A stretch of DNA of 64,000 nucleotides from Styela clava (Eukaryota; Chordata; Ascidiacea; Stolidobranchia; Styelidae). How positions within the stretch are numbered: position 1 is the first letter of the stretch; each line of letters starts with the position of its first letter. Location of the stretch: positions 7,502,001-7,566,000 of the forward strand of contig NC_135261.1 in NCBI RefSeq assembly GCF_964204865.1, read 5' to 3'. Both the position numbers and the translations under genes were made by a program. This document shows positions 1 to 64,000 of this stretch, piece by piece. Below the pieces are notes generated by a model. It was given only the letters and a program-made list of their open reading frames with translations, ran no database searches and was not told the origin of the DNA.

Positions 1-870
1 GCAACGTTCCGATTATTGACAAATTCTGAGATATCTAATTATCTTGCGGCCTGTGTATTTTGATATAAAATGCAATATAACATAAAGCAATAAATTTTAA
101 TTCTCAGACAAGAAATTGATATTTTAAACATTTAGTGCATGGATAAATTCTTCGATCATCTGTTTTATAGCGGAAAACCAATTTTATAATTTATGTAAAT
201 TACACCAATGGCGATAACGTCATCAATATTTATTATATATATATATATATTTTTCTTTTAATAGTCGTATAATCCCAAATTGAATTTTTCATTATCGCTT
301 TCGGAATGTGGCCTTCATGGGTTCGAATAGAATTAAAAAAATTTATTTATTCTCAAGTCTATCATTAACTATTTTCAACAGAAAATAATCGCAATTTGAA
401 AAGGTATTTGCCAATCGTTTGCAGAGAGCATTCAAATAGTCCTTTTTTTCTTTTTTCTCTTCGGATCAGAGATCAAATCTGTCTCGGATCAGTGTCATAT
501 TGACACGTCATATCATATAGAAACACTATTGCTACTGATTACAAACAAAGTTAACGCATGCTGTCTGTATTTAACCTCGTCTGATTTGTGAATGATATTT
601 TATTCATTATATGAGTTGGGATAAAGATTAAATATTTTATCTTGTATTTTTGATTCCAGCTTTTTGTACATTTAACAATTTCCCTGAAACATGCCATATG
701 GTTGCTTGCTACAATATACAAATACTCGTGACTCCAATCCACAAATAACATACATAATATATTTATTTGTTGTATCAGTTTTATATAGTATGCCAACGGT
801 TTTCAAACTTTTTGTTCGTTTGGTGGGAGATTGTCTGAGAAAAAACTCACAAAGAGTCGCAAATGCAATA
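1..870. repeat. Left copy of a direct duplication (partner about 5911-7350)
   Basis: Bases 1-170 match 5911-6080 almost base for base (for example gattattgacaaattctgag, then ttgcggcctgtgtattttga). The match continues with gaps through the segment around 536-600 (partner about 6747-6810) and the segment around 700-830 (partner about 7215-7320). No coding sequence is visible. The short reading frames here differ between the two copies, which argues that they are not genes. An AT dinucleotide run lies at about 232-252. Confidence 0.8.
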
Positions 871-965
871 ATTTAAAAAATTTATCTCAGTCGCACGCGT
901 GGTTTAGACATTGATTATTTACCCTATAAGCTGATCGCTATACATCGTTTAATTATCGTATTATA

Positions 966-1200
966 CTGCGATGTTATTGTACCGTGATTGTAAGTTGGAA
1001 GCTGATAAATAAAGCCATTGTCTCTTTTAAAGTGTCTGACAAAGACGGGACGTATTTTTTAGTCAAGGCGTTGCTGTTGCTACTCGATTAGCAACAGACG
1101 ATAAGCTGTCGTCCACAAACCAACAAAAAACAAGTCAATATATACTTTCTTACTCCCAAACTGGTACTAAGACAGCACTAGCTTTACCGCGTCCTGTGAC
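966..1200. repeat. Interspersed repeat, copy 1 (copy 2 at 30344-30577)
   Basis: About 235 bp, starting at ctgcgatgttattg, is repeated in the same orientation at 30344-30577. It contains an AATAAA-type signal (gataaataaagccattgtct) and ends near a short tract, aaactggtac. It could be a solo LTR or a SINE-like element, but I see no clear terminal TG...CA or target duplication, so the class is open. Confidence 0.6.
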
Positions 1201-1293
1201 AATGGTGATTTATGTGTCTTGTGCTAACGTGAATTTGAATTTTCCCCAAATTTTCTGTCAGTATATCAGTAAAACATATATATATATATATAT

Positions 1294-1876
1294 CAGGGGT
1301 GGCCAACCTGCTTCCGACCGCGATTGACTAAAATCTTCAAAATAGCTCGCGATCGACGGATCGGTTGTAATGCCATAAACAAAAATGAATGGATACGAAT
1401 ACGCAGATAACCGCACAAACGCATACATAAACCTCACTACTGCCAATAAGCTCGACTCTGCGGGCGCATTCTCAATGAAATTGCCACAAAAATTGGCATT
1501 TTTTTATATTCCATTCAATTTGTTAAATTTTTGACTACGTAATTGTACCCGGAGTAGATTTTTTATCATTTATTTAAGATTTATTCAAATCATACAATTC
1601 AGATCTAGGGCCTGTCTAATTTCTAGTCGTAAGTGTTTTCAATTCCTCCAAAAACTTTGGATGAAAGTATCCATGGATTATCTAAACAGCGAATAATGAC
1701 CAATCTCAAACCATAATTGTTACATGACTGCTCAAACTTCTAATTTACAATGGTCTTCAAGTCCGATTCTTTTCTCGCTTGGAACTTTGGTAAATTTACT
1801 CAACTTCAGAAGCGATCGACTACTCGAAACGTGGCGATCGACCGGTCTATCGCGATCGGCGTGTTGGCCACCCTTG
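1294..1876. mobile_element. Nonautonomous hAT-like element with inverted ends
   Basis: The left end reads caggggtggccaac and the right end gttggccacccttg, which are inverted repeats of each other with one mismatch. They resemble hAT ends of the CAGGGGTGGNCAAC type. Both flanks are AT dinucleotide tracts, so a target duplication cannot be judged. No transposase is visible inside. Confidence 0.65.
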
Positions 1877-2179
1877 CAATATATATAGTACAACAAAATA
1901 TTTTTTCCGTTTGCATTTTCAAAATTTTGCAAATATTAATTTTATGTGCTGACAGAATTAAAAGGCTAAAAACGATAAAGACTTGTTACAATTGACCCGC
2001 GAAATCTTGTTTTAGCATATTTACTGCCGAAAAGCATAATATTTACGGATAAGGGATTTAATAAAACTGATTTGCAATAAGTGTGCCGCGACTTTTTAAT
2101 CTTGAAATTAGTGTGCCGCAAGCTGAAGTTTGGGAAACCCTGGAATAGAGTGCTATGAAAAGACAATAGTACACAAATT

Positions 2180-5100
2180 TTAAGAAGATTAATGAGCGAA
2201 TTTAAGTTTGAACTATAGTCAGTGTTTGGCTGCTACGAAAAAATTCATTAGCGTCTTAGACAGGTATGTGAGATATAGAAATCTAGTTTTCTAATAATAA
2301 ACGACACAGAAATATATTATGATTTCAGTCGAGGCCGTACTACTTGTACTAAAACGTACTGGGATAGACTGTAAGAAGATGGTTGTGCACTCCTGCTCTA
2401 AATATTGAGAAATTGTCCTATTGTATAACTCACGTCTCATTGATTTGCTCGGCGCCAAGGAGACTTGAGGCCGCGCTGGGTGAAGCACGAAGAACCGCAC
2501 TGAAACTGCACTCTATCTGCAATACTGACAACCGCAGAACTATTACTCTCAAATTGTATCAGAATAATTGGATTGAAAATGTACAAATGAACAGTTTTCA
2601 AAATTTTATATCAAATTATCTTTTCACAATGTAGAGCAGAGTAGGGTTTTTAAAATCATAATTTGCTTCGCATATGAATGTTGCGTTCCCTCAGAGTTGT
2701 ATTATGCCGTATGAAAATCTACTCTCGTTATTCCTCTGAAAATTAAGATACCATCAAGCAAAAGCATGGCGGGTGATGTACACCGTAATTGAAAAAATAT
2801 CATTCAAAATTTTCAAACACCTATACTCATTTCTTCAACTGTGCCACGCATTCTAATTACTGATATTTTCAAAATTCTAATTTACAAATAAATCGAAATC
2901 CAGATGCTGATTTGATCTCAGCAGTCAGGACGTTATAGATCAGACAAAAACTTTGTCAGATTTCACAAAAAACTTCACATTTTCTAATTTATAGTATTTT
3001 ATAACCATTATGTCCTCCAAACTATTATGAATTAAATTTGTTAACTGTGCAAATATTCAATGTACTATAAAATCTTTAAAAAAAAAACAGACGTAATTTA
3101 CGACCAATATATCATTATCGGTATCCAATTTTAAAAAAGCTGAAAATAATTAATACACCGTTGCCACGTCTGCACTTCACAATACTGTATTTACTGGCAC
3201 TCTCCTCATTTTAAACATTTTCATCTTGTTGTTCTACGAAGCTGTTATTCGTCTGATTTATATAATATTGTATGGCGCACTCATTGATTTGCTTGGCTCC
3301 AAGAAGATGTGTGGGTGATGCACAAAGTGCCACATTGAAAAGCACCCTCCCTATCTGTAATACTGACAACCGCAGAACTATTAATCTCAAATTGTATTAG
3401 CAGAATTGGATTAAAAATGTATGATTGTGAAGATTTTCAAAATGTTATATAAATTTATTTTTTTTATCTTATATAAAGCTAAGTAGGTTTTTTAAATCCT
3501 AACTTGCTTCACATATGAAGCATGCTTAAATTGGCTTTATACTATTAGTAGTATGGGATGTTGGCAATATCTAAAAAATTAAAGATATGCTATTTACAAT
3601 TTATACTTATTTTTCAGATGTTACTGCGCCGTATGAAAATCTATCTTCTTTATACATTACCCTCTGAAAATTAAGACACCCTCAAACAAAGCATGGCGGG
3701 TGAGAAACAAAATAATTGACAAAATAATTTCATTTCAAATTTCAAACACCTCTCCTCATTTCTTTGACTGTGTCACGAATTCTAATTACTTGTTTTGACA
3801 AAATTAGAATACACAAATAAATAGAAATTGTGATGCTGATTTAAACTTAGTTAGGAAGCTAATGATCAAACAAAAACTCGTCAGATTTCATAACAAACTC
3901 TTCACATTTTCCTATTTCTATTATTTTATAATCATTATGTCCTCAAAACTATAATGCATTCATTTTTGAACTGCACAAAGGTTCGATGTACTAGAAATTC
4001 TTACTCATGAAAAACAGACGTAATTTACGTCCAATATATCATTACCGGTATCAAAGTTTAAAATAGATCAAAATAAATACACCGTTGTGTCATTAAAAAT
4101 TTTATATATTTTATTGGAAAATAACTTTATAATAAATAAATAAATATGATACATCATATTTTTTATCATATAAATATGCTTCGTCATATGTAAGAGTAGC
4201 AAAAATGATATTTTTGAATTTCGCCGAATTTTTGCAAAAAATCGAAAGATTCTTGATTCAGAATTGTTTATTTAAAATTAATAATAGATAATTTACAACA
4301 AAATTAATTATTTACATTTAACAATTTTACTTGTGGTGCACCCACAGATTCGTCTACACTTCATAATGCAGTACTTACCAACACTTTCACATTTTTAAAA
4401 CATTCTCATTTTTTTGTTCTACAAAGCTGGTAATCGTCTGATTTATATAATATCGGAGTGAAGTATTTTTTCATAAATTATTATCTGTTTTTGACAGAGT
4501 AAGTGTAATACTATCTGATTAAATTCGAGGTGATTTATGAGTTAAGTATGGGCGGAATTGCATAGGTTAATTGTCCAATTTTGAGGTTTGGTTATATCTT
4601 GTTATCTTCAAAACATTCCCTCGAAGTAGGTTTTCAAGGGAATCTAATATGATTGATAGCGTTTAAAACCGGGTAACTCTTTCTTGGTAATTACGTGTGA
4701 ACTTTTCTGGCAAATAACACCTATTTAATAAAAATTACGATAGAATTATTGAAACCAGTAAATTACGAAAGTTCTATTTGAAGACAATTAACTTCGCTAT
4801 GTAAATGGGGTGAATACTGGGACGAAGAAATTTGGGAAGTCTCTACCACGAGCTCACGTCATAAATTATAACTGGAAACATTACGAGTCATCTCTAAATC
4901 AAGGGGACACAACATGCGATCGCGGCGGTGTGTGTTTCAACTGCACTGTAAGCACAATGCAAGAATATTTGAGACGTAATTAAAGGTGGGGGCGTAATAA
5001 ACAGTCGTGGGCTATAGCACATTCGCGAAACTTGTTCCGTTTATAGAAATGGATCGTACCTAACCAAATTGTCTCCTAAGATTAAGGAAAGACCTTGACG

Positions 5101-5620
5101 ACCACCAAGCTCTCCCATCCCATCAGAAGATAAAATATATGTATTAGAATACATGTTTAATTGATTTGTAATAATCTTGTTTTTTTCACTTCACTTTATT
5201 TTTTGTATTGTCGGGTGCGATAATAATGTATGGAGTGCTACAAATGCGCAATAGTACAAAAATTATAAACAGATTAATAAGCGAATTTATCTTTGAGAAT
5301 GTCACTGTTTGGCTGCTACAAGAAAAAAATTCATTACCGTCTTAGGCACGAGTATATGAGATATGTGAATCCAAATTTCTAATAAAAAACGACCAAAAAA
5401 AAAAATACTTTGATTTCAGTCGCGACCGTACTGCTTATACTAAAACGTACATGTAGGAACAAGGATGTGCACTCCTGCTCTAATTATTGAGAATTTGTTA
5501 TGTTGCATAGTTTACGTCTCATTGATTAGCTCGGCGCCAAGGAGACTCGAGGCCAAGCAGACTGACGCACGAAAACCGCACTGCAAAACACCCTGTCTGC
5601 AATCCTGTCAACCACGGTTC
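2180..5620. repeat. Repeat block, internally duplicated and paralogous to 53400-55500
   Basis: There is no gene in this stretch. About 2640-3180 is repeated at about 3480-4090, including gccgtatgaaaatct and the end aatacaccgttg. The module around 2320-2600, with ttgctcggcgccaaggagac, recurs in part at 3270-3420 and at 5410-5620. The whole block, including the stretch from 4560, is found again in the same orientation at about 53580-55330. The function is unknown; it behaves like a segmental duplication or a large repeat family. Confidence 0.75.
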
Positions 5621-5910
5621 ACGTAACCGAGCAAAATTGAGCAAAATTTTTAGTAGATAAAAATTTTAGTAAATTTTAGTAGAGCAAAAAGTAGATATTT
5701 TCATTACAACACTCATTAGGCAATAGAATTCCTTTTTCAGAAAAAAAAAAAAAATTAATTTGCTCCAGTTTAAGGGTGAACAAACGGTTTTGTTTCGGGG
5801 ACTTCCTTATTTGGATGATATCAAGCTTTTCATTACTTACCTTAACAGTTAAACCTTTGCGCTATTTCACAGGTTTCGTGTTCGGAAATAAAAAATGAAA
5901 AACTTGCGAC

Positions 5911-7350
5911 GTACCGATTATTGACAAATTCTGAGAAATATAATTATCTTGCGGCCTGTGTATTTTGATATAAAATGCATTATAACATAAAGCAATGAAT
6001 TTTAATTCTCAGACAGGAAATTTATTTTTTAAAAATTTAGGGCTCGGATTAATTCTTCGATTATCTGTTTTATAGCGAACAACCAATTTTATAATTTATG
6101 TAAATTACATCATTGGCGATAACGTCATCAATATTTAATATATTTATATATGCTTGGTAAATTTGTTTAATAGTCGTATATTTAATCTCAAATTGATTTT
6201 TTTTTATAATCATTTTCGAAATATGACCTTCGACGCACCAGTGAAAATATAATTGAAAACAATATAATAAAACTAATATAATCAAAGTTCAATTTATCAA
6301 TGCTTGGAAGGTATTGACCAATCGTTTGCAGAGAAGCATTCAAATAGTCGGTATATTCCTTTTTCTTTTACGGATCAGAGATCAACGTATTGACACGTCA
6401 TATCGGTATTTCGCTTTATGAGCATGTTGCGGGGTACGCAACTGTCATATATATCTGGGGGCTTCTGTGTAGGCTATGTATCACATGTCACAACTTTCGC
6501 CACGGGCTTCTGTACATGCTATGTATCACAAAGCATGACCTAGTAATTGCGAGTCGTGAAATAGAGATAGTTTCAAACATTGACAGCGCAAGTTGCTTTA
6601 TTAAATGACTGTAATGTATTCTGAGAATATAATGTTAACTGCCTAATATGCCAGATAATTAATTTTCTCAGACAGTTAGATTCATGCCATATATAAATAG
6701 AAACTTGCGAATATGCCCTTTCCGGAATAATATAGAAAGACTATGGTTACTGATTTCAAACAAAGGTTAACGCATGCTATCTGTATTTTAACTTTATGTG
6801 ATCTGTGAATCTTTTTTTATACATTAGATTGAAACTAAACGTCACTTCACCTTAAAATTTATATTTAACATTAGCCGTGGAATAAAGTTACATTTAAGGT
6901 ATTCAGAATAATTTATGTTTGTATTGAATTCATGGATTTATTGAAAATAAAATATATGCAGTATATGCACGACTCATTTGCTTTAGTCCGGCAGTTTCAA
7001 AACTGTTCTGATCTCGTTAGTTTGGACATGTAATCGAGGGCGCTAAGTGGTCTTCAAGACTACTTTGACATTTCCAAATCGAACCGGTTCATTGGACTGG
7101 TTTTGATGGACATGTAATCAGGCCTTATGTCTCCTGATGCAATAAGTTTGTCAAGCTGGTCTCTGATTTTTTGGCGTAAGTGGGACGGAAGAGGTCTAGT
7201 TTTCGAATGTATACCTTAAAAGATACAAATAACATCTACGGTCTACAAATAACACAATTAATATATTCATTTGTAGTATCAATTTTCTATACCAGCGGTT
7301 TCCAAACTTTCTGTTCGTGGGGCGCCAAATTATTAGGAAAAAACACACGG
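5911..7350. repeat. Right copy of the direct duplication starting at base 1
   Basis: This is the partner of 1-870, with extra sequence inserted at about 6830-7200. Close to its right end, at about 7290-7330, the text ccagcggtttccaaactttc followed by ggcgccaaat looks like a hAT terminal fragment and is matched in part at about 788-815. No coding exon was recognised. Confidence 0.75.
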
Positions 7351-8222
7351 CGCACTTGGATAAAAAAAAATATACATAAATAAATAATAAACAGAAGAAC
7401 GATGCTTCAATATATAACCTCGAAAGCCAAAACGAAGTATGAAGGGAATGTAATCACAGTACACTACAGGTGCCGTAGTCTTCACGACTAACAAAAGCGG
7501 AACTGGCACAAGGTGCGCAAGTTTGGATGACGTCTTCCCACACTAAAAACGAATTCCATAGAGCCGACAGAAATTTGCGGAGAAAAGTTTGGAGTAAAGT
7601 CCAAGTGTGGTCGTTTAATAGCTCTCAATGTATTATAGCAATGAGTGGGTACCTATTCTGCGTGCTCTTACCCCAGTACTATTAAACGTACTTAAGTTGA
7701 GTGACCCCACTGACTCCCTCAGACGTCTATAAGCACGCAATAGGCTGTAATGCCAAATGTTCACATATTGCAGATTTGCACAATCGAATTGATCCAAATA
7801 CCTGATAAAGAATACACTCAAAATCTAAACGAAAGTATATGTGATGAAACTAAATTTCCAACTAACTAAAAACGATAAAACATAGACAAGCAACCCTTGA
7901 GAGAGGGAAAATACGTCATCAACATTTTCGCTTAAAATGTTGTACAAAAATATCACAAGGAAACGACTGAGGCAACGACTTTGTGCCAGGCAAATAACAC
8001 ACACTATTAACAATGAGTGGTGAAAAGTATTAGAATACACAGAAACTATTTATATGTAATCGCTAAAATAGCATAAGTATCACTGCATTATATTACAATG
8101 CACTACTTGTTCTGTCTTTATATCTCTTTGTATATATATGTCTTATGTGTTTGGCTAGACAACTCATGACATGTTCGGTAATAATGATGTTGCTCGGGTA
8201 TATTGGTAATCTTTCCTTTACA
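7351..8222. other. Gene-free stretch, 3' flank of the fibrinogen-related gene
   Basis: No exon with family similarity was found. It lies downstream of the minus-strand fibrinogen-related gene and must hold its 3' UTR, but I could not place the polyadenylation site with confidence. Confidence 0.5.
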
Positions 8223-11200
8223 CTAAGCAGCTGGACGTATCTTCATCTCGGTGAATTTCAGTGAATAATGATGTCCCCTCCATGTAAACCAATTTATACC
8301 GTCCGCGTAGGACTTGTGTTCACCTTCATAGTATTTGGCGTTTAAATTGGACGTATGACAAGCACTATACCACCATGCTCCTTTGTGCGCCACAGCGCAA
8401 TTTACTTTTTCGTGCGTGTCAAGATCCCTATTCTTTGTCGTAAATTTCTTCCCATTTGTCCCACTGAAAGAATCGCCAGCGTTGCCCCAATACCCATTCA
8501 CACCTATTTGATATTTGACGGCATAGGATTCAATTTTAAACAATCTGTAACAAAATGATATGCATTTGAAACAGGCCATCTCAAAAGCAAAGAGATATTT
8601 ATATTAAACTGGTGAACGAATCCCTGGCGTGGGAATGGCATGTTTCTAATCCAATCTATGAAATAAAATTTTAGCTTTCACATCAGAAAACCATGTTCTT
8701 TGTTCACCCACTAAGATTTGTCTGCATTTACTCAGTGTGCAAATGAACACAATTTGAGTGTATAGTAATCGATAGGCTAATAAAGTCTATATAGCAGTGG
8801 TGACAAGTCGTTTACAATATAGCAAAAACAACTGGTAAATTAATTTGTTGATTTGTAAAACTCCCCCTTTTTGGTTACTTGTCAGCTGCGATTTCACCTA
8901 GTATTTTATCCACATTGGTTGTAGATCAGCAAGTTTGCTGTTCAGCGAGTTTTTGTTGAATATTTGGGCATTATTATTCAAAGACGAAAGCATTATAAAA
9001 TGTGAACAACGGGCTTACGAATATTTTGCATATCTTTTTTGTCCTTCCCAATCTTCCATGTCAACTCTGAGTTCATATTTTCTTCCATCGGATGTTAGTT
9101 TGTGCAGGGTTTCAAGTCCTGAAAGTAGTCATAAGATATGTATCAGGTGCCGAACTCTAGAAGACCAGTAGTCCAGTAGTCCAACAGAAACCTACCTAAC
9201 CAAAACTCCTTTTCTTTGTTTCTGAATCCGAGCACAAAATCGTCCCATCCCCGATAAAAATCAACCGATCCGTCTATCCGGCGTTGAAATACCTGAATAA
9301 TTAATATATAGGCAAAGCGATAAATGTATAAAAAAATACTTTGTTTATCATTGAAATCTGACTTATTCTTCTGAAAAACAAAATATACCTCGGGGTAAGA
9401 ATGTTGTTTCACTTATTAGACTTCGTAAAATTACAATACTTTCCGAGTTTGATTCGATTCACTATTTATTAAAAACTCGTATTGTCTGTAGTCGTTATAA
9501 CGAAGTCCATTACTCAATAAATGACCCGATTTCGAAATCAGACTTGAGAATGACGAGTGAATCGATTTGACTCGCGACGAGCAGTTTTGATATATACACT
9601 CAATTTAGTGCGATGTGCAAATTGTTTACTCACAATCCATCCACCTCCATCTGTCTCTAAATCACAGAAAACTTCTATCTCACGACGATTGTGATAAATA
9701 TCGAATAGGCCTCCGTTTCTGCTCAAAATCTTTGCATTATCCAGCGATACTTTTCTGCAATCAGATGTTTCGCGTATATGACGTTCTTAACAGTAAGTAA
9801 GTTGGTGATAATTGAGAAATTATTTATTGCATTTCACATTAAGAGACATATTTATATTTACCGTTTGAAATAAAATTTCAATACCCTTTGATAGCTCTCC
9901 TTCGATATTTGACATGTGTGATGAAATTTCATTTAATTGTTCAGAATGTTCACGAAGTTGTCGAATTTGCTCTGATAAATATTAAAAAGATGTCTAAACA
10001 GTTTCTATCAAAATTTTGGAAATTTCCTAACCCCGGAATTGGCGTGTATTCACGCTGTCCTCGATTCAATTTAGGAGTTGTTATCATCTAAAACAGGGGT
10101 CGTCAACCTACGGCCCGCGGGCCGGATCCGCTTAACTGAATTATAGTAACAAAACAGCTGTTGTGACGATTATATTTTTACGTAACAGAATTTATTGTGA
10201 AAAACTTGTAGACTAAATTATATTATAATCTAACAAGTATAAAATTCACAATTACTCGTTAATGAGCCTATAATTTAATTATAATTTGACAAATGGCAAC
10301 AAAACGCAGAAAAGTTGATGCTAAGTGCAAAGGGTTCAATGGCGCCGAAAAAATTCAAATATAATTTTTTGAGATGCAATGCAATGAGGAAATAAATCTA
10401 TTTTCTATTCGAGAGATGTATGCTTGATTTTTATTATAAAAAGTATCATCCGTTCGGTTTTCAACTTTCTAAAAATATGTGCGGCCCGCCAATGACTTGC
10501 AAGTTGCAACCCTCAATTTTGGCCTGCGAGCGACAAAAGTTGCCTACCCCTGATCTAGACTGTTCTAAATATTGCTGGAGAATATTTGCATTGTTATTAA
10601 ATTAGGGGAAAGTGGGGAAGGTTGGGACACTTTTTTTCTTTTTCATATTTTGAGCCCTTTATTCTGCACATTCATATGACTTTGCGGGATTAATGCAGAG
10701 AGGGGTAAATGTGGTTTTTATTCAGCGACTAAGAAATTTGCTCGCGACACACATCTTACCACCAAAATGCTTTGAAAAACGTTTGTCAAGTGTCCCACTG
10801 TACCCCATTTGTGGGGCACATTTGGACAGACCCTGGGGCACAATGGGTCACTCTGTTAAAATTCAACGAAGTATGCCCCCAAAAATAAGCAATCAATCAG
10901 CATAATCGTCTAAAGAACAGGGAGACCTCAAATTTCAAGATTTAAGATTTTTAAAATCAATGTTTAACCGAAATATTTCAGATATTTCACCAAAAATTCG
11001 CTTACAAATAAAAATATTTTCTAATCCGAATCTAAATCTGGAAATATTTTTGATTCTCGAATATATTTCATATTGGACCATGAGTCGAAAGATAACATGA
11101 TGTTACGTAAAAATATAACGCATCTCTAGGTCTCTAAGCACTTGTTGTATCAAACACTGTCGAATTGTGCCATGTAGGGCATGTCCCACTGAACCCCGGT

Positions 11201-13345
11201 CCAATGTTCCCCATAATCAACAAATATCTTCAGATCATCCCACGGCGAAATTCGGTGGGCACATCCAGTCGCCAACGTTATAAATATTTCACGGTGGACT
11301 ATAGCTGAAAGATATCAGACAGTGGTTTGTCACGTTGAAAAGGCTAAGTTAGAAAAAAGAAAAAACTGGAAGGGTGAAATTTTAGTTTCAACCCCTCAAA
11401 ACCAATTTCACCTCATAGCTTGCGTCGCTCTACCCGTCCGCTGTCCGTTTGCGGGGACGTTGTAACTCACCGAAGGGCGGATTGAAACATCAAACCGCGG
11501 AACGGATTCCGAATATAGTATTAGTGTGAGAGCTGATTTTCCACTGTGCCCCATGCCCCAACGTGCCCCACCTTCCCCTACAACACTTCGTGATTTACGT
11601 CATGAAGTACGAAATACAGATTCACCAGGGTCATGAGTAAAGCGACACTTTAGCGTTAGGGCAATAGGTTATTCGATACAGGCAACGCATACCTTCACGA
11701 TGTATCATATTGTTCCACACGACAAATGAGAATATCGTCACAACAACCATAATTCCAGTTGTGTAAAATGCTTTTCGGAGTGGCGAAACTGAAAATTAAA
11801 ATGGTTGTTATTTTTCAGCAACTATTTACTCAGTTTCGGATTAAATATGAAAATTATGAGACTTGGTTTTTCTTTTCGGGAGTGTAGGCTACAATCGTTG
11901 GATTCGGAGGGTTCGCACGAGTTCGAACGAACCCGTTTTTAGCATATCGCTAGTATTTTCGGAGCAATATGTTCGCCATGGCTTTCTGAAATGACGGAAT
12001 CTTTTGTTACTGAGTCCAACATAAAAGAAAACCGTTTAAACTTTTGAATCCCACCACTGGTCGTCTACTCAAAGCAATATACACTGTAGACATGGAGTTG
12101 ACATTGGAAAATGAATATATATTGATATTAAATCTATAATACCCACGTCAGGGCAGTAATGAGACAAGTACATGTGTGATTTTCCATGTTTCTACCAGCT
12201 CAGCATTACAACTCAGCAATAAAATTTGAGAAACCAGACAGTAATTTGAAAAGAATGGTGGGTTTTACCGTCAGCATTTTTATTAAAATCTTCTTGTTCC
12301 AATTCTTTCATTCTATTTTCATAAGTCTCAATTCTTCTTGTTAACTCAGCATGGATGCCTGAAAATGTAATGTAGAATATTAACGGACAATCAGATGCTG
12401 ATTGACCCAATGAGATAGTCAGGCTTTTCCATGGGAAATATTGTTCTGATGTCCTATCCCATGGGAATCCCATTCACATCGACAAGGCCTGGGGGTTTCA
12501 TTGGGAAAGGTGTCCCATCACAAAATAAATAATACATACACCCAGTTAAACTAAAAAAATTAAGCCACGCCCCCTTTCTAGAATTTGTCAAGTCTCGCGC
12601 CCTACCTCGCAAATAACGAGCTAACAATAAGCTATAACAGATAGTAAGTCGAATGTACGTTTTATTCAAAAACACGTTGCAAATACGTGGGTGGAACGTA
12701 AATAATGAAATAAATGAAAAGTTTTGAAATGTAAAAGAGGTCAAAATCAAATCTAACAAATATCTCGATTTTTAATGAGCTTAAATAATCTTCTACGCTC
12801 GAGAACCTCAGCATTGTCTGTATACAAGCATATAAAGAAAAAATGGGGAGTAAAAAGGTATAAAGTTTAGCTTTGACGTATCACGTTGCTATGACATAGC
12901 ATCTGTCCTGTGGAGAATACAAATGTGTGATGGACGTTTCCTGTGGACAAGCCGTCTGGATATATATGATTCATTCCCAGTTCTATGCTAACCTGAATCG
13001 CTTGTTGTATTCGATACATCATCCACCAGGTTGGATATGGTTTCCACATTCTCTAAATCTTCTCCTACCTTTTCGATCTGAGAATTAGAAATAAGAAAAT
13101 TGATGCAAAGCAGATATTTTTCTCTGTTTGCCAAGATAAATCCAGATATGACATTGAATCAAAGAGCAGATATGATTATGGTTGCACAAGACGCCACACG
13201 AGGGCGTCAAAGTGTGGATAAACACACAGATTTCAATAAATCCATATACCGTAATTTAAATTCAATAAAAATAGCCGCATTATTTGTTTAATAACCTACT
13301 TACTTTTCCAACCGACTTCTTCGCACGATTATTTAACGCAGCCAT
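8223..13345 (-). CDS. Type II membrane fibrinogen-related lectin, 9 exons, 356 aa
   Basis: Exons (minus): 13345-13304, 13077-12993, 12358-12269, 11788-11693, 9971-9885, 9785-9634, 9292-9196, 9118-9019, 8544-8223. All nine join in frame (1071 bases) with AG/GT borders. Residues 1-78 are polar and coiled-coil-like; 79-97 form one TM segment ([14 protein letters not shown]) and there is no signal peptide, so the topology is type II. Residues 104-140 form a coiled-coil neck, and the fibrinogen C-terminal domain spans about 141-356. Conserved landmarks are GGGWIVFQRR, GNAGDSF, Cys pairs 143/174 and 299/312, the calcium-site-like D290/D292, and the end TEMKIRP. By family this is a calcium-dependent binder of acetylated sugars at the cell surface; binding here is inferred. 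The exon 5 donor (SK/E junction) is the least certain site: a donor 3' of it would break the frame. It is divergent to a C-type lectin gene. Confidence 0.9.
10094..10552. mobile_element. hAT-like MITE in the intron between exons 4 and 5 of the fibrinogen-related gene
   Basis: The left end reads caggggtcgtcaacctacgg and the right end gttgcctacccctg. The flanks atctaaaa and atctagac agree at six of eight positions and fit the hAT preference for a TCTAGA core. A related copy lies inverted at 30629-31087 and shares the inner text gtatcatccgttcggttttc. There is no transposase. Confidence 0.8.
10605..11578. mobile_element. DNA transposon/MITE with G-rich inverted ends and TA flanks
   Basis: The left end ggggaaagtggggaaggttg and the right end, which reads as its imperfect inverse (ccccaccttcccc), bound a 974-bp segment. 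A TA dinucleotide sits directly outside both ends (10603-10604 and 11579-11580), as expected of TA-targeting transposons. The text tgtcccactg... and gtgcccca recurs inside. No intact transposase was seen. It lies in the same intron as the hAT-like element at 10094. Confidence 0.65.
12540..12785. repeat. Fragment of the MITE family found at 61390-61704
   Basis: The text agaatttgtcaagtctcgcg, the stretch with aacgagctaacaataa, and the following part up to about 12780 match 61425-61625. The terminal inverted repeats seen at 61390 are missing, so this is a truncated copy. It lies in an intron of the fibrinogen-related gene. Confidence 0.6.
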
Positions 13346-14103
13346 ATTCCAAAGCTCCTGAGGACAAAGGTATGGCAATTCTTTCGCGAGATGCTAAACG
13401 CTTCACCTGATACCTCTAGTCTAGACAATATAAAACAGAATAATGGTAACAATACAGGTATCAGTTCCAAAGAATGCACCGACGATAAATGCGCTGTCAC
13501 GCTTTTCAGCCGAAACAAAATACTTCAGGCATAGCAGGGCTATTATCTCATATCTACAACGGGCAAAAAACTTTACTTTTAATCTATAACTCTAATGTAA
13601 TATGGGCAATGCGTCCAAGTTTTACACGTATATAATATGATTCTGATTCGTTACGATATTTGTGGACAGTTATTTTTCCTCATAGTATCTGAAAATTCAA
13701 ACTTATTTTAAAACAATTTTCGTGTCTGAAATATCCGTAAGTCTCGCCAATACGAAACAAGCAGACCCTGAAATCGTCCAGGTAGAACAGTTTTGAGTTC
13801 CCACGCTCGATATTTCAGAATGTATGACATTCAAGACAGCCATTTATACGCCAGTAGGCATGAGTGAAACGTGCAAACGATATATATAATATAGTATCCA
13901 TAGAATTCTTTTTGATTGTAGAAAAATATAGTTGGTCTGGAATTTAACCATTCGTATTAGCTAACACCGGTAGCGCGTTTTCTAAGTAAACTATAGTAAC
14001 ATTGTAATTTGAATCTATATTCGCCATTAATGCTAGTTCTGTTTTATAGCAAAGAATTAGAACCATATAAATAATAGCTGAAACATTTTAAAATATTTAC
14101 AAC
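13346..14103. promoter_or_regulatory. Shared 758-bp region between two divergent lectin genes
   Basis: The start codons of the minus-strand fibrinogen-related gene (13345) and the plus-strand C-type lectin gene (14104) face away from each other across this gap, with no exon or recognisable transposon between them. A TATA-like tataaata lies at 14066-14073, 31 to 38 bases before the plus-strand ATG, implying a very short 5' UTR if it is used. On the minus strand gttttatattg (about 13427-13437) lies about 85 bases before the ATG. Co-regulation is an inference from the layout. Confidence 0.55.
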
Positions 14104-17100
14104 AATGCCAGCAATCGAAAAGAACAAACCATCAAACTTTATTGATAAAGGCAAGTATTCAGTGACTAGCAAGTGATTTAGTGTCATGAGAAAATATGGT
14201 GTAGTGGGATGACAATATAACTATTTTAAGGTAAAGGTGATTGACAAAGGGATCTTCCTAACATGAAGCATATTATAATTGACTCAAGTTTATTCGATTA
14301 AATTTATTTTATACATGAAAATAGTAATGTTCCGGAACGTCTTTATTTACACATTTTATATTATCAGTCTCGTTGCATTGCATCTTCACATATTCTTCTA
14401 AATTGAGTTGATCCAATCGTTTTACCTTTGTTTTCAGTCTCTTTGGACAAAATCAACAAAATTGGAGACAAAGTTGAAAATCTTGACAAAATTATGAGAA
14501 CTGTCAAATATGTTGTGTCAGAGAAAATGAAGAACACCAGAGAAGATTTTCGCAGAGATATAGTTGAAGGTTCAATTTATTCTTATGTAATATGTATTTG
14601 CCTTCATGATTACCCTATTCCTGGAGTGGGCAAATGGGTCCTTCTAATGTAAACTATGCATAAAAATCGTTTCTGTTTCAGTGGTACCTGAACGTTGTTC
14701 GTCCTTTAGTATATGTATGTTTCGCATAATTCACATGCTGTGACTGATAGATCTATTATGCGAAGCTAAGCGACTAAGCGTAGTAAGCTGAAGCGTCTTT
14801 AATCGAAAAATTCCAACCGTATTCACGGAGCATGAGTCGAATTGTCGATAAATTGTGGTTTCGTATTTTCTATATGTACATAAGGCGCGTCGGCCCATTA
14901 GGTGAAACATAGTTTATTACGTAAGACGGCGATCTGTATGGAAAGGATTTACATATTTATCCCGGTGGAGAGGAAAGCCGATAGGACGGCTTATCCATAT
15001 GGCGAACCACGGCCTCTCGTCCAATTACCATTCCAAGTCGGGTATGGGATTAGTTATATTGTTTGTTTTCGGAAGCATGGTGGTGGAGGAAGCCGTAACC
15101 GACCAGCGGTAACGTGAACCACCCAACGACGGCGAGGAGTCCAGCAATCCTCTCGCACATAACCATCTCTGCATGGGATTCGAACCTGCGAACCCACGCA
15201 GAGTAATTAGAGGTGCGGTGGTGAGTGTATTCCTAACGCTTAGCCCGTTGAGCCACGCATCCGCGCAGCGTACCGATTCTCTGATCTATATACATTAGCT
15301 TTACAAGACACACGATTGATTTGTGCGAAAAAATGAATTTTAAAAGTGTTTTATTGTCCGTAAAATTCGGTAATCGAAAGTGTAAAAACTGTCTACTGAA
15401 GTTGGCTGCAATTTTATATTCTCCTATAATTTCACCATCGCTTTGCCACAGAATTATTGCAGCTGAATTCTACTGATTACTTTATGCCTGAAGCGTGAAC
15501 TAATACCGATTCCATTTGAAATCGTAATTTCAGTCGTGTCAATAATTCCAGAAAACTTTAATAGTGCAAGTTATTCCAACTTTACTTATCTTCAGAGATT
15601 CAACGGAACGTATCATATATTACTGTGCTAATAATCTCTGCAAGTCTGGTAACGTTGGCAATGCTTGACATTTGGACGGTACTACCGATGGTAGGTAAAA
15701 CATGGTTTTTTGAATTTACAGCTAATCATTGAAGAAAAATATAATTTTTGTTTTAAATTATATAGTTGTCCAAACGGAAACAAATATTAGGATGCAAAAA
15801 GTGAAATCGGGATTAAGTGATTTGCGGCAAAATCTGGAAAATGCCGTCAAAGAAATGGAATCTACAACAGAAAGAAAGGAAAACAAATTCATGGATGGTA
15901 TATGGCATTCATTTTCATTCGAAGATCAACGTTTCAAATTTTATCTACTAAATGTTGAAATTTTTTTAGATATTCTTCAACTGAATACAAGCATTGCATT
16001 ACTGAAGAGTCAACTAGAGGCGAAAATATTTACAATTCAGCAAAATGTCAACACTATCGATTCCAAACTAGCTGATGCTGTATGTTTTTTCATGTTATAA
16101 TGTCGGCTACCTTTAAATTCGACACTCTCGTATTTAATAAAACGTAACTATATGATATGGTCTTTTAAAACGAATAATTAATTTTCGCTAAATCACCCCT
16201 CAACGCAAAATCTTTGCCCACATCTGCGCAAGAAGAATGCAAATATTGGCTGTTGCTTTAGATAATAAAAGGTGGAGTTGACCAAAATGAAAACGTCCTG
16301 TTCCTGAGGGAGTCAACCGTGGCTAGCCGGCGGCGGTGTGGCTCAACGGGCTAAGCGTTAGGAATACGCTCGCCACCGCACCTCTAATTACTCTGCGTGG
16401 GTTCGCAGGTTCGAATCCCATGCAGGGATGGTTATGTGCGAGAGGATTGCTGGACTCCTCGCCGTCGTTGGGTGGTTCACGTAACCGCTGGTCGGTTACG
16501 GCTTCCTCCACCACCAAGTCCGTGCTTCCGAAAACAAACAATACAGTAAAACTAATCCCATACCCGACTTGGAATGGTAACCGGACGAGAGGCCGTGGTT
16601 CGCCATATGAATAAGCCGTCTTATCGGCTTTCCTCTCCCCCGGGATAAATATGTAAATCCTATCCTAATATTTTCATTGAAAATATAACGAGGATTGCAG
16701 ATGTTCTGAGTTTTTATGCAGCGTCATCAGTATGTTTCACGTTTAGATAGAAACCGCCCGAGTAATAAAAGAGAAGCAAAGAGCTCAAGCATCAGAAGTT
16801 GGGTGGTATATTGCAGCAAACAATAAGATGTACAGGCTCCTGTACACTCAAGTACAATATCAAGACGCGGTAAAGAAATGTGAGAGCTTGGGTGCCATGA
16901 CCGCATCTGCGGGATTGAGAGATGCAGGAATACGAAAGTAAGTACCATGTAGAATAAACATTATTTCAGTAGCCAGACAGGCCTGTTATGGACTATGAAA
17001 TATATATATAAGACGTCCTTCTGGTTACCTACAATGAATTAGGCGAACTAATTCATTCTGTCTGTGCACCAAAAAATGGATCGGAGGTAAAAAGACTTGA

Positions 17101-17743
17101 ATTAAAGGCGAATTATCACCCGTTATCAGTCCATTTTGAGTATCCAGTTAATCCTTCCCGATGTATGCAATAATATTTCAGCAATCTCAACGCACCTATC
17201 CATTATCTATTAAGTTACGTTTGCCACTGCTTGAAAACCAGTAATATATTGTTTTTTCGGGTCTCCACTCGCCTTGAAATACCTTCTTCCTCATTCTGTT
17301 TGCACACAAATGTATTTTTAGAATGGTGAAAAAAATTACTGATTGCGATAGGAAACCTCATAACGTGTGATGATTAGTGAATAGTGATTATTCTATTATT
17401 GGATATAAGTTCGTGAAAACGATACTGTAATTTTCTCAATATATATATATATAATATAATATTTTTAACTGTTTTTTTTTTCAGTGAAATAACATTGAAA
17501 TTATTACAAGGAAGCAACAGTCACGTGTGGGCAGGTTTGACAGACATTGCAAAGGAAGGCCACTGGGTATGGGCCGATGGAACGCCATCAACTCGTTCTA
17601 ATACCAACTGGATGGGCAGGGAACCAAACAACTATCGTGGTGTGGAGGATTGTGCGGCGATGGATAGAGCGCGGGGGTGGCAAATTAATGACGTTCCATG
17701 TTACGATCGATGGTACATGCTTTGCGAAAAAGCGAGGTTATAA
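14104..17743 (+). CDS. Type II membrane C-type lectin, 7 exons, 322 aa
   Basis: Exons: 14104-14149, 14438-14569, 15596-15694, 15766-15897, 15970-16079, 16747-16937, 17485-17743; 969 bases, in frame. There is no signal peptide. Residues 1-64 are cytoplasmic and helical, about 66-83 are TM (TVLIISASLVTLAML), 94-190 form a long coiled-coil neck, and the C-type lectin domain spans about 192-322. The four core cysteines pair as 218/317 and 293/309. WAGL (252-255), EPN (283-285), E291 and ND (305-306) form the complete calcium/sugar site, and EPN predicts mannose-type sugars. Intron 1 begins with GC (AG/GCAAGT); the only nearby GT donor breaks the frame. Intron phases 1,1,1 around the TM exon match the neighbouring fibrinogen-related gene. 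It could serve as a pathogen or self-recognition receptor; the ligand is unknown. Confidence 0.9.
14943..15270 (-). mobile_element. tRNA-derived SINE, copy 1, in intron 2 of the C-type lectin gene
   Basis: Read on the minus strand it has an A-box-like tggctcaacgggctaagcg (from about 15256 downward) and a B-box matching ggttcgaatcc, then a body ending in ggataaatatgtaaatcc. The same unit lies inverted at 16328-16660 and again at 18391-18700. Intact A and B boxes show a pol III tRNA-like head with a long variable region. Confidence 0.8.
16328..16660 (+). mobile_element. tRNA-derived SINE, copy 2, in intron 5 of the C-type lectin gene
   Basis: The head reads gtgtggctcaacgggctaag (A box), followed by gcaggttcgaatcccatgc (B box). 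The 3' end gggataaatatgtaaatcc is shared with the other copies. The orientation is opposite to copy 1, so a transcript across both could fold into a long duplex that loops out exons 3-5. The apparent reading frames in this unit exist in both orientations and copies and are not genes. Confidence 0.85.
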
Positions 17744-18390
17744 AATTGGATATTGGAGATCATTTAGTTCAGGCGTGCCACACTCCGCGCGTTGTAAGAC
17801 ATGTCTAATATTTAAAATACGATGAATGCCCAACGTAACATAGTTTTTTGCTCACGAAATACGGGCATTTCGGTATCAATTGACGTCGACAATACTCATC
17901 TTAGCGATATATACAAATTTACAATTTTTTTCACGTTTCATCTCACGTTTATTAATTCGGAAATGTGAAACCTGTATTGAATTTTGGCAATTCTTTCAAA
18001 ATGATTAGTATGGTATGGCAAATTATATTTTCTTGATGTTTTTTAATCCTTTTTATGTTATCTATTGGCTTGTACGTGTGTGATAGTTTGTACGGTTCAA
18101 ACAATTCCATATATTTTTGCTAAGTGAACATGCATTTTTCTCTTGTAAAATCATTTTATTCAAATGTTTCACTTTACATAGGTTTCATTCGCTGTTCCAA
18201 ATTTATAATCTGGATTTGTTTTATTGACGGCAAATTCGATTATGACGTTCTCGAAATAAACATATTGCTTTGGACTATTTCTATCAAAAGATTTCAATAT
18301 GATACTTTAGGCTACTCCATTCATACCGGACGATCGAACGAAATTGATCCCACAATCATAATCCTATCCATAAAGTCTTTTGGTACTTAG
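17744..18390. other. 3' flank of the C-type lectin gene
   Basis: No exon was seen. The first plus-strand AATAAA hexamer after the stop codon that I noticed lies near 18254-18259 (gaaataaaca), so the 3' UTR may run about 0.5 kb. The SINE copy at 18391 follows. Confidence 0.4.
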
Positions 18391-18700
18391 GATAGGATTT
18401 ACATATTTATGCCTGGGAAAGGAATGCCGATAAGACGGCTTAATCATATGGCGAACCTTGGCAACTCGTCCAGTTACAGTCCATGTCGTGTATGGGTTTA
18501 GTTAGCTAGTTATTTTTATTTAGATGGATGGATTTGATGGTAGTGGAAGCCATAACTGGTCAATAGCTACGGGAACCACCCTGTGGCGTCGAGGAGTCCA
18601 GCGGCATATTTATCGAATCGAACCTGCGAAGCCAGCAGGGTAATTAGAGGTGCGGTGGTGGGTGTACCGCTTAGCCTTAGCCGGATGCGCCACACCGCCC
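18391..18700 (-). mobile_element. tRNA-derived SINE, copy 3
   Basis: It has the same orientation as copy 1 but is more diverged: the B box is damaged (tcgaatcgaacctgcgaa on the plus strand) and the A-box side ends near gcgccacaccgccc. A further fragment of the body (gatgacttaacacatggtga...) lies at about 19625-19740. Confidence 0.75.
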
Positions 18701-21124
18701 GAGCTGATGAACTTAATGCGGGAAAAAATAAAAATAGAAAAATGGCAAAAATAACTCTAACATTCCATAAATGCTAGTTTATTCGAAGACAGACCGCAAG
18801 AAAAATATAATGTACAGAAAATGCATAAATTCACCAAAAACCCTAAATCCCTCCAGCTAACAAGTCTACATCGGAATGAGTAAATTAAAGAACTAAAATA
18901 TCCATTTTGGCATCCACTTCCACATCCTGAAGTTTTAATTACAACTCCATATTTGTCAAAAAATAATAACAAACTAAATAAAAATAAACAAGTTATCACA
19001 TGATTTTAAAACAAAAGCAGAAACCTGCTTGTGTATGCTAAATACTAGAATAAGCAAAAATGATATTCAACCGAAATTGGTACAATGGTAACAATGATAC
19101 AACAATTGTGTGACACTTGTGGCTCCACATAACAAAACTCTAATTGGAAAACAATACAATTTGTAGTTGTTGAATTATCAAATATATCTCTACAATTCAT
19201 ATCAAAAAAAAATTCACCGACATCTGATTAATTATAGCAATCATCTATGAGTTTGAAATATCACAATACGCAACACAATGTACAAATATCATGCTAAATT
19301 TTTACATAGTTCTAGCAAACCACCAAAAAGAGAGTAATTTATATAACAATATCTAAATAACTATTATAAACAGAAAAACCCTCACATTTCAAAGTTATCG
19401 TCAATATGACTTAAGAATATGATAATAATATTTCATTTGGAATATGGAACAAAAATTTGGCCCCATAGAAATTCATGGTGTTCAAGGCCATAACTGCTAA
19501 TATTCATTTGCACTATATATTCACCAATTTGAAAAATAAAACCAACGAGTTTAAAAAAAATACTGTCTGATCAACTGTGACAAGAAAAAGGTATAACAAA
19601 ACTACTCAAATAGTAGGATAAGACAGGATTTTTGTATTTATATCAAGATATGAAAGTTCGTAGGATGACTTAACACATGGTGAGCAACGACTTCTCGCCT
19701 AGTTACCATTCCAGGTTTGATATGAGAAAAGTTTATCTTGTAGTATACTAGACTAAATCAATTTCATTTGAAAACTGAACAAAGTGTTTAACATGCTTGT
19801 AAAAAAAGATAGTCCAGTTTTTAGGTACAGACATGCCACGAAGAAGCAGGCACCAAACTATAACAGCCCTACTCACAATGCTATCTGAACACCTTAGCTT
19901 ATTCTCACACAAAATATCACACCAAAACTAAAAGCAACACCACTTAGAGTTGACACTCAGGCATATCATAACTAACAGAACATTTTTCATCCTTTTCTAT
20001 TGGTTACAAATTGTAGATAGAACTTGCATATTTAACATTATCACAACACAATAGTAAGAAACTGGCAGTTTTAGAAGTTTCAAAAATTGCAAAATATCGC
20101 TATTTTTTCGTATCAGCAATGATTTGATTTAGTTAGATTTCAAAATTTGATCAATCGTTTTCACGATTACGCAGTATTAACAGATCCATAATTGTTTACC
20201 AAGCAAGTTGAAAACTCATGCCAGATATGGCAAAAACTGAAAAAACAAGTAGTAATGTCCTGAATTGAATCAAAGACAAAACCGACAAAAATACTTGAAT
20301 AAAAAAGATAGATCAACCAGGGCTGTAGAGTCAGATTCTGGAGTTTTGCATGATTTCATTCAAACTGGAGGCTGAGATTGAGTTAAATTTCTAATTCTGG
20401 AGTCCAAATTTTGAATCCTCGAGTTGTAGCCAGAAGTCAGATTTTTAATGATCTAAGTCAAAATTTTTAGCAGCAAAGCATGATTTTTCCTTGCATTTTT
20501 AAAAGATAATTGAAAATCATGTATAAACCAAAGTTTTTGTTATCAATGTTCTGTTTTCTTGGAATTGTTTAGTGTTTGGTGAGTCTAAATTTAACCCGCG
20601 GCGTTGGAGTCCGAAATCTAATGTAGACTTTCTCAGACTCCACATGTTTAGGATCAACTGTTTACATGAAGCAAAGAGTATTTGAGCAGTAAGTATGTAT
20701 AACAGGTTCCAGTTTCTTAGCTTGTCTTAATAGACTTCACAAGAAGATTATTACTAAATCAGTAAAAACAAAAGTATATCAGCTTAGTATAGTATTCGTG
20801 TACCCAGTTTGTTTCAGACATTCCTGCAAAGTCTTGTATATATTTCAACACTTGAAGTTGGTTGCAAATATGGTAGCAAGTGGCACAAAAACATATAGAC
20901 ATGAAAGAATCACTTCTCGGGCTGAAGCAGGACATTGTACAGATTGCTGAACCGAAGATCTAAAAATTATTCGAACAATATTCCTTGGAACATGACAAAT
21001 TATCGAGTTTAGGAACAGACACAAAAAATAAAATAGAAAATATAAGAGCGCAGGCTAAGATGATAACTCACAGATAAGCATAACGTAAAAATCAAATTCG
21101 AATATTTCCAAAACGCAATATAGC
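18701..21124. other. Gene-free AT-rich stretch with transposon fragments
   Basis: No exon of any family was recognised. It holds the SINE fragment at about 19625-19740 and, at about 20320-20650, text starting cagggctgtagagtcagatt and ending agactttctcagactccaca. This resembles a decayed hAT-like element with ends of the CAGGGCTGTGGAGTC kind. The short reading frame at 18757-18999 (minus) has no homologue I recognise. Confidence 0.5.
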
Positions 21125-22159
21125 ATATACCTCATTTTGGTATCTGCATCATGGGCATGATATTTGCTGAAAATTTTTTCAAAAACGTAGCGAAGACATA
21201 ATTTAATCACACATCCTTAACATATTCAAACACGTTTCCCATATTATCGTATTGTATCCCAATATTTTCACCTCCTTCCTCAATTTTCTAATAATATTGT
21301 TGACTTTCTACTCTGAGTGATGTCTTTTCTTAAACTCCTTCAAAATCATTATTTGCATTTGCCAATCGTTGCTAACTTGATTTCGTACGCTTTTCTAACA
21401 AATAATACATAGCTAACAAAACGACCTGGTCCCAGACCCATGTTATAGAACTGAAAACAAATACGGAGCATATTGTATTGTAACAACAAAGATAACATGT
21501 CGCTGACATAGAATGACAGTTGAGCTAAAATTCATCGAACACAAAACACATTAATATGGCAATATACACGGCCAAAAATTAATAAATGACAAAACTGTTG
21601 TCACGACAATTATCCGCGTTTAGAAGCAGATTTTCATCATTGAGTTGATTTGAGATTCGTGATTTACTAATTACATAATTTTTGTTCTCATAATATGATA
21701 AAGCAAAGACCGACCATCAGATATATTGAAGACTTTTCACAAGATATAAACATATAGGTCGACTGTTTCATTTGACTAACTGTTCTAAGCAAGATCAATT
21801 TAATACATTTTGTACCAAAGTTTTTCAGGAAACAAACTGTTCGAATACACTTACCTTAACAAATGTTTAAAAAGTTCCTGAACTATTATACCTTTTGACA
21901 AGGGGCGATGCTCAAGTATATTAGCGCGAAAAACAAAGTAAAGCAGAACAGTCGACAATTGACGAAAATGGATTGTTTTATCTACACGCACTATGGATAA
22001 ATAAAAGTTTAAAAACAAAATTATAAACTTAACATTGGTTGGCATGCATTCTAGTTAAGTCGTGAAGCTGAAGAATTGAGATCAACGAACGCCATTCGCT
22101 ATAACACCACCGCACTGCAGATTGGTATTTACTGTTAATCTAAGTTGATTCCATGTCAG
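21125..22159. repeat. Fused flanks of the collagen/F5-8C repeat unit (scar of a lost copy)
   Basis: About 21125-21370 matches the region upstream of the first coding exon of the array genes (25050-25260 and 37270-37500; for example gtatctgcatcatgggcatg). From about 21375 onward it matches the region downstream of the genes (31905-32460, 33700-34250, 39360-39970). Gene exons that should lie between are missing, so this looks like a unit deleted by unequal exchange. Confidence 0.65.
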
Positions 22160-24931
22160 TTACAATAAACCATGACACATTCCATCAATGTATTCCAATC
22201 TCATGCACATGTGACCATACCATGTTTGAGGATAAACTCGAATGTATCGGCATATTATTACATTCGGAAACATGTTGGTGACCTTGGTTCTTCTATCATT
22301 ATTTCCAGTAAATATCTAAAATATATAATAAGGATCAAAAGTATCACAATAAGTTCAGTAGATCATATCAAAATATAGTAAATATAAGTGATAGTTGGAT
22401 TACAGTTGAGTATATATTAATCTAAATTAGGGGATTGCAACATTTTCTGTCGTTGGGCCCTATAACCAACTTCAGACATCTAGCTGGGCTACACAAAAAA
22501 TAGTTTTTTCATGTAAATACCGAATAAAAAAATTCTTGTTCAGCCTTACAGCTATAAAGGCAACAGGCAAACGGCCGAAGATTTAACGCAGCGACAAGAA
22601 TCATGTGAGCGCTTTTTTAAACATAAATGTCGGATTAGGATTTTATTCTTGATGAAAAAAATCTTGAGTGTTGACAAAGGCTCTGATATAAGTAAGAAAT
22701 AGCCACTATGAAGTGTAGAACTCCCCGCTTGTCAACAAATTTCTCTGATAAGAGTTTTTCATGCATTTTGCTGTCTCCTTGCCAAGTTAACTGGTATCTA
22801 ATTTAATTAATGAGTATAGTTTTATAATAAGTCACTATTTCTTTTATATATATATGTTTTTTATTTGAATTCCATATGAAAGACCCCAAATTCGCTGCTG
22901 ACTAGCTTGTTAACAATGACTAGAAAATCCCATATTATGATAAAACTGTTGAAAATCATTATTATTTGCAAATCGAGCTTGATTACTAAATACATCCTAA
23001 ATGCAGTTTTATAAAGGCAAAAAGAGTTTCGAGATACTATCTTACCTTGTCTGAACCATTCTCTTGTATTGTTATCATTGCGCTGGTAGAATTTCCATAC
23101 GATATTTTGAAAGACCGAACCCAATTATCGTTGCGTGCTCGTCCCTGTGTCACGATTCCTCCTATTGGTTTTGGCGCCTTGAAATATACCTGATGCCATT
23201 CTCCTATTGCACCTATAAAAATGAATCATTTATTTTAATATTCTACGAAGAGATCATCCCACTTACATTTTTTAATGCACACAGTCTAAATTCTATAATT
23301 TTGCAACAGGCAGAAGAACTTACTAGAAATCAAAGTTAAATCAAATAGTAACCACATTGCACTATAAGTGCAGAAAGATTTACCAGAAATAACTACTATA
23401 CGATTCATTGCATTCTGTGTTATATGATAGATATTTTTGACCGTGATAATGAACTCTTTCAATTTCATAATTGAGTGCGAAATAATTTAAAGTTTGTTTT
23501 GAAGTTTTATTGAGAACTTATGTACTTGTCAAATATGATATAATTTAACAAACATTCAAATAAATTTGTATAAATAAAAAATTTGGATAAAGACATAGTT
23601 TCCGCAAACGCGAAAATAGTATATTTTGAAGCGCAAACTGTCAGTGATTTTCCATGATTATTTATTTTAATTGTAGAAAATCAAAATAACTTACTTCTAC
23701 CAGGAATCCAAACAGCGTACTTTCCGCCAGAACGATCCACATTGTCCAATCTTCCATAATAAGCTTGATAACTGGGACCATCAAATGATGAAGCTGTGAT
23801 TTGTGAGTCAGGAATGATATAACGATTCTTGACACCCATGTAGCAAATCTCAGCTGAAATTAGAAGTGACCACGCTGTGTATGGTAGGCAATTTCATATC
23901 TTGATTGTTTTTAGTTGGGAGCATTGTAGGGAGACAGAACTTCGGAAACAAATGTGGGAACATGCGATTGAAACCATAATTATTTTATAAGTTTTTGATA
24001 ATATTTTTTCGTCGAGGTTAGATATATTAACAGACTATCGTATTTATTATGAGCAACCATAATTAATTCAGTGACATGAAGTAAAGTCTCTCAACCTTAT
24101 AATAAAAGTTGCCATTGTCATATGATTGCCGCTCAAAACGACTCAGTTTGCCTATTTCTCTAAAATGCTTTATTTATGCAATATTTATATTTATTTATTC
24201 ATGCAATATTTATGTCTGATATAAAAACAGTTATTGGCACAGAGTGTGCCGTACACAGATATTACTCTTGTTTAATTTCAATGATTTTGACATTAATCTG
24301 TTTTATTTTCAAGCAAATGATTGAAGCCGGAAAAGGTGGAAATATACAAATGCAATTCAAATCAAGATCTTCGGCATATGTTTGACAGCAGTGAAATGCT
24401 TACAATTTAGCATATTCTTCATGAACTTTTGACTCTTCAGGAATGAATCTGAAATGAATAAATTAGATGATTAACAAATTGTTAAAATATTTTGAAATTT
24501 AGAGTTTTAATAACAGTTCTGTCTTGAACAATACAAGAGTCGTGTTCAGTTTGAGGTGAATTTCTTTGCACGTTAAATCAAAAAATATTATATTGAGAAT
24601 AAATGATTTGTAATAAATTGAAATTTATCAATCTAATGGAAAAATCTTTCCGATATGATTCGTTCAAACAATCACCTTCCAATTTCCTCATTCTTTCTTC
24701 TAGGTGTTCCGCTGTTCCTGGTTCACCCCGTTCTCCTTTTATTCCGGGTAATCCACGTATTCCTTCATTTCCTCTTTTTCCTGGCCTTCCCTGGCACTGA
24801 CTCGAGTCACATCTGGCGAGACTCGCATTGCCGTTTGCCACCACGTGTGAACAAAATTCATACAATGTTGGCATGTGACATAAGACACAAGGAAGCAGCA
24901 ATATAGAACAGCAAACAACAAAAGAATTCAT
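22160..24931 (-). CDS. Secreted collagen/F5-8C (discoidin) protein, array copy 1, 260 aa
   Basis: Exons (minus): 24931-24676, 24448-24404, 23853-23695, 23212-23046, 22315-22160; 783 bases in frame. Signal peptide 1-18; Cys-rich segment (C27, C41, C46) with a glycosylation sequon at N35; eight Gly-X-Y triplets from G48 to 71; helical linker 74-100; F5/8C domain 104-256, bounded by C104 and C256, with GRLDN, EWHQVYF, WVRSFKISYGN, IFTGNND and RYIRVYPQTW. By family the domain binds sugars or lipids through three loops, and the collagen stalk should trimerise. The layout resembles collectins and ficolins; a role as a soluble recognition molecule is inferred. A splice acceptor (atttag) lies just before the ATG, so a 5' UTR exon probably exists upstream. 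Intron 4 holds a decayed hAT-like MITE also present in copies 2 and 3. Confidence 0.9.
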
Positions 24932-25842
24932 ATTGTTATATCTAAATGCAGGAAGGAGAATATGAAAAGCTTTACAAAATATGTACAAATTTCAATAACA
25001 TAAATTGTCTCAAAAAGGTTAATTAATTTCCTGTACACTTCAACAACAAAATAGAATATACCTCCGTTCGATATCTGCATCGTGGGCATAATATTTGCTG
25101 GAAATTTTTCCAAAAACGTAGCAAATTCATAATTTAATCCCATCCCCTAATATATTCAAACAAGTCTCCCATAATATCGTTTTGTACTCTAATAATTTTA
25201 CCTTCTTCCTCAATTTACTAAGAATATTGTGGACTTTCTACACTGAGTGATGTCTTAAACCTCTTCTCAGCATACACGAATTTACAGACTAAATCTATTT
25301 CTGTCTTCTTCAATAAATAAAGTCTTAAATCTGATTTTCTGAGTGGAAATAGTCTGTGACGTACATAAGTTAAGTTTGCTTTTACCAAATTTGCAGATTG
25401 AAAGCGCCTTGTGTTGTTTAAACTTCTCAGCAGGGGTGAAATAACAAAAGATATCAATGGAGTCACTTGAGACAAGTGTTTCAGTTGAAGTTTGGGTCAT
25501 CTTCTCACGACCTTTAATATTTATATGTAAATCTTCCAATCAAATTGCGTGCGAAAGAAAACTAGTAGAAAAATTCCGTCGGTGGTAAATATTTTACCGT
25601 GAATCAACGAGACTATAAATCAATCCGTAAATTTCTGTTGCAAATTCATTCAATAAAAGGCAAATTAAATTATATGCAAATTAAATTCCGTTTAAATCAT
25701 TAACTTTCTATCATATTGATAATGTTATCAATTATTTCTTCTAATCTAAAATCCCTGTTTTCACATTTGAAAACCTAGATTTCCACCCAATCGAAATATA
25801 CTTATCGGTTACTTACTTACGAAAATTGATACAAATAAAGAA
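24932..25842. repeat. Upstream flank of array copy 1
   Basis: It matches 37142-38110 (copy 2) and, in part, 32475-33060 and 21125-21370. It should contain the promoter and a noncoding first exon, which I could not define. Shared marks include atcttctcacgacctttaat and the stretch around ccctgttttcacatttg. Confidence 0.6.
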
Positions 25843-26040
25843 TTAAACAAAAAACTGATGACGTCCCATCGTACCTTTCTCGTATTTGGTTTTGTAATGT
25901 CGCTTCAAATTATATTCTTTCGTGACGGATATTACTTGAAAACACACCAGACACTGTGGTTTAACGTTGTTGTGGGTAAGGAAACACATTGCTTTCCAGT
26001 TCACTTCGGTCACCTTTGTCAATAAACAACCAAGTCCGTC
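25843..26040 (-). pseudogene. hAT transposase N-terminal zinc-finger fragment
   Basis: The minus strand reads, in one open frame, a segment ending at the stop codon 25843-25845 with KPQCLVCFQVISVTKEYNLK followed by RHYKTKYEKG. This matches the N-terminal finger of Charlie-like hAT transposases and their domesticated relatives, where the pattern is CLVC...EYNLKRHY-x3-H. The final His is replaced by Tyr, so the finger is broken. No other part of the transposase lies beside it. It is a relic, not a gene. Confidence 0.75.
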
Positions 26041-27116
26041 TGAGTTGAGTCTCCTGACTCAGCTAAAAAAAAACGAACTGCGTGGCTCTAACTAACTTTT
26101 ATTAGAAAAGTAGTACTAGTAAAGCACCTCACGAATACAGCAATGAATTCGATTACTGAAACTTAATCATTTGTTATTTTAATCACCATTTGTGTTTATA
26201 AATATTCATATACAGATATTTAAAGAAAGTTCGGTATAGTAATTATATATGGTAAATCATAACTGTCATCATTTAAAACCATATTAGAGATAACAACTTA
26301 TCTAAGATTGGTATATGTCTTATCAAATAGGATTATGCAACTGTGTTTACAAGCTGTTAACAACTATATATGATAATTTAAAACCAATCCACGCATGATT
26401 ACACGATGAAACGAAGTTACGTTCTTGGAAACGTGAATAACACTATCAAGAAGACGTTTCATTCATATCCGGAGCAAAAGTTTAAAAAGTACCAAGGTGA
26501 CTTCATATAGTGTTGAATGTGATGAACATTTATCGCATGATGCTCCTATGAACACACGCGCTTATTTATTTCAATTGGAAATAAACGCATTTGACTTCTT
26601 ATCTTCAGCAATGACGTATTTAAGCTCAGTCAATCTTTAGACTTATGTTATAGTGATAAAAGCGTAGGTATGGTTGTGTCAGTCATTGGAAATGCAGAAT
26701 AAAATCACGGGCTAGGCTTAATTTACTTGCCAACCTTTTTCCGGAGCAATCGTTTGAATACATCTTATAAATGTCAAAAATATATTACATTTTACGGCTT
26801 AATCAAAGTCTATGCATCTGGGACAAATCTTCTTCGAGCAAGAGAAGTGCCAAATCTTCCTTCATCTCTTTAATAGTAACACACTATATAATCTGAGTTT
26901 ATTGGATGAAAGTCTTTTTTCATATTACCTCATGATTGAAGTTAGGTTTTACGAAGTGAGAGGTGGCGAACTCGTGGTTTAAGATAGTGTAGCGTACCGG
27001 CAATGTATGAAATAATTATCCAGGTTCAGAATATCTTCTAATATGATCTGACCTCTAGTTTCCTCTCAATAGTCCAAGTCTTTACGCTATATTATGTCAT
27101 TTATTAACAACTCGAA
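26041..27116. other. Gene-free stretch
   Basis: No exon, repeat copy or transposon end was recognised in this stretch. Confidence 0.4.
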
Positions 27117-27660
27117 CAGTGAACGATCCAAAACAACCAAACACTCCAAAGGAACGGAAAGCATAAAATAAAAATAACAGATACCAGGCAGTAAAATACA
27201 AGAAAGACCACATACACAATAAAAAACACTGACCAACCCTGAAATCGAAGACACTTTCAATAGAAACTAAATGACCCCCAGAATCCAGTACAATAAACTA
27301 GCTACTGCAATTTACAAAACAGGCCGAGACATTTAAAAAGACTATAAACAGTTCTATAGGTGCACAACATTTGAACAATACTGATGAAAGCTAATTCCAC
27401 GACAAAACTGGAAACACAACACCAAATGAACTGTAATTGCACTGTACTGATAAAAACAATAACACGGTCCCTACGTCAGCACACTGTCCAGCACTAAACA
27501 TCCAACGGTCACACAACCACAGACAAACATCCCCGAAGACCAGAGGCACCCACACAGACACAAAACACCCACCAATTCAACCGAAACACTCAGACGACTG
27601 GCCCTCGTCAACCCACGGTGCAGACCACGCCGCAAAAAGGGAAGGCTGACAGTGTCACAG
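27117..27660. other. A/C-rich, strand-skewed island
   Basis: The plus strand is strongly biased to A and C (for example acacaaccacagacaaacat), unlike the balanced AT-rich sequence on both sides. A plus-strand open frame at 27437-27649 has a composition-driven Thr/His/Pro-rich product with no recognisable domain. It could be a fragment of a retroelement or of a transcribed repeat; undetermined. Confidence 0.4.
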
Positions 27661-28163
27661 CGCCACCAAGTGTCCTCGCAGATAGAATACCAAATATGGA
27701 AACGATATCACATGACGTCATTTAACAGGCAAAACAAGGGTCGTCACAATAGGTATGGATAAGAGTATTGATTTTCAACTGCAAAAACGCAATTCTTTAT
27801 TTAATAATATCAACTAGAATACCTTTATTGAATAATATTGGCGTCTGTACGTAGCGGGAACATATTTTAAGCTATGAGTAGGGTTACCATATTTTTGTGA
27901 CTTCAAAGCGGGACGCCTCCAAAGATCAAGACCCTCAGCTGCAGTGGTGTATCTAGGTAAAATGGCGCCCATGGCAAAGGTTTAGAAATGCGCCCCCTAC
28001 TTCGCTTGTTTCCTCTTTCGTTTACATGAAATTGATTGCTCTCAACTACGCAACATAACAAGCAATTTAATAACTACACAATAAACAATAAGCAGTAGAC
28101 GGTCGGGCAATAACAAGATCTTAGAATAGTATATTTCGTGACGCAAATTTGCCAATGATTTCA

Positions 28164-28349
28164 TCAAAATTTTTTGTTTTTGTTTTTACCCTCTTTATAC
28201 TTAATATAGCCAGATCGCAAAGCTTTCCTGGCTAATTGAAGATCGAAGGTATGATGTTTTAGTTCACTAAACGACCGATCGCAATTTTCTATGGATACTG
28301 CCAATGTCAGCAAAATTTGCAAAGCTATCCGGAGATTGAGGAAATTCAA
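28164..28349 (-). pseudogene. hAT transposase C-terminal dimerisation fragment
   Basis: The open frame includes NLRIALQILLTLAVSIENCD followed by RSFSELKHH, which matches the conserved C-terminal dimerisation region of hAT transposases (pattern LxILLTLPVSxxxxERSFSxLK). Only about 45 residues of the domain remain and the catalytic core is absent. It belongs to the element 27942-29045. Confidence 0.85.
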
Positions 28350-28397
28350 AAATTACTCTTTGACACACACTGTTTTCTCGTCATAGTCTATATCTTA

Positions 28398-28680
28398 CAT
28401 GGGCAATCTACGGCCTGCTGGCCAAATCCGGCCCGTTGGCTATTTCAAACTAGCCCGCCTGATGCTTCCACAACCAAACTAAAGCCAAATTTTGATGTTT
28501 TAGCTGAAAAATAGCTCGAGCAGTTTGTTTAGATTGCGATTAAATTTAGTTTTGGTACGATGCTTGTTGTTTTCCACTTTTGCTTTTGTAATACTGTAAA
28601 TATTGTCCATAATATGTAACTATTTACGTCACAATTACATGGCCCGTCACTATAGGCGGGCAAAATATGGGCCCGTGAAC
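28398..28680. mobile_element. MITE nested in the hAT element, inverted relative to 49774-50069
   Basis: It shares long stretches with the reverse complement of 49774-50069, such as atccggcccgttgg, gcccgcctgatgct and gattgcgattaaatttagtt. The ends are blurred by divergence, so limits are approximate. Confidence 0.7.
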
Positions 28681-29045
28681 CAAAGACCATTTTATTCCAT
28701 GCGATATTCATTTAAGAATCCCACTACATTTTTGCCTTTCCTTTTTAATTTGTACATGGAAATCGGCGTCAATAATTCCTGTTTATTGCTCAGATTTCTA
28801 TCCACGCTCCACAAGCATGAGGTTTCTCTCCGGTATGGATTTATAAGTGACTGAACAAACTGCATTGATCGTTGGAAACTGCAAACTGCATTGACTTTTG
28901 TTAAATTTGTTCTGATTTAATTAGAAATACGAGTTTCATTCATTTTCAAGTTTTATTGAAAATTAAACAATTAGAACTTTTTGCGTTTTTGCGCCCCCGT
29001 CCAAACGGCACGAGCCATGGCTGCCATACCCTAGATACGCCAATG

Positions 29046-30343
29046 CTTAGCTGTGATTTTTTGACTTTACATTTTCCGATTTTGCCAAATAGGCCTACAT
29101 TTAAAGCCATCCCGACTGTCTTCATTGACCATATCGAGAGTTTATGAGCTGTCTGTCTAAATATCGGTTTCAGTTCGAAAAATAGAAGGAATTGACGGTA
29201 TCGATACAAAATAATTTAAATTTAACCACACAACGATTGCAGTGCACTTTATCTGTATCATTAACGTTTTTTTTAAATATGGGTATTCTCGTTTTAAGTC
29301 CTTTGTAAATGTACATTTACAGGTACAGACAGAGACAGGGCTTACACGTCACAAATTGTTATTGCTGGCGGAAATCAACGAAACAAACAAAATCTCGCAT
29401 TCACCAGTAGCCTAGCACAATGGTTCCCAACCTCTCTACTCTGGTGAACCCGTAAAATTAAATGTACTCGCGGTCCGGCAAAAACTTGAAATGACCGAAA
29501 CAGAAAAGAATAACATACAGTTGCGTAATATAATGCAACGTCGGGCATTCAGTATATGCTTCTAGACAAAAAAGGCACACTTCAAAACACTTAACACGAA
29601 GAAAAACTATCAAATAATGTGCCAGCCTCAAATTGAAATGGGTGAAACATAGAACAATACCATATATTTGCGTAATGAAATGCAGTGCTGGGCACCCGTT
29701 ATGCGTGAGGACGGTACACATAAAACTTCTCACATGTAGCCTCACATGTACGTTCTCAAAATGTAGCATACAGGCCAAATCATGTATAAACACAATCTAG
29801 TGAGAATTTTTCAGCTATTTCGTTTCCAATATATATTTCAAACGAGGACTCGTCGAAAATACGGACTACAGCTTGATTGCTCGATTACATAGCGATGGGT
29901 ATTCGTTATCAAGAGATATCCAAAACAGTGACAGTGATTCTTTTTTAAATCTGGACTGTAAAGTAGAATTACAATTTTATTCAATCTTTTTTCTTTTTCA
30001 TCGGATTTATAATATTAATTCCTCTGCAGCTGATCGACGCCTCAAGCGAAGTGAATTTACATTACAATGACAAAGTCATCCGCAACTTGGCACCAGGCTC
30101 AAAATACTGGGAAAGATCCCTGCAGCCCATGCTTTTTTGCGCGTCTCGTGACCACATGCAGGTTTGCATTAAGTTCATATCTTACTGTAATATTGTACAG
30201 TTCTTGACTGTTTTTGGTTTAAACAAAGAAATAGTCATAAAGTTATATATGTATGGTCATATTAAGCACGCAGTAAAGAAAAAGCACGCGTGTCGATATG
30301 ACGCAATATGACGGCGGAAGAGAAATTGCGTGATGAACCAACG
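29046..30343. other. Gene-free stretch with a hAT-like terminal fragment
   Basis: Text at about 29418-29480 (caatggttcccaacctctct then cgcggtccggcaaaaac) looks like a hAT end. Two short near-repeats of gcatatt... type frames in 29458-29793 share the phrase for CPxLHxITQxY twice, which suggests a decayed internal duplication. No gene was recognised. Confidence 0.4.
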
Positions 30344-30577
30344 CTGCGATGTTATTGCACCGTAATCGTAAGTTGGAAGCCGATAAATAAAGACATTGTC
30401 TCGTTAAAGTGTCTGACATAGACGTGACGTATTTTGTAGTCGAGGCGTTGCTGTTGCTAATCGATTAGCGACAGACGATTAGCTGTCGTCCACAAACCAA
30501 CAAACAACAAGTCAATATATACTATCTCACCCCCAAACTGGTACCAAAATAGCACTAGCTTTACTGCGTTCTATGAC
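30344..30577. repeat. Interspersed repeat, copy 2 (copy 1 at 966-1200)
   Basis: Same orientation as copy 1, with shared text ctgcgatgttattg, acagacgattagctgtcgtc and ccaaactggtacc. Nature unresolved (solo LTR or SINE-like). Confidence 0.6.
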
Positions 30578-30628
30578 GCAGTAAATAAGTCTGTTAATAA
30601 ATTTATCGACGAGGAGGTCCGTGTAACC

Positions 30629-31087
30629 CAGGGCTCGGCAACCTTTTTTCGCTCGCGGGCCAAAATAAAGGTTGCAAGTCATTTGCGGACCGCACATATT
30701 TTTAGAAAGTTGAAAACCGAACGGATGATACTTTTTATGATAAAAATCAAGCAGCGATACACCTATTGAATAGAATATAGATTTATTTCCTCATTGCATT
30801 TCATAAAATTCCATTTAAATATTTTCAGCGCTATTGAACCCTTTGCACTTAGCATCAAATTTTCTGCGTTTTGTTGCCATTTGTCTAATTATATTTAAAC
30901 CATATGCTCATTAATTAAACGAGTAATTGTGAATTATATACCTGTTAGGTTATAATACAATTCAATCTAAAGAATATAATCGTTAAAACGGCTGTTTTGT
31001 TATGATAATTCAGTGAAGTATCACGGGCCGGATTATATTACTCTGCGGGCCGGATCCGACCCGCAGGCCGCAGGTTGCCGACCCCTG
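30629..31087. mobile_element. hAT-like MITE, inverted relative of 10094-10552
   Basis: The left end cagggctcggcaacc and the right end ggttgccgacccctg are inverted repeats. Internal text is the reverse complement of the 10094 element across most of its length (gaaaaccgaacggatgatac). The outer 8-bp flanks do not match each other, so the target duplication has decayed or one end has been rearranged. Confidence 0.8.
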
Positions 31088-31129
31088 GACTGTAGCCGAT
31101 ATACGTCTGCGTAAACGTTAACTGCTCAA

Positions 31130-34100
31130 TATTCGATTTTATGTCAGTCTCTTAACAAGATAAATATGCGCTGCTTTCGTTGGCGAGCGATATCAGCAAT
31201 CATATCCATCTTAACCAGTGGCATACCACTAACACTCATTAACCTCTGAGCACTAGGAAAATTATAAAATTTAGAAAAATTCATTCATAAGACTGTATTT
31301 GATTTTTAACCTTGTAAATAGATAATATTTGCGACAAGAATTATGACCCAATTAGAAAAATAAATGATTGCTGATTTTAAAAATGTTTAGACCGGTTAAA
31401 TTCTTTCAAAATTGAACAGCGAGGTATAAATGAATAACATTTTGAATGTCGGGACCTCTAGGCTTCATCCCACCTTGCCTAATGGGAAATCCGGCACTGC
31501 TGTACGCCCTATGTCAAATCGCAAAACAGTTATATTGTATGGGCGCGTTACCTCGACAATAATTTATCGTTGTCACGGGGCCGTGTTCCCTAGCGGTCGT
31601 TATCTGTGGATTGTCAACTGCACGCCTGTTCACAAAATATAAATCAAGAATATTGTCGACGTGCGCTATATCGAACGATAGTTGACTATTGCCTTGTTCT
31701 GAGCTGGTTGACGAAATAAAATATTCTGTAATTAATTCACCAGATGGCGAATACGTTTTTTTTACTGGAAGGTATGTCGTCAGCGACTTTATCATGAGTT
31801 TGAGAGTTAACTAGCCATTTGAGACATAAATTATTCAAAGTTGAGATGGGACTACAACTAAGTCTATATTTTGTGATGTAATAATACGATTGGCATTTGA
31901 CCATTTGCTAACTTAATTTCGTACGCTTTTCTAGCAAATAATACAAAGTTAACAAAGCAACCTGACCCCAGACCCAACGTTATAGAACGAACAACAGATA
32001 CAGAACATATTATATTGTGAAGCGACAAAGATAACTAGTAGCTGATATAGAATGACAGTCGAGCAAAAATTCATGGAACACAAAAAACATTACTATGGCA
32101 ATCATGTAGAATAGATATATACACGGTCATAAATGAATAAATGACAGAACTATTGTGACGACAATTATCCGCGTTTAAAAGCAGATTTTAAACGTTAAGT
32201 TGATTTATGATTCGTGATTTACTAATTACATAATTTTTGTTCACATAATATGATAAAGCAAAGATCTTCTGAAATATAAAAGGATTTTCACTAGATGGAA
32301 TAAAGTCCTACATAAAGGTCGACTGTTCCATTTGACTAACTATTCTAAGCAATTTAATAGTTTTTATACCAAAGTTTAATTTTATCTTATGAATTTATAC
32401 GTATAGTTCAGTGCGCAAAACAAAAATAAATTTTATGACCATCTGAACAGATGTTTGAAAATCTTCTGAACAATTACCAATCGATCAACATTTACCAAAT
32501 ATATGCCATACAAGCAGAAACTCTCCCTTTTCAACACAATTGCAGACTAGATATTTTGAAGCATTCAAAAACCAAAAACAACACGAATTTACAGAATAAA
32601 AATGTTTCTTTTTTGTTCTGTAGAAAAAAATCCTAAATATCTAATCCAATGACGTACAAGATTGTTAGCGCCATCTGCTGTGTTAAATTCCCAGTAGGGT
32701 TGAAATAATAAAAGATATCAATGGATTAAATTGAAACAAGTATTTCAGTTGAAGTTCGGGGTCATTTTCTCACGACCTTTAATATTTATATGTAAATCCT
32801 CCAGGTGAATTGCGTTTAAAATAAAACTAGTGGAAAAATTCCGTCGATGATAAATACTTTGACGCAAATCAACGAGGCTATAAATAAATCCGTAAACTTT
32901 TGTTACAAATCCATCCATTAAACTGCAAAAGAAATTATATGCATATTAACTAGCATTTGAATCATTTATTTTCTATTGCATTTAATATGGCATCAATTAT
33001 TTTTTCTGATCTGAAAACCCTGTTTTTACATTTGAAAACTTAGATTTCCAGCCAATCGCAGAATTCAAAACGGTTCAAATTAAAGGTGTTTTTCCGACTA
33101 TGACGAGCAATCATTACAAAATTGTTTATTTCACTTAGCACAGCTAGAGGACAATACTTAGCTAGTGTCTGTATTCTGATATGGCCAATTATTCTACTGG
33201 GAGGTCTGTTTTAATAAACACATCATCGAGAAGGTCCGTGTAACCGCACAATATTTAATTTAAACCAATCTCTTTAACAAGATAAAGATGCTCTGCTTTG
33301 GTAAGCAATTTCAGCAATAAAATCCATCTTAACCCGTGGCATCGTTAAAACTCATTAACCTACGAGCACTAGGCTAAATTTTCGAATATAAAAAAATTCA
33401 TTCGTTCGATTGTATTTAATTTTTAACCTTCTAAGTAAAAATCATTTGCGACAATACAGACCTAATATACAGAGCATATTGTAATGTGAAACAACAAAGA
33501 TAACTAGTAGCTGACAGAGAATGACAATCGAGCAAAAATTCATGGAACACAAAAACATAATCATGGCAATAATGTGGAATAGGAATAATATAAGTATATA
33601 CATAGCCAAAAATGAATAAATGGCAGAACTGTTGTGACGACAATTATCCGGGTTTATAGGCAAATTTTTTACCATTAAGTTGATATATGATTCGTGATTT
33701 ACTAATTAGATAAATTGTGTTCACATGATATGATAAAGCAAAGATCTTCTGAAATATTAAAGGATTTTCACACGATGAAATAATGTTTTACATAAAGGTC
33801 GACCGTTTCATTTGACTAACTGTTCTAAGCAAGATCAATTTAATACATTTTATATCAAAGTTTCAATTTAATCTTATGAATTTATTCAAATAGTTCAGTG
33901 AGTAAAAATAGATAAATTTCACGAAACAAAGTGTCCGAATACACTTATCCGAACAGATGTTTGAAAAATTTCTGAACTATTTTTCCTTTTGAAAGAGGAC
34001 GATGCTCAAATATATTAACACGAAAATCAAAGTAAAGCAGAACAGTTGATGAAAATAGATTGTTTTATCTACGCGCCCTATGGATAAGTAGAATTTGAAA

Positions 34101-34319
34101 ACAAAATTAGAAATTTTCCATTGCTTGACATGCCTTCTAGTTAAATTGTGGATAAATTGGAACAAAACAAAAAGCTGAAGAATTGAGATCAACGAACGCC
34201 AGTCGCTATAACACCAACACACAGCAGTCTGTCATTAACTGTTAACCTAACCCGGTGTAAAATTATTAGTATTGTAATTATGGGAATCTCGGGATATTGA
34301 CAAGTTGATTCCATGTCAG
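31130..34319. repeat. Compound flank between array units, with a second deletion scar near 32475
   Basis: 31130-32470 matches the downstream flank of the array genes (38570-39700, 62680-63600). At about 32475 the sequence switches to the upstream flank (compare 37500-38110; for example acatttaccaa, then acaagcagaaactc). From about 33190 it returns to a downstream flank that leads into the stop codon of copy 2. Gene exons are missing at the switch, which fits a deleted unit. No intact gene was seen. Confidence 0.65.
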
Positions 34320-37141
34320 TTACAATAAACCATGACACATTTCATCAATGTATTCCACTCTCATGCTCATGTAATTATGCCATGTTTGAGGATAAACTCG
34401 AATGTATCGACATATTATTACATGCGGAAACATGTTGGTGACCTTGGTGTTTCTGTCATTATTTCCAGTGAATACCTGAAATATATAATAAAGATCAAAA
34501 ATATCACAATAACCTCAGTAGGAACTAACAAAATATAGTAAATAGTGAATATAAGTGATAGTTCGATTACAGTTGAGTATATATTAAACTAACACAGGGG
34601 TTTGCAACATTTTTGTCGTTGGGCCATATAACCAACTTCAGACATCTAGCTGGGCTACACAAAATATAGTTTTTTCATGTAAATAACGAATTAAAAAATT
34701 CTTGTTCAGCCTTACAGTTATAAAGACAACAGGCAAACGGCCGAAGATTCACGCAGCGACAAGGGCCATGTGAGCGCTTTTTTAAACATAAACTGTCGGA
34801 TTAGGATTTTATGCTTGATGAAAAAAATCTTGAGTGTTGACAAGGGCCACACTAAATCGCGTTCCTGGTTGTGGCCCGCAGCCCGCCTGTTGCACATCCC
34901 TGATCTAAATATTAAATAGCCACTATGTAGTGTAGAATTCCCCGCCTGTCAACAAATTTCTCTGATAAGAGTTTTTCATGCATTTTGCTGTCTTCTTGCC
35001 AAGTTAACTGGTATCTAATTTAATTAATGAGTATAATTTTATAATAAGTCACTATTTCTTTTCTATAGATGTTTTTTATTTGAATTTTATATGAAAAACA
35101 GCAATTTCTCTGCTGGAAAGCTCGTTAACAATGACTAGAAAATTCCATATTATGATAAAACTGTTAAAATCATTTTCATTTGCAAATCTAGCTTGATTAC
35201 TAAATACATCCTAAATGCTGTTTTATTAAGGCAAAAACAGTTTCAAGATACTATCTTACCTTGTCTGAACCATTCTCTTGTATTGTTATCATTGCGCTGG
35301 TAGAATTCCCGTACGATATTTTGAAAGACCGAACCCATTGATCGTAGTCTGGTCGTCCCTGTGTCACGATTCCTTCTATTTGTTTTGGCGCCTTGAAATC
35401 TACCTGATGCCATTCTCCTATCGCATCTATGAAAATGAATCATTTATTTTAATATTCTACGAAGAGGTCATCCCCACTCACATTTTCCAATGCACCCAGT
35501 CTAAATTCTATAATTTTGCAACAGGCAGAAGAACTAACTAGAAATCAAAGTTAAATCAAATAGCAACCACATTGCACCACATATAAGTATACGTTTGATT
35601 GCATTCTGTGTTATATGATAGATATTTTTTACCGTGATTATGAACTCTTTCGAGTTCATAATTAGTTGTGAATTAATTTAAAGTTTTTTTTGAAGTTTTA
35701 TTGAGAATTTATGTACTTGTCAAATATGATATAATTTAACAAACATTCAAATAAATTTGTATAAGTTAAGAATTTGGATAAAGACATAGTTTCCACAAAC
35801 GCGAGAAAAAAGTATATTTTGCAGCGCTAATTGTCAGTGATTTTCAATGATCATTTATGATAATTGTAGAAAATCAAAATAACTTACTTCTAACAGAAGC
35901 CCATACAGCCCACTTTCCCCCAGAACGATCCACATTGTCCAATCTCCCATAATAAGCTTGATAACTGGAACTAGAAATTGATGAAGCTGTGATTTGTGAG
36001 TCAGGAATGATATGACGATTCTTTACACCCATGTAGCAAATCTCAGCTGAAATTAGAAGTGACCACGCTGTGTATGGTAGATAATTTCATTTCTTGATTG
36101 TTTTTAGTTGGAAGCATTGTAGGGAGGAAGAACTTATGTGCGGAAACAAATGTGGGAACATGCGATTGAAACCATAATTATTGTAAATGTTTTTGATTAT
36201 ATTTTTTCGGCGAGGTTAGATATAATAACAGACTATCGTATTTATTATGAGCAACCATAATTAATTCAGTGACATAAAGTAAAGTCTCTTAACCTTATAA
36301 TAAAAGTTGCCATTGTCATATATGATTGCCGCTCAAAACGACTCAGTTTGCCTATTTCTCTAAAATGCTTCATTTATGCAATATTTATAAATATTTATTT
36401 ATGCAATATTTATGTCTGATATAAAAACAGTTATTGGCACAGAGTGTGCCGTACACAGATATTACTCTTGTTTAATTTCAATGATTTTGACATTAATCTG
36501 TTTTATTTTCAAGCAAATAATTGAAGTTGGAAAAGTTGGAAATATACAAATGTAATTAAAATTAAGAACTTCGGCATATGTTTGACAGCAGTAAAATGCT
36601 TACGATTTAGCATCTTCTTCATGAACTTTTGACCCTTCAGGAATGAATCTTAAATGAATAAAGTAGATGAATAACAAATTGTTAAAATATTTTGAAATTT
36701 AGAGTTTTAATAACAGTTCTGTCTCGTAAAATTCAAAATTCGAGTTCAGATCGAGTTATAATTCTTCGCACACTAAATTAAAAAATAACATATTGAAAAT
36801 AAATGATTCGTAATAAATTGAAATTAATTGAAAATTATTTATCTGATGGAAAAATCTTTCCGATATGATTCATTCAAACAATCACCTTCCAACTTATTTA
36901 TTCTTTCTTCTAAGTGTTCCGCTGTTCCGGGTTCACCCCGTTCTCCTTTTATTCCCGGTAATCCACGTATTCCTCCATTTCCTCTTTTTCCTGGCCTTCC
37001 TTGGCACTGACTCGAGTCACATCTGGCGAGACTCGCATTGCCGTTTGCCACCACGTGTGAACAAAAGTCATACAATGTTGGCATATGACAAAGAACACAG
37101 GGAATCAGCAATACAAAACAACAAACAACAAGTAATTTCAT
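34320..37141 (-). CDS. Secreted collagen/F5-8C protein, array copy 2, 260 aa
   Basis: Exons (minus): 37141-36886, 36648-36604, 36046-35888, 35426-35260, 34475-34320; 783 bases, same lengths and phases as copy 1. The signal peptide, Cys-rich part and eight Gly-X-Y triplets are nearly identical to copy 1 (one triplet GNG instead of GNE). The F5/8C domain keeps the frame residues but differs from copy 1 in the loops at 124-127, 150-154 and 178-183 and at 242-246 after PQTW. An upstream acceptor aatag lies 18 bases before the ATG. Intron 4 contains a MITE (34595-34902). All splice sites and the reading frame are intact, so it is probably functional. Confidence 0.9.
34595..34902. mobile_element. 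hAT-like MITE in intron 4 of array copy 2
   Basis: Ends caggggtttgcaac and gttgcacatccctg are inverted repeats. Diverged copies occupy the same intron of copy 1 (about 22432-22680) and copy 3 (about 40276-40552), so insertion came before the gene duplications. It is a useful dating mark for the array. Confidence 0.75.
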
Positions 37142-40052
37142 GATTGTAATACCGTTAACCTATTAATGCAGGAAGAAGAATATGAAAAGCTTTCCAAAAT
37201 AGGTACAAATTTCAATAACATAAATTGTCTCAAAAAGGGTAATTAATTTTTTGTACACTCCAACAGCAATATAGCTTATCTATCATTTTGGTATCTGCAT
37301 CATGGGCATGATATTTGCTGAAAAATTCTTCAAAAACGTAGGGAATTCATAATTTAATCACACACCCTTAATATGTTCAAACACCAATCCCGTAATATCG
37401 TATTGTACTCTAATAATTTTACCTTCTTCCTCGATTTACTAAGAATATTGTTGACTTTCTACTCTGAGTGATGTCTTGTCTTAAACCCCGTCAAAATCAA
37501 TATTTCTTTCGATCAACATTTATCAATATATTATGCTATACAAGCAGAAACTCGAACTTTCCACCACAATCGCAGTCTAGATTTTGAAACATTCAAAAAC
37601 AACATACACGTATTTAAAGACTGGAACTGTTTCTGCATTGTTCTATGAAAAATCTCAAATCTAATTTTCTGAGTGGAAAGAGTCAGTGACGTACAAGCGT
37701 ATAACTTAAGTTTGCTTTTACCAAATAGGCAGATTGAAGGCGCCTTGATTTGTTTAAACTTTTCAGCAGGGTTGAAGGATCAAAAGATATCAATGAAGTC
37801 ACTTGAGACAAGTGCTTCAGTTGAAGTTCGAATCATCTTCTCACGACCCTTAATATTTACATGTGAGTCCTTCAAGTCAATTGCGTGCTAAGGAAAAATT
37901 CCGTCGATTATAAATATTGTGACGTGAATTAATGAGGCATTTATTAAATCCGTAAACTCCTGTTAGGAATTCATCCATTCAAATTAAATATATTCATTAT
38001 TTAACTGCATTTGAATCACTAATTTTCTAATATATTTAAAATGTTAGCAATTATCTCTTATTATCTGAAAACCCTGTTTTTACATTTGAAAATCTAGATT
38101 TCCATCCAATCCAAATATACTTACAATGCAAAAACCAAAACGGTTCCAGAAAAAAGGAATTTTTTTGACTATGACATGCATCAATTACAAAATAATTTTT
38201 TTCACTTAGCCCTACTAGAGGCTAACACTCAGCCAGTGTCTGTATTCTGGTATGGCTAATAATTCTACTGGAAAGTCGATACTCCTGTAGTGTGTGTACG
38301 AGGTTAGAGTTAAGCCATAATATTATTCCGATTTTCCTTGTTAGAGTTCTATTACGAGTTTGAAAACTGTCTCTGTTAGCTAAGTGAATATACCCCCTAC
38401 CCATAAATTTTAGTCCATTTATACAACTTGATTTAAAATAGGCGAACAAAATTATATACCTCTATATTGGTACACAGACTTCTGGAGCGCTGGAAAGTCT
38501 GATTATACACACATCAACGAGGAGGTACATGTAACCGATATACCGCACGATATTTGATTTTAAATCAATCTTCTGAACAAGATAAGGATGCGCTGCTTTG
38601 GTAAGCAATATCAGCAATAATATCTATCTTAACCCGTGGTATGTCATTGACACTCATTAGCCTACGAGTACTATAATAAATTTTCAAATTTAGAAAGATT
38701 CATTTTATAACAATATTTAATTTTTAACCTTGTAAATAGAAAATTTTGCGACAAGAAATATTAACCCAATTGAAAAAATAAATAAATGCTGGTTTTAAAA
38801 ATGTTTGAACCGGTTAAATTCTTAACAAGCCTTGAAAATTTAACAGCGAGTTATAAATGAATAATATTTTGAATGTCGAGACCCCTACGCTACCTTGCCG
38901 AATAGTAAATTCCGCACTGTGGTACCGTTGCCACAGTGCCATGTTCCCCTAGCGGTCGTTATCTAGTGAATTGCCGCTTCTCCTGCAGTGTGTGTACCAA
39001 CTTAGAGCCAGGCCATAATTTTATTCCGATTTTCCTTATTTTAGTTTATTACGAGTTCGGGGAATGTCTGTGGTGGCCCAGTGAATATACCCCTTCCCAT
39101 AGGCTTCCGTCTCTTTACACAACTTGATTTAAAATTGGTGAAAAAATTAGTTACCTTTATATTGGTACACACACTTCTGGAGCGCCGGATTGTCAACTGC
39201 ACGCGTGATAACAAAACATAAAACAGGTATATTGTCGATGTGCGCTACTCCAAACAACAGTTGACTACTGACTTGTTCTGACCTGGTCGACGAAATAAAA
39301 CATTCTGTAATTTGTTCACCAGATGGCGAATTTATATACACGGTAAAAAATGTATAAATGACAGAACTGTTGTGACGATAATTAACCGTGTTTAAAAGCC
39401 GATTTTTATCATTAAGTTGATTTATGATTCGTGATTTACTAATTCCATAATTTTTGTTCACATAATATGATAAAGCAAAGATCTTCTGAAATATTAAAGG
39501 TTTTGCACAAGATGAAATAATGTTCTACATAAAAGTCGACAGTTTCATTTGACTAACTGTTCTAAGCAAGATCAATTCAATACATTTTATACCAAAGTTT
39601 TAATTTTATCTTATGCATTCATACGTATAGGTCAGTAAGTAAAAATTAATATAAAATTGCATAAAACAAACTGTCCAAATATACCAACTATACTAAGAAT
39701 TTTCGAACAATTATTCCTTTTGAAAGAGGGCGATGCTCAAATATATTTACACGAAGATCAAAGAGAAGCAGAGCAGTCGACAATTGATAAAAATGAACTC
39801 TCTTATCTACGCGCACTGTGTATAAGTAGACTTTGAAAACAAAATTCCAAATTTAACGTTGGTTGGCGTGCATACTAGCTAAATCATGGTCAATTGGAAC
39901 AAAGCAAAAAGCTGAAGAACTGAGATCAAAGAACGGCGGTCGCTATAACATCACCGCACTGCAGACTGTCATTTACTGTTCCTGGTGTAGAATCATTAGT
40001 ATTGTACATATTACAATCTTATTGATAGATTGCCAAGTTGATTCCATGTCAG
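37142..40052. repeat. Upstream flank of copy 2 joined to the downstream flank of copy 3
   Basis: 37142-38160 matches 24932-25800; 38510-40052 matches 31130-34319 in part and 62680-63939. Near 38220-38470 and again near 38950-39180 a stretch (tgtgtgtac...attccgattttccttgttag) is itself repeated. No exon lies in this segment. Confidence 0.6.
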
Positions 40053-42414
40053 TTACAATAAACCATGACACATTCCATCAATGTATTCCACTCTCATTAT
40101 CATGTGATTATTCCATGTCTGAGGATAAACTCGAATGTATCGACATATTATTACATGCGGAAACATGTTGGTGACCTTGGTGGTTCTGTCGTTATTTCCA
40201 TTAAATACCTGAAATATAAATAGGGATCAAAAGTACAACAATAAGTTCAGTAAACCATATCAGAGTATAGTAAATACATTGTAATTGTCGTTGGGCCATA
40301 TAACCGACTTCAGACATCTAGCTGTGCTACACAGCAAATTAAAAAATTCTTCCTCAGCCTTACAGTTATAAAGGCAGCAGGCAAAACAGAAGAAGATTTT
40401 ACGTAGCGAAAGAGCCATGCGAGCGCATTTTTATACATAAACTGTCGGATTAGATTTTTATGCTTGATTGAAGAAAATCTAAGTGTTGGCAGCGGCCACA
40501 CTGAAGAGCGGGCCTGGTTGTGGCCGACGGACGCCTGTTGCACACACCTGATCTAAATCATAAATCGCCAATATAAAAAAAATGTAGAATTCCACGCTTG
40601 ATAACGAATTTCTCCGATGTGAAATTTTCATTCGTTTCGCTTTCTCTTTGCCATCTTAACTGGTGTCTACTTCAATAAGAGTATTTATTAAGTATAATAG
40701 TATAAAAGATTAAATTTTAGATGAAAGACCGCAACCTTGATTGAAGCAACCTTGATGACCCGGAAATCCCATATTGTGATAAGAGTGTTGAAAATCATTT
40801 TATAATAGCAAAATGGGTTTAGAAATACTACCTTACCTTGTTTATTAAGTATAATAGTATAAAAGATTAAATTTTAGATGAAAGACCGCAACCTTGATTG
40901 AAGCAACCTTGATGACCCGGAAATCCCATATTGTGATAAGAGTGTTGAAAATCATTTTATAATAGCAAAATGGGTTTAGAAATACCACCTTACCTTGTCT
41001 GAACCATTCTCTCGTATTGTGATCATTTCGCTGGTCGAATTTCCATACGATATTTTGAAAGACCGAACCCAATTATTGGCATCTGGGCTTCCCTGTGTCA
41101 CGACTCCTCCTATTGGTTTGAGCGTCTTGAAATCTACCTGATGCCATTCTCCTATTGTATCTATAAATATCAAATATTTTATTATTCTACGAAGAGGTCA
41201 TCCCCACTCACATTTTTTAATGCAGTCAGTCTAAATTCTAGTATTTTGCAACAGGCAGAAAAACTAACAGAAATCAAAGTTGAATCAAATACTACCACAT
41301 TGTACTATAAGTGCAGAAACGATTTACGAGGAATAACTACTATACGTTTTATTGCATTCTGTGTAATATGATAGTCTTACTCTTGGCAATGATAATGAAC
41401 TCTTCCGAGTTCATAATTGGGTGTGAAATAATTCAGAGCTTGTTTTAAAGCTTTTAAAAAATAACTTCATAATAACTCAAATATGCCATAATTTACCAAA
41501 CATTTACAAAAATTAGTATAAGTTGAGAATTCGGATAAAGACACAGTGTTCACAAACGTGAAAAGAGCATACTTTTCAGCAAAGAATGTCAGTGATTTTT
41601 AATGATTATTCTTATATTAATTATAGAAAATCAAAATAACTTACCTCTTCTAGATAACCATACAGCATACTTTCCCCCAGAACGATCCACATTGTCCAAT
41701 CTCCCATAATAAGCTTGATATTGGTTATTGTAAATTGATGAAGCTGTGATTTGTGAGTCAGGAATGATATGGCGATTCTTTACACCCATGTAGCAAATCT
41801 CAGCTGAAATTTATATCAGAATTATAAGCTGGTATATATGTTTTATAATGTGACATTTCATTTCTTGATTGTTTCATTTGTATTAGCAGGAAACACTGAA
41901 GTATTCCGAGGAACATTACTTAAACCGGGAATATGAAAATACAATTCCACGTAATGATTCTGCATATGTTAACAGTAGCAGAATACTTACGATTTTTGAT
42001 TGCCAAAAGCTGCTTTTGAGTCATCAGGAAAGAATCTTGAAAGAAAAAAAAAGGATGTTGAAATATTTAGGAATATGTACTATGTATAACATGTATTAAT
42101 TGAAAGGTAATTAACCGATTACAATACATGCTCAGACTTATTTGGTTCAACTCATCACCTTCCAACTTCTTTATCCTTTCTTCTAGATGTTCCGCCGTTC
42201 CAGGTTCGCCCTGTTCTCCTTTTATTCCGGGTAGTCCACGTATTCCTTCATTTCCTCTTTTTCCTGGCCTTCCCTGGCACTGACTCGAGTCACATCTGGC
42301 GAGACTCGAATTGCCGTTTGCCACCACGTGTGAACAAAATTCATACAACGCTGGCATGTGACATAGCACACAGGGAAAGAGCAAAATCAAGGTAACAGCA
42401 ACGGAAAATTTCAT
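40053..42414 (-). CDS. Secreted collagen/F5-8C protein, array copy 3, 260 aa
   Basis: Exons (minus): 42414-42159, 42035-41991, 41803-41645, 41160-40994, 40208-40053; 783 bases with the same lengths and phases as copies 1 and 2. Signal peptide MKFSVAVTLILLFPCVLC, Cys-rich part, eight Gly-X-Y triplets (one is GEQ in place of GER), helical linker, F5/8C domain. The linker exon is the most changed part outside the loops (FLMTQKQLLAIKN). An acceptor atttcag lies 23 bases before the ATG and the 23-base leader is shared with copy 4. Intron 4 next to the exon 4 donor contains a fresh 157-bp tandem duplication. The frame is intact. Confidence 0.9.
40684..40997. repeat. 157-bp tandem duplication spanning a splice donor
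   Basis: Unit 1 is 40684-40840 and unit 2 is 40841-40997; I see only one base difference (atactacctt against ataccacctt). Each unit ends with ccttaccttg, so on the minus strand both carry the exon 4 donor aag/gtaagg of array copy 3. The donor used is the one joined to the exon (40993/40994); the other, at 40836/40837, is a decoy inside intron 4. Confidence 0.9.
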
Positions 42415-42830
42415 ATTAGATTTTCGGATAATATTTCCTGAAATATATCAGCAGATTTGAATTAAAAAAAAACATATAAAAAGTTTTCAAAATCTTATAA
42501 ATTTTCATCTTTTTACAATATAGAGCTAAGTAGGGATTTTAAAATCATAATTTGCTTCACATATAAATTTTAATTATTCTATATTTCATTTAGTCGTATA
42601 GGATTTTTCAACACCTCAAAATTTGAAGATACGCTATTTACTACTTATATGTGTTCTCAGGTGGAATATTGCCGTACATTGGCGTAGCTAGGGGGAGTTT
42701 GCGTGTCGGACCCACATCGAAGTTTCCACATCTTCACCATTTACAAGGTTCTGAATATTAGGCTGATACACAAAAATTTTCTATTTTTGCATTGATTGTA
42801 ATTTTACAGATTTAGGTTTGTTTATATAAT
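42415..42830. other. Upstream region of copy 3 with a hAT-like end
   Basis: About 42520-42680 matches the repeat block at 2640/53440/54850 (aatttgcttcacatat). At 42679 the text cattggcgtagctaggggg resembles the end of the hAT element 27942-29045, but no partner end was found. The presumed 5' UTR exon of copy 3 was not located. Confidence 0.4.
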
Positions 42831-45800
42831 ATATGGCGGATAAATGAAGACATAGTTAATCGTTTAAATCATACAATTTCGCTTTTAGTGTTGGTAGGAA
42901 CTCGTCTGCACTAGACGCCATGGAACCTGACTACTCACTACAATCACTTTTTTTTGTACTTAGCTGCAATTTATCGAATTCGTATCAACACAAAGCGAAA
43001 TTATTGTCTGTTACGAAAGACAAATAGGGTTGTTGAAAGAAGCGTAAAATTCTATGAATTAATTTAAGACAGGGCAAAATTGAGCCTCAGTCAAGCTTGC
43101 GTTTTCCAGTATTTCCTTTCACATGTATTTAATGTGTGCTGGCCTTGCTTTTTCCGTGCAGAATTATATAGCGACAAACTTGACCCAATGCTGTAAGAAC
43201 GTAGATGATATATATCGGCGATAAACGTTGCTACAAAATAGATACACAACACAAGATCGGTCACGCGAAAACCATACATCATAATAATAAATACAAAATG
43301 AAATCATGCAGAATTGAAATATTTGTTCATCTGACAAATAAATCATGAATTAGCAAAACGATAGCGATAGCGAAACGAAAGCGATACCTTTTTCAACGAT
43401 AATTACATGTAAAAGCTGATTTTGTATTGTTAGATGACGTATGAACGTAGTTATCAATTTCCAAGAAACTAATTAAGTAATTATTTCTCGGGAAAATAAT
43501 ATGATTGATTGAAGACGAAAAAATGCCAATGAGACATCGTGCATAGACGATTCGACTGTTTTCAATAAATATTTTTTCAATCAGCAAGATCACGAGTGAA
43601 TTAATTATAACTCGAAAATACTCATTCGTGAACAAGTTCATGGAATTGCAAATTCTTAAAAGTAGCTTAAAAGGAAAACAACAAGCAATTGATTCATAGA
43701 AAATATTGCTTAAACGCATTTTGAAGAAATGTTTAAAATGTCCTCATACCAATACCAATTTAATTACCGACAAGTTTTTCAAACAATACTAGGGTGCTTA
43801 AAAACATTGGTCAATTTGTGATAACCATACCGATTCGTATTTGATTCCACAGTGACTGGTATTGAATATATAAAATGTTTGTAATATATGAGACTGTTAA
43901 TATTAATCTGTTGTTTAATGTTTGTAAGAATTCTTCTGCCTCTTCGTTGGCTGAGTCCCTCATTTTTGGAAATTTGGGATAACAGCTTTTCTTTGTGAAT
44001 TGTATGAACTTATTCAGGAACATTTTAGTCTTATTTTGAAAGTGACAATGAAATTTCTGTTAAAATACGGTACACTCCGATCTCAAGAAATTGGGGCAAT
44101 AACTGTTAAAATTGAATTAGAATGTCATCTTTAAGATAAATTTGAGAGTCCGAGGTTTTTCATGGCACTTGATTCTCCACTACAATCAACACGGCAATGC
44201 CAAGTGCGTGCGTTACTTAATACACTTATAAAGATGGGTCAACTGTAGTTGTAACTGAATATTTTTAGAATATACAATGCAAAGTTACGATTAGGTGGGT
44301 GGTATATTGTTGTGTTCAAATTTTATTTATCTTTTATTATTTATTATGAGTAATTTAGCAGGCTATTGAATCAATTATAAAACAAAGTTAATTCATTATC
44401 AAAACACTTTTTAAAATGAAAAACAAAAGACGTATATGATGCTTCTTATTCCTGCATTGTAGAGGTCCTCAGTTGAAGGCCAATTTTTTTGCGCTTGCGC
44501 TTATCCGAAGTCTCACTCACGTAACTGTTTCTTGACTTGACTAATCATGAATGGCTCATTGTCAACTGCTTTCTACTCAACATCCATGCAGCAAAGATAA
44601 ATCTTAGCACGGCCCATACAACGCCAGTAATCGCTCTCAATTGCTCAATCAGTTGACTTGACTTTTATTATTAAGATAAGATACCTATAGTAGCTGACAT
44701 AGAAATAATGACAATAATTTACAATATAAATATATGCATGGCTTATCAATCATGATTTAATGATGAAACCATGGTGACTCTTCCAGCGATATTCACGTTT
44801 GAAATCAGATTACCGTAAGTTGGCTTATAAACTCTGATACTTACATTTTGTCGAGAAAATAATATGAAAAACGACCTAATATATGGCGGATAAATGACGA
44901 CATAGTTAATCGTTTAAATCATACAATTTCGCTTTTAGCATACGTACGAACTCGTCTACACTAGACGCCATGGAACCTGACTACTCACTATAATCACTTT
45001 TTTTTGACTTAGCTACAATTTATCGGATTCGTATCAACACAAAAAGAAGTTATTGTCTGTTTCGAAAGACAAATAGGGTTTTTGAAAGAAGCGTAAAATT
45101 CTATGAATTAATTTGAGACAGGGCAAAAATGAGTCTCAGTCAAGCTTGCGTTTGCCAGTATTTCCTTTCACATGTATTTAATGTGTGCTGGACTTGCTTT
45201 TTCCGTGCAGAATTATATAGCGACAAACTTGACCCAATGCTGTAAGAACGTAGATGATATATATCGGCGATAAACGTTGCTACAAAATAAATACACAACA
45301 CAAGATCGGTCACGCAAAAACCATCCATCATAATAATGAATACAAAATGAAATCATGCAGAATTGAAATATTTGTTCATCTGACAAATAAATCATAAATT
45401 AGCAAAACCTAGCGATATCTTTTTCAAAGATAATAACATGTAAAAGCTGATTTTGTATTGTTAGATGACGTATGAACGTAGTTATCAATTTCCAAGATAC
45501 TAGGTAAGTATTTATTCCTCGGGAAAATAATATGATTGATTGAAGACAAGAAAATGCCAATGAGACATCGTGCATAGACGATTCGACTGTTTTCAATAAA
45601 TATTTTTTCAATCAGCAAGATCACGCGTGAATTAATTATAACTCGAAAATACTCGTTCGTGAACAAGTTCATGGAATTGCAAATTCTTGAAAGTAGCTTA
45701 AAAGTAAAACAACAAGCAATTGATTTATAAAAAATAGTGCTTAAACGCATTCCGAAGAAATGTTTAAAATGTCCTCCAACCAATACCAATTTTATTACCG

Positions 45801-48700
45801 ACAAGTTATTCAAACAATACTAGGGTGCTTAAAAACATTGGTCAATTTCTGATAACCATACCGATTCGTATTTGATCCCACAATGACTGGTATTGAATAT
45901 ATAAAATGTTTAATATATATGAGACTGTTAATATTTATCTGTTTGTTAATTTTTGTAAACATTAATGCAACTTCTGCCTCTTCGTTGGCTGAGTCCCTCA
46001 TTTTTGGAAATTTGTAATAACAACTTTTCTTTGTGAATTGTATGAGCTTATTCTGGAAAATTGTAGTCTCATTTTGGAAGTGACAATAAAATTTGGGCTA
46101 AAATACGGCACACTCTAATCTCAAGAACATGGGGCAATAACTGTTAAAATTGAATTAGAATGTCATGTTTAAAATAAATTTGAGAATCCGAGGTCTTTCA
46201 TGGCACGTGATTCCCCACTACAATCAACAAACCAATGCCAAGTGCGTGCGTTACTTAATAACACTTATAAAGATGGGTTAACTGTAATTATGAATATTTT
46301 TAGAATTCACAATGCAAAGTCACGATTAGGTGGGTAGGTGGTACTGGGCCATAGAATATTGTTGTGTTAAAATTATTTTTTACCTTTTTTTTGGCACGAC
46401 GTTTTAGTTATTTAGCATTAGGCTATTGAATAAATTATAAAACAAAGTTTATTCATTTTCAAAACACTTGTCGTTAAAATGAAGTATTTAATGCTTTTTA
46501 TTCATGCATTATAGAGGTCCTCAGTTGAAGGCAAATTTTTTTGCGCTTGCGCTTATCCGAAGTCTCATTCACGTAACTGTTTCTTGACTTGACTAATCAT
46601 GAATGGCTCATTGTCAACTGCTTTCTACTCAACATCCATGCAGCAAAGATAAATCTTAACACAGCCCATACAACGCCAGTAATCTCTCTCAAATGCTCAA
46701 TCAGGTGACTTGATTTTTTATTATTAAGATAAGATACCTAGCAGCTGACATAGAAATAATGTCAATAATTTACAATATAAATATATGCATGGCTTATCAA
46801 TCATGATTTAATGATGAAACCATGGTGACTCTTCCAGCGATATTCACGTTTGATATCAGATTACCGTAAGTTGGCTTATAAACCCTGATACTTACATTTT
46901 GTCGAGAGAATAATAAAAAAACAACCTAATATATGGCGGATAAATGACGACATAGTTAATCGTTTAAATCATACAATTTCGCTTTTAGTGTACGTACGAA
47001 CTCGTCTACACTAGACGCCATGGAACCTGACTACTCACTACAATCACTTTTTTGACTTAGCTGCAATTTATCGGATTCGTATCAACACAAAAAGAAGTTA
47101 TTGTCTGTTTCGTAAGACAAATAGGGTTGTTGAAAGAATCGTAAATTTCTATGAATTAATTTGAGACAGGGCAAAATTGAGTCTCAGTCAAGCTTGCGTT
47201 TGCCAGTATTTCCTTTCACATGTATTTAATGTGTGCTGGCCTTGCTTTTTCCATGCAGAATTATAAAACGACAAACTTGACCCAATGCTGTAAGAACGTA
47301 GATGATATATATCGGCGATAAACGTTGCTACAAAATAAATACACAACACAAGATCGGTCATGCAAAAACCATCCATCATAATAATGAATACAAAATGAAA
47401 TCATGCAGAATTGAAATATTTGTTCATCTGACAAATAAATCATGAATTAGCAAAAGCTAGCGATACCTTTTTCAAAGATAATAACATGTAAAAGCTGATT
47501 TTGTATTGTTAGATGACGTATGAACAAAGTTATCAATTTCCAAGATACTAGGTAAGTATTTATTCCTCGGGAAAATAATATGATTGATTGAAGACAAGAA
47601 AATGCCAATGAGACATCGTGCATAGACGTTTCGACTGTTTTCAATAAATATTTTTTCAATCAGCAAGGTCACGCGTGAATTAATTATAACTCGAAAATAC
47701 TCGTTCGTGAACAAGTTCATGGAATTGCAAATTCTTAAAAGTAGCTTAAAAGGAAAATAACAAGCAATTGATTTATAGAAAATAGTACTTAAACGCATTC
47801 TGAACGAATGTATGAAATGTTCTCAAACCAATACCAATTTAATTACCAACAAGTTTTTCAAACAATACTAGGGTGCTTAAAAACATTGGCCAACATTTGA
47901 TAATCATACCGATTCGTAATTGATCCCACAATGACTGGTATGGAATATATAAAATGTTTAATATATATGAGTCTGTTAATATTAATCTGTTGTTAATTTT
48001 TGTAAAAATTAATGCAACTTCTGCCTCTTCGTTGGCTGGGTCCCTCATTTTTAGAAATTTGTAATAACAACTTTTCTTTGTGAATTGTATGAGCTTATTC
48101 AGGAAAATTATAGTCTTATTTTGAAAGTGACAATAAAATTTGGGCTAAAATACGGCACACTCTAATCTCAAGAAAATGGAGCAATAACTGTTAAAATTGA
48201 ATTAGAATGTCATGTTTAAAATAAATTTGAGAATCCGAGTTTTAGTAATTTAGCATTAGGCTATTGAATAAATTATAAAACAAAGTTGATTCATTTTCAA
48301 AACACTTATCGTTAAAATGAAGTATCTGATGCTTCTTATTCGTGCATTATAGAGGGCCTCAGTTGATGACAAAATGTTTTTGCGCTTCCGCTTATTGGAA
48401 GTCTGATCCGCGTAGCTGTTTCTTGCAGCAGGGATAAGTCTTAACACAGCCCATACAACGCCAGTAATCGCTCTCAAATACTCAATCAGGTGACTTGATT
48501 TTTATTATTAGGTTAGGAAACCTAGCAGCTGACATAGGAATAATGACAATACTTTATAATATGAATATATGCATGCCTTATCAATCATGATTTAATGATT
48601 AAACCATGGTGACTCTTCCATCGATATTCACGTTTGAAATCAGATTACCGTAAATTGGCTTATGAACCCTGATACTTACATTTTGTCGAAAAACAAAATA
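42831..48700. repeat. Three tandem copies of a 2,050-bp repeat
   Basis: Units start with atatggcggataaatga at 42831, 44881 and 46931, exactly 2,050 bases apart. The third ends near 48700 and lacks about 0.2 kb (junction near 48240). Copies differ by scattered substitutions and small indels. Minus-strand open frames of about 60-130 codons recur in each unit (for example 43393-43719, 45424-45813, 47472-47798), but they have no recognisable domain, their ends shift between units, and the substitutions I compared change amino acids freely, so I call none of them genes. Each unit lies between copy 3 and copy 4 of the collagen/F5-8C array. Confidence 0.85.
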
Positions 48701-49148
48701 TAAAAGAAACAACCATTTCAAGCAATACTTGATATTGTTTTAAAAGAAGCAATGATATACGTAAGATTAGACTATTTCGTTTGATATTTATTTTGAGCAA
48801 GTTTATGTGAATAAAATTTATACCTTCATCTACTAAACTTGTATGTAGTTTAATAAATAAGCAGAACAAAAATGTTAACTCCATTTTTTAGATATTTCTA
48901 GACTACCCTAAATATTGACGAGGTATTTGTTTTTTCATAAAACTCTTATCTGTCAATCATGTGGATAAATTTAGATAATCAACATTGTTCGACAACCACT
49001 CATAGGTATCGACATATTATTAAATGCGAAAACATGTTAGTGACCTTCGTGTTTGTGTCAATATTTCCTGTAAATATCTTAAATTAAGAAATGATTCAAA
49101 ATATTAAAGTTAGATCAATATTTAATTACATACGGGTATATTTTTTTT

Positions 49149-49181
<33 letters not shown>

Positions 49182-49773
49182 CAACTGTGGAATGTGGGAA
49201 CACTCACTTGTCAACGAAGTTTTCATAATAAAAATTTTCTGAGAAGTTTATTGAGAAATCTGCAGAATTCGCTATCAATAACTTCATATATTTTAAATAC
49301 ATGTTAACATGCATCTACTTAAATATCTGAACAGAAAATGGAAATGATATGTATGTTCTTTGGCGTTAGGGGTCGCTGTAGAGTTGTGACTGTTCTAGAG
49401 GTATCTTTTCAATTTCGGACAAAGGCTTTGAAATATCAGAAATATATTATCAATTTATAACAATGGGGCCCAAATATACTAAATTCACGCTTGTGTTCTT
49501 GTTGGATTAAAAGCGGGTAAATTATATTTGATTAATTCAAAAATAAGTTTTGATACTACAGTACCTTGTCTGAACCATTATCACGTGTTGTTATCATTGT
49601 TTAAAAACTTGTCTTACTTGTGTCACGATTCCTCATTTTGGTTTAGATGTCTTGGAATCTATTTCATGTCATTCTCCTACTTTATCTATCAAAATTCTTT
49701 ATTCATTTCAAAGAGTTTTCAATTTTATACTCCGACTAACATTTAAGAAGCTCCTGCACTGTATACTATAGAT

Positions 49774-50069
49774 CAGGAGTGGGTAAAGTTTTTTGAACCA
49801 GGGGCCAAAATGTTGCCCACCTAGCCCGGCGGGCCATGTAAGTGTGACGTAAAGAGTTACATTTCATAAACAATATTCACAGTATTACAAAGCAAAGCTG
49901 GAAAACAATAAACCTCGTGCCAAAACTAAATTTAACCGCAATCTCAACAAATACCTTGAGCTATTTTTAGCCAATTGGTTTCAGTTTGGCAGTGGCAGCA
50001 TCAGGCGGACCAGATTGAAATATCCAACGGGCCGGATTTGGCCCGTGGGCCGTACTTTGACTATGTCTA
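49774..50069. mobile_element. hAT-like MITE with perfect 8-bp target duplication
   Basis: The left end starts caggagtgggtaaagttttt; the right end is gtactttgactatgtcta. The flanking ctatagat occurs exactly at 49766-49773 and 50070-50077. It is related in inverted orientation to 28398-28680. It sits in an intron of the pseudogene copy 4. Confidence 0.85.
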
Positions 50070-50077
50070 CTATAGAT

Positions 50078-52560
50078 GAACGTTCTTTCGTAACATGCAG
50101 ATGAATTAGAAAGATTGAATCAAGGACCATAATGCATCAAAAGTTTAGTAGCTTCAAACACATCTGACCATTAATATCGCCAAATCCCGACACATTTCGA
50201 GTACACGTTTCAAACATTTCTTTGTATTTTGGCTGAAGTCAGCTAAATTGGACTTCTCTAACAAGTAACAAACAATTGAAATAGTTTCCAAATACTAACT
50301 TCTGTAATTGTAAATTTGAATGAATTCTAAAGTTATTCAAATATACAACTCCAAATTTAGAGGATTTGTATTGAAACCGGATGTTTCCATATCTATTTTG
50401 AATATATTCCTTTTTTTGGCCATCATCCCTGTTGCAAATTAAATTTAAATATAATCTCAGCACGTCAGCAAATGCTCGTCCTAGAATGCAGATAACAGAT
50501 CTGGAGCGATAAAGTTTATTACAAAACGAAAAATGCAACACGCAGCTGGAATAGAATCATTATTGAGCTAAAAAACCATTCAATACAATAATAATTACAA
50601 TGAACAATCATATACCATATACCAAGCCTGTTGAGTTATAGGGAATAGAAATAAAGATGCTACAACTTGTACCAGTTGGTTCCCCAGCTTTTTATTCCAA
50701 ATTTGGAGGGTGGTAGATATTTTGTTATTGGCGATAAAACTATTTACAACTGATAAAAATGTGTTATGTATTTGGCTGATAATTTTTACCGGCATATGTG
50801 CCACTTTTTGAATATTCAAATACAATTTTATTTACGTTAAGAATTAAAGTATTGTGTCAGACCCAAAAATGAGAGGGGGTGTTTGAAAGTTTAGGGGGTG
50901 TTCACCCCCTATAGGAGGGGAGGGGTTGAAGGGAAATCACTGACTTGTACAACGATATTTATGTTTGAAAGAAGATTATAACAGCAAATACACATTATCA
51001 CAATTTAAGCACGTGTATATCGTAACAATTCAATTATACCGGTATCTTAACGTACGTACCGGTATGAGGATTGCGTACGACAGTCTTTTAGGTATCACGT
51101 ATCAGCCCTATATTAAGGAAGCTTGAAGATGTCACAAAAACGAAAACTAGACACTGAAAACAGGCGTTTTTCGGATAAATGGCAACGTTCTTATTTCTTT
51201 ATTGAAAAGAATCAAACTTCAGCAATTTATATTCTTTGCCAACAAGCTATTCTTGTTCTATTCCTGTTATAAACTACGGTCCAGACTGACAGATAATCAC
51301 TTAGAGTGCGGTATTGCAAATACAATGTAACAAATTGGAGCCACGTTTTGAACATCAGTTTTCAAGCAAACCCCAATTACAAGTATCTACAAAAATGCAA
51401 GTGAACTATGTTGGCTATTCGTTTTTTTTTAATATTCATATACATTGAGACGTTTTTTTGTTTAACAAAAAAAAAACATGAGTCGCTATCTGGGGTCATC
51501 TCTTATCTCTGGGGTCAATCTCAACCTCTGTGTCAGTGGATAATATTGGTAGTACAACTGCAAAAACCATACTCACCAGAGATAACAGTGTTTTATAAAC
51601 TTCAACTACAAATTTAATTAGATAACAAACCTTGGGTGTCGCTGCCTGATAAACAGTTCCCAGCGATTTCCCTTCCCAGTAAAATGTGTGTCAATTTTAC
51701 TTTTTTCATAATTTCGTTTGTTATTTTTACTGGATGGAAAAAATAAACTTGACCATGATATGAGTAGACATTTATACAAAGCCGTACTCCAGATGAGCAA
51801 GTAACTTCATTAGTCGCTATCAGTTACAAATCCTTTTTGAAAGTCGTGCTTGTTATTCCTCGGGTATTCTATCACCCAACTATTATACTTTTGAATTTTA
51901 TTACAAACAAACTGCGATACTGGGTGTATCTAAAATGAATCTTGCAGCCTATTTTGGTGCCTATTTTTCAAAAATTTTTCAGGGAACGCCCTGAACCCCA
52001 GCCTTTACGTCGGGTTTTTTTGGTCATCTCGCTTTACTGGCCCGCGAGTATCCTCACCTTGAAATTTTGGCCCGCGGCCAAATAAGTTTGGGAACCCCTG
52101 ATCTAGATTGTGACGCATCGTGTCGTCTGACTTTTTTCCAGTGCTTCTGTTTGGCTTCAATATACGCCAGCATAGCCGCCAAATCCTATATTTTGAACTT
52201 TTTTTTCATAGGATTTTGTATGTGGACGGCCGCATTTTTTTCGCGACGGCCACATGCGGCCGTACGCCGCAGGTTGTGCACCGTTGCTCTAGATCTTAAA
52301 AATGTATATTGTTATTCAAGTTACTATCATATTTTGGTTTCCCTTAATATTACCCTTAACTTGTTGTGAAGATTCTAAAAATAACATCTGTACTTTAAAT
52401 GTGTACTGTATCTGTACATCTGTAAATTTTAAGATGTTCAAATAAAATTGCATAATTGAGAAATTGGAAAAACATCTTCACATTTGTAAAATTTTCATGC
52501 AAACAAATATCGGTCAATTGGAACGATTATTGAATAATAATTATGTAAAATCAAAATCAC
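50078..52560. other. Long intron of the pseudogene, with transposon fragments
   Basis: No exon was recognised. A G-rich patch at about 50868-50940 (gaggggaggggttg) could form a quadruplex. At about 51985-52300 there are hAT-like ends (ttgggaacccctgatctaga and gcaccgttgctctagatc), both next to a TCTAGA core. Reading frames at 50239-50541 and 50595-50825 (minus) have no domain I know. Confidence 0.4.
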
Positions 52561-53399
52561 TTACTTATCTGTGTAGCCCAGTATGGATACCTTCCCCGAT
52601 CTAGATTGTCCAATCGTCCATAATAAGCATGATGATTGTTATAGAAAACTGATGAGGCTGTGATTTGTGAGTCAGCAATGATGTGACGATTCTTTACACC
52701 CATGTAGCAAATCTCGGCTGGAATTTATATCAGAATTATGAGGAAATAGTAAATATTGTATATTATGACGTTTCATTTCATGATTGTCTCATTTGTATTA
52801 GCTGGGAACAATGAGCACTGTAGGTGTTTCGAGTTAATTAAACCGGGAATATGAAAATACAATTCAACGTAATAACATATATCAACAGTGGTAGAATACT
52901 TACGATTTGTCATCGCCATGAGTCTTTTATTCATCAAGAAAGAATCTTGAAAGAAAAAAAAACAAGAACGTTGAAATATTCAAAAATATGTACTATGTAT
53001 AACATGTATCAATTGAACCGTAATTAACCAATTACATTACATTTTCGGAATTATTCGTTTCAAATCATCACCTTCCAACTTCTTTATTCTTTCTTCTAGA
53101 TGTTCTGGTGTTCCAGGTTCTCCTCTTACCCCGGGTAATCCACGTTCTCCTTTATTTCCTTTTTTTCCTGGCCTTCTTTGGCACTGACTCGAGTCACATC
53201 TGGCGAGACTCGCGTTGACGTTTGCCACCACGTGTGAAAAAAAATCATACAATGTCGGCATATGACATAAGTCACATAACACACAGGGAAAAAGCAAAAT
53301 CAAGGTGACCACAACGATAAATTTCATATTAGATTTTCGGATAATATTTCCTAAAATATATTAGCAGAATTGGATTAAAATGGTACAAATGGTAAGTTC

Positions 53400-55500
53400 T
53401 TCAAAAAATTATATAAATTTATCATTTTACACTTTGAAGCTAAGAAGAGATTTTGAAAGCATAATTTGCTTTACATATGAAGCATGCGTTTCAGATAAAT
53501 CAGCTCTATTATTTCATTGGTGTTGGCGTAATTAGCTAGCGTAATATTCCCAATTAAATGTAGGGGTGAGTGAAGTTGACTATGTTGCTAACCTACATAT
53601 ATGTTAATTTTATGTTTTCCAATTTTCAGGTTTGGTGATATATTGTTATCTTCAAAACATTCACCCAAAGTATGTTTTGAAGGAATATAATATGATTAAT
53701 AGCGTTTAGAACTAGGTAACTCTTTCTTAGTTATTACGTGTAAACTTTTCTGTAAAATATCTAAATATTTAACAAAAAAATTACGGTAGAATTATTGAAA
53801 CCAATAAATTAGAATAGTGGTATTTGTAGAAAATAAACATCGCTATGTATAAGGGGTAAATATTTTTAGAGGATTAGGCGAGGAAATTTAAAGAAGCCTC
53901 TACCACACGCTCACATCATAAATTATAACTGTAAACATTAGAAATCATCACTAAATCAGGGCGGAATAACCTGTGCGGTGGTGTGTTTCGGTTGCACTAT
54001 ATAGCAAAATTCAAAAATATTCTAGACGTAATTAGTAATTAATTACCTATAATTAGATAATTGCTTGGCGTGCTTCTCTGTGTTAATACATATATAATAT
54101 GACACCTCCATTTCATCTATCAGTGATTCCAAAAGTGGGCAACATATCTCTCTGGAGGTCAAAGGGAGATACATTATGGGGCAAAAAACGACAGGCGATA
54201 GCACATTCAATTTTCGCTTATAGGTTGTACCTATAACCAAATTGTCTCCTAATATTAAGAAAACTTCTTGACAATCAACAAGCTGCCCACCCCATTAGAG
54301 GAGAAGACACCATAAACACATTAGAACACTTGTTTAATTGATTTGTAATGATCTTGTTTTTAATTTACTTTAATTTTTGAATTGCCGGGTGCCATAATAA
54401 CGTATAAAGTGCTGTAAATGCGCAATGGTACATAAATACAAGAGAATAATAAGCGAATTTATGTTTGAGATAAAAACAATTCCTTACCATCTTAGGCACA
54501 AGTATATGAGATATAGAAATCCAATTTTCTAGCGAAAAACGACCCAGAAAAATACTTTGATTTCAGTCGCATCGTACAGCTTATACCAAAACGTACAGGG
54601 TTAGAGTGTGGAAAAAGTTTCTGCATCCCTGCTCTGAATAATGACAATTTCTGCTAATGTACAACTCACGCTTCATTGATTTGCTCGGCGCCAAGGAGAC
54701 TTGAGGCCGAGCTGGCTGAGGTACGAAGAACCTCAGTGAAAAGCACCCTATCTGCAAAACTAACAACCGAAGAACTATTACTCTCAAATTGTATCAGCGG
54801 AATTGAAATAAAAATATACAAATGGTGAGTTTTTCAAAATTTCATATGAATTGATCCTTTTACGACATAGAGCTGAGTAGGGTTTTTAAAGTCATAATTT
54901 GCTTCACATATGAAACATGAGTTCCAGTTTAATCAGCTCTATTTAGTTTAGTAGTAGTATTTTAGAAGATACGTATTTACTATAGTACTTGTAATACTTT
55001 ACTTATACTTGTTTTTGCAGATGTTATTATGTCGTATGAAAATCTACCCTTTTTATACCTTACCGTCTGAAAATTAGACATCTGAATCAAAAGCATGACG
55101 GGTGGGGAACACAGTGAATAACAAAATAATTGCATTCAAAATTTTCAAACACCTATCCTCATTCATTTTACTGTGTCACACTTTCTAATTACTGGTGTTG
55201 TTAAAATTAAAATACACAAATAAATAGAAATTGGGATGCTGGTTTTAACTTAATTAGGAAGTTAATTATTATCAAATAAAAACTTCGTCAGATTTCATAA
55301 AAAAACGTTCCTATTTTCTAATTTGAAAACAACTCCTAACTATATATCTTAAAACATAACATATTTTTATGAGGAGTTTCACATCTCCCCCACATCCAAC
55401 TTTGAATCTAACAATTTCGCTTATGATGCACCGGCGGACTCGGCCGCACTAAGCAGCAGAGTACTTGGTTACGCTCTTCATGTTTTAAATATTTTTTTTC
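53400..55500. repeat. Second copy of the repeat block at 2180-5620
   Basis: 53600-54500 matches 4560-5400 (aacattc, then tatgattaatagcgttta). 54540-54830 matches 2320-2600 and 5410-5620 (ttgctcggcgccaaggagac). 54840-55330 matches 2630-3020 and 3480-3930. Same orientation, with indels. No gene. Confidence 0.75.
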
Positions 55501-56757
55501 AATGAGCAATATAGTGTTATTCATCTGATTCATATAATCTCTGAATTCATCTTTTTTTAGAAAACATTTTTATGAAAAGTAAAAATTTAAATGGGAAATT
55601 TAATACACTCAGACATAAAATAAATTGTTTATTTTATCTACTCTTGAGAGAGTCTAACAATTTATTTAACGCATTAATTGCTGTTAAAATACTGCATTGT
55701 CACGATGATTGGTATTCATCTGTTTAATATGGAATATGTCCTCAAAGTGAAATGATTTAAGTGACCATTAATTTATTTTTTGATGAAAATAAGTGGGGAT
55801 ATGTTATACTCATGTAAATGATCAAGTATTGTTATTTCAACTAAAACTGAGTGCACTCAGCCAATGTCAATACCGCCACGCGTTTATTGACGTAGCCGAT
55901 ATTATTTGATATTGAAATATTCCAATCTCACGATGATGGTAAATGTTTGTCGATAACTTCAAGATCGAGAAGCGCTGCTTAGGTATTCGATCTCAGAATA
56001 TCTCAACAGATGTACTATCCTGATATCATTAATTCGAAATTAGAATTATTTTTTCATGACCATGCCAAAATATAGGCCGTTAAATTATCTGAAATTCGAA
56101 AGCAATTCATTTTAAAAGAAAATACTCTCTGATAATGCTGTCGTAGTTTGTCATGGCGTTAGAAATTCCTGTTCAAATGTTGGAGATCATTAACAAACAC
56201 ATGGTAAAAGTTGCGACATGAGCGCCTGGGCAGTATAAATTGGTAAATTAACCACCAAGCGAGTGATACCTGGTAAACGTGGAATCCCAGTAATAGTTTG
56301 CCCGCACCTTTATTTAGCACGGGTTTTCTAGTAGTTGCAGGCACAACAATTTTGGTTGTTGATTTTATGCCACGCTGTATTCGTTTATTTTTCAATAGTA
56401 GGCCTCGACCCACCGATACTTACCTTGATTCATACTTACATGTTGCAGCTTCACACAAGCTAGCTGTTATGACATTGTAATGTTATGGGCATAGATAATA
56501 AAATGGACTCTTGTTTAGATATAATAAGTGGTACAAAAAAGAAATGCTCAAATATATAGTCTTCTAGCGATAACAACAATATTTAACCACAGGAAATTTT
56601 AAAGCAATTGGTCCAATAATTAAAAAGAATAGCGATTTTTTCACTACAACAATAACGATGAAAAAAGAAGACCTCAACAACAACATTATAACAAATCTTG
56701 GTTTCTACTAATACGGATAATAAAAAGTATCGACTTAACTTTTTTACTTCTTGTTAG
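55501..56757. other. Gene-free stretch before the TRPC exons
   Basis: I looked here for the pore and earlier transmembrane exons of the TRPC gene and found none. The open frames on either strand at about 56159-56480 have no family resemblance. Confidence 0.45.
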
Positions 56758-57758
56758 GTGGGAACAATTATCATATGTATGTATCACATTATTGCCATCA
56801 TAGTATTGGTGAATATGTTGATCGCTATGATGAGCAACAGCTTCCAGAAAACTCACGACGATGCGGAGAGAGAATGGAAGTTTCATCGGTGAGTTTTCTC
56901 TCTCTCGTTTTTTTTCTCTCCTTTCTTCCGTTGGTAATTAATTGCACAATCAACTTGTGTGCCGATACCACCTTTTTTGCCGATATCGATCCGATACCAA
57001 TGAAAAGCCGCCGATACCGACAAGACGACATTTTGAATTGCCAATATTCTCTTCTAGATAAAATAAAAAAACTGAAAAAAGCAAAAATATCGGTCTGTTT
57101 TAGCAGATACCAATACAATTTCTGATATCGACAAAATTGCCGATATTGCCCGATACACGAAATCGATTTATCGGCATATCTCTACTTAGCCTACGGCGGA
57201 TGTTCCTAAACATAAAACTCCCAACGCAGTCACTTTGTGTTATGCAAATCACGGCGCATTGCAAAGAAATTTACTTTACTAAACTTTTATCGGAAAAGTT
57301 TTGAATATACCACTGGTTTACAGAATAGTATATGCGAGTGTAAAATGTGAACTAATTGGTTTCGGTACATCTCATAGCGTGGGCCCTCTTTAAAATTTCA
57401 ATCCCCCATTTCTACTGAAATAAATTGATTAATTCCACCAAAATGTAGCTGCTCTCTATATATGCGGTTGGCCAGAACCTTGCCTATTCCATTATTTAGA
57501 ATCAACTCATTGATATTTTGTATTTGTCTAGAATTAGCTCACTCTATTAAGATTTTTCACAGGATGCAACTTTGGTTAAAATTCATTCGAAATGAAATCA
57601 ATCGGCCTCCCCCTAGGAATTTGCTTCCGCGACCAAAACAAATACGACTATTGGCAAATAAATTGATGAAAAAGTTCCAATTTTGTGGACGAGGAGAAGA
57701 CACAAATACTATCGAAGAAGATGGGAGATTACAGAATCCAATACGAATGGTAAAATAA
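56758..57758 (+). CDS. TRPC-like cation channel, last exons only (partial)
   Basis: Two exons, 56758-56888 and 57563-57758, join in frame (phase 2, AG/GT borders). The first encodes the end of transmembrane helix S6, IIVLVNMLIAMMSNSFQ, then DDAEREWKFHR. The second continues LWLKF and a Pro-rich stretch ending in LLPRPKQIRLL. This is the hallmark of TRPC channels: S6 followed by the EWKFAR motif and TRP domain, then LPxPF...LVPSPK. The frame closes at 57756-57758; alternatively a donor at 57749/57750 may lead to a tiny exon at about 57919 that stops after eight codons. No ankyrin repeats, S1-S5 or pore exons were found in the 3 kb upstream, so it is either a gene with very distant exons or a duplicated 3' fragment. 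Confidence 0.75.
56945..57190. repeat. Element rich in CCGATA/TATCGG motifs, inside the TRPC intron
   Basis: Many inverted copies of gccgatac/cgatatcg (for example gccgataccaccttttttgc and atcgatttatcggcatatct) fill about 240 bases. It looks like a small foldback DNA element. The long open frames here cross the splice donor and are not coding. Confidence 0.5.
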
Positions 57759-59861
57759 AAACCATACTTTTATCCTTTGTAAATACGCTCCAAATGTCCT
57801 TAATTCACAAAGTATAAACATCGCTAAATATTACATTCTTTTATTTTCAAAAATATATCTCCTGAATATGTTTAAAAGTTGGGTCAGGGCTTTATGGCAT
57901 TTTTTTTTTATCAGAGTCAAAGCATGGCATCTGCTATTCTCTAGCTATCTAGATTCTAGAATGTGATACTCACAACAGTGATAGTGTCAAACTGTTCATA
58001 AAAACTGATTTAGCGTTTTTAGCAGGATATTAAAGAAGGACTAAGCACGCCAAAGTTGTTTTCGCCAAAATTTTGTTTTCTCAAAGTTCTAAACTGGACT
58101 AGGAGTCTAATGTTTTCTAAACCCGGAATAAAATTCAGAGCTCCGGTTATATTTCTATAACTTGAGGTCGGATTCGATTGTAAATTTTTTCCTCCTCACA
58201 ACCATGCGCTAACAAGTAAAGTTTCATAGTTTTCTCCGAACAAGGCTTTTATCGAGTAATTTTAGATTCATTTCCTGTTAGAATTAAATTGGTAAAACTT
58301 TTGTGACCGCATGGAGAAGTCAACTACACATCTGTATTGTACACGCGTAATATAAAACCATTTCTGTTAATTGTTTATTCATTCGTTAAATGTGTAATTC
58401 AAGATACTAAACGTCTAAATCAGGGGTGGGCAACTTCTCTAGTCGGCGGGCCAGATGAAAAAAAATAAAGCCCTCGGCGGGCCGGATTATTACAAAAAAT
58501 ACTCCGATATCCAATCTTTGTTAAATGCTCGACACTCTCTGTCAACTTTACGTTTCTTGGGATATTACATGGTTAATAAAACCTAATATAAAACCTAATT
58601 TCTAAAATCTTTTTATATTTAGATTCCAAATATAACTGATAACAGTAGTGGGGAATGTTCACAACGCTCTCTGCTCTGACCTTATATTGTTTGTATAACA
58701 AGTGTGCTAACGCAATTGTTTGTTTACTAAGACAATTGTTTATTTCACCAGCCCACACTGACGGTGCGGTGAGAGTAGAGCAATCGGCAACTTTCATGAA
58801 TGATGCGTCGGACCACATTACAGAGTGGTTGGATACGAGCTACTTGATGATAAAATATAGCTCAGTTGCACTTTACCATTACGAATCGCGGTTGGAAAAA
58901 AGACTAGTCGTGTTATCCAGATCTAATGAATAACTTGTTTCACTTTTCTTTAAAAAATTTGAGACATTAGAAATGGATGTTTAGGGAAGACTGTTTTATA
59001 TGCCAATTGCTATAATGACGTCCCGATGTTTTATGATGGATAAAAAGAGAGTCAAATTGTGTAGACGTATATGACGTCACCAATGATGTCACAAATTCGA
59101 AGTATTATTATACAAAGTTAAGGTATGCCATAATGATTATTCTGAGTCTAAATATCTTAAAATATTCCGTAACATCAACTTTTTATAAATTGTAGCTAGT
59201 TTTAATTGATTGATCTTTAAAATGAAAACCATTTTTCAACCTTTTTAAATGACACAATTTGATTCTTAAATGTCATCAGAAACTGATTTTTTTTGTAATG
59301 ACATCACAGTCTCAATAATCGAATTTGACGGCACTAACTATCTATCGTTTCAAAAACTGAAATCTTTGACTGGCGTAATAAACTAAGTATTATAATGACG
59401 TTTATATGATGTTTATTATGACGTCACGGATGCAAGCTTTAAAATGGCGTCATAAATTCGAGATTCTGAAAGACGTCACAAACTTAAGATTTAAACGAGT
59501 TCACAAAATTTAGCTGCTTTTGAATAAAATTTCTGGAATGACGTAGAAAACGTAGAAAGTTTTTGATGATTTGCTGAAAACCGAAATTTTTGAACTGGGC
59601 TAAACTTTCAGAAACTTAGCCCGGTAAATGAAAAATAAACGTCTTACTTTTAACTTCTGTGTGAGATATACTAAAGGTGCTAATGAGATATGCTGTAATC
59701 ATTTCTGTACGTTTTCCACATAATCTAGTTCATAGTATTTCATGTTGGTTTGCTATGGGATATATTTATAGCCTGTTACAAATATATATCATAAATTCTT
59801 GAAATAATGTTTTTTTTTATTTAGCTGGACATTATTAGTATTACATAAAATCTTGCTTTAA
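57759..59861. other. Gene-free stretch with a hAT fragment and a cluster of TGACGTCA-like sites
   Basis: At 58421 caggggtgggcaacttctct, followed by ggcgggcc repeats to about 58490, is a hAT-like left end; no right end was found. Between about 58990 and 59560 many copies of tgacgt or tgacgtca and close variants occur (tatgacgtcaccaatgatg, tattatgacgtcacgg, aaagacgtcac). They could be CREB/ATF-type sites or just the motif of a tandem-like repeat. No exon was recognised. Confidence 0.45.
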
Positions 59862-61304
59862 AGGTGGGTTATCACACAAACATTTTTGTAGCAAATTTGA
59901 TTCTATATAATTTATTACGATTTTTGGCGTTTATCGTTTGCATAAAATGGACCTCGTTTGCGAGACTCGTATTTTTAAAAGTCGACCCTGCCGAAATCGA
60001 ACGCAAATTAGTATGTCCCGTTGATGACGTAGTAGTGAGATCTCGTAGGCGAAACTTTGCATTAGGTCAAAGGCAATTATAGCATTCTGTGTACTCGTTT
60101 TGAACCGTGTGCTAGTTCTATTGGGCGGCGCATTTGGAGGAAGCTTTTGTGATTTAAATCAATACCAATATCTTTAAATAATATTATTGCATTATGAGAA
60201 ATTGCAATGTGGAATGTGAAAATGGAATGTGTAGTTGGTGGTTACAGCAGATTTTACAGGGATGGATCTGTCTTGAAGCAGAAAACTATGGATAAAATTT
60301 TCGCAAGTAACCTCTCCGTGGAACTAAAAGAAGACCTCTAAGTCGAAGGATCGTTTCAGCCTTAAAATTATGTTGGAATCCTTGCAAACTTCTACCCACA
60401 GCCCGAAACGACAATACTTCACGCAGTTATTCAAATCAGTTTTTATTTATTTTTAACATTTTATTACAAGTTTTCATCATATGTAATTCATTCATGCCAA
60501 AAAATGTGTTGTCACGAATCTCCATTAGTTGATCGATAACAACTGGACTGTGTTGTTAATAGCAGAGTGCACTGGAAAACGAAGTATACATTAAATTGAT
60601 GGAACTGACATAAAAATAAGATCAGGATAATATCACCAGACAGTTTAGTAAGGTTCAACATACAACAGTGTCTTGTTGCATAATAATGTGAAATGAATAT
60701 AAAAAAAAACTGAGCCATTATTGGGATTGTACGTTTATCTGGTACCGGTAGTAGACTATCACTCTTTTGGTAAATGTACAAATTGGCGATTTGTATTTGT
60801 TGGTTCATACAAAAGTGTGACTGGGTATCATCATGCTTTGACTAAATATTTTTATCAACCAGTCGATAAACGAAATAAAGTGGTAAATACTTACTCTAGA
60901 ATCAGTTCTTCAAAGCCTCCTGACGTACCGGTACGATCATTACATAAAACGCCTTGGCTTGATCCCCTCACATTCAGAACTTCTTATGCATTAGCATTTA
61001 GGCTTAACAATACATTATTGTTTCAATCTTTATTATGCTAAGCGATGAGAAACTAGATTTAAACGCCAAAAGCAGGTTGAACACCTAACTCGCCAATGAC
61101 GAGGGAGCTAATTTCTGGAATGAGTTCTCACTACTACGTCATCGAAGGCCGTTTCCGATACTGGGTCGATTTTCGTTGAAGCGGTTTTTAAAAATTCCTA
61201 AGTAGAAAACTAAGTCCACTTTATGCAAGCGGTAAACGTTAAAAATCTTAAAATAATATATAGAATCAAATTTTCCACAAAAATGTGTGCGTGATAACCC
61301 ACCT
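59862..61304. mobile_element. TTAA-flanked DNA transposon relic with long inverted repeats
   Basis: TTAA lies directly outside both ends (59858-59861 and 61305-61308). The ends begin aggtgggttatcac and match as inverted repeats for at least 100 bases; shorter matches continue to about 185 bases (gatgacgtagtagtgaga at about 60023 against its inverse at about 61120). TTAA targets point to piggyBac- or Kolobok-type elements. No transposase domain was recognised; frames at 59864-60082 and 60721-61041 lie in or beside the repeats. It is probably a nonautonomous copy. Confidence 0.75.
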
Positions 61305-61389
61305 TTAAGCCACAAAATGTTGCCTATTATTCAAAGTATTGTCGTGTGACGTCAAAAACGTATTGGAAACGTCTTTCATCATTCTTTAA

Positions 61390-61704
61390 AGCGTGGTTCT
61401 CAAACTTTTTAAATCACGACTCCTTTTAAGAATTTGTCAAGTCTTGCGAACATCTCAAAAATAACTCGCTAACAATAATCTACAAAGAACAGATATTAAG
61501 GCGAAAGTATATTTTATTCGAAAAACACGTCGGAAATACTTGGATGAAAAATAAATATCCAAAATAAAGAAATTTAAAGATTCAAAATAAGATCAAATCT
61601 AAGAAATATTTTTTAATTTCAATTAGCCTGGCGCCCCCTCGAAAATTTTGCTACGCCCTCAGCACCCCCAATTTGGATGGCACCCAACCGTGAAAGAACC
61701 ACTG
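61390..61704. mobile_element. hAT-like MITE with GTGGTTCT ends
   Basis: The left end cgtggttctcaaactttt and the right end aaagaaccactg are imperfect inverted repeats of the common CAGTGGTTCTCAAA type. The inner part matches 12550-12780. Another left end of the same kind lies at about 62600 (cagtggttctcaaacttttt). Confidence 0.7.
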
Positions 61705-62600
61705 ATTTAGCAGATGATATTGTATACTTTTAAATAACAGTGAACAAATTGATTCATTTTAATCGCGCTGAAGTCCTATTTTTTCGGTTTTTCAACCTGC
61801 ATCTCTTTCTTCAATTTTGCCCCAAATATGACCCATGATTAACTAGATATTATGCCCCTAATAATCCGAAATTTCTAAACTTTAAATGATAGGGAAAATT
61901 CTCAAAAACATTGCCTGATACAATCTTTCAACGTTTCTTCCAGTTTACCGCCATTCTTGGTTTTCCATTACTTATAATGGTAAAATATTATGTTCAAAAT
62001 TAAAAGCATTATCAGAGTAACAGTGTTTCGTGATTGATCGAAATGATCTAGTTATTGGTCATGAAATGGGATCCTTTTTCCAATTGTTGTTTATTCAAAT
62101 CTTCTTCTTGTTGTTGCTGTTTTTTGTTGTACGGGAACAATTGGCCTTTCTATCGATTTTCGAATTACCTGTTCTGTGAACACGGTTGCACCAAAATGTT
62201 GCTGTTTCGTTAATTCAATGGTGATTATGGGAACACTGGGATTAAGGGGGGACACTACGCATTAATATCTCTTTGTTTGATGACATTTTGACTTGAATAT
62301 AATAAGTGTAATATATATACAATTGAGTATGAAATGAAATGGGGTTCAGTGATATGTGACCTGTCATTATTCAAAATTTAGTGAGTGCAACCGGGTGTAA
62401 ATCTTCTCTTCTTTCACGTCATTTCGTCAAATAAAACTCAAGCAAACGCTTCTAAAATGCCATGAGTAAGGTTTTAGAGCCTATTATTTGACAAAAAAAA
62501 CGTTCTTTTTTAAAATTGACCATTGGATAACAGTTTGAATAGAGGGAATCCTGTTGCCCTGATTCAAATATATTTCTTGGAAACGTCTTTCTTTGGAACA
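61705..62600. other. Gene-free stretch
   Basis: No exon or repeat partner was recognised. Confidence 0.4.
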
Positions 62601-63939
62601 GTGGTTCTCAAACTTTTTAAACCTCGTCTCATTTTAGAATTTGCCTTGCGCCTCACCTGAAATATAACTAGCTAACTAACACCGAGTTATAAATGAATAA
62701 CATTTTGAATGTCTGGGCTCCTAGGCTCCAGCCTACCTGGCCTAATGGTAAAAATCCGATACTGCTATAAGCCCAATGTCAAAACGCAAAACAGTTATAT
62801 TTTCTTACCGTTGCCACAGTGCCGCGTTCCCTAGCGGTCGTTATCTGATGAATTATTTCTATTCCCGTAGTGTGTGTACCACTTCGGGGCTACGCCATAA
62901 TTTTATTCCGATTTTCCTTATTTTATTCACAAGTTCGGGGACTGTCTGTGGTGGCCCAGTGAACATACCCCCCCATAGGCTTCCGTCCCTTTACACAACG
63001 ACAACTTGATGTGAAGTAGGCGAACAAAATTAATTACCTCCATATTGGTACACACTTCTGGAACGCCGCATTGTCAACTGCACGCCTAATGACAAAACAT
63101 ATAACAGGTTTATTGTCGATGTGCGCTACCTCGAACAACAGTTGACTACTGCCTTGATCTAATCTGATCGGCGAAATAAAATATTCTGTAATTATTCCAC
63201 CAGATGGGGAATAGGTTTTTTTACAGGAAGGTATGACCGATAAATGCCGTCAGCGACGTTATCATGAATTTGCGAGTTAAGCAGCCATTTGAGACATTGT
63301 TTAATCAAAAGTGTGTGATATATATTTTGTGATGTAGTAATACAATTAGCATTTGACAATTGTCGCTAACTTAATTTCGTACGCTTTTTTAGCAAAAAGA
63401 CCTGGCCCCAGTCCCAATGTTGTAGAACTTACAGATACATAGCATATTGTATTGCAAAACAACAAAGATATCTAGTAGCTGACATAGAATGACAAATGAG
63501 AAAAAATTCATCGAACACTAAAAACATTGATATGGCAATAATGTAGAATAGGTATATTATATACACGGTAAAAAACTGAATGAATGCCAGAAGTGTATTT
63601 AACGGAGAGCCATGCTCAAATAGATTAACACGAAGATCAACGCGAAGCAGAACAGTCCCACAATTGGGGAAAATGGATTGTTTTAACTTCGCGCTCTATG
63701 AATATTGAGAGTTGGAAAATAAAATCAAAAAATTTAATATTGCGTGGCGTGCATTCAAACTAAATCGTGGATAAAATGGAACAAAGAAAAAAACTGAAGA
63801 ATAGAAATCAACGAAAGACATGCGTTTTAACATCACCGTATAACAGATTGGTATTTGCTGTTAAATCTAACCCGGTGTAAAATTATTAGTATTGTAATTA
63901 TAGGAATCTCGGGATATTGACAAGTTGATTCCATGTCAG
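62601..63939. repeat. Downstream flank of a fifth array unit
   Basis: 62680-63240 matches 31427-31800 and 38855-39330 (aatgaataacattttgaatg, ccctagcggtcgttatctg). 63300-63939 matches 31870-32150 and 34000-34319. It leads straight into the stop codon of copy 5. Confidence 0.7.
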
Positions 63940-64000
63940 TTACAATAAACCATGACACATTCCATCAATGTATTCCAATCTCATGCTCATGTAGCTTTTC
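63940..64000 (-). CDS. Collagen/F5-8C protein, array copy 5, last exon (partial)
   Basis: The window cuts this exon. The minus strand ends with the codons for MSMRLEYIDGMCHGLL and a stop at 63940-63942, as in copies 1-3, which places the C-terminal Cys of an F5/8C domain here. The residues just before (KSY) differ from all other copies at the same loop. The rest of the gene lies to the right of the window, so intactness is unknown. Confidence 0.85.
   Translation of the reverse strand, partial: KSYMSMRLEYIDGMCHGLL

Follow-up and report, generated by a model that had tools for sequence, protein, structure and literature searches.

Results

A tandem array in Styela clava encodes predicted secreted proteins in which a short collagen stalk carries a discoidin (F5/8C) head. 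Judged from their sequences, the copies differ mainly in four loops of that head, and three of these loops correspond in alignment to the ligand pocket of neuropilin-1 (NRP1) b1. We analyzed a window of 64,000 nucleotides (contig NC_135261.1) and found three intact genes, u1, u2 and u3, each of 260 amino acids and, like the other units in the window, on the minus strand. Their coding exons measure 256, 45, 159, 167 and 156 bp in each copy, with GT/AG splice sites. In u1 (24931-22160, its stop codon ending at 22160), exon 1 (24676..24931) encodes the signal peptide, Cys-rich N-terminus, collagen stalk and start of the helix, and exon 2 (24404..24448; 45 bp, phase 1-1) the helical linker. The F5/8C domain is split among exon 3 (23695..23853; first third, loops 1 and 2), exon 4 (23046..23212; middle, loop 3) and exon 5 (22160..22315; end, loop 4 and stop codon). 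The exons of u2 (37141-34320) lie at 36886..37141, 36604..36648, 35888..36046, 35260..35426 and 34320..34475. Its loops were placed by hand, the first two from the exon coordinates: loop 1 at 35961-35978 in exon 3, loop 2 at 35888-35900 and on into the first 5 bp of exon 4, loop 3 at 35338-35355 in exon 4 and loop 4 at 34365-34379 in exon 5. Those of u3 (42414-40053) occupy 42159..42414, 41991..42035, 41645..41803, 40994..41160 and 40053..40208.

The fourth unit, u4, is a pseudogene extending from 53327 to about 48998. The first Gly of its stalk is gone, and its exon 1 region (53061..53327) carries the stalk QRRPGKKGNKGERGLPGVRGEPGT and a Phe instead of the first N-terminal Cys. An exon 3 remnant lies at 52554..52724, an exon 4 remnant interrupted by stops and a frame break at 49562..49695 and a decayed exon 5 at 48998..49104. 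The next unit, u5, contributes its last 61 coding bp, including the stop (63940..64000), and runs on to window coordinate 69106; the array extends past the window at both ends. The original prediction of five units in one orientation was right about strand and place, but five units taken literally are ruled out by the dead u4 and the 61-bp fragment of the fifth, which leave three intact genes. The exons have kept their lengths, phases and frames in u1-u3 as well as in two copies outside the window, u0 and v2, and the discoidin domain outside the loops has a pooled pN/pS of 0.27; for both reasons a chance origin is implausible. Fibrinogen-related (FReD) exons (8223..9786, minus strand) and C-type lectin exons (16747..17743, plus strand) neighbor the array, and a second FReD gene lies on its other side at window coordinates 75136-78804. 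Rfam and tRNA scans found nothing.

Domain architecture

The product of each intact gene has a signal peptide, three N-terminal Cys (27, 41 and 46), a stalk of 8-9 Gly-X-Y triplets, then a short helix and a single F5/8C domain, the signal peptide and helix being called by eye. The head of u1-u3 scores 75-89 bits against PF00754 (cut-off 28.2; E down to 4e-25), and the terminal Cys pair of the domain (Cys 104 and 256) is retained in all seven copies read. The stalk is exact in its Gly-X-Y register and scores 17-20 bits against Pfam Collagen, under the cut-off of 27.2. The predicted order of elements is seen in the units, with the head above its Pfam cut-off and the stalk below.

This order (signal peptide, N-terminal Cys, collagen, helical neck, head) is that of the collectins MBL, SP-A, SP-D and CL-11, and the N-terminal Cys, stalk and neck have the collectin form. 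The proteins differ from collectins in having an F5/8C head rather than a C-type lectin, 8-9 triplets and a MASP motif that is only partly present; the MBL stalk is much longer than the one here. Compared with collagens, the stalk and neck match weakly (best hit a collagen IX fusion, E 0.006; SP-D, E 0.17). Ficolins likewise combine a collagen stalk with a globular head, but theirs is fibrinogen-like. Up to E 0.1, u1-u3 gave no Pfam match to Lectin_C or Fibrinogen_C, and the Pfam head is F5_F8_type_C, which bears out the prediction of a collectin- or ficolin-like layout with a discoidin head. Collagen-bearing ficolins are reported from tunicates (sections of PMC11312191). Collagen-containing C1q-like proteins offer another parallel: excerpts of PMC8878817 describe a rotifer C1qDC with a short collagen of about nine Gly and a globular head, as here, though that head is C1q and not F5/8C.

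The head domain itself is shared with neuropilin b1/b2, factor V/VIII C2, lactadherin and retinoschisin. Against NRP1, phmmer E-values reach 5e-29, and the loop positions are those of NRP1 b1. We know of no collagen stalk in any of these proteins, from which the present family also differs in that its pocket loops are hypervariable among paralogues. F-type lectins, such as eel agglutinin isoforms and oyster bindin, are analogous in fold, and their isoforms vary in the loops that surround the binding cleft (PMC5712786, in part). Their motif H-X24-R-X-D-X4-R/K, as given in the same portion of that paper, occurs in none of seven copies (spacings of 24-28 and 4-6 allowed); the missing fucose motif rules out F-type lectin identity, and the portion of PMC5712786 consulted does not mention collagen.

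A family dispersed across the genome

The family is far larger than a single array, with dozens of copies spread over ten contigs. Among the F5/8C matches listed, 43 of the 52 strong stalk-exon matches (E below 1e-8) have a same-strand F5/8C exon within 6 kb downstream, a count of pairing and not of intactness, compared with 2 of 52 that have an opposite-strand F5/8C exon within 6 kb on either side. Weaker stalk-exon matches are paired in 9 of 30 cases, again among the matches listed. The PF00754 genome search behind these figures scored 150 of 205 candidates. In the open-licence literature we found no description of a recognition family combining collagen and F5/8C, in line with the suggestion that it is undescribed; the parts seen of PMC5549309, PMC2527998, PMC11312191, PMC5465252, PMC12549020, PMC8878817 and PMC514892 contain none.

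Variation is concentrated in the pocket loops

Loops 1-3 align with the ligand pocket of NRP1 b1, whose L1-L3 residues are given in the available text of PMC8945599. In u1-u3, 12 of 14 columns vary in the NRP1-pocket segments compared with 24 of 145 elsewhere (Fisher 2.3e-7), the segments being stretches of published pocket residues, N313 omitted, that were chosen after the variation was seen. Loop 4 is presumably also part of the pocket; published support for the pocket covers loops 1-3 only. Across seven copies, at least three residues occur in 18 of 23 loop columns and in 5 of 136 columns outside, pooled pN/pS in the loops is 1.25 as against the value of 0.27 outside, and the loop pN was reached by none of 20,000 random codon sets; in these statistics the four loop borders were fixed after the variable columns were seen, u4 is omitted, u5 and v1 enter without exon 2, and v1 is one codon short. 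A second array, on contig C13, behaves similarly: in 6 of its 11 strong exon-1 copies, at least three residues occur in 10 of 22 loop columns versus 8 of 125 outside, and pN/pS is 1.22 in the loops versus 0.36 outside, with loop borders transferred by alignment after the translations were seen, loop 2 one column shorter and the exon 4 end of one copy (L079) diverged. Two arrays thus have a nonsynonymous excess at the predicted ligand-binding face, where pS is raised as well (pooled, 0.32 versus 0.17 in the seven copies; 0.22 versus 0.17 on C13). Differences concentrated in pocket loops are what recognition molecules, as the original prediction called them, would show, and we consider recognition by a diversified pocket very probable.

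The collagenous stalk could instead suggest proteins of the extracellular matrix or tunic, with a head that attaches to host matrix and loops that change in step with host ligands; binding to matrix or membranes is common among F5/8C domains. Structural proteins would not, however, be expected to reach a pooled pN/pS above 1 in the pocket of two arrays, and a stalk of this length is too short to build a fibre, so that this explanation appears quite improbable.

Recent duplicates give a closer view. The copies u0 and u3 differ from each other at 24 of 69 loop nucleotides, compared with 40 of 1398 in introns (182 gap columns omitted, 181 of them in intron 4), 1 of 256 in exon 1 and 13 of 999 in the 5' flank. 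The rest of exons 3-5 differs at 20 of 413 positions (p 0.06 against introns). Exon divergence above intron divergence is also seen in venom genes, and it would fit secreted toxins or adhesive or mucus proteins whose targets are prey, predators or surfaces. The u0/u3 excess is limited to the loops, though, with other exon 3-5 sequence near the intron rate, and the N-terminus and stalk are strongly conserved; we regard a toxin or adhesive as very unlikely. In the pairs within the window, loops versus introns differ at 22/69 versus 148/1848 in u1/u2, 33/69 versus 314/1258 in u1/u3 and 29/69 versus 339/1279 in u2/u3, the excess being less than twofold in the last two. In u2/u3, alone among the three window pairs, loop dN (0.58) is below dS (0.79).

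The raised synonymous difference in the loops is also what one would see if patchy gene conversion among old, diverged copies had homogenized the scaffold, leaving loops that are older and have changed no faster. Several other features agree with such a history: u0 and v1 share AAKRN in loop 2 (v2 has AAKR), loops 1 and 3 are nearly alike in u2 and v2, the nearest neighbor changes exon by exon, and the 3' flanks of u0 and u3 are 17% diverged while their introns differ by about 3%. Against it, u0 exon 3 is without a close match in the six other copies compared (nearest 8.3%). Moreover, because the u0/u3 introns flanking exons 3 and 4 differ by 2-3%, conversion would have had to stop at or inside the exons every time, and keeping the loops different would still need selection. 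Conversion as the whole account is therefore rather unlikely in our judgment, but selection and patchy conversion could both contribute to the loop pattern.

A conserved stalk motif and a MASP-like gene

In the stalk, PGK ranks with the most strongly conserved residues other than Gly. Its Lys is present in 44 of 50 stalks and lost in 6, the 50 comprising 45 distinct strings and omitting L070-L073 (4 of 40 fetched); a non-polar Xaa follows in one of the 44 Lys-bearing stalks (Met). PGKxGP occurs in 24 of the 50, or 25 counting one SGKRGP. The expectation that all copies share PGK(R/K)GN holds for u1-u4, but the fifth unit has PGKRGI, and the family elsewhere has PGKRGP, PGKRGS, PGIRGI, PGEIGP and others. 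The proposed likeness to PGKxGP stands insofar as PGK is strongly conserved. The window copies, PGKRGN or PGKKGN, nevertheless depart from the MASP-binding motif set out in the portion of PMC2592599 that was available, since their Xaa is Arg or Lys and Asn takes the place of the final Pro, and an exact motif is ruled out for them.

A gene with CUB, EGF, CUB, CCP, CCP and trypsin domains in this MASP-like order lies at C8:17361001-17370800. Nine of ten single pieces matched the expected Pfam domain, two of these under cut-off, whereas the second CCP piece had no Pfam match and its domain was seen by eye only, as were one second-CUB piece and three protease pieces. Its first CUB domain matches cubilin (E 2e-25) and MASP-1 (9e-20). 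The locus is the one examined among 11 shown by comparing 71 of 150 CUB with 54 of 152 trypsin matches, from profile searches that scored 150 of 350 CUB and 150 of 551 trypsin candidates. Thioester-domain genes are present in the genome as well; a thioester domain alone cannot tell C3 from alpha-2-macroglobulin, and an ANATO profile search for C3 had no match, its control likewise matching nowhere. A single exon in the genome matched GH6 (E 1.5e-6), in a search whose control matched in 0 of 14; GH6 is not known from animals other than tunicates, and the exon may be a tunicate one or a contaminant.

Discussion

We propose that these genes would encode secreted, probably trimeric recognition molecules. 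Three chains would zip through stalk and neck, the N-terminal Cys would cross-link chains or trimers, and the pocket displayed by the three discoidin heads would have one shape for each gene. The products would then bind different surface ligands, be they glycans, lipid head groups or peptide ends. A partner docking on the conserved PGKRG, most plausibly a MASP-type CUB protease, may sense when the molecules cluster on a microbe or altered cell, with opsonization as the outcome. From the sequences, we put the probability of this scheme as a whole, secreted trimeric sensors with a diversified pocket, a stalk-docked partner and opsonization, at about one half. Within it, a role in immunity seems somewhat favored, while coupling through a MASP-like protease is a tentative suggestion.

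A diversified pocket would equally suit sperm-egg or colony-colony recognition in place of microbes, and the loop pattern by itself fits gamete or self/non-self recognition just as well. Oyster sperm bindin, of the F-type lectin fold, is positively selected at binding-pocket sites (PMC5712786, in part), and coagulation factor 5/8 domain transcripts appear among Botryllus allorejection ESTs in the pages seen of PMC2527998. Dozens of copies on ten contigs and a conserved stalk, however, better suit a soluble multivalent effector, and the array has FReD and C-type lectin genes as neighbors. We accordingly hold a gamete or self/non-self function to be unlikely, and favor soluble immune sensors.

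At its broadest, the proposal would be that the germline carries dozens of receptors coupled to complement, with a fixed PGKRG stalk and neck and a head bearing four CDR-like hypervariable loops, and that tandem arrays on many chromosomes have spread and reshuffled this repertoire. This extension is doubtful on present sequence data. The known complement sensors with a collagen stalk have as their head a C-type lectin, a fibrinogen-like domain or C1q. If the extension were true, the discoidin-headed proteins would join collectins, ficolins and C1q as another collagen-based class of recognition molecules, with a set of specificities far larger and faster-changing than in those classes. The copies are natural variants of a pocket built on a single discoidin scaffold, and with dozens of discoidin-headed gene copies, whose loops differ far more than their scaffold, and a MASP-like gene in one genome, a large invertebrate germline repertoire of complement-style sensors becomes directly testable.

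Copies of the collagen-stalk F5/8C gene

The window contains four same-strand (minus) copies, plus the last part of a fifth, u5, which its edge truncates. By gene models made by hand from splice sites, three of these, u1, u2 and u3, are intact, each encoding 260 aa in five coding exons of 256, 45, 159, 167 and 156 bp; u4 is a pseudogene. In u1, a signal peptide of ~18 aa (by eye) precedes a mature N-terminus with three cysteines, HMPTLYEFCSHVVANGNASLARCDSSQC, followed by GRPGKRGNEGIRGLPGIKGERGEPGT, a helix of ~26 residues (by eye) and a single F5/8C domain. Pfam's F5_F8_type_C scored 75-89 bits and Collagen stayed under its cut-off, and the closest solved relatives by sequence are neuropilin-1 (NRP1), lactadherin and factors V/VIII. 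Just downstream of u3 exon 4, and overlapping its last 5 bp, lies a 157-bp tandem duplication (40684-40998) that is probably recent because 99% of its positions match.

Flanking sequence showed that the array exceeds the window: upstream lies a further intact copy, u0, and downstream the remainder of u5. In its exon 2, u5 carries a piggyBac-like insert of ~1.85 kb whose inverted ends lie at TTAA (about 66880-68725, beyond the window). Since this exon is 45 bp with phase 1-1 in the other copies, skipping it in u5 would keep the frame. A further two close copies, v1 and v2, were located at C16:7.20 Mb, on the contig that holds the window (C16:7502001-7566000); the pattern search used did not find an exon 2 in v1. 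Fibrinogen-related genes flank the array on both sides in a common orientation (8223-9786 and, beyond the window, 75136-78804), and within the window no Gly-X-Y run was found near the one at 8223-9786.

Divergence is concentrated in the domain loops

When u1-u3 were aligned to NRP1 b1, many differences fell on loops aligned to Y297-W301, T316-D320 and S346-Y353, which are the published pocket loops L1-L3 (PMC8945599; PMC12624434), and others fell on a fourth loop after a conserved TW. Using only the published pocket residues, 12 of 14 pocket columns are variable, versus 24 of 145 others. Across seven copies, columns with at least four residues number 13/23 in the four loops and 1/136 elsewhere, and pooled pN/pS is 1.25 versus 0.27 (1.80 for L1-L3 with their published borders). 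An array on contig C13 repeats the pattern in weaker form, both in columns with at least three residues (10/22 in loops, 8/125 outside) and in pN/pS (1.22 versus 0.36).

The strongest test comes from u0 and u3, which are recent duplicates. They diverge by 1.3% in the 5' flank, 0.4% in exon 1 and 2.3-3.3% in introns, with 2 of 45 bases differing in exon 2, and by 11.3%, 10.8% and 5.1% in exons 3, 4 and 5. The four loops hold 24 changes in 69 bases versus 40 in 1398 for introns (Fisher 1.3e-17), and 14 of 16 changed loop codons alter the amino acid; the remainder of exons 3-5 is near the intron rate (20/413).

Our reading is that diversifying selection acts on the binding face, probably with help from recombination among copies. 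Several observations argue against a simple case of positive selection: the loops also show more synonymous difference (pooled pS 0.32 versus 0.17), loop dN is below dS for u2/u3, the loop excess over introns is less than 2-fold for u1/u3 and u2/u3, and loop types are reassorted among copies. Possibly the loops are older and were held apart while conversion homogenised the scaffold.

A genome-wide family with a conserved stalk lysine

Exon 1 has 82 matches in the 376.6-Mb assembly (E < 1e-8 for 52 of them), located on C1, C2, C3, C4, C6, C10, C13, C14, C16, C17 and C18. Among the F5/8C matches listed (150 of 205 candidates scored), at least 43 of the 52 strong stalk exons have one within 6 kb downstream on the same strand, versus at least 2 with one within 6 kb, on either side, on the opposite strand. 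Of the 133 F5/8C matches, 77 lie downstream of a strong or weak stalk exon match. The C2 and C13 copies that we read share exon 1 and the F5/8C exons with the window copies. Stalk exons at C2:17572217, 17584478 and 17596739, spaced at exactly 12261 bp with identical scores, come either from a triplication that is very recent or from the assembly itself.

The original prediction likened PGK(R/K)GN in the stalk to the MASP-binding motif of collectins and ficolins. In 50 stalks (45 distinct), the PGK lysine is present in 44 and PGKxGP in 24, and in the 40 distinct stalks with gap-free alignment conservation of non-glycine collagen residues is highest for the proline (39) and lysine (36) of PGK, then for a second lysine (34) and the R following PGK (33). 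The likeness is real at the family level. It is not an actual match, as the motif is described as requiring an aliphatic residue after the lysine and a final proline (PMC2592599), and the window copies have neither. Stalk exon copies L045-L048 and L052 (C4:1.67-2.99 Mb and C3:1.94 Mb) encode a shortened stalk with PGEIGP in which the conserved lysine is lost, a natural loss-of-motif control.

Candidate partners

A plus-strand gene at C8:17.36 Mb encodes, in order, CUB, EGF, CUB and CCP domains, probably another CCP, and a trypsin domain containing AAHC, ENDIAIL and GDSGGP. Its single pieces match CUB, cEGF, CUB, Sushi and Trypsin in Pfam, with no Pfam match for the second CCP piece; the first CUB best matches cubilin, then MASP-1/3. 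This is the one locus read through of at least 11 in which a match to CUB lies upstream of one to trypsin. Thioester-domain genes are also in the genome. At C2:23984399-23995955, CUB, F5/8C and trypsin matches within 12 kb on one strand could represent a mosaic protease. A GH6 exon match (E 1.5e-6) lies at C9:16179895-16180164 and hints at a tunicate.

The window proteins resemble collectins and ficolins in layout but differ in the head, and are therefore members of neither. We file them as a new variant among soluble defence collagens, and infer for the collagen-stalk F5/8C proteins an immune role and a link to MASP.

Follow-up and report, generated by a model that had tools for sequence, protein, structure and literature searches.

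Tandem collagen-stalked discoidin genes in Styela clava, a candidate family of diversified collectin-like recognition molecules

What is the role of ascidian genes that place a discoidin (F5/8C) head on a collectin-like collagen stalk? We investigated this question in a window of 64,000 nucleotides from Styela clava, in which such genes lie in tandem, and in related proteins recovered from databases. The reading that we favor, at a probability of roughly 0.6, is a diversified, collectin-like family of soluble recognition proteins, namely secreted, multivalent molecules that would act as collectins and ficolins do.

The gene array and the architecture of its products

The minus strand of the window carries three intact genes (A, B, and C), a decayed copy (D), and a fifth copy (E) of which the 3' end lies within the window. 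This bears out the five units in one orientation described in an initial annotation of this DNA. Each intact gene has five exons. In gene A (24931-22160), exon 1 (24676..24931) encodes the predicted signal peptide, the Cys-rich N-terminus, the collagen stalk (24710-24790), and the start of the neck, and exon 2 (24404..24448) encodes 15 residues of the neck. The F5/8C domain is divided among exon 3 (23695..23853; loop 1 and most of loop 2), exon 4 (23046..23212; the end of loop 2 and loop 3), and exon 5 (22160..22315; loop 4 and the stop codon). Gene B (37141-34320) has its predicted signal peptide, Cys-rich N-terminus, stalk (36920-37000), and neck start in exon 1 (36886..37141), followed by exon 2 (36604..36648; neck), exon 3 (35888..36046; loops 1-2), exon 4 (35260..35426; loops 2-3), and exon 5 (34320..34475; loop 4 and stop). 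Gene C (42414-40053) is divided likewise into exon 1 (42159..42414; predicted signal peptide, Cys-rich N-terminus, stalk at 42193-42273, and neck start), exon 2 (41991..42035; neck), exon 3 (41645..41803; loops 1-2), exon 4 (40994..41160; loops 2-3), and exon 5 (40053..40208; loop 4 and stop). The spliced products of A, B, and C are identical at every residue to the S. clava database proteins P0002, P0001, and P0003, respectively, whose sole database label is “lactadherin-like”.

Copy D retains an open exon 1 (53072..53327) with seven collagen triplets and PGKKGN, which lacks the first Gly and Cys27, a neck exon 2 of 42 nt (52904..52945), and an open exon 3 (52565..52717). Its exons 4 (49559..49686) and 5 (49003..49071) are remnants, the former with stops and a frame shift, the latter with a stop immediately beyond it. 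Copy E is represented by the end of its final exon (63940..64000), the last 19 codons and the stop of a gene that runs beyond the window; compared by eye, these codons match the end of database protein P0008. Another database protein, P0007, has the gene A head behind a membrane-anchored N-terminus, which suggested a membrane form of A. It is more probably an artefact of the gene model or the haplotype, because the closest N-terminal exons within the window (85-94% identical, at 13.3-11.7 kb) sit downstream of A and precede fibrinogen-like exons.

The order of parts anticipated from the genomic sequence holds in the spliced products of A, B, and C: a predicted signal peptide, three Cys, nine uninterrupted collagen triplets, a predicted helical neck, and one F5/8C domain. 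The identity of the head is supported by both its profile and its predicted fold, the fold search having been confined to this domain. The pairing of Pfam Collagen with F5/8C, by which the initial annotation would have recognized such proteins, was recovered for F5/8C and not for Collagen, which scored 17.1-20.5 bits against a cut-off of 27.2. The Pfam scan, run on 245-aa versions of the three proteins that omit the 45-nt exon 2, returned a single F5/8C stretch and no match to Lectin_C, Fibrinogen_C, or an EGF family at E values up to 1. A structure model built from a 51-sequence alignment places the neck helix at residues 74-99, with low confidence in the N-terminal and stalk part (pLDDT 46-68 at residues 21-70); a model from 14 sequences (pLDDT 59.4) was discarded as poor. 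A significant heptad pattern (p<0.05) was found in 27 of 39 necks, including those of A and B, and was not significant in the other 12, among them that of C; four further necks could not be parsed. RPGKR was also weighed as a furin-type cleavage site and set aside by reasoning, P4 being Pro.

In collectins of the mannose-binding lectin (MBL) type, the parts follow the order predicted for the window proteins, from a signal peptide and a Cys-rich N-terminus through a collagen stalk with PGK and a neck (a helical one by prediction in the window proteins) to a single C-terminal head, but their head is a C-type lectin domain; compared with them, the window proteins have a short stalk and depart from the strict MASP motif. 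Ficolins, which also have N-terminal Cys, share a collagen stalk with the PGK motif and a C-terminal globular head, which is fibrinogen-like instead of F5/8C. To our knowledge, neither lactadherin, nor the C2 domains of factors V and VIII, nor neuropilin b1 comes with a collagen stalk. From the same genus, collectin-like and collagenous lectins have been reported in Styela plicata (Nair 2000; Green 2006, both cited in PMC5465252) and may be related to the present family.

Relatives across tunicates and the stalk motif

The same layout recurs in Styela, Ciona, and Clavelina, and the copies group lineage by lineage. We examined 68 sequences (from Styela, Ciona, Clavelina, Phallusia, and metagenomes), isoforms and fragments among them, drawn from 105 proteins found, and the stalk is kept in 61 of these. 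The remaining seven (P0007, P0008, P0079, P0082, P0095, P0097, and P0099) lack a stalk of four triplets. These counts leave out matches whose host is named and is not a tunicate, the other matches without a named host (including P0020, P0028, P0069, P0074, P0077, P0085, P0091, and P0100-P0105), and any relatives beyond the reach of the word-based search. The stalk measures 7-10 triplets in 54 of the 61 stalk-bearing sequences, about half the length seen in MBL and ficolins. Members are named in databases after unrelated proteins (lactadherin-, retinoschisin-, carboxypeptidase X2-, AEBP1-, or EDIL3-like). Since, in addition, the collagen falls under the Pfam cut-off, the family has likely been overlooked so far. 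Consistent with the initial suggestion that it could be undescribed, our literature search, with subscription papers mostly outside its coverage, found no described tunicate family combining collagen and F5/8C.

The start of the stalk carries PG(K/R) in 53 of the 61 sequences, an upper estimate since the word-based protein search may favor sequences with shared stalk words, and later triplets drift. Our motif table comprises 56 sequences and omits the five in which the motif is out of register (P0015, P0075, P0087, P0094, and P0096); within it, P0004, P0022, and P0030 have neither Lys nor Arg at the key place. The window copies read PGKRGN or PGKKGN, initially likened to the PGKxGP through which collectins and ficolins bind MASPs. 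According to PMC2592599, the MASP consensus is Hyp-Gly-Lys-Xaa-Gly-Pro with an aliphatic Xaa; PGKRGN retains PGK and departs from the consensus twice, at Xaa and at the final Pro. PGKxGP itself occurs in 17 of the 61 stalk-bearing sequences, with Xaa mostly Arg. Arg replaces the essential Lys in 19 of the 61, all of them from Clavelina, where they make up 19 of the 26 stalked sequences. The motif lies at the N-terminal end of the stalk, beside the N-terminal Cys; in MBL (PMC2592599), it is found past the point at which the collagen repeat is interrupted.

Loop diversity and function

In each of the four sequence groups tested, head diversity is focused on four loops of the ligand face of the discoidin fold, the choice of loops being informed by the sequences themselves as well as by solved discoidin folds. 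These loops lie where neuropilin b1 and factor VIII C2 have their ligand face, and they consist mostly of polar residues that change from copy to copy. Six positions of the neuropilin pocket all vary in the window's group; two of them vary little in a second Styela group (0.54 bits) and two are fixed in Ciona (0 bits). Loop dN/dS is 0.8 for the pair A-C and 0.91 for B-C. Since the excess of loop divergence over introns is weak or absent in these pairs (p 0.011 for A-C and 0.22 for B-C), the contrast between loops and core may in part reflect gene conversion of the latter.

Because the heads differ mostly in four predicted binding-face loops, the proteins are likely secreted recognition molecules, a role that we infer from this focused diversity together with the lineage-wise grouping. 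They would likely leave the cell as trimers assembled into larger oligomers, in which the collagen and a coiled-coil neck would hold three chains together and the N-terminal Cys would connect the trimers. The loops of each copy would then bind a distinct surface ligand (a glycan, peptide, or lipid, of microbial or altered-cell origin), marking the target for haemocytes. In a less certain further step, the conserved basic PG(K/R) might dock a CUB-domain partner, for example an ascidian MASP, which we judge less likely than not. Ascidians possess MASPs, MBL-like lectins, and ficolins (PMC5465252). We treat the link to complement as hypothetical and MASP docking as possible. Of the initial interpretation, the discoidin-headed variant of the collectin and ficolin layout and the copy number are supported and a recognition role is likely; the proposed MASP link is weakened.

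An unlikely alternative is that these are matrix, tunic, or adhesive proteins whose stalk and discoidin head bind matrix, PG(K/R)-Arg serving as a basic heparin/glycosaminoglycan-binding patch or stabilizing the triple helix where it begins. Adhesive functions are common among F5/8C proteins, positions X and Y of the motif are both basic in 49 of the 61 stalk-bearing sequences, and Arg is tolerated for Lys, as a charge patch allows. Hydrozoan nematogalectin, a structural part of the nematocyst tubule, offers a precedent for a collagen GlyXY stalk with a lectin-type head, unlike ours a galectin (PMC3269628). However, a structural role predicts neither diversity of ligand-face loops in four groups nor lineage-wise expansion, and the stalk length given above also argues against it.

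Distinctly less probable is a role in self/non-self or gamete recognition, with the diverse loops as allotype determinants in fertilization or allorecognition instead of pathogen sensors; graft studies exist for Styela plicata (titles cited in PMC5465252). Loop diversity between close copies fits pathogen sensing and an allotype role alike. Solitary ascidians show self-sterility and graft rejection, which favors the latter, but, indirectly, proteins of humoral recognition typically have collagen stalks and come in multiple copies, and the known tunicate fertilization and fusion proteins carry other domains. That these are lactadherin-type phosphatidylserine opsonins tagging dying cells, as the database name implies, is very improbable, given that lactadherin has EGF and two F5/8C heads and enters membranes through fixed hydrophobic spikes, while A, B, and C have one F5/8C domain, no EGF domain, and mostly polar loops that vary between copies.

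The family offers a direct test of the origin of loop diversity in tandem innate-receptor genes. A bolder proposal, which we consider rather doubtful, is that tunicates evolved one more recognition molecule for complement. On a collectin chassis, it would combine a discoidin head, its four ligand-face loops diversified gene by gene, with a PG(K/R) that would dock MASP-type proteases, and would form a germline repertoire that feeds the lectin pathway. Such a head would be a natural counterpart of the “discobody”, by its title (4pt6) a binder engineered on the factor VIII C2 scaffold. The known heads on complement-activating collagen stalks are C1q, C-type lectin, and fibrinogen-like; a discoidin head would mean that the closest relatives of vertebrates re-headed this chassis once more. 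Natural variants carry Lys, Arg, Ile, or Glu at the key place of the motif, allowing a direct test of the features of the MASP docking site.

An array of collagen–discoidin genes in a lectin-rich stretch

The window has a G+C content of 32-38% per 4-kb block, and its longest stop-to-stop frame spans 137 aa. A six-frame scan recovered four Gly-X-Y runs of at least five triplets, all on the minus strand (24710-24790, 36920-37000, 42193-42273 and 53106-53168). Every run starts one unit, and the layouts are alike across the four. Genes A (24931-22160), B (37141-34320) and C (42414-40053) have full-length open frames with GT-AG introns and encode 260 aa apiece. Exon 1 (256 nt in all three) encodes a predicted signal peptide, a Cys-rich segment, collagen and the start of the neck, exon 2 (45 nt) encodes neck, and exons 3-5 (159, 167 and 156 nt) encode an F5/8C head predicted to adopt the discoidin fold. 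The proteins of B, A and C equal database proteins P0001, P0002 and P0003, respectively, letter for letter, and NCBI names all three lactadherin-like.

The fourth copy, D, retains exons 1-3, while exons 4 and 5 are remnants ~3 kb further on, with stops and shifts. The fifth, E, is truncated by the window edge, and its final 19 residues match the end of database protein P0008. Copy D (53327-53072) and P0006, encoded on another Styela contig, have in common a Cys27 to Phe replacement and an NVNAS change at the N-terminus; the N-terminal features of D are therefore not decay alone.

Three minus-strand pieces (9786-8226, E 7e-6 to 4e-31) make up a fibrinogen-type head. It belongs to a likely membrane-anchored fibrinogen-like (FReD) protein whose minus-strand exon pieces span 13393-8226: an N-terminal piece at 13.3 kb, a likely membrane span, identified by eye, at 11.8 kb, and the three Fibrinogen_C pieces at 9.8-8.2 kb. 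A C-type lectin exon (Lectin_C, E 2.9e-14) follows on the plus strand at 17417-17740. The array thus sits within a lectin-rich stretch, which fits an immune role but does not prove it. The odd N-terminus of P0007 is 85-94% identical to N-terminal pieces of the FReD gene, and a possible coiled-coil piece, seen by eye, lies upstream of the C-type lectin exon (15726-16097). Between genes C and D, a 2.05-kb unit occurs three times in tandem (~42.8-48.7 kb, blocks 74-97% alike); two of its open reading frames, at 45427-45819 and 47842-48144, had no Pfam match at E 0.01. A 131-nt repeat directly upstream of exon 1 in C (42441-42571) and D (53355-53485), present also at 2552-2682 and 54788-54918, may be a promoter-proximal or mobile element.

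Spread across tunicates

The array of collagen plus F5/8C units proposed in the initial annotation was borne out, and the layout proved wider than first claimed. The best 18 of 21 matches of the first protein search were proteins of Styela clava, a solitary ascidian (Stolidobranchia). Second and third searches with alignments revealed the same layout in Ciona intestinalis, Clavelina lepadiformis (Aplousobranchia) and metagenome proteins. Because Styela relatives with a listed contig fall on six contig sizes (21.36, 22.07, 22.50, 23.51, 24.30 and 31.34 Mb), the family likely occupies several chromosomes there, unless assemblies were mixed.

We inspected 68 of the 105 proteins found (23 Styela, 9 Ciona, 28 Clavelina, 1 Phallusia and 7 metagenome), and in 61 of them the stalk runs for four or more triplets without a break. 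Pfam collagen (PF01391) is among the listed domains of none of the 68. In a Pfam scan, A, B and C have the F5/8C head, and their collagen scores of 17.1-20.5 bits fall below the cut-off of 27.2, which is likely why the layout has gone unnoticed so far. Source names of members include lactadherin-, retinoschisin-, inactive carboxypeptidase X2-, adipocyte enhancer-binding protein 1- and EDIL3-like. Some carry extra domains: PF15711, which we take to be ILEI, C-terminal to the discoidin head in Styela P0024 (LOC120341046); PF00008, presumably EGF-type, in Clavelina P0081, P0096 and P0098; and PF00084, presumably sushi, in P0081 and P0098. Named non-tunicate matches (amphioxus, acorn worm, echinoderms, cnidarians, molluscs, spiders and vertebrates), judged from domain listings and few sequences, list F5/8C with other domains and no collagen, a domain that Pfam may miss when short; the protein search itself reaches only relatives with common five-residue words. 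Metagenome match P0105 lists collagen and lacks F5/8C in its list.

In a quick maximum-likelihood tree of 163 head columns, one branch (SH-aLRT 95) separates the 18 Styela sequences from the rest, another (SH-aLRT 100) does so for the 5 Ciona sequences, and the Clavelina sequences need two changes. Owing to a number of long branches, 24 unresolved inner branches out of 48 and two outgroup sequences that do not fall together, we took only the lineage-wise grouping from this tree; that grouping points to expansion inside each lineage.

A conserved stalk start

The start of the stalk is conserved. Among the 56 sequences with the stalk in register, all begin with PG, followed by Lys (34), Arg (19), Glu (2) or Ile (1). 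At the three places after that, 50 sequences have Arg, all 56 have Gly and 37 have Pro. Across the X and Y places of the motif, entropy is 0, 1.24, 0.70 and 1.72 bits, versus 2.44-3.33 at the next seven; the stalk start therefore seems to be under a constraint absent from the rest of the stalk. PG(K/R) occurs in 53 of the 61 stalk-bearing sequences, PG(K/R)RG in 49 and PGKxGP in 17 (8 Ciona, 6 Styela, 2 metagenome and 1 Clavelina), counts that include isoforms and that word-based retrieval may tilt towards motif-bearing sequences.

PMC2592599 gives the MASP-binding motif as Hyp-Gly-Lys-Xaa(aliphatic)-Gly-Pro. PMC5300068 and PMC5717261 describe its Lys as essential, touching Ca2+-site residues of the CUB domain, and name BMP-1/tolloid as further partners of this Lys; PMC5465252 describes ascidian MASPs, MBL-like lectins and ficolins, and their release by haemocytes. 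PGKRGN of the window copies departs from this consensus at two places, the closest fit in the set being PGKMGP of P0024. Arg replaces the motif Lys in 19 of 26 stalk-bearing Clavelina sequences, and the candidate site lies at the N-terminal end of the stalk. Docking of MASPs is rather doubtful, at perhaps three chances in ten; the site would suit a charge-based partner equally well, for example a glycosaminoglycan or a different CUB protein.

Diversity focused on the loops of the head

Diversity within the head is focused on four loops that match the ligand face in neuropilin b1 and factor VIII C2, marked here by a 31-residue mask (gene B residues 124-130, 143-155, 178-183 and 242-246) whose weakness is that it was chosen with the sequences already known. 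Mean entropy in loops versus other non-strand residues was 1.36 versus 0.18 in the window's own group of seven Styela copies, 1.35 versus 0.58 in eight other Styela copies, 0.80 versus 0.35 in five Ciona sequences and 2.18 versus 1.35 in twenty Clavelina sequences; of 10,000 random draws per group, 0, 0, 24 and 0, respectively, equalled or exceeded the loop mean. When the mask was slid round the domain, the observed contrast was matched 0, 0, 1 and 0 times in 152. In the window's group and in Clavelina, the six places that we take to form the neuropilin pocket (125, 129, 150, 154, 180 and 183) all vary (0.86-2.13 and 1.72-3.10 bits, respectively); the second Styela group has only 0.54 bits at 129 and 154, and Ciona is invariant at 150 and 183.

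With a slightly larger mask of 34 residues, the amino-acid changes that separate two heads fall in the loops in 17 of 26 cases for A-B, 18 of 30 for A-C and 16 of 26 for B-C. For A and B, introns differ by 0.082, with a loop dN of 0.354, a core dN of 0.035 and a loop dS of 0.163. Here the loops exceed the introns in divergence (p 1e-7) and differ from the core in the balance of nonsynonymous and synonymous changes (p 0.03), a pattern consistent with diversifying selection. For A-C (p 0.011) and B-C (p 0.22) the loops show a weak excess over introns or none, and dS in the loops is already high (0.568 and 0.42). Gene conversion may contribute by keeping the core alike. This loop-focused diversity argues for the recognition role suggested in the initial annotation: we infer that the proteins would be secreted, trimerise, form oligomers, bind ligands through the loops and couple to an effector.

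Elsewhere in the head, C231 (P0001 residue 231), lost in P0004, is without an obvious partner in the window copies, and the C in ISCG is a possible partner in the second Styela group.
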